Assembly: GCF_014205295.1 (NCBI RefSeq)
Contig: NZ_JACHNF010000001.1
Location: forward strand, 124,001-188,000
Length of the DNA: 64,000 bases
Direction: 5' to 3'
Source of the DNA: Kribbella solani
Lineage (GTDB): Bacteria > Actinomycetota > Actinomycetes > Propionibacteriales > Kribbellaceae
In this document: positions 1 through 64,000 of the stretch, piece after piece
How positions within the stretch are numbered: position 1 is the first letter of the stretch
How the letters are laid out: the number at the start of each line of letters is the position of its first letter
The notes under the pieces: model-generated
What the model was told of the DNA's origin: nothing
Database searches by the model: none
What the model saw: the letters and a program-made list of their open reading frames with translations, nothing else
Translations under genes and position numbers: made by a program

Positions 1-657
1 CGGCGGGCGGCTCGGGAGCCGTTGCAGCATCTGACCGGGACGGCCGCGTTTCGGTACCGGGAGCTCGCGGTCGGCCCAGGTGTGTTCGTACCGCGCCCGG
101 AGACCGAGGTGATGGTCGGATGGATTCTCGACCGGATCGCCGACGTGCAAAACCCGCTGGTGGTGGATCTGTGTACGGGGTCGGGCGCCATCGCGGGGGC
201 GGTCGCGACGGAACGGCCGGACAGTACGGTGCACGCGGTCGAACTGTCGCCGGAAGCCGTCGCCTGGGCCCGGCGGAACCTGGCTGGTACCGGGGCGATC
301 CTGCACGAAGGTGACATCGACGGCTGCCTGCCCGAGCTCGACGGCAGGGTGGATGCGGTGATCTCGAACCCGCCGTACATCCCGCTGACCGCCTGGGAGT
401 CGGTCACCGCCGAGGTGCGCGACCACGACCCGGCTCTCGCGCTGTGGTCCGGCGACGACGGGCTCGACGAGATCAAGGTGGTGGCCGCGACGGCCGGGCG
501 GTTGCTCGTACCCGGCGGGTGGTTCGCCTGCGAGCACGCGGACGTACAAGGCGAGTCGGCCCCGGCGGTCTTCGCCGCGACCGGCCACTTCGCCGAGGTC
601 CGCGACCACCAGGACCTCTCCGCCCGGAACAGATTCGTCACCGGCCGCCGCGTCTAG
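1..657 (+). CDS. prmC: Peptide chain release factor N5-glutamine methyltransferase (partial, 5' end outside window)
   Basis: The reading frame is open from base 1, so the N-terminus lies to the left of the window. The enzyme methylates the Gln of the GGQ motif of release factors RF1 and RF2 using SAM. The visible part starts with a family-typical stretch ending in PLQHLTG. A SAM-binding motif VVDLCTGSGAIA lies near codon 57 of the visible part. The signature NPPY that holds the target glutamine amide is at visible codons 123-126. The gene sits upstream of sua5 and wecA, the usual actinobacterial order, which supports PrmC over other N6/N5 methyltransferases. The only oddity is truncation by the window edge. 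Confidence 0.93.
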   Translation, partial: RRAAREPLQHLTGTAAFRYRELAVGPGVFVPRPETEVMVGWILDRIADVQNPLVVDLCTGSGAIAGAVATERPDSTVHAVELSPEAVAWARRNLAGTGAILHEGDIDGCLPELDGRVDAVISNPPYIPLTAWESVTAEVRDHDPALALWSGDDGLDEIKVVAATAGRLLVPGGWFACEHADVQGESAPAVFAATGHFAEVRDHQDLSARNRFVTGRRV

Positions 658-674
658 CGCCAGCTTGCGGCCGG

Positions 675-860
675 CTACTGCCGGCCGGGGTGCTGGGAGC
701 CGGTGGTTCGGCCACGGGAGGTCCCGTCGGTGGGCCGCCCGCCGTGCTCGGTGCCGCGCGGCTTCACGCCGTCCTTCATGTTGTTGGCCGCCCGTCCTTC
801 GTCGGCCAGCTTGCGCAGCCTCTCCTTCTCTGCCTCCGACACCTTGTTGCGTTCCGCCAT
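675..860 (-). CDS. Small hydrophilic hypothetical protein, 61 aa
   Basis: This is a short, very charged protein starting MAERNKVSEAEKERLRK, with many Lys, Arg and Glu in the first half and a Gly/Thr/Arg-rich tail. It has no Cys, no signal peptide and no membrane segment. The ATG at 860 is chosen because GAGGAGG lies about 7 bases upstream on the minus strand. It is convergent with prmC and lies just downstream of the adenosine deaminase on the same strand. I do not recognise the family. The strong ribosome binding site is the main reason to believe it is a gene. Confidence 0.6.
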   Translation of the reverse strand: MAERNKVSEAEKERLRKLADEGRAANNMKDGVKPRGTEHGGRPTDGTSRGRTTGSQHPGRQ

Positions 861-938
861 TGGATCCTCCTCGGTAGTCACTGTGAACGAACGTGTGACG
901 ACCGGGCCCCATACCTGGTTCCAACGTTTGACTTCCAG

Positions 939-1961
939 TTAGCCGTTCTGAGTTACGTAGCTGTCGATCTCGGTCAGCAGCGCGTCCTTGACCGCGTCCT
1001 CGGCGAACGATTCGCGGACGGCCGTCTTCGCCAGCTCGCCGGCGCCGGCCGCGTCCAGGTCGAGCAGGCGCGACGCGACCACGTACTCGTTCGTCAGGTC
1101 GGTGCCGAACATCGGCGGGTCGTCGGAGTTGATCGTCACCACCAAGCCGGCGTCGACCATCGCGCGCAGTGGGTGCACGTCGTACGAGTCGACCGCGCGG
1201 GTGGCGATGTTCGACGTCGGACTGACCTCCAGCGGAATCCGGTGCTCGCCCAGGTAGTCGACCAGCGCCGGGTCCTGCATCGCCGATGTACCGTGCCCGA
1301 TCCGCTCGGCCTTCAGTACCCGGACCGCGTCCCAGATCGTTTCCGGGCCGGTCGTCTCACCCGCGTGCGGCACGCTGTGCAGCCCGGCCGCGATCGCCGC
1401 CTCGAAGTGCGGCTGGAACTGCGGGCGCGGTACGCCGATCTCCGGCCCGCCGAGGCCGAACCCGACCAGTCCGGCCGGCCGGATCCTGGTGGCGATCCGC
1501 AACGTCTCGTCCGCGCCGGGGATGCCGTCCTCGCCGGAGATGTCGAAGATCCAGCGCAGCACCAGGCCGAACTCCTTCTCGGCCGCGATCCGCGCGTCCT
1601 CGATCGCCTCGCAGAACGCCTCGGCGGCGATCCCGCGGGTCACCGAGGTGTACGGCGTGACGGTCAGCTCGGCGTACCGGAGGTTCTGCTGCTCGGTCAT
1701 CTCGCGGGCGATCTCGTACGTGAGCAGGCGGACGTCGTCGGGTGTCCTGATCAGGTCGACGACACTCAGGTAGATGTCGATGAAGTGCGCGAAGTCGCTG
1801 AACTTGAAGTACTCGGACAGCGCGGCCGGATCGGCCGGTACCGGCGACCCGGGATGCCGCGCGGCCAGCTCGGCCACGATCCGCGGCGAGGCGGATCCGA
1901 CGTGGTGGACATGCAGCTCGGCCTTCGGCAAACCGGCGAGAAACTCACGTGTCACAGTCAT
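939..1961 (-). CDS. add: Adenosine deaminase
   Basis: The predicted 340-aa cytosolic zinc enzyme hydrolyses adenosine (and deoxyadenosine) to inosine in purine salvage. The metal ligands are visible: HVHH near residue 16, HAGE around 210, and SDDPPMFGTDL near residue 285. The N-terminal motif is HVHHVGS rather than the HxHLDG seen in many homologues; I recall the HVHHVGS form from actinobacterial Add proteins. ATG 1961 is preferred over longer upstream starts because the extra residues do not look like the family. The gene is divergent from sua5 and interrupts the usual prmC-sua5 spacing. Confidence 0.88.
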   Translation of the reverse strand: MTVTREFLAGLPKAELHVHHVGSASPRIVAELAARHPGSPVPADPAALSEYFKFSDFAHFIDIYLSVVDLIRTPDDVRLLTYEIAREMTEQQNLRYAELTVTPYTSVTRGIAAEAFCEAIEDARIAAEKEFGLVLRWIFDISGEDGIPGADETLRIATRIRPAGLVGFGLGGPEIGVPRPQFQPHFEAAIAAGLHSVPHAGETTGPETIWDAVRVLKAERIGHGTSAMQDPALVDYLGEHRIPLEVSPTSNIATRAVDSYDVHPLRAMVDAGLVVTINSDDPPMFGTDLTNEYVVASRLLDLDAAGAGELAKTAVRESFAEDAVKDALLTEIDSYVTQNG

Positions 1962-2070
1962 GGCCGGGATCTTAGGGAAGGTCCGGGGCGTACGTCCGGA
2001 AAGCTGACATTTGAATGTCATGGTCGGCCCGGTTGGAGTCGGGGCGGGAGTGAGTGGCACGATTCACTCC

Positions 2071-2934
2071 GTGAGTGAGCGCTTCGATTTCACCGGGGAC
2101 GAACTGGCACCCGCGTACCGTGCGGCGGTCGACGCCATCGAGGCCGGGGACCTCGTGGTGCTGCCGACCGACACCGTGTACGGGCTGGCTGCCGACGCCT
2201 TCAAAGCAGACGCCGTGCAGCGGCTGCTCGATGCCAAGGGCCGTGGCCGCGACATGCCGCCGCCGGTGCTGATCTCGGTGGTGGAGTCGCTGGACGCGCT
2301 CGCCACCGACGTACCCGACAGCGGCCGGAAGCTGGCGCAGGAGTTCTGGCCCGGCCCGCTGACGCTGATCTGCCACGCGCAGGGGTCGCTGCTGTGGGAC
2401 CTGGGGGAGACCCAGGGCACCGTCGCGCTGCGGGTCCCGGACCACGAGAACACCCGCGAGCTGCTGTCCCGTACGGGCCCGCTGGCCGTCAGCTCGGCGA
2501 ACAAGTCCGGCCAACCGGCCGCGATGGACGTGTACGACGCCGAGGAGCAGTTGTCGGAGTCGGTCGCGGTGTACCTGGACGGCGGCGAGGTGAACGGAGG
2601 CCGGCCCTCCACGATCGTCGACATCACCGGCGACACCCCGCGAGTAGTCCGCCTGGGCGCCCTCACCCTGGACCAGCTCAGAGCAGTAGTCCCCGAAGTA
2701 ACCACGGACGACGAGCCCACACCCTCTGAGCCAAACCCAGCTGTAACCGACGAGCCGGCAGCAACTGCTTCTCCCGAGCCGGCACCAGACGCTTCTCCCG
2801 AGACGGCACCCGCCGCGGAGAAGGATGCGGGTGCTGAGGAGCCGGGGGAGAAGTCGGCTGGTAAGCCAACTGATCAGGGTGGGTCGGCGTCTCATGGGGA
2901 GAAGACCGACTCTGACGTGAGGCCTGCGGACTAG
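2071..2934 (+). CDS. sua5: L-threonylcarbamoyladenylate synthase (Sua5/YrdC family)
   Basis: The enzyme makes threonylcarbamoyl-AMP from Thr, bicarbonate and ATP, the first step of t6A37 tRNA modification. The YrdC core covers about the first 210 residues. It shows LPTDTVYGLAADA near residue 30, a KGRGRDMPPP segment, and SSANKSGQPA near residue 148. The last 70 or so residues are a Pro/Glu/Ala/Thr-rich tail with no fold signature. GTG 2071 is chosen because the family homology begins there; an alternative GTG at 2050 is possible. The TAG stop overlaps the GTG start of the next gene by one base, so the two are probably translationally coupled. Confidence 0.9.
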   Translation: MSERFDFTGDELAPAYRAAVDAIEAGDLVVLPTDTVYGLAADAFKADAVQRLLDAKGRGRDMPPPVLISVVESLDALATDVPDSGRKLAQEFWPGPLTLICHAQGSLLWDLGETQGTVALRVPDHENTRELLSRTGPLAVSSANKSGQPAAMDVYDAEEQLSESVAVYLDGGEVNGGRPSTIVDITGDTPRVVRLGALTLDQLRAVVPEVTTDDEPTPSEPNPAVTDEPAATASPEPAPDASPETAPAAEKDAGAEEPGEKSAGKPTDQGGSASHGEKTDSDVRPAD

Positions 2935-4052
2935 TGCGTGAGTACCTGCTGGTCTTGTTCGTGGCGATGGCCACGACTTTTCTGCTGACCGGTGTGGCTC
3001 GGCAGATTGCGGTGCGTTACGGCGCGGTCGCCAAGGTGCGGTCGCGGGACGTCCACAAGGTGCCGATCCCGTACTTCGGTGGCCTGTCCATTCTCGGCGG
3101 CCTGATCGCCGGTTTCGCGGTCGCCTCCAACCTGCCGTTCCTCGGCAACAGCCTGCAGGTCGCCCACGACGCGCGGGCGATCCTGGCCGGCGGCGTGGTG
3201 ATCTGCGCGGTCGGCGTGATCGACGACCTGTACGAGCTCGACGCGATCACCAAGCTCGCGGGTGAGGTCCTCGCGGTCGGCGTGATGATCGTCCAGGGCA
3301 TCCAGCTGTTCTGGCTCCCGCTTCCGGGCGGCGTGATCTCCCCGTCACCCGCACTGCTCGCGGTGCTGACCGCCGGCATCCTGCTGGTCTGCTGCAACGC
3401 GGTGAACTTCGTCGACGGCCTCGACGGCCTGGCCGCGGGCGTGACCGCGATCGGCGCGACCGCCTTCTTCACGTACTCGTACCTGCTGAACGTGCACGAG
3501 AACCTCGACCGCGCCACCACCTCGACCCTGATCACGGTCGCGCTGGCCGGCGCCTGCCTCGGTTTCCTCCCGCACAACTTCTTCCCGGCGAGAGTGTTCA
3601 TGGGCGATTCCGGCGCGTTGCTGATCGGCCTGATGCTGGCCGCGTCGACGATCAGCCTGACCGGACAGATGGACCCGAACGCGGTCCCGTACGAGGTGGG
3701 TGGCTCCAGCCTGCTGCCCGCGCTGCTCCCGTTGGTGTTGCCGATCGCCATCCTCGCGATCCCCGCGCTGGACCTCACGCTCGCCTACATCCGCCGCACC
3801 AAGGCCGGCCGCTCACCGTTCGCCGCGGACAAGCAGCACCTGCACCACCGGCTGATGCAACGCGGTCATTCGCACCGCCGCGCGGTCCTGCTGATGTACC
3901 TGTGGACCGCCCTGATCGCGTACGGAGTGGTCGTCCTCGGCCTCGCCCTGTACTGGTGGACCGCCCTGATCGTGCTCGTCGTCGGCGTCACCGCGGTCGC
4001 CCTCACCACCGGGCTGCCGCGGCGTTCCCGCAAGCCGCTCGCCAAGATCTGA
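2934..4052 (+). CDS. wecA: Undecaprenyl-phosphate sugar-1-phosphate transferase (WecA/TagO type, MraY family)
   Basis: This polytopic membrane enzyme of 372 aa transfers a sugar-1-phosphate (probably GlcNAc-1-P) from UDP to a polyprenyl phosphate. Visible family motifs are VIDDLYELD near residue 100, NFVDGLDGLAAG near 160, and MGDSGALLIGL near 223. A cytoplasmic HLHHRL stretch near residue 303 is typical of this family. There are about ten hydrophobic segments. The position between sua5 and the ATP synthase genes matches Rv1302 of M. tuberculosis, whose product I recall as the decaprenyl-phosphate GlcNAc-1-P transferase starting arabinogalactan linker synthesis. The exact sugar here is inferred. 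Confidence 0.88.
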   Translation: MREYLLVLFVAMATTFLLTGVARQIAVRYGAVAKVRSRDVHKVPIPYFGGLSILGGLIAGFAVASNLPFLGNSLQVAHDARAILAGGVVICAVGVIDDLYELDAITKLAGEVLAVGVMIVQGIQLFWLPLPGGVISPSPALLAVLTAGILLVCCNAVNFVDGLDGLAAGVTAIGATAFFTYSYLLNVHENLDRATTSTLITVALAGACLGFLPHNFFPARVFMGDSGALLIGLMLAASTISLTGQMDPNAVPYEVGGSSLLPALLPLVLPIAILAIPALDLTLAYIRRTKAGRSPFAADKQHLHHRLMQRGHSHRRAVLLMYLWTALIAYGVVVLGLALYWWTALIVLVVGVTAVALTTGLPRRSRKPLAKI

Positions 4053-4163
4053 ACGCCGAACCCATACAAACGATTGTCTGGGTGGTTTGTACCGATTGTC
4101 GCTTCTCGACCCCGCTCTGTAGTGGAAAAGTCACCCACGTCAGAAAACTACAGGGGAAAGTGG

Positions 4164-4553
4164 ATGACAATGCAGCGAGTATTGGTTCGGGCAATTGCGG
4201 CGACCGCTGTCGGTGCGGCCGCGGCGGGTGGATTGTCAATCGCGGCCTGGGGCGCGACGGATTCGGCTCAGGCGTGCGCTCATTACGTCGCACCGCCGGA
4301 TTCGAACGGCAACAACGTCTGGGTGAGCGGTAGCCGGCGCGGCTGTACCGGAAACGTCCGGCTGACGATCGAGCTGTTCAAGAGCTACTGGGGTGTCGAC
4401 GGCGTGGTGGCGACCGGCACCGGGACCGGCACGAACTTCGAGGTGACCGCGAAGGGCGCCTGTGCCGACCTCGGTCACCAAAAGGAGGTCTACGGCAAGC
4501 TGAAGGATTCCTCCGGTGGCACCTGGCAGGGCGTCAAGCAGAAGGAGTGCTGA
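4164..4553 (+). CDS. Secreted small four-cysteine protein, unknown function
   Basis: The 129-residue protein begins MTMQRVLVRAIAATAVGAAA, a positively charged start followed by a hydrophobic run, and a likely signal peptidase site near ATDSAQA. The mature part has four cysteines (QACAH, RGCTG, GACAD and the C-terminal KEC), enough for two disulfides, and many Gly/Thr residues as in small beta-rich exoproteins. The ribosome site AGGGGAAAG precedes ATG 4164. It sits alone between wecA and the ATP synthase cluster, a place that holds no such gene in M. tuberculosis. I do not recognise a family. Confidence 0.75.
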   Translation: MTMQRVLVRAIAATAVGAAAAGGLSIAAWGATDSAQACAHYVAPPDSNGNNVWVSGSRRGCTGNVRLTIELFKSYWGVDGVVATGTGTGTNFEVTAKGACADLGHQKEVYGKLKDSSGGTWQGVKQKEC

Positions 4554-4633
4554 GGTTCGTCTGCTCGTGACGGCGCTCGGCGGCAAGCTCAGGGCCTGCC
4601 GCCGGGCGCCGTCCGCTTCGGGGAGGGATCGAG

Positions 4634-5806
4634 ATGTCCAGCAAGTCCTGGCGGGCGTTCGCCCTGCTGGCGGGTACGGCGCTGCTGCCGACCGTGCTCT
4701 TGACCAGCGGGATGAGGTCCGAGTTGCGCTACGCGTCCTGGGCGGAGACGGCCCGGGTACTGTCCACGTCCCTGATCGTGATTCTGCCGGTCGTGACGTT
4801 GGCGGTCCTGTTCCTGGCCGCCGGTCAAACCCCGCGCGGGGTGGTCGGCGCGGTGCTGTCCGGCTGGTTGGTGGGTGCCGGCCCGGCGCTGTTCTGGACG
4901 GTCCGTACGGCCGGTGACGCGCCGCCGCTCCTCTTCCTGCTCGTACCGATCGCCTGGCTGGCCGCGGTCGCGACTACCGCCGCGCTCCTCGTCCGGGCGG
5001 TCCGGCGGCGTACCGCGATAGTTGCCGCCGGCATCTTCTGGCTGATCGTGATCGGCGCGGACCTGAGTACCGGCCGGGATTCCCGCTGGCTTTCCTTGCT
5101 GCCGTTCAGCGGAATGTCGGGACAGCCGTCGGGTGAAGTCGCTTTGAATTCCTGGCTTGCCGGAGTGCGATTGTTCGTCGCCGCCGCGATGGTGGTGGCG
5201 GTCGCATTTCTGGCGTACCCGAATCGCCGGACCGCCGGCTGGGCGGCGGTCGGTGTCATCATCGCTTCGATCGCCTTTCCGGTGCCGGTTTATGCCAGTG
5301 CGGCACCTCAGGTCGCCTGCCTGGACGGCCGGCCGCGGGTGTGTCTGCTGACCGAACATCGAAGCGACCTGCCCGCGGTGAAGGCGATGGTCGATCGCGT
5401 GGCCGCGGCGGCCGGGCCGGAGCTCTTCCCGTTCACGCTGGCGAGCGAAACGGCCGTGAACGGCCCCACCGCCGTGCAGCTCGCGGTCGGCCCGGAGCGT
5501 ACGGGTTCGCTGGCCCGCGACGTAGCCGGCGAACTCGCGGGCAAGGTGGCCCGGATCGACCGCTGCGCACCCACTCCGGGGCAGCACGTCGATCCCGCGT
5601 ACCGGCTGGTGGCGTTCTGGTTCGTCGAGCGGATGGGCCTTCCGCTGGACGATTTCGCCCGCGACCCGGAGCTCGAGCCCCGGCTCGCGGCCTGGCGCCG
5701 GCATCCGGCCGAGGTCACGGCCGCGCTCCGTACGCTGACCGGGCGGCTCGACGCCTGCACCCTGACGGCGGGCGAACTCCCGGCCGGTCCGCCGGCGACC
5801 CGCTAG
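4634..5806 (+). CDS. Polytopic membrane protein with C-terminal extracytoplasmic-type domain, unknown
   Basis: The 390-aa protein has about six hydrophobic segments in the first 225 residues. The remaining 165 residues are soluble in character, with three Cys (ACLDG, VCLLT, DRCAP) and one more near the end (DACTL). GGGAGGGATCGAG lies just before ATG 4634. The layout suggests a membrane anchor with a domain on one side of the membrane. It could be the integral part of an ABC-2-like or stress-related system, but no partner ATPase is next to it and I do not assign a function. It lies between the secreted Cys protein and atpI. Confidence 0.7.
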   Translation: MSSKSWRAFALLAGTALLPTVLLTSGMRSELRYASWAETARVLSTSLIVILPVVTLAVLFLAAGQTPRGVVGAVLSGWLVGAGPALFWTVRTAGDAPPLLFLLVPIAWLAAVATTAALLVRAVRRRTAIVAAGIFWLIVIGADLSTGRDSRWLSLLPFSGMSGQPSGEVALNSWLAGVRLFVAAAMVVAVAFLAYPNRRTAGWAAVGVIIASIAFPVPVYASAAPQVACLDGRPRVCLLTEHRSDLPAVKAMVDRVAAAAGPELFPFTLASETAVNGPTAVQLAVGPERTGSLARDVAGELAGKVARIDRCAPTPGQHVDPAYRLVAFWFVERMGLPLDDFARDPELEPRLAAWRRHPAEVTAALRTLTGRLDACTLTAGELPAGPPATR

Positions 5807-5904
5807 CCCGGAATCCGTGCTCCGGGGGACCAGACCAGTCGGTGTCGTGGCCTACCGATAAGGTGTTCGTGTACAGCGGGCTGGGGTGCACGTTCCTGCC
5901 GCGT

Positions 5905-5931
5905 TTGCTGACGATGCAGACTTTGTGCTAG
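5905..5931 (+). promoter_or_regulatory. Possible promoter of the ATP synthase operon
   Basis: A TTGCTG element at 5905-5910 is followed after 15 bases by TGCTAG at 5926-5931, and the downstream stretch is AT-richer than its surroundings. The 5807-6039 gap otherwise holds no gene and precedes the first accessory gene of the ATP synthase cluster. The spacing is short for a housekeeping promoter, so this is only a candidate. Confidence 0.25.
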
Positions 5932-6039
5932 TTTTCACAAGCACGCCAAGCAGCACCGAAGAACAGCGACACCCCTGACCCCGCCCAACCCGACGAGCTG
6001 GCCGCGAGACCAGTTTCGCCAGCAGGACGGAACCACCAG

Positions 6040-6504
6040 ATGGCTCCCATGGCCCACAGCCCCGAAATCGCCGGCCAAGCTACCAAGCACCCGGCGCTGG
6101 CAATGCTGCGTGGCGCTCTGGTCGCGGCCGTCGTCGTCGGCGTCAACGCCGCCGCGGTCTCGACCGTCGCGGCCGGCCTGAAGGGCCTGTGGGGCGCGCT
6201 GCTCGGGCTGCTGATGGTGATCATCTTCTCCGGCGCCGGTCTGCTCGCGCTGCATCTGTCCCGGCGGACGTCGCCGACCACGCAGCTCGCGGTCGCGATG
6301 GCCTCGTACACCGGCCGGATCGCCATCTTCGGCGGCCTGCTGGCGATCGCGCTGAACTCCGACGCCCTGGCCCAGAACGTGAATCTGACCGCGCTGGGAA
6401 TCTGCGCGATGGTGGTCGTGATGGGCTGGATGGCCGGCGAGATCTGGGCCTGGTCCCGGCTCCGGGTGCCGATCTACGACCTGGACAAAGAAGTGACGGC
6501 ATGA
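6040..6504 (+). CDS. ATP synthase accessory membrane protein (AtpI-like)
   Basis: The 154-aa protein has four hydrophobic segments, the size and topology of ATP synthase subunit I (UncI), a proposed helper of c-ring assembly. Residues 20-45, 48-72, 85-110 and 112-138 form the membrane helices. It lies directly upstream of the ATP synthase genes, as Rv1303 does in M. tuberculosis. Sequence motifs are weak in this family, so the call rests on topology and position. Confidence 0.7.
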   Translation: MAPMAHSPEIAGQATKHPALAMLRGALVAAVVVGVNAAAVSTVAAGLKGLWGALLGLLMVIIFSGAGLLALHLSRRTSPTTQLAVAMASYTGRIAIFGGLLAIALNSDALAQNVNLTALGICAMVVVMGWMAGEIWAWSRLRVPIYDLDKEVTA

Positions 6505-6594
6505 GCACCGCCGGTAACGATTGCCCTGCCGTGGTGGAGATTACCGGGGCCGATGTGACCGGATCTGTCGCCAACTGGTACGTTGCGGGTGCCA

Positions 6595-6810
6595 ATGAGC
6601 GAGAACCAGGATCCGAAGCCATCACCCCCCAATTCGGGCGACGGCTGGCGGGTCCTGTCCTACTTGATCGGCGGTGTCGCCCTGTACGGCGGCATCGGCT
6701 TCGGGTTGGACCGGCTCTTCGGCACCCAGTTCTTGCTTCCGGTGGGCATCGTGCTCGGTGCCGGGCTCACCATCTTGATGTTGCACTTCCGGTACGGGTC
6801 GCGGTCCTGA
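6595..6810 (+). CDS. Small two-helix membrane protein, AtpZ-like
   Basis: The 71-aa protein has a hydrophilic Pro/Ser-rich start and two membrane helices joined by GFGLDRLFGTQ. This helix-GLDxxxGT-helix form is typical of the AtpZ/AtpQ family found next to atpI in many bacteria. ATG 6595 is used because the family homology begins soon after it. It lies between the AtpI-like gene and atpB. The cluster therefore carries both an AtpI-type and an AtpZ-type accessory protein, which in other bacteria have been proposed to act together in assembly or Mg2+ supply. Confidence 0.72.
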   Translation: MSENQDPKPSPPNSGDGWRVLSYLIGGVALYGGIGFGLDRLFGTQFLLPVGIVLGAGLTILMLHFRYGSRS

Positions 6811-6919
6811 CCTCGGGTCTGATCCTTACCGGGTCTGACGTTGCTTACCGCCATGCCCTGAGCCGCCCTGCCCTTTGCCACAAGGCGTCCGACTTGAGCA
6901 CGACGCGAGAGGAGACCCG

Positions 6920-7702
6920 GTGACCGCCGGCGTTCCGACCGAGTTCATCGCACCCGGTCCACAGAACTTCACCACCCCGCCGATCATCGACGGCGTGGAC
7001 TGGTTCACCAAGCCCGTCCTGGTGGCCGCTTTGTCCGTCGTGGTGATCGTCTGGTTCTTCTGGGGTGCGTCCCGCAAGGCAGCGATCGTTCCGTCGAAGC
7101 TGCAGTTCGCCGGCGAGCTCGGCTACAACTTCGTCCGGAACTCGATCGCCCGGGACGCGATCGGCAGCCAGGACCACATGAAGTACGTGCCGTACCTGTG
7201 CGGTCTGTTCTTCTTCATCCTGCTGAACAACGTGGCGGCCAGCATTCCGCTGATCCAGTTCCCGACCTTCAGCCACGCCGGCTGGGCCTATGTCGCGGCG
7301 ATCATGAGCTGGGTCATCTACAACGCGGTCGGCATCAAGAAGAAGGGCCTCTGGGGCTACTTCAAGCACCAGACGATGCCGGCCGGCGTGCCGGTCTGGC
7401 TGATGCCGCTGATGATCCCGATCGAGTTCATCTCGAACATCCTGGTCCGGCCGATCTCGCTCAGCCTGCGGTTGTTCGCGAACATGTTCGCCGGCCACAT
7501 CCTGCTGCTGGTGTTCGTGCTCGGCGGCGAGTACATGGTGTTCGAGTCCGGGAAGATCTTCCTCGGCGGCGTCGGCGTCATCACCTTCCTGATGGGCCTC
7601 GCGATCGCCGGGCTGGAGCTGTTCGTCCAGTGCATCCAGGCGTACATCTTCGTGGTGCTGACCGCGCAGTACATCGGCAGCGCGATCGCCGACGAACACT
7701 GA
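6920..7702 (+). CDS. atpB: ATP synthase Fo subunit a
   Basis: The 260-aa membrane protein forms the proton half-channels beside the c-ring. The essential arginine is visible in SLRLFANMFAGHI (Arg at about residue 184). The C-terminal helices carry FLMGLAIAGLELFVQ and IQAYIFVVLTAQYI, also family hallmarks. GTG 6920 is chosen because GAGAGGAGA lies 6 to 14 bases upstream. It is the first core subunit gene of the atpBEFHAGDC operon and is followed by a 76-base gap to atpE. Confidence 0.96.
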   Translation: MTAGVPTEFIAPGPQNFTTPPIIDGVDWFTKPVLVAALSVVVIVWFFWGASRKAAIVPSKLQFAGELGYNFVRNSIARDAIGSQDHMKYVPYLCGLFFFILLNNVAASIPLIQFPTFSHAGWAYVAAIMSWVIYNAVGIKKKGLWGYFKHQTMPAGVPVWLMPLMIPIEFISNILVRPISLSLRLFANMFAGHILLLVFVLGGEYMVFESGKIFLGGVGVITFLMGLAIAGLELFVQCIQAYIFVVLTAQYIGSAIADEH

Positions 7703-7778
7703 TTCGCCGCACCACCCACAGACCCGTAGTAAACGGAAACCCGGATAGCCCCTATCCGTACCGAAAGGAAACACCGAA

Positions 7779-8015
7779 ATGAGCAACCTGGCGCTCGCCA
7801 TCACCGGTGACATCGCCGTTCTGGGCTACGGCCTCGCTGCCATCGGCCCGGGTGTTGGTGTCGGTCTGATCTTCGCCGCCGTCATCAACGGCACCGCGCG
7901 GCAGCCGGAGGCGCAGAGCAAGCTGCAGTCGATCGCGTGGATCGGCTTCGGCGTCACCGAGGTTCTGGCGATCATCGGTATCGCGCTCGCGTTCGTGTTC
8001 AAGGGTCACGCCTGA
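7779..8015 (+). CDS. atpE: ATP synthase Fo subunit c
   Basis: The 78-aa hairpin protein builds the rotating c-ring. The proton-carrying carboxylate is Glu61 in [10 protein letters not shown] and the polar loop is RQPEA at 41-45. The first helix has the Gly-rich run [11 protein letters not shown]. The start follows a GAAAGGAAA ribosome site. This is the subunit bound by bedaquiline in mycobacteria; whether this protein would bind the drug cannot be judged here. Confidence 0.96.
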
Positions 8016-8045
8016 TCCAACCCCCCTGACTGACAGGACCCAGAG

Positions 8046-8615
8046 ATGCTGACGTTAGTTGTTCCGCTGACAGCCGCGGACGAGACACCGAGTCCGCTGC
8101 TGCCGCACACGGCTGAGATCATCTTCGGCTTCGTCTTCCTGGTCCTGCTGGCCATCGCCTTCGCCAAAGTCGTCGTTCCGAAGTTCGAGAAGGCGTACGC
8201 CGATCGGACCGCGGCGATCGAAGGCGGGATGAACGAGGCCAAGCGGGCCCAGGCCGAGGCGAAGGCGGCTTTGGAGAAGTACAACGCGCAGCTTGCCGAA
8301 GCCCGGCAGGAAGCCGCGAAGATCCGTGAGGACGCCCGCGAGCAGGGTGCGGTCATCATCGCGGAGATGCGTGAGCAGGCGAACGCCGAGGCCGAGCGGA
8401 TCGTCACCCACGCGCGCACCCAGATCGACGCCGAGCGGAGCCAGGCGGTTGCCTCGCTGCGCGGCGAGGTCGGGCAGATGGCGACCACGCTGGCCGGCCG
8501 GATCGTCGGTGAGTCGCTCGAGGACGAGGCCCGGCAGCGGCGTACGGTCGAGCGCTTCCTGGCCGACCTGGAGGCGTCGGAGTCGGCGCGCCAGGCCGTC
8601 GGAACGGACGGCTGA
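8046..8615 (+). CDS. atpF: ATP synthase Fo subunit b
   Basis: The 189-aa stator protein has one N-terminal membrane helix (about residues 20-42, EIIFGFVFLVLLAIAFAKVV) followed by a long charged helix rich in Ala, Glu and Arg that dimerises and reaches to F1. It is separate from the delta subunit gene, unlike the b-delta fusion of mycobacteria. It ends with TGA overlapping the ATG of atpH by one base, so translation is probably coupled. Confidence 0.94.
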   Translation: MLTLVVPLTAADETPSPLLPHTAEIIFGFVFLVLLAIAFAKVVVPKFEKAYADRTAAIEGGMNEAKRAQAEAKAALEKYNAQLAEARQEAAKIREDAREQGAVIIAEMREQANAEAERIVTHARTQIDAERSQAVASLRGEVGQMATTLAGRIVGESLEDEARQRRTVERFLADLEASESARQAVGTDG

Positions 8616-9412
8616 TGCGCGGCGCGTCGAACGAGTCACTCGCCCGGGCCGAGCAGGCCCTGGCGGGTGCGACGCCGGCCGAGGAACTGGGCGGCGAGCT
8701 GTTCTCGATCGCCCGGCTGCTGGACGGCAGCGGCGCGCTCCGGCGCGCACTGACCGACCCGGCCCGTCCGGCGGCCGCCAAGGCAGGGCTGGCACGGCAG
8801 TTGTTCGGCGGCAAGATCTCGGCGGCGGCGCTCGAGGTGCTGTCCGCCGCGGTGACCGGTCGCTGGGTCAGTGGCCGGGACCTGGGCGACGCGCTGGACC
8901 AGCTCAGCGTCCAGGCCGAGGTGGCCTACGCCGACACCCGGCGGACGCTGGACGAGGTCGAGGACCAGCTGTTCCGGCTGGACCGGGTGGTCGCCGCCGA
9001 GCGGGCGCTGGCCGACAAGCTCGGTGACCGCGCGATCCCGGTGGAACGCCGCCAGGAGCTGATCCGTGGACTGCTGCAGGGCAAGGCCGACGCCACCACG
9101 GTGCGGCTGGCCGAACGGGCCGTCGACGGCCGGGGCCGTAGCTTCGCGGGCTCGCTGCGGGTGTACCAGGTCGCCGCGGCGGCCCGGCGCAGCGCGAGCA
9201 TCGCGACCGTACGGGTCGCCGGCGACCTGTCCGCGGCGGAGCGCAACCGGCTCGCGACGGCACTCGGCCGGCAGTACGGCCGGGAGATCCAGCTGAACGT
9301 GATCGTCGACCCGAGCGTGGTCGGCGGCGTCCGGGTGGACATCGGCGACGAAGTGATCGACGGAACCATCGCGGCCAAGCTCGACGAAGCGCAACGGCGC
9401 ATCGCGGGCTGA
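8615..9412 (+). CDS. atpH: ATP synthase F1 subunit delta
   Basis: The 265-aa protein links the top of F1 to the b-subunit stalk. It has the N-terminal helical domain and a C-terminal segment with VDPSVVGGVRVDIGDEVIDG and the run AKLDEAQRRI, typical of the delta/OSCP family. It is about 85 residues longer than the E. coli protein. The overlap with atpF and the 90-base gap to atpA fit an operon. At 9161 the tripeptide VYQ is encoded GTG TAC CAG, a useful contrast with the GTATACCA spellings found after 33 kb. Confidence 0.94.
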   Translation: MRGASNESLARAEQALAGATPAEELGGELFSIARLLDGSGALRRALTDPARPAAAKAGLARQLFGGKISAAALEVLSAAVTGRWVSGRDLGDALDQLSVQAEVAYADTRRTLDEVEDQLFRLDRVVAAERALADKLGDRAIPVERRQELIRGLLQGKADATTVRLAERAVDGRGRSFAGSLRVYQVAAAARRSASIATVRVAGDLSAAERNRLATALGRQYGREIQLNVIVDPSVVGGVRVDIGDEVIDGTIAAKLDEAQRRIAG

Positions 9413-9502
9413 CGGCCCTTAACGACAGAAGCGGCGCTAAGGGTCCGGAAAAGCCTTTAGAGCCACGACAGGCCAGCAAGGTCAAAGGAAGCAGGAAACG
9501 CA

Positions 9503-11140
9503 ATGGCTGAGCTCACGATCAGGCCGGAGGAGATCCGGGACGCCCTGGATCGGTTCGTCACCGATTACCAGCCCGACGAGGTGGCTGCCGAAGAGGTCGG
9601 TACCGTCGTCGACGCCGGTGACGGGATCGCGCACGTCGAGGGCCTGCCCTCGGTGATGACCAACGAGCTGCTCGAGTTCGAGGACGGCACCCGCGGGATC
9701 GCGCTGAACCTCGACGTCCGCGAGATCGGTGTCGCCGTCCTCGGTGAGTTCGACGGGATCGAGGAGGGCCAGCAGGTCCGCCGGACCGGCCAGGTGCTTT
9801 CGGTACCGGTCGGCGAGGGCTACCTCGGCCGCGTGATCGACCCGCTGGGCAAGCCGATCGACGGCCTCGGCGAGATCAAGGACCTCGAGGGCAACCGCGC
9901 GCTGGAGCTGCAGGCGGCCGGCGTGATGGACCGCCAGGAGGTCCGGCAGCCGCTGCAGACCGGGATCAAGGCGATCGACGGCATGATCCCGATCGGCCGG
10001 GGCCAGCGGCAGCTGATCATCGGTGACCGCAAGACCGGCAAGACCGCGATCGCGGTCGACACGATCATCAACCAGAAGGCCAACTGGGACTCCGGTGACC
10101 CGGAGAAGCAGATGCGCTGCATCTACGTGGCGATCGGCCAGAAGGGCTCGACGATCGCCGCCGTCCGCGGTGCGCTCGAAGAGGCCGGCGCGATGGAGTA
10201 CACCACCATCGTCGCCTCCCCGGCGTCCGACCCGGCCGGCTTCAAGTACGTCGCGCCGTACACCGGCTCGGCGATCGGCCAGCACTGGATGTACCAGGGC
10301 AAGCACGTCCTGATCGTGTTCGACGACCTGACCAAGCAGGCCGAGGCGTACCGCGCGATGTCGCTGCTGCTGCGCCGCCCGCCGGGCCGCGAGGCGTACC
10401 CGGGTGACGTCTTCTACCTGCACAGCCGGCTGCTCGAGCGTTGCGCGAAGCTGTCGAACGAGCTCGGCGCGGGCTCGATGACCGGTCTGCCGGTGATCGA
10501 GACCAAGGCGAACGACGTCTCGGCGTTCATCCCGACCAACGTCATCTCGATCACCGACGGCCAGATCTTCCTGCAGTCCGACCTGTTCAACGCCAACATC
10601 CGGCCGGCCATCGACGTCGGTATCTCGGTCTCCCGGGTCGGTACGGCCGCGCAGATCAAGGGTATGAAGAAGGTCGCCGGAACGCTGAAGCTGGACCTTG
10701 CCCAGTTCCGCGCGATGGAGGCGTTCGCGATGTTCGCGTCCGACCTGGACGCCACCTCGCGCCGGCAGCTCGACCGTGGCCAGCGGCTGGTTCAGCTGCT
10801 GCGTCAGCCGCAGTACTCGCCGTACCCGGTCGAGGACCAGATCATCTCGATCTGGGCCGGTACCACCGGGCACTTCGACGACGTGCCGGTGAACGACGTG
10901 CTCCGGTTCGAGCGGGACTTCCTGGACTACCTGCGCCGGGAGAGCAAGGTGCTCAGCGCGATCCGTGAGTCCGGTCAGTTCGGCGACGACGAGGCGCAGG
11001 CCGCGACCGACGCGCTGAAGGCGTTCAAGCCGACCTTCCAGACCTCCGAGGGCACCCTGCTCGGCACCGAGGCGGAAGCCGAGGCGATGGACGAAGAGGA
11101 CGTCGAGCAGGAGCAGATCGTCAAGCAGAAGCGGGGCTGA
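9503..11140 (+). CDS. atpA: ATP synthase F1 subunit alpha
   Basis: The 545-aa non-catalytic nucleotide-binding subunit of F1. The P-loop is GDRKTGKT at residues 174-181, and the family motif PAISVGLS is represented by [13 protein letters not shown]. The C-terminal 30 residues are acidic and end [11 protein letters not shown], an extension like that of mycobacterial alpha subunits, where it suppresses ATP hydrolysis; whether it does so here is inference. A short inverted repeat (CCCTTA ... TAAGGG, about 9416-9441) lies in the 90-base gap upstream and may modulate expression. Confidence 0.97.
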
Positions 11141-11146
11141 TCGACC

Positions 11147-13517
<2,371 letters not shown>

Positions 13518-13518
<1 letters not shown>

Positions 13519-13910
13519 TGGCTGACCACTTGGAGGTGGCGCTGGTCGCCGCCGAGCGGACGGTCTGGCAGGGGCAGGCGAAGATCGTCATCGCCCGGAC
13601 CACGGACGGCGACGTCGGCATCCTGCCCGGCCACGCGCCGCTGCTGGGCCTGCTGCAGGGCGGCACCGTCCAGGTGCGGACCGTCGACGACGAGTACTTC
13701 GTCGCGGCCGCGCCGGACGGCTTCATCTCGGTGGCGAACGACCGGGTCTCGATCCTGGCCGAGAACGCCGAGATGGGTCACGACATCGACCTCGAAGAGG
13801 CTCGCCGGGACCTCGAGCAGGCGCTGGCCGCCGGGCTCGACACCGACGAGGACACCGACGAGGTGCGACTCGCCGAGGCCAGGGTTCGGGCCGCCGAGCA
13901 GACTGCCTAA
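13518..13910 (+). CDS. atpC: ATP synthase F1 subunit epsilon
   Basis: The 130-aa protein has the N-terminal beta-sandwich motif GDVGILPGHAPLLGLL and a C-terminal pair of charged helices. It sits against the c-ring and gamma and tunes ATP hydrolysis. TGA of atpD and ATG 13518 overlap by one base, so the genes are translationally coupled. This is the last gene of the core operon. Confidence 0.95.
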
Positions 13911-13958
13911 CCGGACCTGCCATAATCGAATATCGTCACTGACAGTACGGTTCTCCGG

Positions 13959-13990
13959 GGTGCCCGGGTGAGTACCGAAGATCGGGCACC
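13959..13990 (+). terminator. Stem-loop after the atp operon
   Basis: GGTGCCCG (13959-13966) pairs perfectly with CGGGCACC (13983-13990) across a 16-base loop, between the atpC stop and the next start. No T-run follows, so it may be a weak terminator or attenuator, or an RNA stability element. Confidence 0.4.
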
Positions 13991-14010
13991 GGAAATGAGG
14001 TCGGCAAGGT

Positions 14011-14442
14011 ATGAGGACAGCCCTCGATGTCGTCGGGGTCTGTCTGCTTGCCGCCGTGCTGTTCATCGTGCTGGTCGCGTTCCGCCGTCGCTGGTTGTCC
14101 AGGGACGGCGGAACTTTTGATTGCAGCCTGCAGCTCGCGCAGAAGGAACACGGCCGCGGCTGGGCCCTCGGCCTGGCCCGCTACGTCGGCGACGACCTGC
14201 AGTGGTTCCGCGTCTTCAGCCTGGCCTGGTGGCCCAAGCTGGTGGTCAACCGCCGCCAGCTCGAAGGCATCACCACCCGCCGCCCGATGGGCAACGAGCC
14301 CCTGGTCACGTACGCCGGCCACGTCATCGTCGACGCCAAACTGCACGACCGCACGGTCCACTTCGCGATGACCGAAGAAGCCCTCACCGGCGTCCTCGCC
14401 TGGATGGAATCCGCACCCCCGAGCACCCAGACGTACCTGTAA
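14011..14442 (+). CDS. DUF2550 family membrane-anchored protein
   Basis: The 143-aa protein has one N-terminal hydrophobic helix (residues 5-24) followed by a basic stretch and a compact soluble domain containing WFRVFSLAWWPKLVVNR. This pattern and the position just after atpC match the actinobacterial DUF2550 family (Rv1312 in M. tuberculosis). The function is unknown. ATG 14011 is preceded by a GAGG-containing leader. Confidence 0.8.
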   Translation: MRTALDVVGVCLLAAVLFIVLVAFRRRWLSRDGGTFDCSLQLAQKEHGRGWALGLARYVGDDLQWFRVFSLAWWPKLVVNRRQLEGITTRRPMGNEPLVTYAGHVIVDAKLHDRTVHFAMTEEALTGVLAWMESAPPSTQTYL

Positions 14443-14477
14443 CTAGTACCCGCCGGACCAGGTCAGGCCCCTCGCTC

Positions 14478-14506
14478 TTGACATGCGTGCTTGGTGTTCG
14501 TAGGTT
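14478..14506 (+). promoter_or_regulatory. Promoter of the lacI-type regulator
   Basis: A perfect TTGACA (14478-14483) is followed after 17 bases by TAGGTT (14501-14506), a consensus-like housekeeping promoter. Transcription should start near 14513, exactly where the first CATACGTA operator-like repeat lies. Confidence 0.7.
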
Positions 14507-14512
14507 CCTGCG

Positions 14513-14564
14513 CATACGTAAGAGCAACGCGCTCCAAGCTCGTAGCTGGTTGTTCATACGTATG
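14513..14564 (+). promoter_or_regulatory. Paired CATACGTA operator-like sites
   Basis: CATACGTA at 14513-14520 and the full palindrome CATACGTATG at 14555-14564 are both followed by AGAGC/AGC and are spaced 42 bases start to start (about four helical turns). They lie at and just after the predicted transcription start of the LacI-family gene, the usual place for autorepression. The binding protein is inferred to be that regulator. Confidence 0.55.
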
Positions 14565-14594
14565 AGCGTGCACCGACTGCTTGTAGGAGAGCTG

Positions 14595-15611
14595 ATGAAA
14601 GCGCCGCGTCAGGCTGATGTCGCCCGGCTTGCCGGGGTGTCGCAGTCGGCGGTGTCGCGGGTGGTGAGTGGCGACATCGACCGGATTCCGCTGGAGACCC
14701 GGGACCGGATTCTCGCGGCGGTGCGGGAGCTCGGGTACGTCCCGAACGCGGCCGCGCGGAATCTCCGGAACAAGCGCAATCGGCTGCTCGGCGTACACAC
14801 CTTCGAGGCGGTGTTCCCGCATGCCCGTGAGGACTTCTACTTCGAGTTCCTGCTCGGGATCGAGGAGCGGGCCGAGGAGCTCGGGTACGACCTGGTGCTC
14901 TTCACGTCGACGGGTACGAAAGACGGCCGCCGCCGGATCTACCGGGACGGGACGAACCGGCTGAACCTTGCCGACGGCACCGTTCTGCTCGGTGCCGCGA
15001 CCGACCGGGACGAGCTGGCCCGGTTGTCGCACGACGGCTACCTGTTCGTCCACATCGGCCGCCGGGAGGTGCCGGGCGCGGCGATTCCGTGCATCATCCC
15101 CGACTACGCGACGGCCGCCGACCAGATCGTCACGTCGCTGGCCGAGCGCGGGCACCGGCACTTGGCGTACCTGCACTCGGGCGCCGACCAGGAGGCGTAC
15201 GCGGATCGCCGCACCGGCTACCGGGCAGCGGTCGAACGCCTTGGACTGCAAGACCGCTCGCCGGGTTATCGCGGCGAGCCGGGGCTGACCGACGCGTGGC
15301 TGGACGAGCTGGCCGCCGGACCGGAGACCGCGGTGGTGGCCGAGAACATCGGCCAGGCCGAGGACCTACGGAACCGGCTGGCCGCGCGCGGCCTGACCAT
15401 TCCGGCGGATCTGTCGGTGGCCGTGCTGGAGGGATCGAGTGACGAGCCTGGGCACCGGTGGGACTGCCTGGTGATCACGCGCAAGGAGATCGGCCGGATC
15501 GCGATCGACGCCCTGGTGGCGCGGATCGAGGCTCCGGACGTGGAGCCGGTCAGCCAACTGGTGCCCTGCGACCTGGTGGCCGGCGAAACCGTCGCCGCGC
15601 CCCGTACCTAA
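14595..15611 (+). CDS. LacI-family transcriptional regulator
   Basis: The 338-aa repressor has the N-terminal helix-turn-helix and hinge helix: DVARLAGVSQSAVSRVVSGD at about residues 8-27 and YVPNAAARNLRNKR after it. The rest is a periplasmic-binding-protein-like sugar sensor. ATG 14595 is chosen because TAGGAGAG lies just upstream and the family starts close before DVARLAG. The paired CATACGTA sites suggest autoregulation. The next gene follows after 10 bases, so the FAD enzyme and perhaps the DUF6351 gene are likely targets or operon partners. Confidence 0.9.
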   Translation: MKAPRQADVARLAGVSQSAVSRVVSGDIDRIPLETRDRILAAVRELGYVPNAAARNLRNKRNRLLGVHTFEAVFPHAREDFYFEFLLGIEERAEELGYDLVLFTSTGTKDGRRRIYRDGTNRLNLADGTVLLGAATDRDELARLSHDGYLFVHIGRREVPGAAIPCIIPDYATAADQIVTSLAERGHRHLAYLHSGADQEAYADRRTGYRAAVERLGLQDRSPGYRGEPGLTDAWLDELAAGPETAVVAENIGQAEDLRNRLAARGLTIPADLSVAVLEGSSDEPGHRWDCLVITRKEIGRIAIDALVARIEAPDVEPVSQLVPCDLVAGETVAAPRT

Positions 15612-15621
15612 GGAGTAGCCG

Positions 15622-17181
15622 GTGGAGCTAGACACAGATGTCCTCGTAGTCGGCGGTGGACTGGGTGGGGTGGCCGCGGCATTGGCGGCCGTCAAGCTGG
15701 GCCACCGCGTCGTGCTGACCGAGCCGACCGACTGGCTGGGTGGGCAGCTGACCAGCCAGCTCGTGCCACCGGACGAGCATCCGTGGATCGAGGAGTACGC
15801 CGCCGCCGGGTACGCCGACCTGCGCAACCGGATCCGGGCGTACTACCGGCGCAACTACCCGCTCCGCCCCGAAGTCGCTGCCGATCCATTGCTCGATCCG
15901 GGTCTTGGTGTGGTCAGCCGGTTCTGCCATGAACCACGGGTCGCCGCGGCCGTACTGGACGAGATGGTCGCACCTTGGCGCGCGTCCGGCCGGCTCCGCG
16001 TGTACTTGGAGCACGAGCCGATCGCGGCGTCGACCAACGGCGACGAGATCGAGGCGGTGACGCTCCGGGACCTGCGTGCCGGTGCTGAGTTGACGGTCTC
16101 GGCGGCGTACGTGGTGGACGCGACCGAGCTCGGTGACCTGCTGGAACTGGCGCATGTCGAGCGTGTGATCGGCGCCGAGGGCTGCGACCAGACCGGCGAG
16201 CTGCACGCACCCGAGGTCGCGAATCCCCTTGATCAGCAGGCGTTCTCGTGGTGTTTCGCGCTGGAGCATCGCGCGGGGGAGGACCACACCATCGACAGGC
16301 CGGCCGGGTACGAGCACTGGCGGGACACGGTCGCGCCGTTCTGGCCGGGATCGCAGTTGTCCTGGACCGATGTCGTACCGGTGACGCTGGAGCGGCGGGA
16401 GTGGAAGCTGTTCGAGCCGAACCCGGATCAGCGCGCACCGTTCTCGATCTGGCGGTACCGGCAGATCCTTGCCAGTAGCAACTTTGTCGACAAGGTGATC
16501 CCGGACGCCACCGTGGTGAACTGGCCACAGCTCGACTACTGGGAGCAGCCGCTGCTCGGCGGACCGGACCCTGCGGTCGCGCTGGCCGCGAGCCGGGATC
16601 TGTCGCTGTCCTTCCTCTACTGGATGCAGACCGAGGCCGGCTATCCCGGGTTGCGGTTGCGGCCGGACCTCGCTGGTACCGCGGACGGTCTGGCGAAGAC
16701 GCCGTACATCCGCGAGGCACGGCGAATCCAGGCCGAGTTCACCGTGCTGGAGCAACACGTCGGGGTTGAGGCACGACCGGACGGGTCCGGTAGCGAGGTT
16801 TTCGCGGACACGGTCGGCCTCGGCCGGTACCGGATCGACCTGCACCCGAGCACGGCCGGGCGTACCTATGTCGACATCGAGGCGTACCCGTTCCAGATTC
16901 CGCTCGGGGCGCTGATCCCGGTCCGGGTGAACAACCTGCTGCCGGCGAACAAGAACATCGGCACGACGCACATCACCAACGGTTGCTACCGGCTGCACCC
17001 GGTCGAATGGAGCATCGGCGAGGCAGTTGGCGCGCTGGCCGGGTTCTGCCTGACCGAAGGCCTGTCACCACGCAAGGTTCGTAACGATCCGACCCACCTG
17101 GCCGACTACCAGCGCCTGCTGGCGGACACCCTGAAGATCCCGCTGGCCTGGCCGGAAGACATCCGCACCTACCGTGACTGA
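15622..17181 (+). CDS. FAD-dependent oxidoreductase
   Basis: The 519-aa protein begins with the dinucleotide-binding motif VLVVGGGLGGVAAALAAVKLG and continues WLGGQLTSQ, the pattern of the FAD_oxidored (PF12831-like) group. The C-terminal part has ALIPVRVNNLLPANKNIG and a final GEAVGALAGFCL, the usual second FAD contact. No secretion signal is seen. Substrates of this family are mostly unknown; many members sit in sugar or glycoside catabolic loci, which fits the LacI regulator upstream. GTG 15622 has AAGGAG 8 bases before it. Confidence 0.82.
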   Translation: MELDTDVLVVGGGLGGVAAALAAVKLGHRVVLTEPTDWLGGQLTSQLVPPDEHPWIEEYAAAGYADLRNRIRAYYRRNYPLRPEVAADPLLDPGLGVVSRFCHEPRVAAAVLDEMVAPWRASGRLRVYLEHEPIAASTNGDEIEAVTLRDLRAGAELTVSAAYVVDATELGDLLELAHVERVIGAEGCDQTGELHAPEVANPLDQQAFSWCFALEHRAGEDHTIDRPAGYEHWRDTVAPFWPGSQLSWTDVVPVTLERREWKLFEPNPDQRAPFSIWRYRQILASSNFVDKVIPDATVVNWPQLDYWEQPLLGGPDPAVALAASRDLSLSFLYWMQTEAGYPGLRLRPDLAGTADGLAKTPYIREARRIQAEFTVLEQHVGVEARPDGSGSEVFADTVGLGRYRIDLHPSTAGRTYVDIEAYPFQIPLGALIPVRVNNLLPANKNIGTTHITNGCYRLHPVEWSIGEAVGALAGFCLTEGLSPRKVRNDPTHLADYQRLLADTLKIPLAWPEDIRTYRD

Positions 17182-17272
17182 ACGGCTGCATCAGGTCCCC
17201 TGAGCTCGGTGACCGGTCCATCCGGGACAATTGACCGGCACCGACCGCCCATTGATGAGCTGAGGAGGAACG

Positions 17273-19372
17273 CTGACTTCCCGACCGCGACGGATCATCG
17301 CCGCGCTGATCGCCGGTGTGTTGGTGTTCCCCCTGGTCCCGGCGGTCACGTCGCGGCCGGTGAAACTGCAGGTGCTGTCGAGTCGCGCGGACGCGGTCAC
17401 CGGCGGTGACGCCCTGATCCATCTTGACGTGCCGAACCCGGACGACCAGGTCCGGGTGACACTGAACGGCAAGGACGTGTCCTCGGTGTTCACCACCGAC
17501 GACACCGGCCTGACCGGCCTGGTCGGGAACCTCCGCCTCGGTGCGAACGAACTTCGCGCCGAGGCCGGCGGGCGGCGGACGACGCTCGAAGTACGCAATC
17601 ATCCGGCCGACGGCCCGATCTTCTCCGGGCCGCACGAGCAGCCGTTCCAGTGCGAGACCACGAAGTTCAAGCTCCCGGTGATCGGCGGCACGCTCGGCCC
17701 GCCGGAGGACGCCGCCTGCACGGTGCCGGGGCGAGTCGACTACTTCTACCGGACCACCGCGCGGAAGTGGGCGAAGTGGCCGGACGGCGCGCGCCGGTAC
17801 CCGCGCGATCTGGCCGACACGGACTCCGGCGATCCGTTCATCGTCCGGATGGAGACCGACAGCGCGAACCGGGCGGTCGTCCAGACCAGCATGCTGCACG
17901 ACCCACTGCGCGACCCGGTGCCGACACCGACACACCGGTCCGCGAGCTGGAACGGCCGCGCGATCTTCACGCTCGGTGGTGGCTGCGCGGGCGGTTGGTA
18001 CCGCTCCGGATCGGTCACCGGCGGGGTGACCGATCCGGTGTTGCTCGGGCGCGGGTACGCGCTGATGTCGTCGTCGCTGAACGTCTTCGGGCAGAACTGC
18101 AACGACGTGATCGCGGCCGAGTCGGCGTCGATGACGAAAGAGTTCTTCATCGAGCACTACGGCCGGCCGGACTTCACGATCGGCTTCGGCTGCTCCGGCG
18201 GTTCGTACCAGGCGCAGCAGATCACCGACAACTATCCGGGCATCTTCGACGGGATCATCGTCGGGTGCTCGTTCCCGGATGTCGGGTTCGGCACGGTGTC
18301 GTTCATCAGCGACGCGTGGTTGCTGGATTCGTACTTCCGGGCGCGAAGTACGGTGCAGTGGACGCAGGAACAGAAACGCCGGGTCGCGGGCTTCGCCACG
18401 TACGCGACGTTGCCGAGTATGGCGCTGAGCGCGCGCCGGATCGATCCACGGCGGAACTGTGGCATCGTCCCGGTCGGCCTGCGGTACGACCCGGTGCGGA
18501 AGCCGGACGGGGTTCGGTGCGATGTGTACGACCATGCGGTCAACCAGTACGGCGCCGATCCGCTGACCGGGTTCGCGCGGCGGCCGTTGGACAACGTCGG
18601 CGTGCAGTACGGGCTGAAGGTGCTGCGGTCCGGGGGGATCACGCCGGAACAGTTCCTTGATCTGAACGACCGGGTCGGCGGATTCGATGCCGACGCCAAC
18701 CTCGTCCCCGGGCGTACGGTCGCTGATCCGGAGGCGGTGCGGACGGCGTACCGGACCGGGCGGTTGAACAGCGGTGGCGGCGGGTTGAAGGACGTGCCGA
18801 TCATCGACTACCGGGCGTACTCCGACAATGCGCCGTGGGGCGACATTCACGTGCGGTACCAGACGCTGTCGATGCGCGCGCGGTTGCAGAAGGCGAACGG
18901 TACGGCGGTCAACCAGGTCAGTTTGCTGGAGGATCTGCGGTATGGGTTGTTCAGCACCGGCAGTCCGCTGTTGCGGCATGCGATCGACGCGATGGACGCG
19001 TGGTTGACCCAGCTGACGGCAGACGCCACCGATCGGCCGCGGATCGACAAGATCATCGCGGCGCACCCGTCCGGCTTGGCCGAGGGTTGCCGCGGCCCCG
19101 ACGGCTTCATCAAGCAGTCCTTGGACCGGAGCCCGTCGTCACGCTGCGAACGCCTGTACCCGTCGGCATCGTTCCCCCGCGAGGTCGCCGGCGCCGGTGT
19201 CGCTGCCGACGTGATCAAGTGCAACCTCCGCCCCCTCCGCCGCTGGGACTACCCCGGATTCACCGACGCCCAGTGGGCCAAACTCCGCTCCATCTTCCCG
19301 GCCGGCGTCTGCGACTGGTCCAAACCAGGCGTAGACCAGCAACCCCTCGAAGGAACCTGGCTCACCTACTGA
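17273..19372 (+). CDS. Secreted DUF6351-like protein, possible esterase fold; apparent CTG start
   Basis: The protein of about 699 aa has a clear export signal (TSRPRRIIAALIAGVLVFPL) before the mature chain. The central part shows GGGCAGGW, then GFGCSGGSYQAQQ near residue 300, a Gly-x-Ser-Gly nucleophile-elbow pattern typical of alpha/beta hydrolases such as tannase-like enzymes. The overall match is to the DUF6351 family. No ATG, GTG or TTG lies between the in-frame stop at 17261 and GTG 17318, which would cut the signal peptide. CTG 17273, four bases after GGAGG (17264-17268), is the best start. Confidence 0.72.
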   Translation: MTSRPRRIIAALIAGVLVFPLVPAVTSRPVKLQVLSSRADAVTGGDALIHLDVPNPDDQVRVTLNGKDVSSVFTTDDTGLTGLVGNLRLGANELRAEAGGRRTTLEVRNHPADGPIFSGPHEQPFQCETTKFKLPVIGGTLGPPEDAACTVPGRVDYFYRTTARKWAKWPDGARRYPRDLADTDSGDPFIVRMETDSANRAVVQTSMLHDPLRDPVPTPTHRSASWNGRAIFTLGGGCAGGWYRSGSVTGGVTDPVLLGRGYALMSSSLNVFGQNCNDVIAAESASMTKEFFIEHYGRPDFTIGFGCSGGSYQAQQITDNYPGIFDGIIVGCSFPDVGFGTVSFISDAWLLDSYFRARSTVQWTQEQKRRVAGFATYATLPSMALSARRIDPRRNCGIVPVGLRYDPVRKPDGVRCDVYDHAVNQYGADPLTGFARRPLDNVGVQYGLKVLRSGGITPEQFLDLNDRVGGFDADANLVPGRTVADPEAVRTAYRTGRLNSGGGGLKDVPIIDYRAYSDNAPWGDIHVRYQTLSMRARLQKANGTAVNQVSLLEDLRYGLFSTGSPLLRHAIDAMDAWLTQLTADATDRPRIDKIIAAHPSGLAEGCRGPDGFIKQSLDRSPSSRCERLYPSASFPREVAGAGVAADVIKCNLRPLRRWDYPGFTDAQWAKLRSIFPAGVCDWSKPGVDQQPLEGTWLTY

Positions 19373-19579
19373 GGTACGCGGCCATCTGATACCCATCCGG
19401 CTCGTTGTGCTGCCGAGTGGAAACCCCCGTACACCCGTACGTCGCTTCGCATTGCGCTTGCTGGTTTGCGCTGACTGGCTGTGACGGGGGTTGGTAACGA
19501 TTCCAGATTTGTCCTGGGACGCTCCGGCAAGCGGTTGCGAGATGGGCTCAAGACGCGACAATATCGAACAAAGGGGAAC

Positions 19580-19593
19580 GGAAAGCGCTCTCC
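19580..19593 (+). promoter_or_regulatory. LacI-type operator upstream of ABC importer
   Basis: GGAAAGCGCTCTCC contains the central AGCGCT palindrome common in operators of actinobacterial sugar repressors such as CebR-like LacI proteins. It lies 38 bases before the first permease gene. A second, weaker match GCAAGCGGTTGC is at 19527-19538. Both differ from the CATACGTA sites of the LacI gene at 14595, so another repressor is likely. The rest of the 19373-19630 gap holds no gene. Confidence 0.5.
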
Positions 19594-19630
19594 ACTGTGA
19601 GGGCGACGACAACCACCCAGGGAGTCTCGC

Positions 19631-20668
19631 GTGGCTCGAACCGATGCAATCCAAGACCGGTCAATCCCGGAAAATGATTCCGCCGGCCCCGGCCCCGGCC
19701 CCGGCCCCGGCGCCGGTCCACCGGGCCCGGCCGCGGGGAGTAGATCGCGCGGCCGGACGCTCTCCTGGTGGGCGCGCGCCCGCCGGGACAAGATCCTGCT
19801 GCTGATGGCGCTGCCCGGGCTGGCGCTGCTGCTGGCGTTCCACTACCTCCCGCTGCTCGGAAACCTGATCGCCTTCCAGGAGTACCTCCCGTTCGTACCG
19901 CTCGGCCGCAGCGCCTGGGTCGGCTGGGACAACTTCGCCGTCATCTTCAACGGTGACGCCGAGTTCCTGAACGCCCTGAAGAACACGCTGCTGATCACCC
20001 TGGTGCAGGTCATCTTCGTGTTCCCGGCGCCGATCGCGCTCGCCCTGCTGCTGAACAGCCTGCTGTCCGAGCGGATCAAGCGGATCGTCCAGTCGGTGCT
20101 GTACCTGCCGCACTTCCTGTCCTGGGTGATCGTGGTGGCGATCTTCCAGCAGGTCCTCGGCGGCAGCGGGCTGATCAACAACTTCCTCCGCGAACACGGG
20201 ATGAGCACGATCGACTTCCTCGGCAACCCGGACGGCTTCATCGCGCTGCTCACCAGCCAGGTGATCTGGAAGGACACCGGCTGGGGCACGATCCTGTTCC
20301 TCGCCGCGCTCACCCAGATCGACCAGGGCCTGTACGAGGCCGCCCGCGTCGACGGCGCGTCCCGCTGGCGGCAGCTGTGGCACGTCACCGTTCCCGGAAT
20401 CCGCGGCCTGATCATCCTGCTGCTGATCCTGCGCCTCGGCGACTCGCTGACCGTCGGCTTCGAGCAGATCATCCTGCAACAGAATCTGGTCGGCAGACCG
20501 GCCAGCGAGGTCCTCGACACGTACGTCTACAACAACGGCGTACTGGCCGGCCAATGGGGCGTCTCCGCCGCGGTCGGACTGGTCAAGGGCCTCTTCGGCG
20601 TAGCCCTCGTACTAGGCGCGAACAAAGTGGCCCACCTCTTCGGCGAGGCAGGAGTGTACAAGAAATGA
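19631..20668 (+). CDS. ABC sugar transporter permease (LplB type)
   Basis: The 345-aa protein has six membrane helices and the permease EAA loop EAARVDGASRWRQLWHVTVPG near residue 237. It most resembles LplB/YteP permeases that import complex oligosaccharides. The N-terminus carries a Pro-Gly run (residues 21-33) made by a GGCCCC hexamer repeat in the DNA. GTG 19631 is preceded by AGGGAG. It overlaps the next permease gene by four bases. No ATPase gene is nearby, so a shared MsiK-type ATPase is likely. Confidence 0.9.
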   Translation: MARTDAIQDRSIPENDSAGPGPGPGPGAGPPGPAAGSRSRGRTLSWWARARRDKILLLMALPGLALLLAFHYLPLLGNLIAFQEYLPFVPLGRSAWVGWDNFAVIFNGDAEFLNALKNTLLITLVQVIFVFPAPIALALLLNSLLSERIKRIVQSVLYLPHFLSWVIVVAIFQQVLGGSGLINNFLREHGMSTIDFLGNPDGFIALLTSQVIWKDTGWGTILFLAALTQIDQGLYEAARVDGASRWRQLWHVTVPGIRGLIILLLILRLGDSLTVGFEQIILQQNLVGRPASEVLDTYVYNNGVLAGQWGVSAAVGLVKGLFGVALVLGANKVAHLFGEAGVYKK

Positions 20669-21549
20669 GCACGATCGAAGAGGCTCCCGGAATGTCCTCC
20701 CGGGTACTGAAGGCTGTTGTGCTGATTGTTTGTTGCGCACTGGTGATCGTGCCGTTCCTCGGCGTCATTTCGACCAGTATCGCGAGCCAGAGCCATGTCA
20801 CGAACTCTGGTGGTTTCGTGCTCTGGCCGGACGGGCTCAACCTCGAGGCGTACAAATCGATCTTCAACGGCGGCGTGGTGCAGCGGGCGCTCGGCGTCAG
20901 CGTACTGATCGCCGTCGGCGGCACGTTGATCAGTCTGGCCGGGTCCACGATGCTGGCGTACGCGCTCAGCCGGCAAGGTTCTTTCGGGCAGAAGCCGATC
21001 CTGATGATCGTCCTGTTCAGCCTGCTCTTCAGCCCGGGCCTGATCCCGAACTACCTGGTGGTGAAGGAGTTCGGCCTGCTCGACTCGCTGCTGGCCCTGA
21101 TCCTGCCGACCGCGATCAGCGGCTTCAACGTGATCGTGCTGCGCTCGTTCTTCATGAGCATCCCGGACTCGGTGCTCGACTCGGCCCGCGTCGACGGCGC
21201 CGGCGACTTCCGGATCTTCTGGTCGATCGTTCTCCCGCTGTCCCGTGCGGTACTGGCGGTGGTCGGCCTGTTCTACGCGGTCGGGTACTGGAATGCGTTC
21301 TTCAACGCGATGCTCTACATCAACGACACCGCGAAATGGCCTTTGCAGCTCGTACTGCGGACTTATGTGGTGAACAACACCGAGTTGAGCAGCGGCGATC
21401 TCGGCGGCGCGGCGGCCGACCAGTTACCGCCGCAGGAATCGATTCAAATGGCGATCCTGGTGGTTTCGCTGGTACCGATCCTGATCGTGTACCCGTTCCT
21501 GCAGCGGCATTTCGCCAAGGGCATGATGACCGGCGCGGTGAAGGGGTGA
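20665..21549 (+). CDS. ABC sugar transporter permease (LplC/YtcP type)
   Basis: This 294-aa second permease has six helices and the EAA-like loop DSARVDGAGDFRIFWSIVLP near residue 175. The last residues HFAKGMMTGAVKG are typical of this subgroup. The ATGA overlap with the upstream permease indicates coupling. It forms the membrane channel with the partner permease for the lipoprotein encoded next. Confidence 0.9.
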   Translation: MSTIEEAPGMSSRVLKAVVLIVCCALVIVPFLGVISTSIASQSHVTNSGGFVLWPDGLNLEAYKSIFNGGVVQRALGVSVLIAVGGTLISLAGSTMLAYALSRQGSFGQKPILMIVLFSLLFSPGLIPNYLVVKEFGLLDSLLALILPTAISGFNVIVLRSFFMSIPDSVLDSARVDGAGDFRIFWSIVLPLSRAVLAVVGLFYAVGYWNAFFNAMLYINDTAKWPLQLVLRTYVVNNTELSSGDLGGAAADQLPPQESIQMAILVVSLVPILIVYPFLQRHFAKGMMTGAVKG

Positions 21550-21553
21550 CGAG

Positions 21554-23167
21554 ATGATCAGCAGAAGAACGCTCCTCGGCGGATCGCTGGCCGCGGCCGC
21601 TACCGCCGGCGGGTTGAGCGGTTGCTCGACGGTGACCAGATCGACCGATATTGCTGCCCTGAACAAGCCGGTCGCGTTGCCGACGTACAAACGATTCGCC
21701 GGGCCGAAGCCGGACCTGCCGCGGGTGCATCCGCTGATGCCGGACTGCTTCTACAAGTTCCCGGCGCACCCGGTGAAGGTGACCGACGGGATCCCCGGCG
21801 ACGGCACCACGGTGACCGGTTCGGCGCCGACGTCGAACCCGATCCCGCCCACCGCCGATCGGAACCCGTACTGGCAGGAACTCAACCGTCGCCTCGGTTC
21901 GCCGCTCGAACTGAACATCACCGCCGCGGGCGACTACACGAACAAGTTCGCCACCTCGGTCGCCGGTGACACACTGGGCGATCTGTTCAACGTGGACGGT
22001 GCGTTCGCGTATCTGCCACAGTTCCTCGAGGCGCGGGCGCAGGACCTGACCGAGTACCTGTCCGGGGATGCCATTCTCGACTACCCGTTCCTCGCCAACG
22101 CGCCGGCTGATTCATGGCGCGGTTGCGTGTTCTCCGGCGGCATCCGCGCGGTGCCGATCCAGCGCGGGGTGATGTCGTCGAACGCGTTGCTGGCCCGGCA
22201 GGACCTGCTCGACCAGTTGGGCGTCGAGCTCGGGTCGCCGACGCCGGACGACCTGATGAAGGTCGCGAAGGCGGTCACCGACGGTAAGAAGAACCGGTGG
22301 GGCTTCGCCGTCCCGCCGACCGCCGCGTTGAGCGCGATGCTCGGACTGCCGAACGGCTGGGAGGTGCGGGACGGGAAGCTTGTCCACAGCCGGGAACTCC
22401 CGGAGCACAAGCAACTGCTGTCGATCACCCGGCAGATGGTCCTGGCCGGCGTGATCCATCCGGACGGCGTCGCGAAGAACAACCAGAAGGTCTGGTTCAC
22501 CCAAGGCTCGGCGGTGATGACCCAGGACACGTACTCGTCGATCCAGAGCTTCTACCGGCGCGCGACCTCGCCGACGTTCAGCGTCTCGCTGCCGGTGCCG
22601 AGGAGCTCGGACGGCAAGGTCGGCCGGGTGCTGCTCGGCTCGCCGAACAACTCGATCGCGGCGATCCGGCCGAGTTCGCCGGAGCGGACCAAGCTGTTGC
22701 TCCGCGTCCTGAACTGGTTCGCCGCGCCGTTCGGGACCGAGGAATACCTGTTCCGCAAGTTCGGTCTGCCCGGTCGGCACTACACACTGAACGGGACTGA
22801 TCCACAGCTGACCAAGGACGGTGGAAGTGAGGTCTGTTTGGGTGAGTTCCCGATCCAGTACCTGGCCGACGGTCCATACCCGCTGTACTTCCCCGGTCAT
22901 CAAGACGCGGTCGAGATGGCCTACGACCATCTGAAGACCGTGCTACCGACAGCGATCCTGCCACCGGCGTACGGACTGTACTCGCCGACGCAATCCACCA
23001 AGGGCAAGATCCTCGACACCCGGATGGACTCCCTGACCAAGGACATCCAACTCGGCCGCGCTCCACTCAGCGACTGGGACGACGCCGTCGCCGACTACCG
23101 CAAGTCCGGCGCCGACGCCATCCGCCACGAACTGGAACAAGCAATGGCGGTCCAGGGCCGCAAGTAA
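21554..23167 (+). CDS. ABC sugar-binding lipoprotein (LplA type)
   Basis: The 537-aa protein starts MISRRTLLGGSLAAAATAGG and has a lipobox LSGC with the lipidated Cys near residue 24; the twin Arg suggests Tat export. The length of about 500 aa or more and the ending (DAVADYRKSGADAIRHELEQA) fit the LplA/YtcQ solute-binding group rather than the shorter maltose type. It lies four bases after the permease stop and closes the transporter operon. Confidence 0.88.
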   Translation: MISRRTLLGGSLAAAATAGGLSGCSTVTRSTDIAALNKPVALPTYKRFAGPKPDLPRVHPLMPDCFYKFPAHPVKVTDGIPGDGTTVTGSAPTSNPIPPTADRNPYWQELNRRLGSPLELNITAAGDYTNKFATSVAGDTLGDLFNVDGAFAYLPQFLEARAQDLTEYLSGDAILDYPFLANAPADSWRGCVFSGGIRAVPIQRGVMSSNALLARQDLLDQLGVELGSPTPDDLMKVAKAVTDGKKNRWGFAVPPTAALSAMLGLPNGWEVRDGKLVHSRELPEHKQLLSITRQMVLAGVIHPDGVAKNNQKVWFTQGSAVMTQDTYSSIQSFYRRATSPTFSVSLPVPRSSDGKVGRVLLGSPNNSIAAIRPSSPERTKLLLRVLNWFAAPFGTEEYLFRKFGLPGRHYTLNGTDPQLTKDGGSEVCLGEFPIQYLADGPYPLYFPGHQDAVEMAYDHLKTVLPTAILPPAYGLYSPTQSTKGKILDTRMDSLTKDIQLGRAPLSDWDDAVADYRKSGADAIRHELEQAMAVQGRK

Positions 23168-23172
23168 CCTGC

Positions 23173-23210
23173 CCCGAGTGCACCGCCCTCCCCACGGCGG
23201 TGTACTCGGG
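23173..23210 (+). terminator. Strong stem-loop terminator of the ABC importer operon
   Basis: A 15-base arm at 23173-23187 pairs with 23196-23210 (one G-U pair) around an 8-base loop, six bases after the lipoprotein stop. There is no clear T-run, as is common in GC-rich actinobacteria. Confidence 0.75.
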
Positions 23211-23252
23211 CGGGCGGCGGGTGGGATTGGGCGTCAGGGACAATGGGTTGCG

Positions 23253-25754
23253 ATGACGCTTACTGAGCTGGTGCCGGAGACGACCGAGCCTGACGACCTG
23301 TACGACGCCTTCGCGCGCTGGGTGGGTGAGCAGGGCATCTCGTTGTACCCGGCGCAGGAAGAAGCGTTGATCGAGGTGATGACCGGGTCGAACGTGATCC
23401 TGTCCACGCCGACCGGGTCCGGCAAGAGCCTGGTGGCGACCGGCGCGCACTTCGCCGCGCTCGCGCACGGCCGGCGCACCTTCTACACCGCGCCGATCAA
23501 GGCGCTGGTGTCGGAGAAGTTCTTCACCCTGTGCGACGTGTTCGGCGCGGACAAGGTCGGCATGCTGACCGGTGATGCCGCGGTGAACGCGGGCGCGCCG
23601 ATCATCTGCTGCACGGCCGAGGTACTCGCCAACATCGCGCTCCGGGAAGGTTCGGCCGCCGACGTCGGTCAGGTCGTGATGGACGAGTTCCACTTCTACT
23701 CCGAACCGGACCGCGGCTGGGCGTGGCAGGTGCCGCTGCTCGAGCTGCCGGACGCGCAGTTCGTACTGATGTCCGCGACCCTCGGCGACGTCGAACGGTT
23801 CAAGATCGACCTGTCCCGCCGTACCGGCCGGCCGACCGCGATCGTCGCGTCCGGCGAGCGCCCGGTCCCGCTGGTCTACAAGTACGTCACCACGGCTCTG
23901 CACGAGACGCTCGAAGAGTTGCTCACCACCCACCAGGCGCCGGTGTACGTCGTGCACTTCACCCAGGCCGCCGCGCTGGAACGCGCGCAGGCACTGATGA
24001 GCATCAACGTCTCCTCGAAGGAGGAGAAGGAGAAGCTGAACGAGCTGATCGGAAACTTCCGCTTCAGCAAGGGTTTCGGGCGGACCCTGCAGCGGCTGGT
24101 GAAGCACGGTATCGGTGTTCACCACGCCGGCATGCTGCCCAAGTACCGGCGCCTGGTCGAGCAGCTCGCGCAGGCCGGCCTGCTCAAGGTCATCTGTGGC
24201 ACCGACACGCTCGGCGTCGGCATCAACGTTCCGATTCGTACGGTCGTACTGACCGCGCTGAGCAAGTACGACGGCCGCCGCCAGCGGATCCTGAAGGCGC
24301 GCGAGTTCCACCAGATCGCGGGCCGGGCCGGCCGCGCCGGGTACGACACGTCCGGCACCGTCGTCGTCCAGGCGCCGGATCATGTGGTCGAGAACGTGAA
24401 GGCGCTCGCGAAGGCCGGTGACGATCCGAAGAAGCAGCGCAAGGTCCAGCGGAAGAAGCCGCCGGAAGGTTTCGTCACCTGGGGCGAGGAGACGTTCGAC
24501 CGGTTGGTCGCGGCCGAGCCGGAGGCGCTGCAGTCCCGGATGCGGGTCAGCCACGCGATGCTGCTGAACGTCATCGCCCGCGACGGCAACGCGTTCGCCA
24601 GCATGCGGCACCTGCTCCGCGACAACCACGAGGACGCCCGCGCCCAGGTCCGGCTGATCCGGCGCGCGATCCAGATCTACCGCACCCTGGTCACCGCCGG
24701 CGTGGTCGAACGTCTCGACGAACCTGACGAGAACGGCCGGTTCCTGCGGCTCACGGTCGATCTGCAGAAGGACTTCAGCCTGAACCAGCCGTTGTCCACC
24801 TTCGCGCTGGCGGCGCTCGACCTGCTCGACCCGGCCGACCCGGCGTACGCGCTGGACGTGGTGTCGATCATCGAGGCGACGCTGGAGGACCCGCGCGCCG
24901 TGCTCTGGGCGCAGGAGCATCACGCCAAGGGCGAGGCGGTGAACGCGATGAAGGCCCAGGGCATCGAGTACGACGAGCGGATGGAGTTGCTGGAGGACGT
25001 CAGCTGGCCGAAACCGCTCGCGGAGTTGCTTGAGGCAACGTTCGAGATGTACCGGCAGACGCATCCGTGGATCGCGGACACCGGGCTGTCGCCGAAGGCG
25101 GTGGTCCGGGACATGTTCGAGCGGGCGATGACGTTCGGCGAGTTCATCGGGTACTACGGGCTGGCGCGCTCGGAGGGCATCGTGCTCCGCTACCTGAGCG
25201 ACGCGTACAAGGCGCTCCGGCAGACCGTACCGCCGGACAAGGTGGACGAGGACCTGGCCGACCTGATCGAGTGGCTCGGCGAGGTCGTACGGCAGACCGA
25301 CTCCAGCCTGCTCGACGAGTGGGAGGAGCTCACCAACCCGGCCACCGAGGAGGTCGTCGCCGCGGTACCGGTCGGCCCGCGCCGGATCACCCTGAACACC
25401 AGGGCCTTCCGCGTACTGGTCCGGAACGCGATGTTCCGCCGGGTCGAGCTGCTCGCGCTGCACCGCTGGGCCGAGCTCGGCCAACTCGACACCGATGCCG
25501 GCTGGGACGCCGCCCGCTGGGCCGAGGCCGGCACCACGTACTACGCCGAGCACGAATCCCTTAACACCGGCCCGGCCGCCCGCGGCCCGGCGCTCTTCCT
25601 GGTCGAGGAGCACCCGGGCTACTGGGAGGTCCAGCAGATCATCGACGACCCCGAGGGCAACCACGACTGGCGCATCACCGCGACCGTCGACCTCGACGCA
25701 TCTGACGACGCCGCCGAGCTGGTACTCGAAATGGTCTCCTTCAAGCCACTCTGA
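23253..25754 (+). CDS. Ski2-like DEAD/DEAH-box RNA helicase with DUF3516-type C-terminus
   Basis: The 833-aa protein has helicase motifs in order: TPTGSGKS (motif I, near residue 57), TAPIKAL (Ia), DEFHFY (motif II, near 148), LMSATLG (III), and HHAGMLPKYRRLVEQ with GTDTLGVGINVP and AGRAGRAGYD (motifs IV-VI). The 400-residue C-terminal half has no further catalytic motifs and matches the DUF3516 extension. The family is related to eukaryotic exosome helicases and probably unwinds RNA, but its role in actinobacteria is not settled. ATG 23253 begins the family homology. Confidence 0.85.
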   Translation: MTLTELVPETTEPDDLYDAFARWVGEQGISLYPAQEEALIEVMTGSNVILSTPTGSGKSLVATGAHFAALAHGRRTFYTAPIKALVSEKFFTLCDVFGADKVGMLTGDAAVNAGAPIICCTAEVLANIALREGSAADVGQVVMDEFHFYSEPDRGWAWQVPLLELPDAQFVLMSATLGDVERFKIDLSRRTGRPTAIVASGERPVPLVYKYVTTALHETLEELLTTHQAPVYVVHFTQAAALERAQALMSINVSSKEEKEKLNELIGNFRFSKGFGRTLQRLVKHGIGVHHAGMLPKYRRLVEQLAQAGLLKVICGTDTLGVGINVPIRTVVLTALSKYDGRRQRILKAREFHQIAGRAGRAGYDTSGTVVVQAPDHVVENVKALAKAGDDPKKQRKVQRKKPPEGFVTWGEETFDRLVAAEPEALQSRMRVSHAMLLNVIARDGNAFASMRHLLRDNHEDARAQVRLIRRAIQIYRTLVTAGVVERLDEPDENGRFLRLTVDLQKDFSLNQPLSTFALAALDLLDPADPAYALDVVSIIEATLEDPRAVLWAQEHHAKGEAVNAMKAQGIEYDERMELLEDVSWPKPLAELLEATFEMYRQTHPWIADTGLSPKAVVRDMFERAMTFGEFIGYYGLARSEGIVLRYLSDAYKALRQTVPPDKVDEDLADLIEWLGEVVRQTDSSLLDEWEELTNPATEEVVAAVPVGPRRITLNTRAFRVLVRNAMFRRVELLALHRWAELGQLDTDAGWDAARWAEAGTTYYAEHESLNTGPAARGPALFLVEEHPGYWEVQQIIDDPEGNHDWRITATVDLDASDDAAELVLEMVSFKPL

Positions 25755-25770
25755 CCCGCGCTTCGGTCAG
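25751..25770. terminator. Short bidirectional stem between convergent genes
   Basis: CTGACC (25751-25756) pairs with GGTCAG (25765-25770). It overlaps the stop codons of the helicase and of fabV, which are 12 bases apart and convergent. The stem is short, so its strength is uncertain. Confidence 0.35.
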
Positions 25771-26933
25771 GCCGGCCATTCCACATCGACCTCGGTTTCG
25801 GCCGCGTAGTCCACACCGGGTACGTCGAAGCCGTACAACCGGCGTACCTCGGCGAGGAACCACTCCGCGTCCGTGACGTCCGCGATGTTGTCCTTGGTTG
25901 CCGATTCCCACACCGCGCGGACATCGGCCTGCACCTCATCGGTCAGCTCCCAGCGATCGAGCCGGATGCGGCCTTCGTCGTCCAGATCGAGCGGTGCCGT
26001 ACCGGTCAGCTGATCCCACAGCGCGATCGACTGTTCGACCGGCGTCTGCAGACCGATCACCTTGTGCAGGATGCTGACATACAGCCCGATCCCGGGAATC
26101 GCCGACGACGCCTGCGTGACGGCAGCGCCGTTCACGGACGTCAGCGCGGTAACCCCGTCCGCGGCCAGCTTCAGCGCGGTCTGCTCGAGGTCCGCCTTCG
26201 CCGCACCGATGGAACCCTGCCGGTACAGCGGTCCGGTCAACTCGGACCCGATGTACGTCAGCGCGACCGTGTTGAACCCGGGCTTGAGCAGCTCCCGCTC
26301 CTGCAGCGCGCTGACCCAGCGGGCCCAGTCCTCGCCGCCCATCACCTTCACCGTCTGCGCGATCTCGTCATCGGTCGCGACCTCGATCCCGACCTCCTGC
26401 AGCACCGGCGCGCCGTCCTCGAACGCGAGGCTCTTCGTGGTGTGCTCCGCGCCGATCGCCTTCAGCACCGACTGGTACGTCTCGCCGCTCCGCGGGTCCA
26501 CCCGCCGCGGCGCGGCCACGCTGTAGATCAGGTGGTCGATCCCGCCGAGCCGCTCGGCGATCAGGTCCAGCACCTCGTCCTTGGTGGTGTCCGCGAACGC
26601 GTCCGCGTTCACGAAACTCCACGACCGGCCAAGCTCAGCGGCCAGCGCAGCCGTCTCCGCGGTCCGGTACCAGCCGGCGGTCGCGGTCCGCCGAGCCGTC
26701 GGCGCCTTCTCGAAGCAGACCCCGATCCCGTCCACGCCGTACCGCGCGAGTCCCGCGATCGTCGCCGCCAGTCCGTACCCGGAGCTCGATCCGACCACCA
26801 GCGCGGTCCGTCGTTCCGCCGTACGCGCCTCAACCTGCCCGGCCAGGTCTCGCACAACCTGTGCACACCCCGCCGGATGCGAGTCGAGGAACAGAAAACC
26901 ACGCCCGAGGGGCTTGATCACGCGCTCAGTCAT
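25767..26933 (-). CDS. fabV: Enoyl-ACP / trans-2-enoyl-CoA reductase, FabV type
   Basis: The 388-aa enzyme reduces the enoyl double bond with NADH in fatty acid synthesis or short-chain CoA metabolism. The Rossmann motif VVGSSSGYGLA is at residues 47-57. The catalytic pair is Tyr237 and Lys246 (YRQGSIGAAK, Tyr-x8-Lys), the FabV spacing that differs from FabI. Length is typical. FabV proteins are known to be naturally tolerant of triclosan. The gene stands alone, convergent with the helicase. Confidence 0.93.
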   Translation of the reverse strand: MTERVIKPLGRGFLFLDSHPAGCAQVVRDLAGQVEARTAERRTALVVGSSSGYGLAATIAGLARYGVDGIGVCFEKAPTARRTATAGWYRTAETAALAAELGRSWSFVNADAFADTTKDEVLDLIAERLGGIDHLIYSVAAPRRVDPRSGETYQSVLKAIGAEHTTKSLAFEDGAPVLQEVGIEVATDDEIAQTVKVMGGEDWARWVSALQERELLKPGFNTVALTYIGSELTGPLYRQGSIGAAKADLEQTALKLAADGVTALTSVNGAAVTQASSAIPGIGLYVSILHKVIGLQTPVEQSIALWDQLTGTAPLDLDDEGRIRLDRWELTDEVQADVRAVWESATKDNIADVTDAEWFLAEVRRLYGFDVPGVDYAAETEVDVEWPA

Positions 26934-27042
26934 GCCGAGACCCTAACCCGACCGCCTGCAAGCCATAACCCGCCCGCTGGCGGCTTTTGTGATCGCTGGC
27001 GTGTTACAGCAGGTCAGCGGTGAAACAACCGGCCAGCGGCGC

Positions 27043-28329
27043 TCAGTTCCAGTACATCTCCGCGTCGTCCGGCTCGACCACGACGTCGGCGCCGAGGCGG
27101 CGGAGGTTGCCGGCGAAGTCGGTGTACCCACGGTGTACGTGGTGCGCCGCCGACACCAAGGTCTCGCCTTCGGCCGCGAGACCGGCCAGTACGAGCGCGG
27201 CGCCGGCGCGGATGTCCGAGGCGACCACCGGTGCGCCGGACAACCGTGGCACGCCGCGTACGACCGCGTGGTGCCCGTCGGTCTGGATCTGCGCGCCGAG
27301 CCGGGTCAGCTCCTGCGCGAACGTGAACCGGCCCTCGAACAGGTTCTCGGTGACCATCGCCGCGCCGTCACTGAGCGCGTTCATCGCGATCACGAACGCC
27401 TGCAGATCGGTCGCGAAACCGGGGTAGGGGAGCGTGACCACGTCCACCGGCTTCGGCCGGTCGTGCATCCGGACCCGGAAACCGGGGTTCAGTACGGTGA
27501 TCTCCGCGCCGGCCTTGTGCAGCTTGTCGAGCGGCAGTTCCAGGTGCTCCGCGTGCCCGTTCGACACCGTCACGTCACCCTTGGTGATGGCCGCCGCGAA
27601 CGCCCAGCTGCCGGACACGATCCGGTCCGCGACCACGGTGTGGTCGACCGGGTGCAGCAGCCCGTCCACGCCGGTGATCTCGATCCGCGACGACCCGGCG
27701 CCGTCGATCTGCGCGCCCATCTCGACCAGCATCGCCGCGATGTCCTGGATCTCCGGCTCGCGGGCGGCGTTCTCGATGATCGTCGTACCCTTCGCGAGCA
27801 CCGACGCCATCATGATCGTCTCGGTCGCGCCGACACTCGGGAAGTCCAGCCAGACCTCCGCGCCGTGCAGCCCCTGCGGCGCCTCGGCGATCACGAAGCC
27901 GTGCTCGATGTGCACCTTCGCGCCCATCGCCTCCAGCCCCGCGACGTGCATGTTCAGCCCGCGGGAGCCGATGTTGTCGCCGCCCGGCAGCGCCACCTCC
28001 GCCTGACCACAGCGGGCCAGCAGCGGCCCGAGCACCGAAATCGACGCCCGCAGCTTGCGTACCAGGTCGTAGTCGCACTGGTGTTTGACGTCGGCCGGCA
28101 CCGAGATCGTCGCCAACTGCCCGTCCGGGTCCACCTTCACCGAGCAGCCGAGCGTGTCCAGCAGTTGTGCCATGAACGTGACGTCGAGAATGCCCGGCAC
28201 CTGCCGCAGCGTCGTCGTACCTTCCGCCAGCAGTGCCGCCGCCATCAACTTGAGCACGCTGTTCTTCGCCCCGGCCACCTCGACAGCGCCGTCCAGCCGT
28301 GCCTCACCCGCGATCCGAAACCGTTCCAC
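27043..28329 (-). CDS. murA: UDP-N-acetylglucosamine 1-carboxyvinyltransferase
   Basis: The 428-aa cytosolic enzyme adds enolpyruvate from PEP to UDP-GlcNAc, the first committed step of peptidoglycan synthesis. Motifs include [16 protein letters not shown] near residue 19 and the catalytic loop [12 protein letters not shown]. At the position of E. coli Cys115 there is Asp118. The same Cys-to-Asp change is known in M. tuberculosis MurA and makes the enzyme insensitive to fosfomycin. GTG 28329 is the start, giving the standard VERFRI N-terminus. It is divergent from the pduO gene, as in other actinobacteria (Rv1314c-Rv1315). Confidence 0.95.
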
Positions 28330-28378
28330 TGGTCGACTGTAGCGTTTGTGGGACCGGGGGTTTGCGTAGAGTCCTGGC

Positions 28379-28957
28379 ATGGCTGTGAACTTGACGCGGA
28401 TCTACACCCGCACCGGAGACGCCGGCGAGACCCGCTTGGGCGACAACTCGACCACCTCGAAGACCGATCCGCGGCTGGCCGCGTACGGCGAGGTGGACGA
28501 AGCGAACTCCGCGATCGGCGTCGCGATCGCGGCCGGGCACCTGAACACCTCGATCGTGGTGCTGCTGACCCGGATCCAGAACGACCTGTTCGACGTCGGC
28601 GCCGACCTGTGCAACCCGATCACGCCCGACCCGGAGTACCCGCCGCTGCGGATCACCCAGGAGTACGTCGACCGGCTCGAGGCGTGGTGCGACGAGTACA
28701 ACAGTCGTTTGACCAAGCTGCGCTCGTTCATCCTGCCCGGCGGTACCGAGGGCGCCGCGTACCTGAACGTGGCGCGCGCGGTCGTCCGGCGTTCCGAGCG
28801 GGCCGGCTGGGCCGCCGTCGAGGCGCACGGCCCGTCCGTCAACCTGCTCGCGATCACGTACCTGAACCGCCTGTCCGACCTGCTGTTCATCCTCGGCCGG
28901 GTGGCGAACCTGTCCTCCGGCGGCGACGTCCTCTGGGTACCAGGCGGCGAGCGCTAG
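28379..28957 (+). CDS. pduO: Corrinoid adenosyltransferase, PduO type
   Basis: The 192-aa enzyme attaches the adenosyl group of ATP to cob(I)alamin to make coenzyme B12. The ATP-binding N-terminus [16 protein letters not shown] and the Arg-rich helix [15 protein letters not shown] near residue 122 are diagnostic. It supplies cofactor to B12 mutases; a MeaA-type mutase is encoded 2.8 kb downstream. It is divergent from murA across a 49-base gap and convergent with sppA. Confidence 0.92.
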
Positions 28958-28972
28958 CCAGTCTCCCAGCTG

Positions 28973-30625
28973 CTAGCCGATCTCCCAGCTGAGGGGCATC
29001 CGTAGTACGCCCGCGGGTGGCAGGCCCAGTGCGCTGTAGAGACCGGTGGTCAGGCCGTCCAGCGTCAACGGCGCCGCGGTGACGGCCAGATCGTCGGTCG
29101 TCACCGGCGCCCGAAGCTGACTGAGCAGATTGCGGTGCGGTACGGACGTCACGCCGATCTCGTCGCGGTCCAGACCAGCCCGGTTGCAGGCGAGCGTCAG
29201 CGCATGCTGGAACCCACCAAGCTCGTCGACAAGCTTGTGCATGTGCGCATCGGCACCCGTCCACACCCGGCCGCGAGCAAGCGCCTCCAGCTGCTCCTCG
29301 GGCAGCCCGCGGTCCTGCGCGGCCTTGGCGACGAAGTCCTTGTAGATGCGGTCCAGCGTCTCCTCCAGCCGCGCCCACTGCTCGTCGGTGAACTCCTCCT
29401 GCGCGGAGAACATCCGCGCGTTCGCACCCTCCGACACCGCCTCGCGGGAGATCCCGATCCGGCCCAGCGCGTCCCGTACGACGCCCTTGCCGGTCAGTAC
29501 GCCGATGGACCCGGTGATGGTGCCTGGCTGGGCGACGATCACATCGGCCGGCATCGCCACGAAGTACCCGCCCGATGCGGCCACTCCGCCCATCGACGCG
29601 ATCACAGGTCGTCCGGTCGACCGCAAGCGCAGTACCTCGTTCCGGATGGCATCCGACGCGACGTACGAGCCACCGGGACTGTCCACGCGCAGCACCACTG
29701 CCTTGACGTGCTCGTTGTCCGTCACGGCGCGCAGTGCTGCGCCGATGGTGTCGGAGCCGGCACCCGGTCCGCCCATCGGGCTGTTGGAGTTGCGGCCGAC
29801 CGAGATGCCGCCGGCTACACGGACCACTGCCACAAGTGGCTTCTGCGGCCAGGGGAGGGTCTTGCGTAGCTCATCGACAGTGCGCGGCCCGCGCCGGATG
29901 TAGCGCTCAGCCAGCAGGCGGTCCTCGTACTGAAGCTGCTTCTTCAGCTCGTCGTACACGTCTGACCGGTAGCCGAGTCGATCGACCAGTCCGGCATCCA
30001 GACCGTCCTGCGCGGGCAGGGGCGCGCTGTCGACGAGCTCCCGCACCCGTGCGGTGTCCAGACGTCGGCGTACCGCGATGCCTTCGACAATCTGCTCGTA
30101 CGCCGACTCGGCCAGCCGGGACGCCATCTCCCGCGCCGGCGCGGTCATCTCCTTCTCGGTGAACGTGTCAGCTGCTGTCTTGTACTCATGCCGTTTGCCG
30201 AACTGGGGGACCACCCCGGCCTTGTCGAGCGCACCGCGTACGAAAACGGCCTGCACGGTCACACCGGTGATGGCCAGATCACCGGAGGGCTGCAGCCAGA
30301 TCTCGTCGAACGCCGTGGAGAGGTAGTAGGGGACGGTGCCCTGACCGGCCTCACCGAACGACTCGGTCCAGGCCACTGCCGGCTTCCCTGACGTCCGGAA
30401 GTCGGCCACCGCCTCACGCAGCTCCTGCACCTGCGCCAGCGACAGGCGGTGCGCACCGAGGTGCGCGACGACACCGACTACCGAGTCGTCCCGCGAACCC
30501 TTCCGCAGCGCTCCCACCAGCTCGCGCAGCGTCGGCAGATGACGAGCGCGGAAGGCCGCCACCGGTGAGGCAGGCGGCGTCTCGAGTACGCCACGGGTCA
30601 GATCCAGCTCAAGCAGAGTCCCCAT
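28973..30625 (-). CDS. sppA: Signal peptide peptidase SppA, 67K type
   Basis: The 550-aa serine protease has two tandem S49 domains, the long form. The general base Lys is in the N-terminal domain (KRHEYKTAAD, near residue 147). The nucleophile Ser is in the C-terminal domain (MGGVAASGGYF, near residue 349). It degrades cleaved signal peptides in the membrane. No clear N-terminal membrane helix is visible, unlike E. coli SppA, so membrane attachment may differ. The C-terminal 90 residues after the second domain are an unusual extension. Confidence 0.88.
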   Translation of the reverse strand: MGTLLELDLTRGVLETPPASPVAAFRARHLPTLRELVGALRKGSRDDSVVGVVAHLGAHRLSLAQVQELREAVADFRTSGKPAVAWTESFGEAGQGTVPYYLSTAFDEIWLQPSGDLAITGVTVQAVFVRGALDKAGVVPQFGKRHEYKTAADTFTEKEMTAPAREMASRLAESAYEQIVEGIAVRRRLDTARVRELVDSAPLPAQDGLDAGLVDRLGYRSDVYDELKKQLQYEDRLLAERYIRRGPRTVDELRKTLPWPQKPLVAVVRVAGGISVGRNSNSPMGGPGAGSDTIGAALRAVTDNEHVKAVVLRVDSPGGSYVASDAIRNEVLRLRSTGRPVIASMGGVAASGGYFVAMPADVIVAQPGTITGSIGVLTGKGVVRDALGRIGISREAVSEGANARMFSAQEEFTDEQWARLEETLDRIYKDFVAKAAQDRGLPEEQLEALARGRVWTGADAHMHKLVDELGGFQHALTLACNRAGLDRDEIGVTSVPHRNLLSQLRAPVTTDDLAVTAAPLTLDGLTTGLYSALGLPPAGVLRMPLSWEIG

Positions 30626-30708
30626 ACTCAGACCCTAGACGCTGGCTAAAACACCTGTCCCGCGCGACTCCCGGCAGTTGCCGTGTCAGGTTGCGGTGTC
30701 AGGGGGCG

Positions 30709-31041
30709 TCAGGAGGTGTCCAGCAGGCCGCGGGCGGCTGCCTCGTCCTGTGGCCAGACGTAGATGGTCCAGCCGTCGTCGGTGCGCGCGGCGGTCGCCT
30801 TGATCCGGAAGGCCGCCAGCCGCGACACCAGCACCCGGGCGTCGTTGTAGCTCGGCACCGTGCGTACGTCGATCAGGAGCCCGAACGAGTCCCGCGCGGC
30901 CGGTGTCGTGTCCACCCGGCGGACCAGTGACCCGCCCTTCGCCTTGGAGAAGGCCCAGCGGCACAACAGCACCATGGAACCGGCCAGCGCGATCGTCACC
31001 ACCGGAAACCAGAAGTACTCGTCCGCAGCCACAGACCCCAT
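30709..31041 (-). CDS. Small membrane protein with one N-terminal helix, unknown
   Basis: The 110-aa protein has a membrane helix near residues 11-28 (FPVVTIALAGSMVLLCRWAF) and a soluble domain of about 75 residues ending in EAAARGLLDTS. That domain looks like a small alpha/beta fold (a DYTRVLVSRLAAFRIKA-like stretch, here NDARVLVSRLAAFRIKA), similar to the DUF2007-type signal transducers, but that is a guess. The upstream DNA 31069-31115 is a GCCCCACC low-complexity run. A GTG three codons downstream is an alternative start. Confidence 0.62.
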   Translation of the reverse strand: MGSVAADEYFWFPVVTIALAGSMVLLCRWAFSKAKGGSLVRRVDTTPAARDSFGLLIDVRTVPSYNDARVLVSRLAAFRIKATAARTDDGWTIYVWPQDEAAARGLLDTS

Positions 31042-31292
31042 TCTCCCGCGAACCCACCACCCCCGCCGCACCGCCGCCCCACCGCCCCACCGCCCCACCG
31101 CCCCACACCGAGCCCACCCGCCCTGCTTCGGCCGCTCGAGCCCTCCTTCGGCCGCTTGAGGTCCGTCGTCACCCGAAGTAAAAGTTCGCGAGGTCTTGGC
31201 AACCTTCCGTGTCTGCAGGGAGTCTTTAGGGACAAGACGCTGCCACGCGGCCGAATCACTCGGGGGCCGCCGGAAGAGCGGAGGGCCCGGAC

Positions 31293-31628
31293 ATGCTCGC
31301 ACCGACCCACAACCAGACCCACCTGCAGTCTGACAACGTGGTACATCTGACCGGCATCCTGGACGTACGCTCAGTGGGCGACGTTCGGCAAACGCTCAAC
31401 CATCTGATCGACACCTCCGACGGGGACGTGATCGTCGACCTGGAGGAGGTCGATGCGGTCGACGCGACCGGCCTCGGCCTCCTGGTCGCGACCCACCGCC
31501 GTACCCAGCTCCTCGGCCGCCAGCTCGTGCTCTGGCACCCGATGCCTTCGGTCGTCCGCATCCTCGCGGTCACCCGTCTGCACCGGGTCCTCAAAGTCGA
31601 GCGCACCCCGCTGCCGATGACCGCCTAG
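31293..31628 (+). CDS. STAS-domain anti-sigma factor antagonist
   Basis: The 111-aa single STAS domain carries the switch helix DAVDATGLGLLVATHRRT near residue 57. The phosphorylated residue of SpoIIAA-like proteins (Ser in DSSG) is Thr here (DATG), which can still be phosphorylated by an anti-sigma kinase. It probably binds an RsbW-like kinase and frees a sigma factor, but no kinase or sigma factor gene is adjacent. It is divergent from the small membrane protein gene. Confidence 0.85.
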   Translation: MLAPTHNQTHLQSDNVVHLTGILDVRSVGDVRQTLNHLIDTSDGDVIVDLEEVDAVDATGLGLLVATHRRTQLLGRQLVLWHPMPSVVRILAVTRLHRVLKVERTPLPMTA

Positions 31629-31725
31629 GGGCGCGTCCTCGGCGGCCTTCGTGTGATCCACGCCCCTGGTGACTCGGGTCACGAGGGGCGGACTCACAAG
31701 GGCACAGAGTCCTACTCTCGGGTAC

Positions 31726-33705
31726 ATGGCCACCGAGAAGGATCGACCGTGGGTAATGCGAACCTACGCGGGTCACTCTTCCGCGGCGGAGTCGAACGCG
31801 CTGTTCCGGCGGAACCTGGCCAAGGGGCAGACCGGACTGTCGGTCGCGTTCGACCTGCCGACCCAGACCGGGTACGACGCGGACCATCCGCTCGCCAAGG
31901 GCGAGGTCGGGAAGGTCGGCGTACCGGTCGCGCACCTGGGTGACGTCCGCGCGCTGTTCGACCAGATCCCGCTGGCGCGGATGAACACGTCGATGACGAT
32001 CAACGCGACCGCGATGTGGCTGCTCGCGCTCTACCAGGTCGCCGCCGAGGAGCAGGGCGCGCGCCCCGACGAGCTGACCGGTACGACGCAGAACGACATC
32101 GTCAAGGAGTACCTGTCCCGCGGCACGTACGCGTTCCCGCCGGAGGCGTCGCTGCGGCTCACCACGGACGTGATCGCGTACACGGTCGCGAACATGCCGA
32201 AGTGGAACCCGATCAACATCTGCAGCTACCACCTCCAGGAGGCGGGCGCGACACCCGTACAGGAGCTGGCGTTCGCGCTGTCGACGGCGATCGCCGTACT
32301 GGACCGGGTGCGCGACGCGGGTCAGGTACCGCCGGAGCGGTTCGGTGAAGTGGTGCAGCGGATCTCCTTCTTCGTGAACGCCGGCGTGCGGTTCATCGAG
32401 GAGACGTGCAAGATGCGCGCGTTCGTACGGCTGTGGGACGAGCTGACGCTGCAGCGGTACGGCGTGACCGACGCGAAAGCACGGCGGCTGCGGTACGGCG
32501 TGCAGGTCAACTCCCTCGGTCTGACCGAGGCGCAGCCGGAGAACAACGTGCAGCGGATCGTACTGGAGATGCTGGGCGTGACGCTGTCCAAGAACGCGCG
32601 CGCCCGGGCCGTACAACTGCCCGCCTGGAACGAGGCGCTCGGGCTGCCGCGGCCGTGGGACCAGCAGTGGTCGCTGCGGATGCAGCAGGTGCTGGCGTAC
32701 GAGTCCGATCTGCTGGAATACGACGACATCTTCGACGGATCGCACGTGATCGAGGCGAAGGTGTCCGCGCTGGTCGACGGGGCGCGCGAGGAGATCGACC
32801 GGGTGCAGGCGATGGGCGGTGCGGTCGCTGCTGTCGAGAGTGGTTATCTCAAGCAGGCGCTGGTCGCGTCGCATGCCGAGCGGCGGCAGCGGATCGAGTC
32901 GGGCGAGCAGGTCGTCGTCGGCGTGAACCGGTTCGAGAACACCGAACCGTCACCGCTGACTGCTGATCTCGATACAGCTATCCAGACCGTCGACCCCGCT
33001 GCCGAGTCCGCTGCACTGGAGGCGTTGCAGGAATGGCATACCAAACGAGATGCCGCCGCCGTTGACGCTGCCCTTGCCAAGTTGCAGGCGATCGCGAAGA
33101 CGGCCGGCAACCTGATGCCCGCGACCCTGGAGTGCGCGCGGGCCGGTGTGACGACGGGGGAGTGGGCGGGCGTACTGCGGGAGATGTACGGCGAGTACCG
33201 CGCGCCGACCGGCGTGTCCGGATCGGTCGGTATCGCCGCGGGTGGCGCTGAGCTCGCGGCTGTCCGCGCGAAGGTGAAGTCGACGTCGGACGAGCTGGGT
33301 GGACGGCTCCGGCTGCTGGTCGGCAAGCCCGGACTCGATGGTCACTCCAACGGTGCCGAGCAGGTCGCGGTACGCGCCCGAGACGTGGGTTTCGAGGTGG
33401 TATACCAAGGCATCCGCCTGACACCGGAGCAGATCGTCGCCGCCGCGGTCGCCGAGGACGTGCATTGCGTCGGGCTGTCGATCCTGTCCGGATCGCACAT
33501 GGAGCTCGTACCGCAGGTGGTCGACGGTCTTCGGACGGCCGGGCTGGAGGACGTACCGGTGGTCGTCGGCGGGATCGTCCCGGACGGCGACGCGAGGAAG
33601 CTGCTCGCCGCCGGCGTGGCCGCGGTATACACACCGAAGGACTACGACCTGACCGGCATGATGTCCGATGTGGTGGACGTGATCCGGCAGGCGAACAAGC
33701 TGTAG
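31726..33705 (+). CDS. meaA: Coenzyme B12-dependent mutase, MeaA / ethylmalonyl-CoA mutase type
   Basis: The 659-aa protein unites a TIM-barrel mutase domain and a C-terminal B12-binding domain. The start RTYAGHSSAAESNALFRRNL and FDLPTQTGYDADHPLA are the MeaA pattern, not the classic methylmalonyl-CoA mutase one (YAGFGTAE, FDMPTLMGYD). The cobalamin ligand motif DGHSNG is at 538-543, with the ligand His540. The family works in the ethylmalonyl-CoA pathway or related branched acyl-CoA metabolism; no crotonyl-CoA carboxylase gene is in the window. The GGTATACC array begins inside its 3' third (variant at 33035, exact at 33399, variant at 33623). Confidence 0.88.
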   Translation: MATEKDRPWVMRTYAGHSSAAESNALFRRNLAKGQTGLSVAFDLPTQTGYDADHPLAKGEVGKVGVPVAHLGDVRALFDQIPLARMNTSMTINATAMWLLALYQVAAEEQGARPDELTGTTQNDIVKEYLSRGTYAFPPEASLRLTTDVIAYTVANMPKWNPINICSYHLQEAGATPVQELAFALSTAIAVLDRVRDAGQVPPERFGEVVQRISFFVNAGVRFIEETCKMRAFVRLWDELTLQRYGVTDAKARRLRYGVQVNSLGLTEAQPENNVQRIVLEMLGVTLSKNARARAVQLPAWNEALGLPRPWDQQWSLRMQQVLAYESDLLEYDDIFDGSHVIEAKVSALVDGAREEIDRVQAMGGAVAAVESGYLKQALVASHAERRQRIESGEQVVVGVNRFENTEPSPLTADLDTAIQTVDPAAESAALEALQEWHTKRDAAAVDAALAKLQAIAKTAGNLMPATLECARAGVTTGEWAGVLREMYGEYRAPTGVSGSVGIAAGGAELAAVRAKVKSTSDELGGRLRLLVGKPGLDGHSNGAEQVAVRARDVGFEVVYQGIRLTPEQIVAAAVAEDVHCVGLSILSGSHMELVPQVVDGLRTAGLEDVPVVVGGIVPDGDARKLLAAGVAAVYTPKDYDLTGMMSDVVDVIRQANKL

Positions 33706-33717
33706 GCCGGGTCGGCG

Positions 33718-33757
33718 CTGTTCCACGGCGCTGTTCCACGGCGCTGATCCACGGGCG
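33718..33757. repeat. Three direct 13-base repeats before the aldo/keto reductase
   Basis: CTGTTCCACGGCG occurs at 33718 and 33731 and, with changes, at 33744. The repeats lie between the meaA stop and the start of the reductase gene. No hairpin is obvious. Confidence 0.55.
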
Positions 33758-33802
33758 TACGTCCCGCGGGCGCCGTTTCCTTCCGCGTGGTAGAAGGGTT
33801 GT

Positions 33803-34621
33803 ATGACTCAGCTGACGCGCACGTTGTCCAATGGCACGGAGCTCCCGCTGTTCGGGTTGGGTGTCTGGCAGGTCGACGACGGGGCCGAGTGCGAGCGTGC
33901 CGTCACCTGGGCGCTCGAGGCCGGATACCGCCTGATCGACACCGCGCAGGCGTACCAGAACGAGGCCAGCGTCGGCCGGGCGATCCGGGACAGTGGTATA
34001 CCACGCGAGGAAATCTTCCTGACCACCAAGTTCTACCCGGGTGGGAAGGACGCGCGGGTCGAGGCGGAGAAGAGCCTCGAGCGGCTCGGCACGCCATACC
34101 TCGACCTGTACCTGATCCACTGGCCGCAGGGCGGACCGACCTGGGCCTGGCCGGGGATGCAGGCGGCGGTCGAGGCCGGCCTGACCAAGGGCATCGGCAT
34201 CTCGAACTTCGGCGCGGACGAGATCCAGGAGCTTTCGAAGGTCGCGGAGATCCAGCCGGCCGTGAACCAGATCCAGTTCAGCCCGTTCGAGTACCGGCGT
34301 GCGCTCGTCGATGCCGGTGAAGCGGCCGGGATCGTCGCGCAGGCGTACAGCCCGCTCGGCACCGGGCGGCACCTCGGCGACCCGGTCGTGGCCAGGATCG
34401 CCGAGGCCACCGGCCACACGCCCGCGCAGGTGCTGATCCGCTGGGCGATGCAGAAGGGCCTTTCGGTGATCCCGAAGTCGACGCATCAGCCGCGGATCCT
34501 GGAGAACTACAACGTCTTCGACTTCGAGCTGGACGCCGCCGCGGTCGCCGATCTCGACGGGCTCGACACCACCGGTGAGACCGCGGACGCGTTGTCGCGC
34601 GGCAACAAGTGGTGGTCCTGA
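33803..34621 (+). CDS. Aldo/keto reductase
   Basis: The 272-aa NADPH-dependent reductase has the four catalytic residues of the family: Asp in LIDTAQAYQNE (about 47), Tyr in the same motif (about 52), Lys in TTKFYPGG (about 77) and His in LIHWPQ (about 110). The cofactor loop IPKST is near residue 230. Length is standard. The substrate is not predictable. One GGTATACC site (33995) falls in frame and encodes Gly-Ile-Pro with the rare codon ATA. Confidence 0.92.
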   Translation: MTQLTRTLSNGTELPLFGLGVWQVDDGAECERAVTWALEAGYRLIDTAQAYQNEASVGRAIRDSGIPREEIFLTTKFYPGGKDARVEAEKSLERLGTPYLDLYLIHWPQGGPTWAWPGMQAAVEAGLTKGIGISNFGADEIQELSKVAEIQPAVNQIQFSPFEYRRALVDAGEAAGIVAQAYSPLGTGRHLGDPVVARIAEATGHTPAQVLIRWAMQKGLSVIPKSTHQPRILENYNVFDFELDAAAVADLDGLDTTGETADALSRGNKWWS

Positions 34622-34622
34622 G

Positions 34623-34967
34623 CTACTCCAGCACCTCGGCCAGAACGGCCGCCTGACTGATCCCGGCCTGTTTGGTTGCGGTGAGCAACGTCAGCGTTCC
34701 GTTCGTCAGTTTCTTCAGCCGGGCAAGGGCTTCAGCACGTTCTGGTTGCTGGAGCTCTTCCCGGTACCGGCGAGCGAACTCGTCGTACCGAGCAGGATCG
34801 TGTCCGTACCACTCGCGCAACTCGTTGGATGGGGCAACTTCTTTGCACCACTCGTCCAGCTGGGCGTGCTGCTTGCTGACTCCGCGCGGCCAGAGCCGGT
34901 CGACCAGTACGCGCTTGCCGTCGGTGTCCTCGACGGCGTCGTAGATCCGCCGCACTCGCACCGTCAT
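34623..34967 (-). CDS. DUF488 family protein
   Basis: The 114-aa protein has the family core: RIYDAVEDTDGKRVLVDRLWPRGV at the N-terminus, LREWYGHDP in the middle and LTLLTATKQ near the end. Family function is unknown. AGGAGGTGACCTG gives a strong ribosome site before ATG 34967. It ends one base after the aldo/keto reductase stop on the other strand, so the two genes are convergent and touching. Confidence 0.88.
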   Translation of the reverse strand: MTVRVRRIYDAVEDTDGKRVLVDRLWPRGVSKQHAQLDEWCKEVAPSNELREWYGHDPARYDEFARRYREELQQPERAEALARLKKLTNGTLTLLTATKQAGISQAAVLAEVLE

Positions 34968-34986
34968 CAGGTCACCTCCTGGCCTT

Positions 34987-36255
34987 CTACGGTAGCGGCT
35001 CCTGGTTTTCGCGGGCTTCGTGGCCGCCGTAGCGGAGGAGTTGCGGGGTCCAGAGGGCCAGGAGGGCGAGCAGGACGACGAGTAGGAGTCCGCTGACGAA
35101 CGTGGTGATGCTGACCCCGTAGTGCTCGGCGAAGGCGCCCAGCGCGAGGGATGCCAGCGGCATGATGCCGATCGCGAGTTCCTGGACACCGAGGGCGCGG
35201 CCGTGCAGCGACTCGTTCGTGGTCATCAGCAGCAGCGTGGTTTGCAGGACACCGAACGCGGCGCTCATCACGCCGATCGCGGTCATCAACACGAACGACG
35301 CGACCGGGCTGTACGACAGCCCGAAGGCGGCCCAGAGCATTCCCCAGATCGCGGTGCCGACGACGAACATGCCGCCCTTGAACCGGAAGTCGCCGAGCCA
35401 CGCGATCACCAGCGAGCCGGTCAAGCCGCCGACGCCGGTGCAGGTGAGCAACCAGCCAAGCCCGGCGGCGTCGAGGCCGAGCGACTCCTTGGCGAACACC
35501 GGCATGAACGACTGCGCGATCGGCCAGATCAACGTGTTCGCCGCCAGAGTGACCAACAGAACCGTCGACGCCAAGCGATTCCGCGCGATCTCACGCAGCC
35601 CGCTCGTCACCATCCGGACCGCCGATCCGGTGTGCCCGCCGACGACCCGCCCGTACTGACGCAGGGGCAGCAGCGTGACGAGCGAAATGGCATACCAAAA
35701 TGTGGAGACCCACAACGCGGCCGGCGCGCCGAGCCCGCTGATCATCAGACCGCCGAGCGCGGGACCGATCACCTGCGTCATGTTCAGCGCCATCGAGTTC
35801 AGTGCGTTGGCGTTGCTGATGTTCTGCCGGCCGACCAGATCCATCACCAGCGAGGCGCGCGCCGGTTGCGACGGCGATTGCGCCAGCCCGATCGCGAGAC
35901 CGCCGACGACGAGCACCCAGTACGAGGCCCGGCCGAGCGACGCCAGCGTCGCGACGGCACTGACCGCCACCAACGCCCACGAGGCCGCGATGATCAGCAG
36001 CCGAACCCGGTTGTGCCGGTCGGCGTACGCGCCCGCGAACGGTCCCAGCAGCAGCGGAGCAAGTCGTACCGCGGTGAACACGGCGACCAGGAAGTCGGAG
36101 TGCGTCGTCTCGTACGCCAGCCAGCCGAGTACCAGCGTCTGCGTCCAGACCCCGCCGAAGAAGAACAGATTCGACAACCAGAACAGGCGAAATGCCCGGT
36201 TGTCGCGCAACGAGCCCAGTGTCCTCCCGACGACCGTGGCAGTCCCGGTACTCAC
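34987..36255 (-). CDS. MFS transporter (antiporter-like)
   Basis: The 422-aa protein has about twelve membrane helices. After helix 2 it has the MFS loop GAYADRHNRVRLLI, the counterpart of GxxxDRxGRR. It resembles the enterobactin/macrolide efflux-like MFS group of actinobacteria. The start is GTG 36255, overlapping the TGA of the amidohydrolase gene by four bases, so the two form an operon and may share a substrate. A GGCATACC variant (35689-35696) lies inside the gene. Confidence 0.87.
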   Translation of the reverse strand: MSTGTATVVGRTLGSLRDNRAFRLFWLSNLFFFGGVWTQTLVLGWLAYETTHSDFLVAVFTAVRLAPLLLGPFAGAYADRHNRVRLLIIAASWALVAVSAVATLASLGRASYWVLVVGGLAIGLAQSPSQPARASLVMDLVGRQNISNANALNSMALNMTQVIGPALGGLMISGLGAPAALWVSTFWYAISLVTLLPLRQYGRVVGGHTGSAVRMVTSGLREIARNRLASTVLLVTLAANTLIWPIAQSFMPVFAKESLGLDAAGLGWLLTCTGVGGLTGSLVIAWLGDFRFKGGMFVVGTAIWGMLWAAFGLSYSPVASFVLMTAIGVMSAAFGVLQTTLLLMTTNESLHGRALGVQELAIGIMPLASLALGAFAEHYGVSITTFVSGLLLVVLLALLALWTPQLLRYGGHEARENQEPLP

Positions 36256-37445
36256 ACCTGGAGTACGCCGTCGCGCAAGACGACCTGTCCGCCGGCGATG
36301 ACGAATTCACGTCGCGGCGCGCGCACCAGCACGTCCGGGACGTTCTCCGCGTCGATCAGCACGATGTCGGCGCGGGCACCCGGCGTCAGGCCGTGCACCT
36401 CGCGGTGTACGAACGGCGCGGCGGCCGTGGTCGCGAGCTCGATCGCGTACGTGAGGTCGGCGTCGTCGCGCAGACCGTGCAGCCGGGCGAAACCGCGGGC
36501 GATCTGGAGGAGATCACCGTCACCGTACGGGGACCAGAGATCGCGGATGCCGTCCGTACCGAGTCCGATCGCGACCCCGGCGGTCCGCATCTCGCGCCAG
36601 GGCAGCGGTGCCGAGTTGACCGGCGCGACCGTCGTCCAGGAAACTCCGGCCTCACCCAATTGGTATACCATTTCCGACCGCCGCTGCGGCGACAGCTCAC
36701 CGAGCGCGAACCCGTGCGAGACGTTCACCCGCCCGGACAGCCCGCCGGCCACCGTGCGCTCGGCGATCAGCTCGTACTGGAACCCGCCGAGGTCACCGCG
36801 GTCGTGCAGATGGATGTCGATCCCGACGTTCCGCCGCACCGCGATCTCGAACAGCGCGTCCAGCTGCCCGACCGGGTCCCGGTCGATCGACGCCGGATCG
36901 AGGCCACCGATACTCGTCGCCCCTTCGGCCGCGGCCTGATCGAGCAGTTCCAGTACACCCGGCCGCCGGAGTACGCCATCCTGCGGGAACGCGACGATCT
37001 CCACTTCGACCGCACCGTTCAGAGCGGCGGCAGCCTCGTGCACGTTGGCGATTCCGCGCAGTCCGACACCGAGATCGACGTCCACATGCGTACGCGTCGC
37101 GGTCGTCCCGTGCCGCAGGAACTCGCGAAGCACTGCCTTCGTACCGTCCACGCTCGGGATCCCGTACTTGTCCCGCTCGGCCCGCTCATGCGCGATCCGC
37201 CCCTGGGTCGTCGGCTCACCGCCGTACGAAACCCACGGCTGCCCCCACCAGCTCTTGTCCACATGCGCATGCGCGTTGATGAACCCCGGCAAGGCGAGCA
37301 ACCCACGCCCGTCGACCCGCTCCACCTCCGGCGGCACGACAGCACTCCCCGCTGCCGCCACGTCGGTGATCACCCCATCCACAACCACCAGATCAACCAA
37401 CGCCCCACCCGAACCCCGAACCCCACCAACCACCAAGCTACGCAT
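36252..37445 (-). CDS. Amidohydrolase, cytosine deaminase-like
   Basis: The 397-aa metal-dependent hydrolase has the first metal motif HAHVDKSWWGQPW near residue 62, a second His pair in DIHLHDRGD, a third His in VNVSHGFALG, and the final Asp in IGLGTDGIRD near residue 297. These match the CodA-like branch that deaminates cyclic amidines or hydrolyses N-alkyl groups. The substrate is unknown. ATG 37445 is preceded at a few bases by the operator-like TTTGGTATACCATT. It is coupled to the MFS gene downstream. Confidence 0.85.
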   Translation of the reverse strand: MRSLVVGGVRGSGGALVDLVVVDGVITDVAAAGSAVVPPEVERVDGRGLLALPGFINAHAHVDKSWWGQPWVSYGGEPTTQGRIAHERAERDKYGIPSVDGTKAVLREFLRHGTTATRTHVDVDLGVGLRGIANVHEAAAALNGAVEVEIVAFPQDGVLRRPGVLELLDQAAAEGATSIGGLDPASIDRDPVGQLDALFEIAVRRNVGIDIHLHDRGDLGGFQYELIAERTVAGGLSGRVNVSHGFALGELSPQRRSEMVYQLGEAGVSWTTVAPVNSAPLPWREMRTAGVAIGLGTDGIRDLWSPYGDGDLLQIARGFARLHGLRDDADLTYAIELATTAAAPFVHREVHGLTPGARADIVLIDAENVPDVLVRAPRREFVIAGGQVVLRDGVLQV

Positions 37446-37454
37446 ACCCACAAT

Positions 37455-37462
37455 GGTATACC
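37455..37462. promoter_or_regulatory. GGTATACC operator-like site at the amidohydrolase start
   Basis: Read on the minus strand the site is TTTGGTATACCATTG and ends about 9 bases before ATG 37445, so a bound protein would block the ribosome site or the promoter. The neighbouring GntR gene has the same element at its own start (38387), which makes that regulator the best candidate ligand. A further copy is at 37499-37506. Confidence 0.6.
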
Positions 37463-37507
37463 AAACCTGACCAAAGCCCACCCCTCAGGCGCAAATCCGG
37501 TATACCG

Positions 37508-37649
37508 CCACCGCCACGCGCCAAGGCCACCCGCCAAGGCCACGCGCCACCGCCACTCGCCAAGGCCACGCGCCACTGCCACGCGCCAAGGCCACGCGCC
37601 ACCACCGCCCGCCAAGGGCACCCGTCATGGGCACCCGCCTCAGCCGATT
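37508..37649. repeat. Degenerate CCAAGGCCACGCGCCA repeat, non-coding
   Basis: The units CCAAGGCCACGCGCCAC and close variants follow one another about eight times in the gap between two minus-strand genes. The composition is C- and A-rich on the plus strand. I see no reading frame with gene character in it. It may have grown by slippage. Confidence 0.7.
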
Positions 37650-37681
37650 GCCACCCTGACCGCCGCCCCGTTGGCCCCCAC

Positions 37682-37712
37682 CCTCAACCGTCGGCTCCGC
37701 CGACGGTTGAGG
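37682..37712 (-). terminator. Perfect 14-bp stem-loop after the GntR gene
   Basis: CCTCAACCGTCGGC (37682-37695) and its exact complement (37699-37712) enclose a 3-base loop TCC. It begins about 20 bases beyond the stop of the GntR gene in the direction of its transcription, the expected place for an intrinsic terminator. Confidence 0.8.
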
Positions 37713-37732
37713 TGATGTGTCGAGTGGGGCTG

Positions 37733-38371
37733 TCAGGGCATCCCGCGGCTGTCGCGGAACAGTGACTGGGACTGCGCGAGATGTTCACTGGCCATACGTT
37801 CGGCCAGATCAGCATCCCGGTTTGCGATCGCCGCGTAGAGCTCCATATGCTGCTCCGCGACCGCCTTCAGATCGTCGTGCTGAGTGAGCAACCACCGCAT
37901 CCTGCTCCGCAGCGGCCGTTCGATCTCGATCAGCAGCTCGTTCGACGCAAGCTCGGTGACGATCTCGTGAAAGTCCGCCGCCTTCCGCCGCGCCACCACC
38001 GCATCCCCGGTCCGCGCCGCCGCCAGCTGGCCATCGAGCGTACGCCGCAACCGATCAAGCCCCTCCCGCGTACGCCGCTCAGCAGCCAACCGAAAGGTCA
38101 ACGGCTCGAACGCCGCACGCACTTCGGTAAGATCGGCAATGTCGGAGTCGGTAAAGGTCCGGACCACGGCCCACGACCGCGGCCGCAGCGTGATCAGCCC
38201 TTCGGCAACGAGTACCTTGAGGGCTTCCCGGACCGGCACCCGGCTGACCTCCAGCCCCGCCGCGAGCTCCCGCTCGACCAACCGCTCCCCGGGCCGCCGC
38301 ACCCCGTCGAGAATCTCGTCCCGCAACCGCCGCGCCACCCGCTCGGCCTCAGACTCCCGCACGTCACTCAT
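37733..38371 (-). CDS. GntR-family regulator, FCD (FadR) subfamily
   Basis: The 212-aa protein has an N-terminal winged helix (RLRDEILDGVRRPGERLVERELAAGL, with EVSRVPVREALKVL as recognition region, residues 16-54). The all-helical FCD effector domain follows from about residue 75, with the metal ligand pattern DFHEIV near 133 and QHMELYAAI near 174. ATG 38371 is preceded by TTTGGTATACCAAC 12 bases upstream, fitting autoregulation. It probably controls the amidohydrolase-MFS operon, whose start carries the same palindrome. Confidence 0.9.
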   Translation of the reverse strand: MSDVRESEAERVARRLRDEILDGVRRPGERLVERELAAGLEVSRVPVREALKVLVAEGLITLRPRSWAVVRTFTDSDIADLTEVRAAFEPLTFRLAAERRTREGLDRLRRTLDGQLAAARTGDAVVARRKAADFHEIVTELASNELLIEIERPLRSRMRWLLTQHDDLKAVAEQHMELYAAIANRDADLAERMASEHLAQSQSLFRDSRGMP

Positions 38372-38383
38372 CCACGCTCCAGG

Positions 38384-38397
38384 TTTGGTATACCAAC
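38384..38397. promoter_or_regulatory. TTTGGTATACCAAC operator-like site of the GntR gene
   Basis: This is the most complete copy of the TTTGGTATACCAAA pattern in an intergenic place, 12 bases before the GntR start. The shape (TGGT-N2-ACCA) is that expected for FCD-type GntR proteins and resembles the UxuR/ExuR consensus as I remember it. Confidence 0.65.
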
Positions 38398-38495
38398 CAT
38401 CCCAAGCATGCCGCACCACCCCCAGCACCCCAAACCCGTTGTCCACAGGCCCAACCAACCTGTTCTGCCTTCGGGCGCTGAGCGGTTCTGGCGGG

Positions 38496-39146
38496 TCAGG
38501 GTTCCAGCAGGCCGGCCCGGATGGCGTACCGGGTGAGATCGAGACGATCCCGGAGCCCGAGTTTCTGAAGAATGTTGGATCGGTGCCGCTCGACTGTTTT
38601 GATGCTGATGGTGAGCAGCCCGGCGATCTCCTTCGAAGAGTTGCCCTCAGCAACCAGCTTGAGGATCTCCTCCTCGCGCACGGTGAGAATCTGCTGCGGC
38701 AGGTCGGCGCCCTGCCGGACGCGCTCAAGGTAGCTGCGGACGAGCCGCTTCATCGCGCCCGGGTACAGGAACGGTTCGCCCCGCATCGTCGCCCGGCACG
38801 CTTCGACCAGGTCGCGGTCGAGCACCGACTTCAGTACGTACCCGGAAGCCCCTGCCTTCAACGCCTGGAAGAAGTACTGCTCGTTGTCGTACATGGTCAG
38901 CATCAGCACCCGTACGTCCGGCTTCACGACCGACAGCTCGCGCGCCGCCTGCAATCCGGTCATCCGCGGCATCGCGATGTCGAGAATCGCCAGATCCACC
39001 TCCTGGCTCCGGCACAACGCGACCGCCTCACTACCGTCATCCGCCTCCGCGACCACCTCGAGATCCGGCTCACCATCAAGAATCAGCCGCACCCCACGCC
39101 GTACCAACGCATGATCATCCGCCAGCAAAATCCGAGTCACCCGCAT
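38496..39146 (-). CDS. NarL/LuxR-type response regulator
   Basis: The 216-aa protein has a receiver domain with acidic pocket ADDH, phosphoacceptor Asp in LAILDIAMP (about residue 56), Thr in LMLTMYD and Lys in YVLKSV. The LuxR helix-turn-helix follows (LTVREEEILKLVAEGNSSKEI and later KTVERHRSNILQKLGLRDR). Its ATG lies 10 bases inside the histidine kinase gene, so the pair is translationally coupled. Target genes are not evident. Confidence 0.93.
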   Translation of the reverse strand: MRVTRILLADDHALVRRGVRLILDGEPDLEVVAEADDGSEAVALCRSQEVDLAILDIAMPRMTGLQAARELSVVKPDVRVLMLTMYDNEQYFFQALKAGASGYVLKSVLDRDLVEACRATMRGEPFLYPGAMKRLVRSYLERVRQGADLPQQILTVREEEILKLVAEGNSSKEIAGLLTISIKTVERHRSNILQKLGLRDRLDLTRYAIRAGLLEP

Positions 39147-40312
39147 CCCGGCCCCCCGTCCCCATCCACCCGATCGGCCGAACCATCCGGCCCAACGGCA
39201 GCCGCAGGCCCCGCCAGCCCGCCTGCACCCGCGGGACCGGCCGGCCCGACGGAAGCTGCGGGACCCGCCGGGCCGCCTGCACCCGCGGGGCTGCCTGCAC
39301 CCGCGGGGCTGCCTGGACCCGCGGGACCGCCTGGACCTGCTGGCTTCGGTGGGGGAGCGAGTTTCTGGACCGGGACCGTCAGGCTTACCTCGGTGCCGCC
39401 CGCCGGCCGGGGTTCGATGTCGAGCGCCGCGCGAATCAGCAGGGCCCGCTCACGCATGCCGCGGATCCCGGCACCTTCATGCGCCAGCCCGATCCCGCGT
39501 CCATCGTCCGCGATCCGCAAAACGACAGCCCCGGCGTACGCCGCCAGCGACAACTCGATCCGCCGCGCCCCGGCGTGCCGCGCAACATTCGTCAGGCTCT
39601 CCTGCGCGACGCGGTAAAGCACCAGCTCGGTCTGCCCATCCAGCTCCGGCAATCCGGCGTCGAACCGCCGATCGATCACCAGCCCGGTGTGATCCGACAC
39701 CTCGGTCGCCAGCGCCGTCAGCGCACTGATCAGGCCAAGATCCTCCAGTACGCCGGGCCGCAGCCGATGCGCGAGCCGCCGTACCTCATCCAAGCTCGCC
39801 CGCGTCGTCTCCTGCGCCTGCGCCAACTCACCGCGCAACGCAGGATCAGGCGAACGATCGGCCGCCCGCTTCAGATCCATCAGTACCGCGGTCAGGCTCT
39901 GCCCCACCTCGTCATGCAACTCCCGCGCGATCCGCCGCCGCTCGGACTCCTGCGCGGACAACGCCCGCGCCGCGCTCGTCGCGCGCTCGCGTTCCAGCCG
40001 GTCGAGCATGTCGTTGAAGGCATGCAGCAGATCCGGTATACCACCGTGCCCGCTGACCGGAAGCCGTTGCCCGGGACGCAGTACGTCGACGGTCGACATC
40101 CGCCGGTTCAGCCGGGCCAGCGGCGCGAGACCGACCCGCAGGAGAGCGGCGTTGGCGACCAGCATGACCACCAGGCCGCCGATCAGTACGGACGCCTCGG
40201 TGAACAGCACCGGCACCGACACGGTGACCGGCGCCCACAGCAGCAACGCGGTCGCCCCGCCGAGTACAAGCGCGTTCAGGCCGAAGATCCGCCAGAACAA
40301 CGACACCAGCAT
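39137..40312 (-). CDS. Sensor histidine kinase (HisKA_3 type) with collagen-like tail
   Basis: The 391-residue kinase has two N-terminal membrane helices, a short extracytoplasmic stretch and a HAMP-like linker (about residues 70-130). The phosphorylation motif RRIARELHDEVGQSL and an ATPase domain with ADDGRGIGL follow. The last 60 or so residues are a Gly-Pro-Ala low-complexity tail with the collagen-like Gly-x-y rhythm. ATG 40312 with GGAAAGGA before it is chosen; longer starts lack a ribosome site. A GGTATACC site at 40035 encodes Gly-Ile-Pro with ATA. Confidence 0.87.
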   Translation of the reverse strand: MLVSLFWRIFGLNALVLGGATALLLWAPVTVSVPVLFTEASVLIGGLVVMLVANAALLRVGLAPLARLNRRMSTVDVLRPGQRLPVSGHGGIPDLLHAFNDMLDRLERERATSAARALSAQESERRRIARELHDEVGQSLTAVLMDLKRAADRSPDPALRGELAQAQETTRASLDEVRRLAHRLRPGVLEDLGLISALTALATEVSDHTGLVIDRRFDAGLPELDGQTELVLYRVAQESLTNVARHAGARRIELSLAAYAGAVVLRIADDGRGIGLAHEGAGIRGMRERALLIRAALDIEPRPAGGTEVSLTVPVQKLAPPPKPAGPGGPAGPGSPAGAGSPAGAGGPAGPAASVGPAGPAGAGGLAGPAAAVGPDGSADRVDGDGGPGCG

Positions 40313-40623
40313 TCCTTTCCTCAGCCCTTCAGTCCTACCAAACGCCACCATCGTGGCCGTTACCTTCGCCACCAACGTGGACGTGCTCCGTGGACGTGTT
40401 CCTTCGCCACCATCGTGCGCCCATCGTCTCCGGTATACCTCAGCGGCCAGCCTGACCCTGCCGTCCACCGCTGTCGATCGGGCCTGACACCCATCCGCCG
40501 GGCTAGGCGTACGCCGCGTACCTCACCCGCCGCGGTACAGCCCGCGCCAGACGTGCCGGAGGTATACCAAGATGGGGGTCAGTCCCGATAGGAAACCGCT
40601 GACCCAGCGGCCATGGTGTGGTC
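40313..40623. other. Divergent intergenic region with two GGTATACC sites
   Basis: This 311-base gap separates the histidine kinase gene (leftward) from the first DksA-like gene (rightward). It holds GGTATACC at 40432-40439 and 40561-40568, about 120 bases from one start and 56 from the other. I see no further gene in it. Both operons could be controlled from here. Confidence 0.6.
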
Positions 40624-40959
40624 ATGAACACCCAAGAGACCTCGACGTTCGGCTCCGGCGGTCAGCCCGGTGCGCACCGCGTCCACGAGACTCTGCAACG
40701 TCTGCAGCACGAGCGCAACACCCGGCTGGCCCAGCTGAACGCGATGGAGGCCGACAAGCCGAACGCCAACGAGGACCTGGTCACGGCGCAAACCACCGCG
40801 ATTCGCCTGGTACTGAAGGAGATCGACGCCGCCGTCGAACGCGTCGAGGACGGCAAGTACGGCATCTGCCAAGGCTGCGAGGCACGCATCCCGGTCGGAC
40901 GCCTGGAGATCCTGCCGTACGTGCGCTACTGCGTGCGCTGCCAGCAGCAGGCGCTCTAG
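40624..40959 (+). CDS. DksA/TraR-type zinc-finger protein (first of two)
   Basis: The 111-aa protein has an N-terminal coiled-coil-like helix pair and a C-terminal zinc finger with CQGC and CVRC about 25 residues apart (near 83 and 105). The helix tip lacks the DxxDxA signature of true DksA, so it need not act on RNA polymerase as DksA does. Related actinobacterial proteins include the RbpA-unrelated TraR/DksA group of unknown role. ATG 40624 is used; GTG 40618 is possible. A GGTATACC site lies 56 bases upstream. Confidence 0.82.
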   Translation: MNTQETSTFGSGGQPGAHRVHETLQRLQHERNTRLAQLNAMEADKPNANEDLVTAQTTAIRLVLKEIDAAVERVEDGKYGICQGCEARIPVGRLEILPYVRYCVRCQQQAL

Positions 40960-40986
40960 GCGCCGCCGCGCCAAGTGAGGAGCAGC

Positions 40987-41511
40987 GTGAAAAGCCAGAC
41001 CAGGAAGTCGCGCAACGGTGGTATACCACGAGACGAACTAGCCGGCCTCAGAGCAAGCCTGCTGGAACAACGCACCTTCCGCCGCGAACAACTAGCCCAA
41101 ATCCACCAACGCCCCAAACCAAACCCCACCACCCCCCACGCCTCTCAACCCTCCCCACCAACCACGAATCGGCCCTCCCCGCCGGCCACCACATCCGCTG
41201 CTTCCGACGACCGTGCAACACCGAACGCCGCGGCCTTCGGTACCCACAACCAATCGGTGCCAGGAGCTTCGGTCACCGGTATACCAACCGTCACACCCGC
41301 TGCGGGTCGGGCTGAGGTCGAGGATTGCCTGGTGATCGCGGCCCGTGACGTACTGGCCGACGTCGAGGCAGCTCTGGACCGCATGGAAACCGGGCACTAC
41401 GGCCAGTGCCGTGAATGCCGAGGCGGCATCGCATTGTCGCGGCTGCGGATCTGCCCGGAAACGCTGTACTGCGGCGACTGCCACCGAGCCCGCGAAACGG
41501 CCACCCAATGA
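40987..41511 (+). CDS. DksA/TraR-type zinc-finger protein with disordered insert (second of two)
   Basis: The 174-aa protein shares the C-terminal finger with its neighbour (CRECRGGIALSRLRICPETLYC with CGDC, near residues 140-165), but an insert of about 75 residues rich in Pro, Ser and Thr separates it from the N-terminal helix. Two GGTATACC copies (41020 and 41278) fall in frame inside the gene, both as Gly-Ile-Pro with ATA; the second lies in the insert. GTG 40987 is preceded by GAGGAGCA. It probably arose by duplication of the upstream gene. Confidence 0.75.
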   Translation: MKSQTRKSRNGGIPRDELAGLRASLLEQRTFRREQLAQIHQRPKPNPTTPHASQPSPPTTNRPSPPATTSAASDDRATPNAAAFGTHNQSVPGASVTGIPTVTPAAGRAEVEDCLVIAARDVLADVEAALDRMETGHYGQCRECRGGIALSRLRICPETLYCGDCHRARETATQ

Positions 41512-41865
41512 AGCCGGCGAGGCACACCTCCAGCCCCGACACATCACAACCCCCGACCCCACAGCCCACCACCGGCCGCTCATGGTGGCGCACCCGGCCA
41601 CCAACCACCCACCCAAAACAACCAAGCACCCCACCACCCAACCCTCACCCGAACAGTTCGAGCAGTTCGTCGACTGACGTTCGCTCGGCGCGTTCGAGTG
41701 CCTGGTCTGTCCATGGTTGGGCGGAGGCGTGGTGCATCGGGCCGGTGGGTGGCGGGTTGGATGGAGTTGGGCATCGTGGCGGCTGACATGTGGGTGGAGT
41801 GGTGGCGTGGTTCGGCGGGTGGTGAGCGGGCTGGGTGGTGGCGTGTGCTGCCGATGGGAGACCGG
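41512..41865. other. 354-base region without a recognised gene
   Basis: The first half is C/A-rich (CCACC-type) and the second half G/T-rich. Open frames here are not gene-like and have no ribosome site until GGGAGA before 41866. No hairpin or palindrome stands out. Confidence 0.5.
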
Positions 41866-42747
41866 ATGGTGACCGGGATCGCGATTGACCTCGGCAGTGC
41901 GCGTACGCGGATCTGGACCACCGAGCACGGCCTGGTCGCGGACGTGCCGACTCATGCACCGGGCACGTCCGGCCGGCGCGGTTTGGTATACCGGGGCGAG
42001 ATCGTCAACGCCGCCGCAACCGCCAGCTTCCTCGCTACTCTGCTTGGCCGCGAGACCCCCACCTCAGCCACGTCCTCGGTGCGGATGGCCACACGCATCA
42101 ACCAGCCCGACGTCGGCAACCTGGTTGAGGACGGTGGTCCGCGCAGGTCCGTCGGAGCGGCCAGGAAGGCTTCGTTGCCTGCACAGAGCGATCCGAACAG
42201 AACGAGCGAGCTGACTGTGGGGCGGCGGCTTACGGTGGTTGCTGTTGTACCGGTGTTGGGTGGGGAGCGGCAGCGGCTGGAGCTGCGGACGGTGCTGGAT
42301 GTGTTGGGGCCGGCGGCTGTGGTAACGCTGGATGGGGCTAAGGCGGTTGCGTTCGGGGCGCGGGTTGGGGTTGCCGAGCCGTTGCTGGTGGTTGATGTCG
42401 GTGCTCAGCTGATCGAGGTTGCGTTGCTTACCGACGGCGCGGTGGTGGAGGCGCGGCGTACGCCGTTGGGGGTGGATGATCTGTCCGCGGCGGAGGTTGT
42501 GGAGGAGGTCGCGGACGCGGTACTCGGTCTGCTGCAGGGTGATTGCTGCGGTCAGGTGGTTGACGCGCTGGATCGTGGGGTTCTGCTCGCTGGTGGCGGG
42601 GCGTTGCGGCCGGAGATCACGTACAAACTTTCGCGTCGGATCGGCGCCACCGTACGTCCCGCTCCGGCACCGCACACCGCCGCCGTCCGCGGCGCCGCCA
42701 CCGCCCTGCAAGCCACCCACCGCCACCCCGGCACCCGCAACGCCTGA
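41866..42747 (+). CDS. Short MreB/FtsA-like actin-fold protein
   Basis: The 293-aa protein shows the actin-ATPase signature in order: phosphate-1 GIAIDLGSARTRIW at residue 4, phosphate-2 LLVVDVGAQLIEVALL near 178, and the adenosine motif VLLAGGGALRPEI near 243. It is about 50 residues shorter than MreB and has a variable stretch at 60-110, so subdomain IB is probably reduced. ATG 41866 follows GGGAGA; ATG 41854 is possible. It stands next to two DksA-like genes, not in an mreBCD cluster, so cell-shape function is doubtful. A GGTATACC site at 41985 encodes Val-Tyr. Confidence 0.75.
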   Translation: MVTGIAIDLGSARTRIWTTEHGLVADVPTHAPGTSGRRGLVYRGEIVNAAATASFLATLLGRETPTSATSSVRMATRINQPDVGNLVEDGGPRRSVGAARKASLPAQSDPNRTSELTVGRRLTVVAVVPVLGGERQRLELRTVLDVLGPAAVVTLDGAKAVAFGARVGVAEPLLVVDVGAQLIEVALLTDGAVVEARRTPLGVDDLSAAEVVEEVADAVLGLLQGDCCGQVVDALDRGVLLAGGGALRPEITYKLSRRIGATVRPAPAPHTAAVRGAATALQATHRHPGTRNA

Positions 42748-42882
42748 ACCCACGCCACTGCACGAACCACACCCCCTGTACCTGAAACCACCCCTTTGTA
42801 CTTGAAGCCTGCGCTTGTATCTGGGCCCCACGGCGGTGCGTGATTGCAGCGTGCGGCTGAGGTGGGGGATCGGTTGGGGTGG

Positions 42883-43371
42883 TTAGGAGGCGGACTTGGA
42901 TTTGATCAGGTCTTCTACGGATTGGGGGATGGTGGTTTCGAAGTCGAGGAGTTTGGTCCAGGTGGGGGTGATGGTGATCAGGGTCATCTCGTCGTAGAGG
43001 GCGCGGACGCCGGCTTCCCAGGCGGGGTACTGGGCGTCGGTCATGACCTTGTGGCCGGAGTGGAGGTAGCCGTCGGGGATGCCGGGGTGGAGGGCGAGTT
43101 CGGCGGTGCCGCGGATCAGCAGGACCTTGGGTGGGAAGACGCCGGTGTCGATGGTGAGCGCGACCTTCGGGTTCTTGCGGAGGGCGGCGACCTTGGCGGA
43201 CTTGGGCAGGGTGGCCATCAGGATCTGTTCGCCTTCGGTCCAGAAGCCGATCGGGATCACCCGCGGGTCGCCGTCGAGGCCGTCGTAGGCGAGGCGGGCG
43301 GGTTCGGGGCCGTTCAGGAGCTGCTGGGCGTACGGCTTGGCGAGGATCTCGGCGATCTGCTGCTTGTCCAT
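42883..43371 (-). CDS. Pyridoxamine 5'-phosphate oxidase-like flavoprotein
   Basis: The 162-aa split-barrel protein has the pattern GDPRVIPIGFWTEGEQILMAT followed by KVAALRKNPKVALTIDTG, typical of the PNPOx-like F420/FMN-binding family. The reaction is not predictable from sequence. A GGTATCCC variant of the palindrome (43375-43382) sits within five bases of ATG 43371, over the ribosome site. It is divergent from the large putative glycosidase. Confidence 0.85.
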   Translation of the reverse strand: MDKQQIAEILAKPYAQQLLNGPEPARLAYDGLDGDPRVIPIGFWTEGEQILMATLPKSAKVAALRKNPKVALTIDTGVFPPKVLLIRGTAELALHPGIPDGYLHSGHKVMTDAQYPAWEAGVRALYDEMTLITITPTWTKLLDFETTIPQSVEDLIKSKSAS

Positions 43372-43457
43372 TTTGGTATCCCATCTGGTTCGAGGTGGTT
43401 GCTCATCAGGGGGACGGAGCGACGGCGCGGTTCTCGACATCGATAGGTTGGCGAATC

Positions 43458-45335
43458 GTGGAAAGTTTTGAATTCGGTCCAGGCTCGGTCCAGGTCGCCG
43501 ATGACGGCGCGGTCGCGCAGGTACTGCACCCGGACGGCCGGCGGGTACTGCTGGACGAGGGCGTGGTGCACGACAGCCTGCACGCGTGGGGCAAGGGTTT
43601 CGTCATCACCGATCACGGTGCGTATCGGTTCGACACTCCGGCGTTCACGCGCTGGCGGAGCAGCGGGATCGACCTGATGTACCGGTTCGGCGACCTGGAA
43701 TTGCGCGTGGGCCGCCGCTTCGGTGAGCGGTGGACGGAGACGTACGAGCTGCGCAACACCGCCGATGCGCCGGTGGAGATCGGTTCGATCGCGATCAGTA
43801 CGCCATACCGCGACGTGTACGCGTCTAGTCGTGAGAGCCTCACCGGATCAGTACATGCGCATGTCTGGACGGGCGGCGCGGACGCCTGGGTCTGGGCGGT
43901 GCCGATGGACGGCAGCGGTCCGGGTCTGGGCCTGCAGCTCACGGAGGGTGAGCTCTGGGCGTATTCGATCGAGTCCCGCGAGCCGGGCACCAGCAGCAAC
44001 ATCCGCGGACACATCTACCTGCATGTCACCGACCAGGCCCGCGCCCCGCACGCGATGGGCGGGCAGCCGGCGATCACTCTCGAACCGGGCGGCACGTACC
44101 GCTGGACCTGGCAGCTCGCCTGGTATACCAAACTGCCTGACTTCCACGCCGATCGCCAACCGTTGATTGAGGCAACAAAACTGGCGACCGAGGTCGGCGA
44201 AACGCTTCGGCTCACCGGTGTCACCCCGCGCGAACTCAGCAGTGACCAACCCGGCATCCAGCATGTCGAAGCCACCGACGGTACGCGGACCGCCCGCGTC
44301 GCCGTCCTGTTCCACGAGCCGCTGCGCGTGATCTCGGAACGCCGCGCGCGATTCATCCTTGATCATCAGCGGCGGCCCGAGCTGGACGGGAGCCGGAAGT
44401 ACGCCTTCGTGCCGTACGACAACGACAGCGGTTTGACTGTACTTTCCAGCGCGTGGCGCGACTGGTCGGACGCCCGCGAGCGGATCGGGATGGCGATCCT
44501 CCTGCAGGAGGTACGTGATCGTGGTTGGGGCGACCGTGCCGAACTGGACGATGCGTTGGCGGGGTACGAGGAGTTCGTCCGTGATCATCTGCTCGACGAC
44601 GCGGGCACGATCCAGGACGACAGCATCCATCAGAACGCCGTACGTCTCTACAACTTCCCGTGGTTCGCGCGGTTCCTGCTCGGGCAGGGTGATCGGAGTG
44701 GCGCGACCCGCATTCTCGATCGGTACTACGAGCTCGGCGGTGATCACTTCCTGGCGTTCGATCTCGGTCCGCTGCTGAGTGAGCTTGGTCTGCACAATCA
44801 TCTCGTGCGGCATGCCAAAACATTCATCGGGTACGGGGACGAGTTGCCGCCGCATGAAGTGAATTACGAGCAATCTATGGTGGCGCCGTTGCTGGAGCTG
44901 CTGGTTTCGGCATACCAAATCGCGCCGGATGAGATCGACGGCGCCGAGCTAAGCCGGCGGTTGCCGTGGTTGACCGCGTTCGCGGCGGACCAGCCCGACG
45001 TACGCCTTCGGCATGTCGCGCTTCGGCACTGGGACGGGTACTGGTTCGGCCGGTTGCGGTTGTGGGGTGATGTTTTCCCGCACTACTGGTCCGCGTTGAG
45101 TGCGGTGGTGTACGCCGCCTGGCCGCGTGAGCTGGTCGCACCGGAGTTGGCGGACTGGCTTGATGCGGCCGAGGACGCGATCCTGCGGGCGAACCTGGTC
45201 AGCTTCGCGGCGGACGGTTCGGCGACGTGCGCTTTCGTCTACCCGAGTTGCGTGAACGGGCAGCCGGCACACGTCGCCGACCCGCTGGCGAACGACCAGG
45301 ACTGGGCCCTCGTCTACGCCCTCCGCCGCCTCTGA
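43458..45335 (+). CDS. Putative six-hairpin glycosidase-like protein
   Basis: The 625-aa protein has an N-terminal beta-sandwich half (to about 270), with many aromatic and Thr residues, and a C-terminal helical half with repeated WFARFLLGQGD and HWDGYWFGRL-type stretches, as in (alpha/alpha)6 glycosidases and glycogen-debranching relatives. No signal peptide is present. The catalytic acids cannot be placed with confidence. GTG 43458 begins the homology-like part. It carries GGTATACC at 44122 (Trp-Tyr-Thr) and GGCATACC at 44909. Confidence 0.6.
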   Translation: MESFEFGPGSVQVADDGAVAQVLHPDGRRVLLDEGVVHDSLHAWGKGFVITDHGAYRFDTPAFTRWRSSGIDLMYRFGDLELRVGRRFGERWTETYELRNTADAPVEIGSIAISTPYRDVYASSRESLTGSVHAHVWTGGADAWVWAVPMDGSGPGLGLQLTEGELWAYSIESREPGTSSNIRGHIYLHVTDQARAPHAMGGQPAITLEPGGTYRWTWQLAWYTKLPDFHADRQPLIEATKLATEVGETLRLTGVTPRELSSDQPGIQHVEATDGTRTARVAVLFHEPLRVISERRARFILDHQRRPELDGSRKYAFVPYDNDSGLTVLSSAWRDWSDARERIGMAILLQEVRDRGWGDRAELDDALAGYEEFVRDHLLDDAGTIQDDSIHQNAVRLYNFPWFARFLLGQGDRSGATRILDRYYELGGDHFLAFDLGPLLSELGLHNHLVRHAKTFIGYGDELPPHEVNYEQSMVAPLLELLVSAYQIAPDEIDGAELSRRLPWLTAFAADQPDVRLRHVALRHWDGYWFGRLRLWGDVFPHYWSALSAVVYAAWPRELVAPELADWLDAAEDAILRANLVSFAADGSATCAFVYPSCVNGQPAHVADPLANDQDWALVYALRRL

Positions 45336-45345
45336 AGCACCCGCC

Positions 45346-45422
45346 CACGCGTCACTCACGCTCACGCGTCACTCACGCCCACGCGTCACTCACGCTCACG
45401 CGTTTGCTCACGCGTTGCTCAG
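45346..45422. repeat. 17-base tandem repeat CACGCGTCACTCACGCT
   Basis: Copies start at 45346, 45363, 45380 and 45397 with period 17, and a shorter fifth copy starts at 45409. They fill the gap between two convergent genes. The CACGCGT core suggests slippage or a protein-binding array; it is not obviously a terminator. Confidence 0.8.
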
Positions 45423-45447
45423 GTTTTCGCTCGTGTGGAGGGTGCAG

Positions 45448-46155
45448 TTAGGTCAGGGTTGGTAGTAGGTCGCGCAGGTGGTTCATCAGGTGGTCGTGGA
45501 CGCTTGTTCCGTACGAGATGCGGGTCGCGCCGGCTGCCGCGAGTTCGGCCGGGGATGGGCCGCCGACTTTGGCGTGCCCGTTGATGGGTCCGCCAACGGC
45601 CTCGGCCACCTGCTTGATTTGGTATACCGGAGCAAGTATCGGGTACACGCAGTCGGCACCGGCCCGCCGGTACTCGCGGCCGCGGGTGATTGCCGCCGCG
45701 ACCGGGTCCTCGACCCGCCGGACGAACGTGTCCACCCGGGCGTTGATCACCAGCTCGGCGCCCGCCGCGGCGCGTACCTCGGCGAGGTAGTCGGCCTGCT
45801 TCGCGACGTCGACGAGTTCACCGCCGACCGAGTCCTCCAGGTTGCAGCCGACCGCGCCGGTCGCCAGCAACCGCTCGACAAACTCCTTCGGCGCCAGCCC
45901 GTACCCGGCCTCCAAGTCGGCCGTCACTGGTATACCAACCGCGCGGACGATTTGCGCGACGGCGGCGAACATCTGGTCCGGTGGAGTCAGTTGCCCGTCG
46001 TCGTACCCGAGCACCCGGGCGACCGCTCCGCTGCTGGTGGCGACAGCGGGGAAGCCGGCCTCGGCGATCAGGCGCGCGCTGACCGGATCCCAGGCGTTCG
46101 GGAGGACCAGAGGAGTACCGCCGTGGTGCAGTGCCCTGAAGAGTTCCGCGGTCAT
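45448..46155 (-). CDS. Isocitrate lyase / PEP mutase family protein
   Basis: The 235-aa TIM-barrel protein carries the family loop VTADLEAGYG near residue 78, GCNLEDSVGG near 103 and a second metal/substrate segment INARVDTFVR near 135. The loop lacks the KKCGH motif of true isocitrate lyase, so a carboxyphosphoenolpyruvate or oxaloacetate-type substrate is more likely. It follows the AhpD-like gene after 9 bases. Two GGTATACC copies lie inside (45621 as Val-Tyr-Gln, 45929 as Gly-Ile-Pro with ATA). Confidence 0.85.
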   Translation of the reverse strand: MTAELFRALHHGGTPLVLPNAWDPVSARLIAEAGFPAVATSSGAVARVLGYDDGQLTPPDQMFAAVAQIVRAVGIPVTADLEAGYGLAPKEFVERLLATGAVGCNLEDSVGGELVDVAKQADYLAEVRAAAGAELVINARVDTFVRRVEDPVAAAITRGREYRRAGADCVYPILAPVYQIKQVAEAVGGPINGHAKVGGPSPAELAAAGATRISYGTSVHDHLMNHLRDLLPTLT

Positions 46156-46164
46156 CGGCCTGCC

Positions 46165-46632
46165 TCAGCTCGGGTTGTAGTGGCCGGGCTCCATCTTTCC
46201 GGTCACTCCGACGCGGGTCCACATGTTGATGGTGATGATCAGCGCGATCAGCCGGGCCAGGTCCTTCTCGTCGAACGCCTGCGCGGCCACCTCGTACACG
46301 TCGTCCGGCACGTGGTCGACGCTCACCAGCGTGATCGCCTCGGTCAGCTCAAGCGCGGCCTTCTCCTGCTCGGTGTAGAACTTCTTCGCCTCCCGCCAGA
46401 CCGGCAGCAGACTGATCCGCTGCTGCTGCTCCGCGCCGAACTGCAGCAGGTCGAGGGAGTGCATGTCGGTGCAGTACGCGCAGCCGTTGATCTGCGATGC
46501 GCGGATCCGGACCAGGTGCGCCAGCTTCGGGTCGAGGCCGGTGCCGGAGACCCGGTCGAGCTCGATCATCGCCTGGTAGAAGTCCGGTGCAAGGTTGGCG
46601 AGCTTCACTCGCCGCGTTGTCGATGTGCTCAT
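46165..46632 (-). CDS. Carboxymuconolactone decarboxylase / AhpD-like protein
   Basis: The 155-aa helical protein has the redox pair CAYC in INGCAYCTDMHSLD near residue 51, as in AhpD-type peroxidase partners. It is the first gene of an operon with the PEP-mutase-like protein. Two MocR-like sites lie 36 to 70 bases upstream (46668-46702). The same sequence occurs at the start of the MocR gene at 48351, so control by that regulator is likely. Confidence 0.87.
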   Translation of the reverse strand: MSTSTTRRVKLANLAPDFYQAMIELDRVSGTGLDPKLAHLVRIRASQINGCAYCTDMHSLDLLQFGAEQQQRISLLPVWREAKKFYTEQEKAALELTEAITLVSVDHVPDDVYEVAAQAFDEKDLARLIALIITINMWTRVGVTGKMEPGHYNPS

Positions 46633-46667
46633 GTCTTCAACCTAGGCCGCAACCGGCCCAGGCACGT

Positions 46668-46702
46668 GGTCCACTTCCAAGAAGATTCCAGGGGCCAATT
46701 CC
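46668..46702. promoter_or_regulatory. Putative MocR operators upstream of the AhpD-like operon
   Basis: Read on the minus strand, GGAAGTGGACC (46668-46678) and GGAATTGGCC (46693-46702) are direct repeats 25 bases apart. The MocR gene has GGAACTGGACC at 48352-48362, on the other strand relative to its own start. The shared GGAANTGGACC is the basis for linking regulator and target. Confidence 0.55.
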
Positions 46703-46857
46703 ACGGCGAAAACCCCTCACGCATCTTTGCGGATGCCGAGTCAGCGACAGCCTGGGCGAACGCGCATCCGCAGGTCCCGGGGGAGGTGCTCGACCCGGCG
46801 GCGGCCGAGGCGCTCGGCGTACGGCTGTTCGGCGCCCTGCTCAAGCCAACCGGGTGA
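46681..46857 (+). pseudogene. Possible C-terminal gene remnant
   Basis: A frame open to a stop at 46857 reads HGENPSRIFADAESATAWA and on to GVRLFGALL. That Trp-Ala-x-x-His-Pro run with an ending FGALL resembles the C-terminus of MerB-like (organomercurial lyase family) proteins, but it has no start and no N-terminal part. On the other strand 46858-46971 reads YADALRDPDMWHDWVRMARL, another gene-like fragment. The 46633-46971 region is probably made of decayed gene ends that now also hold regulatory sites. Confidence 0.3.
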
Positions 46858-46971
46858 TGCCGCTCGGGTGCCTCGGGATTCGAAACCAGTCGTGCCATGC
46901 GAACCCAGTCGTGCCACATGTCCGGGTCGCGCAGCGCGTCGGCGTAGTTGTACCGGCTCCGCCCTTCGGCG

Positions 46972-48351
46972 TTAGGCGTCCAGGACCTGGCAGAGGAGGT
47001 CGAGGGCGCCGGGGTAGGCGTGGTCGGGTGGGGTGCCGTAGCCGACGATCACGGCTTGGCGGGTGGCTGGGGTGGGCGCGAAGTGGTAGGTGGTGAGAGT
47101 GGCGAGGCCGAGGCCTTGGCGGGCGGCCCGGGTGGTGATGTCTTCGGCGTCGCCGGGGACGTCGAGGAGGACGTGCAGGCCGGCGGAGATGCCGGCGACG
47201 TCGACATTGGGCGCGCGGACGGCGAGTAGTTCGACCAGGCGGTCGCGGCGGCGACGGTAGTGCAGCCGGGATCGGCGTACGTGCCGGTCATAGTGGCCGG
47301 AGGCAATGAATTCGGCGAGAACCAGTTGCTCGATCGTCGCGGTTTGGAAGTCCGCGGTACGTTTCGCCGCGACCACCGGCTCGATCAGCCGTTGCGGGAG
47401 CACCATCCAGGCCAGCCGCAACCCCGGCGCGAGGCTCTTGCTCGCCGTACCCGTGTACACGACCCGCTCCGGATCGAGCGCCTGCAACGCGCCGACGGCC
47501 TGCCGGTCGTACCGGAACTCCCCGTCGTAGTCGTCCTCGATCAGCACCGCCCCGGACTCACGCGCCCACTCCACCGCGGCGGTCCGCCGCTCCGGCGCCA
47601 GTGGTACACCCGTCGGCATCTGGTGCGCCGGCGTCAGCAGTACGCCCTGCCCGGCCAGGTGATCTGTCCGCGCTCCCAGCTCATCCACCGGCACGGCAAC
47701 CGCATCCAGTCCGCGTGCCCGGATCACGTCGCGGTGCAGCCCGTACCCGAATTCCTCGACCGCCATCGTCGTCCCGCCGAGGGTTTTGATCACTTCGCTC
47801 AGCAAACTCAGCGCCTGCACGTACCCGGAACAGATCAGAATCCGCTCCGGATCAGCGCGTACGCCGCGCGCTCGCGCCAGGTAGTCGGCCAGCATCCGCC
47901 GCAGCTCGATCCGGCCGCGCGGATCGCCCAGCCCGAACGCCTCGTTCGGCGCCGCGGTCAGCGCCTTCCGCGTTGCTGCCAGCCACTCGGTTCGCGGGAA
48001 GGTGGCCAGATCCGGGGCACCGGGCGTCAGGTCATACCGGAAACTGCGGGCCTCCGGCAACGAAACCGCCGGCGCGGGCGGCACGGCGGCGCGATTCGCG
48101 ACCACCGTCCCGGAGCCCTGCCGCGCGGTCAGCCAGCCTTCCGCGACCAGTTGCCCGTACGCGTCGGCGACCGTGTTCCGCGCGATTCCGAGGTCCTTCG
48201 CGAGCGACCGCGACGACGGCAACCGCGTACCGGCGGTGAGCCGACCGCTACGGATCGACGCGTGCAACGCCTGCACGAGATCGCCCCGCCCGCGCGTCGC
48301 GGAGAGCTCCAGGTGCAGGTCCGCGCCCGCCGAAGTCGGTCGATCCTCCAT
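46972..48351 (-). CDS. MocR-family regulator (GntR winged helix fused to aminotransferase fold)
   Basis: The 459-aa protein has an N-terminal GntR winged helix (TRLPSSRSLAKDLGIARNTV, residues 42-61) and a C-terminal type I aminotransferase domain. The PLP-binding Lys is in YTGTASKSLAPGLRLAW near residue 304, and the aspartate motif DDYDGEFRYD near 275. PdxR-like members sense PLP; others control transport or amine catabolism. The start has no leader, with TAAGGT eight bases before the ATG, so the mRNA may be leaderless. It is followed by the AhpD operon on the same strand. Confidence 0.9.
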   Translation of the reverse strand: MEDRPTSAGADLHLELSATRGRGDLVQALHASIRSGRLTAGTRLPSSRSLAKDLGIARNTVADAYGQLVAEGWLTARQGSGTVVANRAAVPPAPAVSLPEARSFRYDLTPGAPDLATFPRTEWLAATRKALTAAPNEAFGLGDPRGRIELRRMLADYLARARGVRADPERILICSGYVQALSLLSEVIKTLGGTTMAVEEFGYGLHRDVIRARGLDAVAVPVDELGARTDHLAGQGVLLTPAHQMPTGVPLAPERRTAAVEWARESGAVLIEDDYDGEFRYDRQAVGALQALDPERVVYTGTASKSLAPGLRLAWMVLPQRLIEPVVAAKRTADFQTATIEQLVLAEFIASGHYDRHVRRSRLHYRRRRDRLVELLAVRAPNVDVAGISAGLHVLLDVPGDAEDITTRAARQGLGLATLTTYHFAPTPATRQAVIVGYGTPPDHAYPGALDLLCQVLDA

Positions 48352-48365
48352 GGAACTGGACCTTA
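48352..48365 (-). promoter_or_regulatory. Leaderless promoter and MocR site at the mocR start
   Basis: On the minus strand TAAGGT (48365-48360) is followed by eight bases and the ATG, the layout of leaderless actinobacterial promoters. The GGAACTGGACC element (48352-48362, plus strand) overlaps it, so the regulator would block its own promoter. Confidence 0.5.
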
Positions 48366-48412
48366 TGCCCTTTCGACCCGAAGCGACGGTCGGTGAGCGG
48401 TTTCGCCGAACG

Positions 48413-49354
48413 TTACGGGGTGTCCGCCGCGACCGTGCCGACCAGCTGGAAGACCTCGTCGGCGCAGCCCCAGGAGAGCGTCACGCCGGAGCCGCCGTGG
48501 CCGTAGCAGTGGATGATGGGGTGGCCGGTTCGGGTGCGGACCAGTTCGCAGCGGATCGTGGGACGCGCGGGGCGGAGGCCGACGCGTTGGCGGATGATCT
48601 TGGCCTTCCGCAGTTGCGGTACGAGCTCCGCCGCGCGGGTGAGGATCTGGCGGCTGGTTTCGGGGTCGACGGCCAGGTTCCAATCGCCGGGCTGACTGGT
48701 GCCGCCGACGATCACATCGTGCTCGCGCGGCACCACGTACGTCAGCTCGTCCGGTGAACGGTCCGCGAGCAACCATTCGCTCAGGCCGCACGGTTCGACG
48801 CTCATCACCTGGCCGCGTACCGGTGTGACCGTCGGGTCGCCCGCGGTCAGACGGGCGCCCAGGCCGGTGCAGTTCACCACCAGGTCGGCGCCGGTCGGCA
48901 GCGCGGACAGGGCCGCGCGGGTGAGCGTACCGCCGGCCTGTTCGAGGCGTTTCACCAACGCCGGCAGGTACATCGGCATGTCGATCACCGGCGAGGTGAA
49001 CGACCAGCCGTCCACGAAGCCGGCCGGCGGTGACCCGACGCGGGTGAGGTCGGGGAGTACGTCCGCCCAGCGCGGGTCCGGCGTACGCTCCGTCAGGAAC
49101 TCGCGCCCGTGCCGCAGCCGCACCGACGGCTCGTGCTCGGCCAGTTTCGCGAACTCCTCGTACGTCGACCGCGACCAGGCGGCGACGCGATCCTCGGGCG
49201 CGGACAGGTACGGATACCAGACCGCTGCCGCTACCGAGGACGTCGTCTCCAGGGGCAGATCGCGGGCGAGCACCGCGACGTCGTACCCGCCTTCGGCGAG
49301 CCGGATGGCGCAGCTCAGCCCGATCACGCCTGCACCCACCACGATCACGCGCAT
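48413..49354 (-). CDS. D-amino-acid oxidase family flavoprotein
   Basis: The 313-aa FAD enzyme has the N-terminal motif VIVVGAGVIGLSCAIRLAEGG, then AAAVWYPYLS. The C-terminal region has GLRPARPTIRCE (substrate carboxylate Arg) and HCYGHGGSGVTLSWG, all DAAO hallmarks. It oxidises neutral or basic D-amino acids to keto acids, ammonia and peroxide. It lies between mocR and the broken D-aminopeptidase gene, whose family would release D-amino acids. Confidence 0.92.
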   Translation of the reverse strand: MRVIVVGAGVIGLSCAIRLAEGGYDVAVLARDLPLETTSSVAAAVWYPYLSAPEDRVAAWSRSTYEEFAKLAEHEPSVRLRHGREFLTERTPDPRWADVLPDLTRVGSPPAGFVDGWSFTSPVIDMPMYLPALVKRLEQAGGTLTRAALSALPTGADLVVNCTGLGARLTAGDPTVTPVRGQVMSVEPCGLSEWLLADRSPDELTYVVPREHDVIVGGTSQPGDWNLAVDPETSRQILTRAAELVPQLRKAKIIRQRVGLRPARPTIRCELVRTRTGHPIIHCYGHGGSGVTLSWGCADEVFQLVGTVAADTP

Positions 49355-49434
49355 TCACACAGTGTTACCCACCACCCCCGATCACGCCAGCAGAGGGGGT
49401 GGCGCGGGCCGGCAAACGGGGTGGCGCGTGGATG

Positions 49435-50015
49435 TCATTCGGTCACGCCGCGGCTGAGTAGCACCAGGGCGATGAAGGTTTGGTATACCACCAGCGGGTC
49501 ATCATTGCGCAAGGCAACGACCTTCTCCTCCCGGCGTTCGACGCCGCGCAGCCGGCAGGCCAGTTCGGCCTACGCCCCGTTGCGGAACCGGACCGTCAGT
49601 TCGGCCGGGAGGGCGATACTCGGCGGCCGGATGCCGGTCAGCCGGACCTCCGCGATCGCGCGCGGGTTGTACGTGTGGTGCAGCACCGACGACGTCGAGC
49701 CGGCCGAACCGTGGTACGACACGAAGAACACCGCGTCGTACGAGGCGTCGAGGCCCTGCATCATGTACATCGGCTTGTGCTTGCCGGACAGGTAACTCGC
49801 GCGGCCGTGCAGTTCGTCCGGGCGCAGGTTCTGCATCGTCGAGTGCGAGTCGTTGACCAGGAACTCGGTCCCGCCAGCGCGCCGTCGATCGCCGCGTTCA
49901 CCTCGGCCTGCAGCTGGCCGCGGTAGTACTCGTACTCGACGCTCGGCCCGCGACACTGACTCCAGTCGACGACGCCCGCCGTACCTTCCATGTCGGTGGA
50001 CAAGAAGACCTTCAT
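49435..50015 (-). pseudogene. Broken M55 D-aminopeptidase (DppA-like)
   Basis: The start MKVFLSTDMEGTAGVVDW is the M55 signature and metal site. Near 49873 a one-base loss shifts the frame; the next frame continues TEFLVNDSHSTMQNL and VFFVSYHG. About 80 residues after VRLTG are missing, then the C-terminus resumes (LPAELTVRFRNGA), is cut by a TAG at 49570, and still reads on to DPLVVYQTF and LLSRGVTE before TGA 49435. Three separate lesions make it a clear pseudogene. ATG 50015 directly follows the gudD stop, so it was the last gene of that operon. GGTATACC at 49482 encodes Val-Tyr. Confidence 0.85.
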
Positions 50016-51500
50016 TCACCGCACCATACAAGGCCGCTTCGGGTCGAACTCCCAGTCCTCGATCAGGTACCGCATCGCGATCGCGTCGTTCCGCGCGCCG
50101 AGCCCGTGCTCCAGATAGAGCTCGTGCGCCGCGGCCAGCGCGTCCCGGTCCAGCTCGACGCCGAGCCCGGGCCGATCCGGTACGGCGATCGCGCCGTCAG
50201 TGATCCGGAGTGGATTCCTGGTCAGCGCCTGCCCGTCCTGCCAGATCCAGTGCGTGTCGAGCGCCGTGATCTCGCCGGGCGCGGCCGCGCCGACGTGCGT
50301 GAACATCGCCAGCGAGATGTCGAAGTGGTTGTTCGAGTGCGAACCCCAGGTCAGCCCGAAGTCGTGACACAACTGGGCGACCCGGACCGAACCGGCCATC
50401 GTCCAGAAGTGCGGATCGGCGAGCGGGATGTCGACCGCGTTCGACCGGATCGCGTGCGCCAGCTCGCGCCAGTCGGTCGCGATCATGTTCGTCGCCGTCC
50501 GCAGGCCGGTATACCGTTTGAACTCGGCCATCGTCTCGCGGCCGGAGAACCCGGGCTCGGCACCACACGGATCCTCGACGTACGCGAGTACGTCGTCCAG
50601 GCCCGAGCAGACCGCGACGGCTTCGCGGACCAGCCAGGCGCCGTTCGGATCGACGGTGATCCGCGCCGACGGGAACCGCTCGTGCAACGCCCGGACCGTG
50701 TCGATCTCGACGTGCGGATCGAAGACGCCGCCCTTGAGCTTGAAATCCGTGAACCCGTACCGGTCCTGCGCCGCCTCGGCCAGCGCGACAACCGCCTCGG
50801 CCGTCAGCGCCGGTTTCCGCCTGAGCCGCGTCCATCGGTCGTCGTCGCGCGACGACCTGGCGTCGCCGGCATCCAGCACGTACGGCAGGTCGGTGCGTGC
50901 CGGATCGCCCACATAGAAGAGATAACCGAGGACGGGAACCGCGGCACGTTGTTGCCCTTCGCCCAGCAACTCGGCGACTGGTATACCAAAATGCCGGCCG
51001 AGCAGATCGAGCATCGCCGACTCGAGCCCGGTGACGGCATGCACCGTCGTCCGTAGGTCGAACGTCTGCAGACCACGCCCACCGGCGTCCCGACCGGCGA
51101 ACCTGGTGGCGATGGATCGGAGCAGACTTCGGTACCGGCTGAGTGGTTGACCGACGAGGAACGGCGCGGCGTCACGGATGGTGGCCGCGATCTTCTCGCC
51201 GCCGGGCACCTCGCCGAGACCGGTGTTCCCCGCGCTGTCGGTCATGATCACGACGTTCCGCGTGAAGAACGGACCATGCGCGCCGCTCAGATTGAGCAGC
51301 ATGCTGTCGTACCCGGCAACCGGCACGACCTCCACAGCCTCGACGGTCGGAACAGCCCCTGCAGTCCCGGCAGTCCCGGCGACTCCGGCAGCTCCGGCGA
51401 CCCCGGCGACCCCGGCAGCCCCGGCGGCTCCGACGGCCCCGGCGCGGGCGGTGGACGCGGCGGCCCCGGTGCGGGCGGCGGGTCCGGTGGGCGGGGTCAT
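50016..51500 (-). CDS. gudD: Glucarate dehydratase with Ala/Gly-rich N-terminal extension
   Basis: The enolase-superfamily enzyme dehydrates D-glucarate to 5-dehydro-4-deoxy-D-glucarate. Motifs match Gud[12 protein letters not shown] near the N-terminus, [12 protein letters not shown] (catalytic Lys), VDPNGAW and EDPCGAEPG metal region, and [13 protein letters not shown] (catalytic His). Before the core lie about 50 residues of Ala-Gly-Val repeats (51353-51480 in DNA), absent from standard GudD. ATG 51500 overlaps the kdgD stop by four bases. GGTATACC sites at 50508 and 50980 lie inside; the latter encodes Gly-Ile-Pro with ATA. Confidence 0.93.
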
Positions 51501-52411
51501 TGGAGCTTTCCGATCAGGGTGGCCAGTTCGGTTCGTTCGTCGGGAGTGAGGTCCTGCAGTGGTGGCCGGACCGGTCCGGCGTCGGGTCCGATCGCGGTCA
51601 CCCCCGCCTTCACGATCGAAACGGCATACCCTTTCACCCGGTCGCGAAGGTCCAGGTACGGCAGCACGAACTCGTTCAACTTTTGGTATACCACCGCCCG
51701 GTCCTGCGCCAGCACGTCCGCGTAGAAGCCGAGCGCGAACTCCGGCACGAAATTGAAGATCGCCGACGAGTACGTGCTGTACCCGAGCTGCAGCAGCGGG
51801 AGCGCGAACGTCTCCGCGGTCGGCAGCCCGCCGATGTACGTGAGCCGGTCGCCGACCCGGGCGTACGTCCGGGTCATCATCTCGATGTTGCCGACGCCGT
51901 CCTTGAGGCAGACCAGGTTCGGGTTCCGGTCGGCCACCTCGGCGACCGTGACGTCGGTCAGGATCGCGTTCGCGCGGCTGTACACGGTCACGCCGAGGCT
52001 CGTGCTTCGGCATACCGCCGAGATGTGCTCGGCCAGCCCACGTTGCCCGGCCTCGGTCAGATACGGCGGCAGCAGCAGGACTCCGTCCGCGCCGGCGGCC
52101 TCGGCCGCTTGCGCACCGGCGATCGCCGACGCGGTCCCGCCGGTGGCCGGCGCGATCACCGGGACCCGCCCGTTCACCTCGCCGACGGCCGCGCGGACCA
52201 CGGCGCCGATCTCGTCCGGGGTGAGCGAGAACCCCTCGCCGGTACCGCCCGCGGCGAACAGCCCGGCCACGTCGTACTGGCTGAGCCAGGACAAGTGCTC
52301 GCGGTACCCGGCCTCGTTGAAGCTGAGATCCGGGTGAAAATGCGTGACGGGGAACGAAAGCAGCCCGGTCTTGAGGTGCGCGGCCAGCTCGGTGGGGGAG
52401 TAGTTGGTCAC
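51497..52411 (-). CDS. kdgD: 5-dehydro-4-deoxyglucarate dehydratase
   Basis: The 304-aa DHDPS-superfamily enzyme converts 5-dehydro-4-deoxyglucarate to 2,5-dioxopentanoate, water and CO2. The Schiff-base Lys is in [13 protein letters not shown] near residue 169 and the substrate loop [10 protein letters not shown] near 55. Adjacent gudD makes its substrate, which fixes the role. The next enzyme, 2,5-dioxopentanoate dehydrogenase, is not in the window. GTG 52411 is the start. GGTATACC at 51685 and variants at 51623 and 52009 lie inside. Confidence 0.94.
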
Positions 52412-52444
52412 GCTGGTCAGCGTAAGAACGCCGATGGATACCTG

Positions 52445-52462
52445 TCCAAGATCGTTTTTGGA
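52445..52462. promoter_or_regulatory. LysR-type operator upstream of kdgD-gudD
   Basis: TCCAA-N8-TTGGA (52445-52449 and 52458-52462) is an inverted repeat containing the T-N11-A core of LysR binding sites. It lies between the lysR stop and the kdgD start, 34 bases from the latter. Confidence 0.55.
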
Positions 52463-52463
52463 T

Positions 52464-53342
52464 CTAGTGATGCTCTGGGAGCATCGTGAGCACCCGCTGC
52501 AGGACCGGACTGGTCGAGTCCCGGCGCCAGATCGCGTGCAGCTCGACCGGTTCGCCGGCGCCGTCCAGTTCGCAGTACGTGACGCCGTCGACGCCGAAGC
52601 CGCGCGCCGACGCCGGCACCAGGGCGACGCCGCGCCCGGCCGCGACGAGCAGGATCACCGTCAGGATCTGCTGCACCCGCTGCTCGATCCGTGGATGCGC
52701 GTCGGCCAGGAACCGGACGGTCAGCTCGTGGAAGTACCGGGCCTGGGTCGGTGCGTAGCTGATCACCGGTTCGTCCGCGAAGTCGGCGGCTCGCAGTGGC
52801 CGGTCCAGGGTGCCGAGCCGATGGTTGCCGGCGACAACGGCACACAGCGGCTCTTGGTATACCACCCGGGAGTCGAGGGCGGCGGTGTCGAACGGCGGGC
52901 GGCCGAGGCCGAGATCCAGCTCGCCACGCAGCAGTCCGTCGATCTGCGCCGGGGTGACCCGCTCGTGCAGGATCACGTCGACGTCGGGCAACTCGACGGC
53001 CAGCCGCTGGAGCAACGGCCCGAGGGTACGGATCGCCGACGTCGCGGTGAAGCCGAGTCGCAGGGTTCCCGCGGCGCCCTGGTCCACTCGGCGGGCGAGG
53101 TCGCCGGCGGTCTCGACCAGCGCGAGCAGCCGGCGCGCTTCGGTGAGGAACGCCCGCCCGGCCTCGGTCAGCTCGACCTTGCGGTTGTCGCGGTCCAGCA
53201 GCCGCGCGCCGACGGCCCGCTCCAGCTTCTGCACCTGGCGGCTCAGTGGTGGTTGGGTCATGTTCAGCCGTTCCGCGGCGCGGCCGAAGTGCAGTTCCTC
53301 GGCGACCGCGACGAACGCGCTCAACTGATCGAGCGAAAACAT
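52464..53342 (-). CDS. LysR-family regulator of the glucarate operon
   Basis: The 292-aa protein has an N-terminal winged helix ([27 protein letters not shown]) and a C-terminal two-lobe effector domain. It is encoded on the same strand just before kdgD-gudD, so it likely senses glucarate or a related aldarate and activates that operon. GGTATACC at 52856 encodes Val-Tyr-Gln. Confidence 0.92.
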
Positions 53343-53457
53343 GATTCCCGAAAGGTATCACTCGATGCCCAATCAGGACCGAACGGGCATCATCGCTCCT
53401 CCCAGCGCCTGCCTGTCCAGCGCGTCACGCCCGGCAACTGCCCCAGCGATTGAGGGG

Positions 53458-54132
53458 TCAGTTGCTGGTGAGGCGGTGGCGGGTGTTCGAGAGGTGGACG
53501 CGGGTTGCGGATCGGGCGGTCTCGGGGTCGGAGCGGGCGATGGCGGCGTGGATGTTCTCGTGTTCGTGGACGACGCGGGTGAGGTGGTCCGGATCGTCCA
53601 TTTGGTATACCGGGTTCAGCCGGGTCCGGGGCAGCATGATCATCATCGGGCCCAGGTCGGTGATCAGGTCAGTGTAGAAACGGTTGCCTGAGGCAACGGC
53701 GACTTTGAGGTGGAAGGTGAAGTCGGCTGCCACCGAACGCGCCGGGTCGGCGCCGACGCGGCGGAAGTCGTCGAGTGCCCGTTCGATCCCCTTCAGCTGG
53801 TGGGCGGTCCGGCGGCTCGCGGCCAGGGCGGCCGCTTCGCTTTCCACGCCGATCCGGAAGTCCATCAGCTCCAGTACGTCCCGATGCGAGCGCACTTCGC
53901 GCAGTCCGGGCGTACGCTCCGGGAGTTCGAGGACGTACGAGCCACGGCCCTGGAATGTCTCGACCAGGCCGGCGGCCTGCAATTGGGATACCGCTTCGCG
54001 GACGACGGTCCGGCTGACCCCGAACTCCTCGACCAGGCTGAACTCCGTCGGCAGCTTCGCGCCAGGCTCGATCGCGCCGCTGAGGATTCGTTGCTTCAGC
54101 TCCTCGACAATTTGGTATGCCAAACCGCTCAT
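53458..54132 (-). CDS. GntR-family regulator, FCD subfamily (aldarate operon)
   Basis: The 224-aa regulator has the winged helix (LKQRILSGAIEPGAKLPTE, then FGVSRTVVREAVSQLQAAG) and an FCD domain from about residue 85, with DFTFHLKVAVASGN and HEHENIHAAIA carrying metal-binding His. ATG 54132 overlaps the stop of the dehydratase gene by four bases. The best operator candidate is TTGTCCGACAA upstream of that gene. A GGTATGCC copy falls at its own start (54114-54121), and GGTATACC at 53604 lies inside. Confidence 0.91.
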   Translation of the reverse strand: MSGLAYQIVEELKQRILSGAIEPGAKLPTEFSLVEEFGVSRTVVREAVSQLQAAGLVETFQGRGSYVLELPERTPGLREVRSHRDVLELMDFRIGVESEAAALAASRRTAHQLKGIERALDDFRRVGADPARSVAADFTFHLKVAVASGNRFYTDLITDLGPMMIMLPRTRLNPVYQMDDPDHLTRVVHEHENIHAAIARSDPETARSATRVHLSNTRHRLTSN

Positions 54133-55244
54133 CGGAACTCGCAGCGGTCGACGGTCCAGCGCGCGCACTGCTCACTGGTGGTGAAGCCGAGGCCAGGCCG
54201 GTCGGGTACGAGCATCCGGCCGTCGACTGTTTCCAGGCGCTCGTTGAACAACGGGTTCAGCCATTCGAAGTGTTCGACCCACGGCTCGCGCGGGTACGCG
54301 GCGGCGAGGTGCAGGTGGATCTCCATCGCGAAGTGCGGTGCCAACTGCAGACCGTTGTGGTCGGCAAGCGTCGCCAGTTTCAGGAACGGGGTGATGCCGC
54401 CGATCCGCGGCGCGTCCGGCTGGATGATGTCCGCCGCCCGTGCATCGATCAGCCGCACGTGTTCGCCGACACTGGACAGCATTTCGCCGGTCGCGATCGG
54501 GGTGTCGAGGGCCGCTGCCAATTGAGCGTGGCCCTCCGCGTCGTACGCGTCCAGTGGCTCCTCGATCCAGACCAGGTCGAACTGTTCGAGCACGCGCCCG
54601 AAGCGCAGTGCCGTCGGACGGTCCCATTGCTGGTTCGCGTCGACCATGAGCGGTACGTCGGGCCCGAGGTGTTCGCGGACGGCCTGTACGCGCGCCAGGT
54701 CGATGCTCGTGTCCGGCTGGCCGACCTTGATCTTGATCCCGCCGATCCCGGCCGCGAGCGACTTCGACGCGCGTTCCTTGACCTCCTCGATCGGCGCGTG
54801 CAGAAACCCGCCGGAGGTGTTGTACGCGCGGACCGAATCGCGGTGCGCGCCGAGAAGCTTGGCGAGCGGGAGCTCGGCGCGCTTGGCCTTCAGATCCCAC
54901 AACGCGATGTCGATCGCTGCGATCGCCTGGGTCGCGACACCCGAACGGCCGACGGACGCCCCGGCCCAGAGGAGCTTGTCGTAGATCTTCGCGATGTCGG
55001 ACGGATCCTCGCCGATCAGGTTCGCGGCCACTTCCTTGGCATGCGCGTACTGGGCTGGTCCGCCGGCGCGTTTGGAGTAGCTGAACCCGATTCCGTGCTG
55101 GTCGTCCGCGGTGTCCACCGAGGCGAACAGGAAGACGATCTCGGTCATCGGCCGCTGCCGGCCGGTCAGCACCTTGGCGTCGCTGATCGGCTGATCAAGC
55201 GGCAGAACAACTGACGAAAGCCGCACGCGGCGGATGCGATCCAT
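54129..55244 (-). CDS. L-talarate / galactarate dehydratase
   Basis: The 371-aa enolase-superfamily enzyme has the MR-subgroup KxK (GGIKIKVGQ, near residue 170), the metal ligands in MVDANQQWDR and IEEPLDAYD, ATGEMLSS, and the catalytic His in LAPHFAMEIHLHLAAAYP. These closely follow the talarate/galactarate dehydratase of Salmonella as I recall it. The product is the same 5-dehydro-4-deoxyglucarate made by GudD, so it feeds KdgD. It is coupled to the GntR gene downstream and divergent from glutaminase. Confidence 0.9.
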   Translation of the reverse strand: MDRIRRVRLSSVVLPLDQPISDAKVLTGRQRPMTEIVFLFASVDTADDQHGIGFSYSKRAGGPAQYAHAKEVAANLIGEDPSDIAKIYDKLLWAGASVGRSGVATQAIAAIDIALWDLKAKRAELPLAKLLGAHRDSVRAYNTSGGFLHAPIEEVKERASKSLAAGIGGIKIKVGQPDTSIDLARVQAVREHLGPDVPLMVDANQQWDRPTALRFGRVLEQFDLVWIEEPLDAYDAEGHAQLAAALDTPIATGEMLSSVGEHVRLIDARAADIIQPDAPRIGGITPFLKLATLADHNGLQLAPHFAMEIHLHLAAAYPREPWVEHFEWLNPLFNERLETVDGRMLVPDRPGLGFTTSEQCARWTVDRCEFR

Positions 55245-55270
55245 GCGAAGTGATCGTACAAGTAGACATG

Positions 55271-55281
55271 TTGTCCGACAA
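55271..55281. promoter_or_regulatory. GntR (FadR-type) operator upstream of the talarate dehydratase
   Basis: TTGTCCGACAA is a palindrome with one central base, the form typical for FCD-type GntR proteins. It lies 27 bases before the dehydratase start, between divergent genes, and is the likely site of the GntR encoded in that operon. Confidence 0.6.
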
Positions 55282-55391
55282 TAGAGCGAACATGCTGACG
55301 AAGCAGTTGACGCCGACGTAACAGGGGGGTACCTGCTCGGTAACACCAGTTTGGCAGACTGCGGCCGCCAGATCTGGGGAAAGGGAAATCG

Positions 55392-56861
55392 TTGACGGAA
55401 TTGGCGGAGTTGGCCGAGACGCGGTTGCGGTTGTTTGCGGAGTTGGACAAGGACGGTGATGGGCGGGTTTGGCTCTGGGACTTGCTCGCCCGGCTTGGGC
55501 AGGCGGGGATTCTGCCGGAAGATCCGCGGGTACTCGCCGCGCTCGAGGGGGTTCGGGACTCGTCCGGGCGGCCCGCGATGGCGCCCGGAGCGCGGCCGGT
55601 GCAGATCGACGTGCACGCGTTCGCGGGCATCGCGCAGTACGGCGACCGGATCGTGGAGCGGGCGCTGAGTGGTGAGCTGGCGGTACCCGCGGACGAGTTC
55701 CGGGAGTTCGCGCGCGGGGTCGAGGCGGCGTACGACGAGCTGCTGGCGAATGCGGACGGGCACGTCGCGGACTACATTCCGACGTTGCGGGACGCCGATC
55801 CGGACAAGTTCGGGATCGCGATCTGTACGGCTGACGGGCAGCTGTTCTCGATCGGGGACGCGAAGGCCGGGTTCAGCGTGCAGTCGACGTCGAAGCCGTT
55901 CAACTACGCGATGGCGCTCGAGGAGTTCGGGGCCGAGGAGGTGCATCGGTGGGTCGGGCAGGAGCAGAGCGGCGGTACGTTCAACGATCCGCGGCTTTCA
56001 CTGGATCATGACGGGAAACCGCAGAACCCGATGATCAACGCCGGCGCGATGGCGACGCTCGCGCTGGTCGAGCCGGGGTTGTCCGAGGACGGCCGGCAAG
56101 TGGCGATCGATCACACCTGGACGCGGATGATGGGCGCGGAGCCGGGACACGACCACGCGACCTTTCTGGCCGAGCGGGACACCGGGCACGGGAACCGCGG
56201 GCTGGCCGGGCTGATGGCGGCCAAGGGGATGCTGCGGGTCGATCCGCGGGATCGTGACGCGCCGCAGAAGGCGGCCGAGTTCTACTTCGGGGTCTGCTCG
56301 ATGCAGGTCGATGCGGAGCGGCTCGCTGCCGCGGGCGCGACGTTGGCGAGCGGGGGCATCGCGCCGTACTCGGGAGAGCGGGTGTTCGGGCAGGAGACGG
56401 TCGGGCGGGTGCTTTCGGTGATGGGGCACAGCGGCATGTACAACGACTCCGGGCGGTTCTCCGAACAGGTCGGGCTGCCCGCGAAGAGCGGCGTGTCCGG
56501 GAACGTGATGATGGTGGTGCCGTCGAAGCAGCTTGCGGTGGTGGTGTTCTCGCCGCGGCTGGACGAGGCGGGGAACTCGGTGCGCGGTGTGGAGGTGTGC
56601 CGGCGGCTGGTGAACGAGTTCGGCCTGCATCCGTACAAGGGCCTGGGCGCCGACCGGGGTCGCGTGGCCGGCGCGGTGAGCCGGCCCGCGGTGGGTCTGG
56701 GCCCGGCGGACCGTAAGGCGGAGACCGCGGGCGCGATGCAGCACGCCCTCGACGGCGTGAGCGGCCCCGTGGCCAGCGGTCCCGCCACCAGCACCACGGC
56801 AACCCAAAGCACCACCCCGTCCACCGAACGCACCACCTCACGTCCGGGCCACCAGCTCTAA
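55392..56861 (+). CDS. glsA: Glutaminase A with N-terminal EF-hand
   Basis: The 489-aa protein converts Gln to Glu and ammonia. Residues 19-30 form an EF-hand loop (DKDGDGRVWLWD), with Asp instead of Glu at position 12 of the loop. The glutaminase core from about 60 to 410 shows the SxxK nucleophile QSTSKPFNYAMA, NPMINAGA, and SGVSGNVMMVVPS. The last 80 residues are Ser/Thr/Pro-rich. TTG 55392 with AAAGGGAAA before it is the only sensible start. It is unrelated to the aldarate operon and is followed by an IS element. Confidence 0.91.
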   Translation: MTELAELAETRLRLFAELDKDGDGRVWLWDLLARLGQAGILPEDPRVLAALEGVRDSSGRPAMAPGARPVQIDVHAFAGIAQYGDRIVERALSGELAVPADEFREFARGVEAAYDELLANADGHVADYIPTLRDADPDKFGIAICTADGQLFSIGDAKAGFSVQSTSKPFNYAMALEEFGAEEVHRWVGQEQSGGTFNDPRLSLDHDGKPQNPMINAGAMATLALVEPGLSEDGRQVAIDHTWTRMMGAEPGHDHATFLAERDTGHGNRGLAGLMAAKGMLRVDPRDRDAPQKAAEFYFGVCSMQVDAERLAAAGATLASGGIAPYSGERVFGQETVGRVLSVMGHSGMYNDSGRFSEQVGLPAKSGVSGNVMMVVPSKQLAVVVFSPRLDEAGNSVRGVEVCRRLVNEFGLHPYKGLGADRGRVAGAVSRPAVGLGPADRKAETAGAMQHALDGVSGPVASGPATSTTATQSTTPSTERTTSRPGHQL

Positions 56862-56893
56862 CCAGCCGGGGTTCTCCATCCGTGTTGGGGGGC

Positions 56894-58173
56894 GGGGTCC
56901 AGTGGTCTAAGCAACGAGTAGTTCGGCCAGTGCTTGGGCTGGGGTTTTGAGGTTGAGTGTAGGGCGGGGTCGTTGGTTGAGGGTGGTGGCGATCTGGTCG
57001 AGGCTGGCGGCGGTGTGGGTGGACAGGTCTGTGCCTTTGGTGAGCCAGAACCGCAGGAGCCGGTTGGTGTTCTCGTTGGTGCCGCGTTGCCAGGGGGAGT
57101 GGGGGTCGCAGAAGTAGACAGGCATGTTCAGATCGAGCTGGATGCGCCGGTAGGCGGCTAGTTCGCGTCCGCGGTCCCAGGTCAGGGAGCGGCGCAGGTG
57201 GTCGGGCAGGGTGCGCATCTGGGTGATCATGGTCTCGGCCACGGTGTCGGCGTCGTGCTGGCCGGGCAGGTGCAGCAAGATGGTGAACCGGGTGGTGCGC
57301 TCGACGAGTGTGCCGACCGCGGAGCGGTTGCCGGTGCCGATGATCAGGTCGCCTTCCCAATGTCCGGGCACGGCACGGTCGGTGGCCTCGGCGGGGCGTT
57401 GACTGATCGTGAACGCTTCCCGGTACGGGTTTCGGGCCTGGCGATGGTCGCCGCCGCGGGGTTTGCGGGCCGTGCGGCGCAGGCTCAACTGCCGGTGCAG
57501 GTCTTGTCGCAGCTGGCCGCGGGTCTGCACATACAGCGCTTGGTAGATGGTTTCGTGCGACACACGAGCCATCCTCTCCTGCGCGCTGTCGCCGGGGTGA
57601 TCACGGCGCAGTACTGCCGCGATCAGGCCCGGGGACCAGCCGGTGTCCATCCAGCCGGTGATCCGGGCGCACAGCCCCGGATCGGCGGCCAGCTTGAACT
57701 CCTTGGGCCGGCGCCGCCGCTCATGAGCGGCACGGTGAGCCACCGGCGCCCAATAGGACCCGTCCCGGCCGCGATTGCGGGCCACCTCACGCCAGATCAC
57801 CGACTTGTCCCGCCCGATCGCCTCACCGATCCCGGCATACGACAACCCCTGCCGTAACAGCACAGCGATCACCGCCCGGTCCTCACTGGTCAACGGCCGC
57901 CGAGCTCGCGTCCCCGCGACCCCACCCGGGACTGCTGCTGGCACGCTGCCCGGCAACCCACCAGCTCTGTTCTGCCGCAACGATGGCTCCACAAGCCCCG
58001 ATGTTCGCCACCACAACGAACCCGTATCCCACGACACGCCGACCGCCGACGCCGCTGACTGCACCGACCACCCACCACCCACCAGCGCGAAAAACTCATC
58101 CCGCACTCCGTACGGATACCTCATCGGCATACACAACACCTTCCATCAGGCGTTGCTTCGACCACTGGACCCC
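56894..58173 (-). mobile_element. IS30-family insertion sequence, copy 1
   Basis: The ends are GGGGTCCAGTGGTCTAAGCA on the left and the complement of GGGGTCCAGTGGTCGAAGCA on the right, a near-perfect terminal inverted repeat. The single gene is an IS30-type transposase. Copy 2 lies 40 bases away in the same orientation. Left of the element, GTTGGGGGGCGG (56884-56895) is repeated inverted at the far side of copy 2. I see no clear short target duplication. Confidence 0.88.
56907..58139 (-). CDS. IS30-family transposase, copy 1
   Basis: The 410-aa transposase has an N-terminal helix-turn-helix region (LTSEDRAVIAVLLRQGLSYA) and a DDE core: first Asp in HWEGDLIIGTGN, second in SLTWDRGRELA, Glu in GTNENTNRLLRFW. 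All catalytic residues are present and the frame is intact, so it may be active. Confidence 0.95.
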   Translation of the reverse strand: MLCMPMRYPYGVRDEFFALVGGGWSVQSAASAVGVSWDTGSLWWRTSGLVEPSLRQNRAGGLPGSVPAAVPGGVAGTRARRPLTSEDRAVIAVLLRQGLSYAGIGEAIGRDKSVIWREVARNRGRDGSYWAPVAHRAAHERRRRPKEFKLAADPGLCARITGWMDTGWSPGLIAAVLRRDHPGDSAQERMARVSHETIYQALYVQTRGQLRQDLHRQLSLRRTARKPRGGDHRQARNPYREAFTISQRPAEATDRAVPGHWEGDLIIGTGNRSAVGTLVERTTRFTILLHLPGQHDADTVAETMITQMRTLPDHLRRSLTWDRGRELAAYRRIQLDLNMPVYFCDPHSPWQRGTNENTNRLLRFWLTKGTDLSTHTAASLDQIATTLNQRPRPTLNLKTPAQALAELLVA

Positions 58174-58236
58174 GCCGGGGTTCTCCACCGGTACACGGGT
58201 GGAGAACCCCGGCGGGGTCCAGTGGTCTAAGCAACG
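58151..58236. repeat. 39-bp inverted repeat joining the two IS copies
   Basis: 58151-58189 and 58198-58236 are complementary at 38 of 39 positions around the 8-base loop GGTACACG. It consists of the right end of copy 1, a 40-base palindromic spacer (58174-58213), and the left end of copy 2. The single mismatch is the G/T that differs between left and right IS ends. Confidence 0.92.
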
Positions 58237-59505
58237 AGTAGTTCGGCCAGTGCTTGGGCTGGGGTTTTGAGGTTGAGTGTAGGGCGGGGTCGTTGGTTGA
58301 GGGTGGTGGCGATCTGGTCGAGGCTGGCGGCGGTGTGGGTGGACAGGTCTGTGCCTTTGGTGAGCCAGAACCGCAGGAGCCGGTTGGTGTTCTCGTTGGT
58401 GCCGCGTTGCCAGGGGGAGTGGGGGTCGCAGAAGTAGACAGGCATGTTCAGATCGAGCTGGATGCGCCGGTAGGCGGCTAGTTCGCGTCCGCGGTCCCAG
58501 GTCAGGGAGCGGCGCAGGTGGTCGGGCAGGGTGCGCATCTGGGTGATCATGGTCTCGGCCACGGTGTCGGCGTCGTGCTGGCCGGGCAGGTGCAGCAAGA
58601 TGGTGAACCGGGTGGTGCGCTCGACGAGCGTGCCGACCGCGGAGCGGTTGCCGGTGCCGATGATCAGGTCGCCTTCCCAATGTCCGGGCACGGCACGGTC
58701 GGTGGCCTCGGCGGGGCGTTGACTGATCGTGAACGCTTCCCGGTACGGGTTTCGGGCCTGGCGATGGTCGCCGCCGCGGGGTTTGCGGGCCGTGCGGCGC
58801 AGGCTCAACTGCCGGTGCAGGTCTTGTCGCAGCTGGCCGCGGGTCTGCACATACAGCGCTTGGTAGATGGTTTCGTGCGACACACGAGCCATCCTCTCCT
58901 GCGCGCTGTCGCCGGGGTGATCACGGCGCAGTACTGCCGCGATCAGGCCCGGGGACCAGCCGGTGTCCATCCAGCCGGTGATCCGGGCGCACAGCCCCGG
59001 ATCGGCGGCCAGCTTGAACTCCTTGGGCCGGCGCCGCCGCTCATGAGCGGCACGGTGAGCCACCGGCGCCCAATAGGACCCGTCCCGGCCGCGATTGCGG
59101 GCCACCTCACGCCAGATCACCGACTTGTCCCGCCCGATCGCCTCACCGATCCCGGCATACGACAACCCCTGCCGTAACAGCACAGCGATCACCGCCCGGT
59201 CCTCACTGGTCAACGGCCGCCGAGCTCGCGTCCCCGCGACCCCACCCGCGACCCCACCCGGGACTGCTGCCGGCACGCTGCCCGGCAACCCACCAGCTCT
59301 GTTCTGCCGCAACGATGGCTCCACAAGCCCCGATGTTCGCCACCACAACGAACCCGTATCCCACGACACGCCGACCGCCGACGCCGCTGACTGCACCGAC
59401 CACCCACCACCCACCAGCGCGAAAAACTCATCCCGCACTCCGTACGGATACCTCATCGGCATACACAACACCCTCCATCAGGCGTTGCTTCGACCGGTGG
59501 ACTCC
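58214..59505 (-). mobile_element. IS30-family insertion sequence, copy 2
   Basis: It matches copy 1 over its whole length with about three base changes and one 12-base in-frame duplication near 59243. The right end is diverged (GGAGTCCACCGGTC instead of GGGGTCCAGTGGTC). It abuts the 3' side of glmS. Confidence 0.88.
58227..59471 (-). CDS. IS30-family transposase, copy 2
   Basis: The 414-aa protein is the same as copy 1 except for a repeated GGVA unit in the linker (PGGVAGGVAGT). The DDE residues are intact. The near identity shows a recent duplication or gene conversion. Confidence 0.95.
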   Translation of the reverse strand: MLCMPMRYPYGVRDEFFALVGGGWSVQSAASAVGVSWDTGSLWWRTSGLVEPSLRQNRAGGLPGSVPAAVPGGVAGGVAGTRARRPLTSEDRAVIAVLLRQGLSYAGIGEAIGRDKSVIWREVARNRGRDGSYWAPVAHRAAHERRRRPKEFKLAADPGLCARITGWMDTGWSPGLIAAVLRRDHPGDSAQERMARVSHETIYQALYVQTRGQLRQDLHRQLSLRRTARKPRGGDHRQARNPYREAFTISQRPAEATDRAVPGHWEGDLIIGTGNRSAVGTLVERTTRFTILLHLPGQHDADTVAETMITQMRTLPDHLRRSLTWDRGRELAAYRRIQLDLNMPVYFCDPHSPWQRGTNENTNRLLRFWLTKGTDLSTHTAASLDQIATTLNQRPRPTLNLKTPAQALAELLVA

Positions 59506-59512
59506 GCCCCCC

Positions 59513-59538
59513 AACAGGAGTGGATATCCACTCCTGTT
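59513..59538. terminator. Perfect 26-bp palindrome at the glmS 3' side
   Basis: AACAGGAGTGGAT is followed directly by its complement ATCCACTCCTGTT. It lies 22 bases beyond the glmS stop in the direction of glmS transcription and next to the IS copy 2 end. It may be the glmS terminator and may also have served as an IS30 target, since IS30 elements favour palindromes. Confidence 0.55.
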
Positions 59539-59560
59539 CGAAGGCGGGGGCGACAGGGCT

Positions 59561-61381
<1,821 letters not shown>

Positions 61382-61411
61382 GTAATGGTGCCTTTCGGAA
61401 GGTTGTGGAGG

Positions 61412-61696
61412 TCAGCCGTAGACGATCCGTCGTAGCTGCCGGGCGGAGAGTTCGGGCGAGCGGACCGGCCAGTGCCGGAGCTCGGTGCCGAGCCGGGCGA
61501 AGATCTCGTCGTTGCGGGCGCCGTAGGTCTGCAGCTCACGGTGCCGGCGCCGGACGTACTCCTCGGTCGTCTCGGTGAAATAGGCAAGGACGTCGGCGAC
61601 CACGCGTCGCGACACGTCCGCCGACAGGCCGGTCGTCCGGCTGACCTGCTCGGCCAGTTCGTCCACCGGCTCGACGGCCGCTGCCTCACTGATCAC
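61412..61696 (-). CDS. Small conserved-looking helical protein upstream of glmS
   Basis: The 94-aa protein is rich in Arg and Glu and predicted helical throughout, with TGLSADVSRRVVADVLAYFTE near residue 22 that could be a DNA-binding helix pair, but I do not recognise it. It ends 30 bases before glmS on the same strand, so the two are probably co-transcribed. Confidence 0.7.
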   Translation of the reverse strand: MISEAAAVEPVDELAEQVSRTTGLSADVSRRVVADVLAYFTETTEEYVRRRHRELQTYGARNDEIFARLGTELRHWPVRSPELSARQLRRIVYG

Positions 61697-61737
61697 CCGT
61701 CAACTCTGCAGGTTCCAGCGGTCCAAGACAAAGGATC

Positions 61738-61753
61738 TGCCCGAAATCGGGCA
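61738..61753. terminator. Short hairpin between nucS and the glmS operon
   Basis: TGCCCGA and TCGGGCA pair around a 2-base AA. It lies between the nucS stop and the start of the next minus-strand gene. It may end nucS transcription or sit in the leader of the glmS operon. Confidence 0.35.
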
Positions 61754-61807
61754 AATTCCCTGCTTTGTCAGGAGTTGAACGGCCGTTTAGAACAGCCCCA
61801 GTACTTC

Positions 61808-62467
61808 TTAGAACAGGCGCAGGACGTCCGACTCCATCCCGCGGAGCGCGTCGTAGTCCACGGTCAGGCACTCCAGCCCGCGATCCGTGGCCAGGAACTG
61901 TGCCTGCGGCTTGATCAGCTGCGCCGCGAAGATCCCGCGGACCGGCGCCAGCAGCGGGTCGCGGTTGAGCAGTTCCACGTACCGGGTCAGCTGCTCGACG
62001 CCGTCGATCTCGCCGCGGCGCTTGATCTCCACCGCGACATGCTTGCCGTCGGCATCACGCAGCAGCAGGTCGACCGGCCCGATCGCGGTCGGGTACTCAC
62101 GGCGTACCAGCGTCCAGCCGTCGCCGAACGTGTGTACGTGCTCCGCGAGCAGCTCCTGCAGGTGCGCCTCGACCCCGTCCTTGATCAGACCAGGGTCCGT
62201 ACCCAACTCGTACACGGTGTCGCCGTGCACCTCCTGGAGCGTGATCCGCAGCTCCTCACCGGCCTTGTTGGTGACGCTCCAGACGCCGTCCTCCTCGGTG
62301 AGTTTGCACGGCGGCGACATCCAGTTCAGCGGTTTGTACGACCCGCCGTCGGCGTGGATCAGGACCGACCCGTCCGCCTTCACCATCAGCAGCCTCGGCG
62401 CCATCGGCAGATGAGCCGTCAGCCGCCCCGAATAGTCGACAGAACACGTAGCAATGACCAAGCGCAC
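61808..62467 (-). CDS. nucS: Mismatch-specific endonuclease NucS/EndoMS
   Basis: The 219-aa nuclease replaces MutS/MutL in actinobacterial mismatch repair. The C-terminal RecB-like active site is visible: Asp133 in PVDLLL, Glu147 and Lys149 in VAVEIKRRG, and Gln159 in VEQLTRYVE. The N-terminal DNA-binding half has [15 protein letters not shown]. The C-terminus DVLRLF fits the sliding-clamp-binding tail of the family. The start is GTG 62467. Presence of nucS fits the actinobacterial assignment. Confidence 0.95.
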
Positions 62468-62532
62468 GAGAAAGCACCGTAGTGCACATCGTGGCCGGAA
62501 CCTATGTCGCCCGGCCGGGGTGAGGTGGCAGG

Positions 62533-62865
62533 GTGGTGATCATGATGCCGAAGGTGAGCGAGGCGGCGATCGCCGAGTACGACCTGGTCGCGGCCGGGCT
62601 GGCGGCCGCCGGGGTGGTGCGCGGCTCGATGATGGGGATGCCGTGCCTGAAGATCGGCCGGAAGATGCTCGCCGGGATGTTCGGTGACGCGATGACGTTC
62701 AAGCTGCCACCGGAGCCGCGGGCGCGGGCGCTCGCGCTGCCCGGCGCGGAGTTGTTCGACCCGGGGATGGGCAGGCAGATGAAGGAGTGGGTAGTGATCC
62801 CGCTCGCGGAGTCCGGCGTCTGGCCCGAGTACGCGGAGGCCGCCTTGGAGTACGTGGCGCCATGA
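62533..62865 (+). CDS. TfoX N-terminal-like small protein
   Basis: The 110-aa protein has the pattern [19 protein letters not shown] followed by [12 protein letters not shown], like the TfoX-N / YjbR-type domain of unknown function. GAGGTGG at 62522-62528 points to GTG 62533 or 62536 as start; ATG 62542 is possible. The TGA overlaps the ATG of the methyltransferase gene, so both are made together. Confidence 0.65.
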
Positions 62866-63752
62866 ACCTGATGTGCCCGGCCCGGATTCTGCTGCTGCCC
62901 GGTGACATCCAGGACGCGACGATCGGTGAGCGGGTCGCGCAGGTGTACGCCGGGCCGTTCGAGGCGGCGGCGGGATCGCGGCTGGCGGACGTGCTCGGCG
63001 TCAAGCTGACCGTCGTACCCGAGCTGACCCAGCGGCCCGACGCCGAGCTGCAGGCGATCGCTGACCTGCACCGCGGCGAGACGGTGGTGGTGCTCGGGCT
63101 GGATCTCGGCCTCAAACTCCCCGCCACCGTCGAACACACCGGCGACGGCTGGAGCCGCGTACCCACCGACAACGAGCTGACCCTCGCCTCGTACGAGCAG
63201 GCGGCGACCAAGTTCCGCGACTCGATCCCGAAGCAGCCGAGCCCGGCGCTCGCGCACCTGATGGACCTGCTCGCCGAACGGGCCGGCGCGGGCGCGCGGG
63301 TGCTCGAGCTCGGCAGCGGCACCGGCGCCGGCGCACTCGAACTGGAGCGGCGTGGTCTACAGGTACGACGTACCGATGCCGCCGCGTCGTTCGTCGACAT
63401 GATGCACGCCGATGGTCAGGCCGCGGATCGGCTGGACGCACTCGCGGACGAGTTGGGCGGTCCGTACGCGGCCGTGTACGCGAGCGCGGTCTTCCTGCAT
63501 TTCGATCGCGCGCAGCTGGCCGGCGTACTGAAGAAGGCCGTGCGGGCGGCGCCGATCCTGGCGTTCACGACCCGCGAGGGCACCGGCGAGGAGTGGTCGA
63601 ACCGCGTCCTGGACCTGCCGCGGCACTTCGTTCTGTGGCAGGAGGAGCCGCTGCGCGCGCTGCTCGCCGAGACCGGCTGGCGGGTCGACCACCTGACCCG
63701 GGCGGACGGCAGCCGCGGTACCTGGTTCCAGGTACTGGCGGTCCGTGGTTGA
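62862..63752 (+). CDS. SAM-dependent methyltransferase with unusual N-terminal domain
   Basis: The 296-aa protein has a class I methyltransferase domain from about residue 110, with the SAM motif VLELGSGTGAGALELERRG near 146. The first 100 residues (PARILLLPGDIQDATIGERV and on) form a separate alpha/beta region that is not part of a standard methyltransferase. ATG 62862 overlaps the previous stop by four bases. The substrate is unknown. Confidence 0.72.
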   Translation: MNLMCPARILLLPGDIQDATIGERVAQVYAGPFEAAAGSRLADVLGVKLTVVPELTQRPDAELQAIADLHRGETVVVLGLDLGLKLPATVEHTGDGWSRVPTDNELTLASYEQAATKFRDSIPKQPSPALAHLMDLLAERAGAGARVLELGSGTGAGALELERRGLQVRRTDAAASFVDMMHADGQAADRLDALADELGGPYAAVYASAVFLHFDRAQLAGVLKKAVRAAPILAFTTREGTGEEWSNRVLDLPRHFVLWQEEPLRALLAETGWRVDHLTRADGSRGTWFQVLAVRG

Positions 63753-63824
63753 TGGGTGTGAGGTTGGCCTCGGCGGTGACACAGCTCATGGGCGGACCAC
63801 CGCCCGGACTGGCATAGTGCGAGC

Positions 63825-64000
63825 ATGGCTCGGGAACTGACGACGGTGGGTGTGGTGGGTCTCGGCACGATGGGCGCCGGGATCGCCGAGGTGTTCGCGC
63901 GGCACGGGCTGACCGTGGTCGGCGTCGAGCGGGACGAGGAAGCCGTGGCCCGCGGCCGCGGACACATCCAGCACTCGACCGACCGGGCGGTGAAGCGCGG
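63825..64000 (+). CDS. 3-hydroxyacyl-CoA dehydrogenase (partial, 3' end outside window)
   Basis: The first 58 codons read MARELTTVGVVGLGTMGAGIAEVFARHGLTVVGVERDEE, the NAD-binding Rossmann start (GxGTMGxGIA) of the 3-hydroxybutyryl-CoA dehydrogenase family. It oxidises 3-hydroxyacyl-CoA in fatty acid or butyrate metabolism. The rest lies beyond the right edge. Confidence 0.88.
   Translation, partial: MARELTTVGVVGLGTMGAGIAEVFARHGLTVVGVERDEEAVARGRGHIQHSTDRAVKR

Follow-up and report, generated by a model that had tools for sequence, protein, structure and literature searches.

A clustered field of intragenic palindromes in Kribbella solani and its candidate reader, an FCD-type GntR regulator

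Operators located within coding sequence, such as lac O2 in lacZ, gal OI and the CcpA cre sites, aid repression by looping or by blocking elongation, and these intragenic auxiliary operators or roadblocks usually number one or a few per operon. HIP1 of cyanobacteria is a highly repeated 8-base palindrome that occurs within genes and genome-wide, and the matS/MatP and parS/ParB systems use palindromic protein-site arrays over a defined stretch. In the portion of the FadR-subfamily study drawn on here (PMC4494728), GntR operators of this subfamily are described as TKGT/ACMA palindromes with 2-3 nt between GT and AC, the 2-nt spacing class including UxuR, PrpR and MdcY. Escherichia coli NanR, according to the sections of the source used (PMC8012715), is an FCD-GntR repressor whose operator, (GGTATA)3, consists of three direct repeats and whose cooperativity runs through an N-terminal extension.

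The window, which is the whole 64-kb stretch of K. solani DNA that was analysed, contained 21 exact copies of the palindrome GGTATACC between positions 33,399 and 53,611 and none elsewhere; 100 dinucleotide shuffles gave a mean of 0.14 copies per window and a maximum of 2. The recount agreed exactly with the number and limits given in a preliminary description of this DNA, as it did with the gaps of 44 bp to 3.55 kb, the twelve copies of TGGTATACCA and, counted from the site listing, the T before 15 of the 21 copies and the A after 15 of them. At least eight one-base variants had also been placed within the stretch; seven lie strictly inside it and three just beyond (33,035, 53,985 and 54,114). 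The GC content, assumed to be about 69%, was measured as 68.0%, and in place of two GntR proteins the stretch has three GntR-type genes, namely R1, a MocR gene and GntR2. GGTATACC showed the greatest excess of all 256 eight-base palindromes in the field (21 versus approximately 0.1 expected) and was again the top-excess palindrome across 864 kb of the same genome (78 versus 2.3 expected), a sample in which many pieces were picked because they carried sites. T occupied the -1 flank of 68% of the half-sites in 78 sites. The field resembles lac O2, gal OI and the cre sites in its intragenic placement and differs from them in its extent, with 21 copies in 20 kb and arrays in several gene clusters.

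The predicted reader of the palindrome is R1. Pfam GntR and FCD domains scored above cut-off in this protein, as scored on the longer ORF 37736-38728, and orthologues at a level of at least 75% were present in 17 of the 38 genus genomes, K. solani included. The site, TGGT-AT-ACCA, has the TKGT/ACMA form with two nucleotides between GT and AC, as that form is defined in the part of PMC4494728 used here. In all 14 aligned R1-bearing relatives an exact copy lies on the amidohydrolase side (the counterpart of the 37455 site, AATGGTATACCA, between the amidohydrolase gene and R1) and an exact copy or one-base variant precedes the R1 start. The latter site is exact in K. solani, G002, G007, G011, G016 and G440 (Kribbella genomes are denoted by G numbers) and differs by a single base in the nine remaining R1 carriers that were aligned. 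K. solani and these 14 relatives thus have the site or a one-base variant beside an FCD-GntR gene, as for a FadR/FCD operator. The positions of all sites are listed below; whether the 37455 site is coding or intergenic hinges on the amidohydrolase start, at 37,481 or 37,373.

Table. Candidate regulator, exact palindromes and selected variants in the window (conservation refers to aligned relatives)
Position	Strand	Feature	Comment
33399..33406	.	GGTATACC in methylmalonyl-CoA mutase family gene (31756-33705)	K. solani only
33995..34002	.	GGTATACC in aldo/keto reductase gene (33803-34621)	K. solani only
35689..35696	.	GGCATACC variant in MFS transporter gene	kept in 9 relatives, field or no field
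36662..36669	.	GGTATACC in amidohydrolase gene (36252-37373)	common to G002, G440
37455..37462	.	GGTATACC upstream of amidohydrolase/MFS genes	predicted promoter operator
37499..37506	.	GGTATACC, intergenic, 44 bp from 37455 site	
37736..38371	-	R1, a 212-aa GntR regulator of the FCD type	predicted reader of GGTATACC
38387..38394	.	GGTATACC, some 16 bp before the R1 start codon side (TTTGGTATACCAA)	predicted autoregulatory operator
40035..40042	.	GGTATACC in histidine kinase gene (39137-40312)	
40432..40439	.	GGTATACC in histidine kinase upstream open frame (39137-40522, minus)	coding if start codon permits
40561..40568	.	GGTATACC just 5' of DksA/TraR-like zinc-finger ORF (40603-40959, plus)	
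41020..41027	.	GGTATACC in second zinc-finger-like ORF (40960-41511, plus)	
41278..41285	.	GGTATACC, another copy in ORF 40960-41511	
41985..41992	.	GGTATACC in MreB/Hsp70-like ORF (41512-42747, plus)	MreB_Mbl match
44122..44129	.	GGTATACC in 625-aa gene (43458-45335, plus)	kept: G002, G007, G010, G011, G440
44909..44916	.	GGCATACC variant in 625-aa gene	kept in 9 relatives, field or no field
45621..45628	.	GGTATACC in PEP-mutase family gene (45448-46155)	common to G007
45929..45936	.	GGTATACC, second copy in PEP-mutase family gene	K. solani only
49482..49489	.	GGTATACC, intergenic, 128 bp upstream of DAO-family gene (48413-49354, minus)	K. solani only
50508..50515	.	GGTATACC in glucarate dehydratase-like gene (50016-51335)	kept: G002, G007, G011, G440
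50980..50987	.	GGTATACC in glucarate dehydratase-like gene	kept: G007, G010, G011, G016, G440
51685..51692	.	GGTATACC in kdgD, 5-dehydro-4-deoxyglucarate dehydratase (51497-52411)	kept: G002, G007, G011, G016, G440
52856..52863	.	GGTATACC in LysR-type regulator gene (52464-53342)	kept: G002, G007, G011
53604..53611	.	GGTATACC in GntR2, second FCD-GntR gene (53458-54168)	K. solani only
54114..54121	.	GGTATGCC variant, GntR2 5' end	kept: G002, G007, G010, G011, G016, G440

The names of the DksA/TraR-like and second zinc-finger ORFs were assigned by eye, the first from its C-x2-C motifs, and the 625-aa gene had no Pfam or NCBIfam match. In G002, G007, G010 and G011, GntR2 has an exact site of its own at the counterpart of position 53799.

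Nine of the 14 aligned R1 carriers have no field and keep an exact copy on one side of R1 and a one-base variant on the other; these relatives also keep a few intragenic variants, and their exact copies are largely upstream of genes. In K. steppae, where R1 is at another locus, there are three adjacent sites. Near R1 homologues from other genera (55-64% identity), GGTATACC was found within 10 kb at six of 11 loci (reversed control, none), and six of the eight sites lie 35-109 bp before the likely start; around more distant FCD regulators it occurred within 10 kb at seven of 44 loci, as did the reversed control. The placement mainly upstream of genes that is typical of FadR/FCD operators was therefore largely observed in other genera and was not observed in the field. 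That most field sites are off promoters, unlike normal GntR operators, is a counterpoint to a reading based on R1.

As far as the 2-nt class (UxuR, PrpR, MdcY) is covered by the portion of PMC4494728 used, the locus resembles it in palindrome form, in an FCD regulator gene flanked by sites and in its sugar-acid setting. It differs from the cases in that portion of the study, which sought upstream sites, in having dozens of sites in gene bodies, in several clusters, many of them conserved. R1 and NanR, as the latter is described in the sections of PMC8012715 used, are alike in being FCD-GntR proteins and in reading GGTATA, which for R1 is predicted, and NanR chain 6on4 matches R1 residues 77-200, its effector-domain portion. 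The NanR repeats are direct, whereas the Kribbella sites are inverted palindromes whose spacing runs from 44 bp to kilobases.

The 21 palindromes are likely R1 operators, forming a dense field of roadblocks or loop anchors that would lower transcription of the host genes; we hold this reading with moderate confidence. An R1 dimer is predicted to bind tTGGTATACCAa. In the wider family the palindrome would serve as a classical operator near gene starts, that of R1 included, and some Kribbella lineages would have gained copies through point substitution, both in catabolic genes close to R1 and in several clusters far from it, with selection then retaining them. R1 may be released by a small effector, for which a sugar acid is proposed because the locus encodes glucarate/galactarate-type enzymes (TIGR03249 was above cut-off for kdgD, and TIGR03247 scored 768 bits, under its cut-off of 829, for the glucarate dehydratase-like gene). 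The suggestion of a very dense operator field in the preliminary description is consistent with the FadR-subfamily operator form and with the way the motif tracks a local FCD-GntR gene; its comparison with parS and matS was not supported.

Genome-wide there were 93 copies of GGTATACC in 7.85 Mb, compared with six of the reversed-pattern control. The field in the window maps to 0.16 Mb on the contig; further clusters were found at approximately 3.71-3.74, 3.78-3.82 and 3.97-4.02 Mb, and lesser ones near 3.036, 6.702 and 7.45 Mb. The motif is therefore not uniform across the genome, uniformity being the outcome that had been named as contrary to the preliminary description, and an array that appears bounded within the window is genome-wide one of several separate clusters. 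It is most improbable that these clusters mark a chromosome domain in the way that a parS- or matS-like array would organise a macrodomain. They are bounded and composed of a single palindrome, and those at 3.71-4.02 Mb lie about midway round the 7.81 Mb contig, but no copy lies within 20 kb of either contig end, only two exact sites occur over seven 20-kb pieces from 3.83 to 3.97 Mb, and TTGGTATACC was present six times or fewer, both strands counted together, in 31 of the 38 Kribbella genomes. A terminus domain, suggested by the 3.71-4.02 Mb clusters, was dropped because of the patchiness of that region and the position of the window field, 0.16 Mb. With clusters at 0.16, 3.04, 3.7-4.0, 6.7 and 7.45 Mb, the sites, unlike matS or parS, do not appear confined to one origin or terminus domain, and they are rare in most of the genus.

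Positional conservation was determined by mapping relatives onto the K. solani genome, sites in DNA absent from K. solani being uncounted. Of the 37 other genus genomes, 20 were aligned over the R1 locus and 11 over that at 3.98-4.02 Mb; the tree was built on the R1 locus alone. Retention was compared with matched controls in 16 hand-chosen, mutually non-independent species pairs. Between R1-bearing field species, 16 of 17 in-gene sites of G011 were kept in G007 (5.6 expected), 14 of 18 sites of G440 in G007 (3.6 expected) and 12 of 19 sites of G000 in G440 (2.0 expected). Intragenic sites are thus under positional conservation in field species, though not in G016, and the alternative foreseen in the preliminary description, no conservation beyond chance, did not occur.

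Flank identity around shared sites was average in five species pairs, which argues against cassette transfer or gene conversion as the means of spread. Gain by synonymous change only was also rejected, since the peptide was present in a site-less relative at only 10 of 35 positions. Most sites alter the encoded peptide, little more often than in equally diverged DNA: the peptide under the sites matched at 5 of 18 positions for G007 (8.2 expected), 8 of 19 for G440 (9.7 expected), and 5 of 20 (7.6 expected) and 5 of 18 (8.3 expected) in two further comparisons. An excess amino-acid cost was large only with controls unmatched for divergence and small with divergence-matched controls; extra-strong selection is therefore unsupported.

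R1 has been lost from G010, in which GntR2, LysR and MocR are still full-length. G010 retains six of the 19 sites of its sister G007 (7.6 expected), four of the 14 of G002 (4.3 expected) and seven of the 18 of G011 (5.6 expected); for G440 the number, six of 19, was above the 3.8 expected. The two sisters were also compared at the 20 sites that align in both and occur in two or more of four other genomes: 17 are kept in G007 but six in G010 (Fisher p = 0.001). This comparison left out one site exact in G010 and unaligned in G007. The 34 exact copies in the G010 genome (control, nine) comprise about 10 in the two known field regions, six in three pairs with identical 63-bp spacing and 18 that are scattered. 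From these comparisons the sites appear to have decayed in this one genome, the sole examined relative without R1 through loss.

The presence of R1 is insufficient for a field: nine aligned carriers have none, and G016, which has R1, has lost most sites, retaining two of 19 from G440 (3.1 expected) and two of 18 from G011 (3.9 expected). The R1 sequence itself was rejected as the cause of this difference, since the three alignment columns that separate field-bearing from field-less carriers all lie outside the HTH region. Another or additional protein might read the field, R1 being just one classical regulator on the same operator; candidates are GntR2, an FCD paralogue and a partner found only in field-bearing lineages. 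We consider this unlikely, though deserving of some weight: R1 fails to predict the field in the nine carriers, sites in G016 are few around R1 and absent from the second locus (3.98-4.02 Mb), and the K. solani genome encodes 26 FCD domains. The clusters at 3.71-3.74 and 3.97-4.02 Mb, however, have no FCD domain within 25 kb, and GntR2 was rejected as the reader, being full-length in G010 despite low retention there and present in the field-less G013, G443, G019, G001 and G018.

Sites were located in gene bodies in 41 of 42 cases at 3.65-4.15 Mb, in 12 of 21 in the window and in 58 of 60 over 16 loci (three from K. solani and 13 out of a set of 20 from G007 and G440). All three reading frames were used (26, 9 and 27 sites), and spacing was varied, with no helical phasing over 41 distances. 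These properties would suit a sponge, in which intragenic sites sequester R1, and thereby tune the threshold at a few promoter operators, with no local effect; a sponge requires no set place, yet the sites cluster in a few loci at conserved exact positions, and we regard it as improbable. Pfam or NCBIfam searches of about 80 proteins in and near the clusters identified mixed catabolic enzymes, transporters and encapsulins, with no common pathway evident in the distant clusters.

Intragenic location in three frames, and peptide change about as frequent as in equally diverged DNA, would also be expected of a sequence bias without regulatory meaning, whether a HIP1-like palindrome, motif-rich foreign DNA, directed mutation or a signal for restriction or uptake. 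This is very unlikely, given the average flank identity of shared sites and the near-neutral retention in the genome without R1. Moreover, all 38 genus genomes match parts of the 43.3-54.2 kb stretch; the genes are genus-wide in Kribbella and the sites arose within them. A motif-rich donor or HIP1-like source was rejected, as a scan for GGTATACC across 396 phylum genomes showed no HIP1-like density in any of them (highest other count 76, control 62). Unlike HIP1, the Kribbella palindrome is clustered and linked to a regulator gene.

No report of such an intragenic palindrome field was found in the literature searched, and none among the GGTATACC matches listed. Extending the R1 operator reading, the field might represent a sequence-specific, ligand-responsive bacterial heterochromatin, in which an ordinary GntR repressor of local genes has come to coat gene bodies, its operator written into coding sequences at many loci, so that catabolic regions are silenced and released as units; we offer this tentatively and think it rather doubtful. 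Intragenic binding of transcription factors is often dismissed as noise or taken as a single auxiliary operator. In Kribbella, intragenic arrays are kept at exact positions in field species and at an approximately neutral level in the R1-less G010 against three of four reference species. The function of intragenic binding therefore becomes directly testable with natural variants that have a field, have R1 without a field or have lost R1.

As the preliminary description had claimed, the window carried 21 copies of the palindrome GGTATACC within one dense field (Table) and none elsewhere; 0.14 copies were expected from shuffled sequences. Among the 256 eight-base palindromes, GGTATACC ranked first by excess both in the field stretch and in 864 kb of DNA fetched from the same genome (G000), many pieces of which were picked for containing sites. 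Across G000 there were 93 copies of GGTATACC compared with 6 of its reversed control, and 42 of TGGTATACCA compared with 0 for its control; tTGGTATACCAa was derived from 78 copies in the fetched G000 DNA. The main clusters were the window field and regions at approximately 3.71-3.74, 3.78-3.82 and 3.97-4.02 Mb, with minor groups at 3.036, 6.702 and 7.45 Mb (the window spans 124,001-188,000 of a contig of 7.81 Mb). In a phylum scan, GGTATACC exceeded its reversed control in many genomes of family f21 (e.g. 23 vs 3, 22 vs 5 and 31 vs 8).

Window coordinates of the palindrome field and of genes within and next to it
Feature	Position	Strand	Length
Field of GGTATACC copies	33,399-53,611		
R1, FCD-GntR regulator	37,736-38,371	-	212 aa
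Module adjoining R1	38496-42747		
First transposase gene	56907-58139		
Second transposase gene	58227-59471		

At 3.65-4.15 Mb of G000 (85% coding), 41 of 42 copies lay in predicted genes, and 58 of 60 copies were intragenic over 16 loci, of which three came from G000 and 13 were among the 20 fetched from G007 (K. rubisoli) and G440 (K. kalugense). In the window, the gene caller placed 12 of the 21 copies within genes; four more lay within zinc-finger-like, MreB/Hsp70-like and histidine-kinase open frames, and five (37,455, 37,499, 38,387, 40,561 and 49,482) were apparently intergenic. The sites used all three reading frames (26, 9 and 27). Neither helical phasing of the sites nor a common pathway for the distant clusters was found when looked for. 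Four palindromes lay within a pair of type 2A encapsulin shell genes (SrpI-like, cNMP-binding domain) and the 742-aa ORF between them (G000:C1:3788257-3793283; L005/L006).

The locus contains catabolic genes (glucarate dehydratase-like, kdgD and talarate/galactarate dehydratase) and, besides R1, the regulator genes LysR, MocR and GntR2, a second FCD-GntR gene. That the stretch is a foreign island was rejected, because a 43.3-54.2 kb query was matched, in pieces, in 38 of the 38 genomes searched of the genus Kribbella, and most of the stretch's genes were missing from few, if any, of the 20 relatives aligned at the R1 locus. The module adjoining R1 in G000 comprises a response regulator, a histidine kinase, two zinc-finger (DksA-like) ORFs and an MreB/Hsp70-like ORF. 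The first two and the first zinc-finger ORF also occurred in the field-less G013, G014, G019 and G439 (80-94% identity), where the Hsp70-like ORF was 45-66% alike; in the six other site-bearing relatives no module gene was found at the locus except in G016, where a regulator matched weakly (31%). Just past the field are two adjacent transposase genes that share one Pfam pattern (rve + HTH_38 + HTH_23).

In 40 kb at the R1 locus, exact sites numbered 8 in G002, 10 in G007, 8 in G011 (K. jiaozuonensis), 8 in G440, 4 in G016 and 3 in G010. A single exact site and some one-base variants were present in G013, G014, G017 (K. pratensis), G012, G019, G005 (strain VKM Ac-2569), G443 (K. sindirgiensis), G023 (K. 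soli) and G439; the similarity of these nine to the window (0.83-0.85) equalled that of the six site-bearing relatives. There were no exact sites in G001, G018, G003, G434 and G015 (similarity 0.79-0.82). Of the six site-bearing relatives, three to five had an exact copy at each of positions 44,122, 50,508, 50,980, 51,685 and 52,856, and at such shared positions relatives lacking an exact copy showed, for example, GGTACGAC or GGAACACG. As judged from the alignment, the sites appear to have arisen within inherited genes.

A second locus at 3.98-4.02 Mb (GH36 family gene, solute-binding protein, multicopper oxidase) carried 9 to 16 sites in G002, G007, G011 and G440 and 4 in G010; G016 and the five field-less relatives whose sequence was fetched had none there. 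In K. rubisoli, a span of at most 1.4 kb (L128:7870-9162) that covers a NamZ (exo-beta-N-acetylmuramidase) and a GNAT family gene contained five motif copies or variants; in K. kalugense, a two-gene span of at most 1.4 kb (L137:7756-9111) contained six. No counterpart was found in the fetched part of G000. Motif spacings in G011 C1:2231289-2392158 and C5:28809-189617 were identical, probably reflecting a duplicated assembly segment, so that the G011 site counts are inflated.

Retention was determined for 16 ordered species pairs by comparing exact intragenic sites with other 8-mers in the same genes, matched for codon phase and wobble composition. Between field-bearing species retained sites exceeded expectation: 13 of 19 G007 sites were retained in G002 (5.5 expected) and 16 of 19 in G011 (5.7 expected), and G007 retained 16 of 17 sites from G011 (5.6 expected), 14 of 18 from G440 (3.6 expected) and 11 of 21 from G000 (1.9 expected). 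The flanks of shared sites were no more similar than the remaining sequence.

At 10 of 35 positions, a site-less relative encoded the site peptide as well, so most gains altered amino acids. Peptide change appeared to be in large excess when the control was matched only for reading frame. With a second control, matched for reading frame and DNA distance to relatives, the excess was small (peptide matches 5/18 vs 8.2 expected in G007, 8/19 vs 9.7 in G440, 5/20 vs 7.6 in G000 and 5/18 vs 8.3 in G011). The sites therefore alter proteins, and a special tolerance of amino-acid cost was unsupported.

R1 orthologues (at least 75% identity) were present in 17 of the 38 genomes, including all six with at least 23 half-sites TTGGTATACC (both strands); 20 of the 21 genomes without R1 held at most five, the exception being G010 with 14. 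In all 14 aligned R1-carrying relatives, the motif or a one-base variant lay within approximately 40 bp upstream of where R1 starts; on the other side of R1, before the amidohydrolase, there was an exact copy. Outside the genus, the motif occurred in 6 of 11 R1-homologue loci (control 0 of 11); at 44 loci with more distantly related FCD regulators, motif and control each occurred in 7. Of the eight sites in the six out-of-genus loci, six were 35-109 bp upstream of a likely start, two of them in Nocardioides albidus, and two were not upstream; in Microlunatus parietis, TTTTGGTATACCAAA lay 66 bp upstream of the R1 homologue. This placement is close to the classical operator pattern; four of the six upstream sites were also overlapped by another long open frame. 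In K. steppae (L164), R1 was located elsewhere on the chromosome and was surrounded by three intergenic GGTATACC sites, suggesting that regulator and target move as a module.

R1 is missing from G010, in which 118 bp connect the counterparts of window positions 37,398 and 42,902; the neighbouring regulators were still full-length, and the best R1-like match in the genome (41%) was at another place. G010 retained 6 of 19 sites of its sister G007 (7.6 expected), 4 of 14 of G002's (4.3 expected), and 7 of 18 of G011's (5.6 expected), but from G440 it kept 6 of 19, exceeding the expected 3.8. Sites shared by two or more of G000, G440, G002 and G011 occupied 22 positions; 38,387 and 4,005,398 (where G010 has a site) were left out for gaps, and of the remaining 20 G007 kept 17 and G010 six. 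Genome-wide, G010 had 34 exact copies of GGTATACC (control, 9): five in the R1 region (C5), five at C2:307-339 kb, six in three pairs and 18 scattered. The pairs (C2:1214070, C3:957948 and C3:1127689) had an identical 63-bp spacing and are perhaps copies of a repeated element. This one genome is the best evidence that R1 may hold the field. R1 would be at best necessary for it, because nine aligned relatives had R1 and its flanking sites without the field, and G016, despite R1, kept only two of the 19 sites from G440 (3.1 expected) and two of the 18 from G011 (3.9 expected).

R1 is predicted to bind the palindrome, most likely as a dimer. UxuR-type FadR-subfamily operators have two bases between GT and AC (PMC4494728), as does the palindrome here; NanR of E. 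coli, also an FCD-GntR, recognises GGTATA in direct repeats (PMC8012715). Single auxiliary operators in coding sequence can stop elongation or serve as loop anchors, and the intragenic sites here would act in the same way. We know of no case with intragenic sites as numerous and as conserved as these, and a literature search found none. Ordinary GntR operators are upstream of genes, a feature that most field sites lack; the field would instead work as auxiliary-operator systems do.
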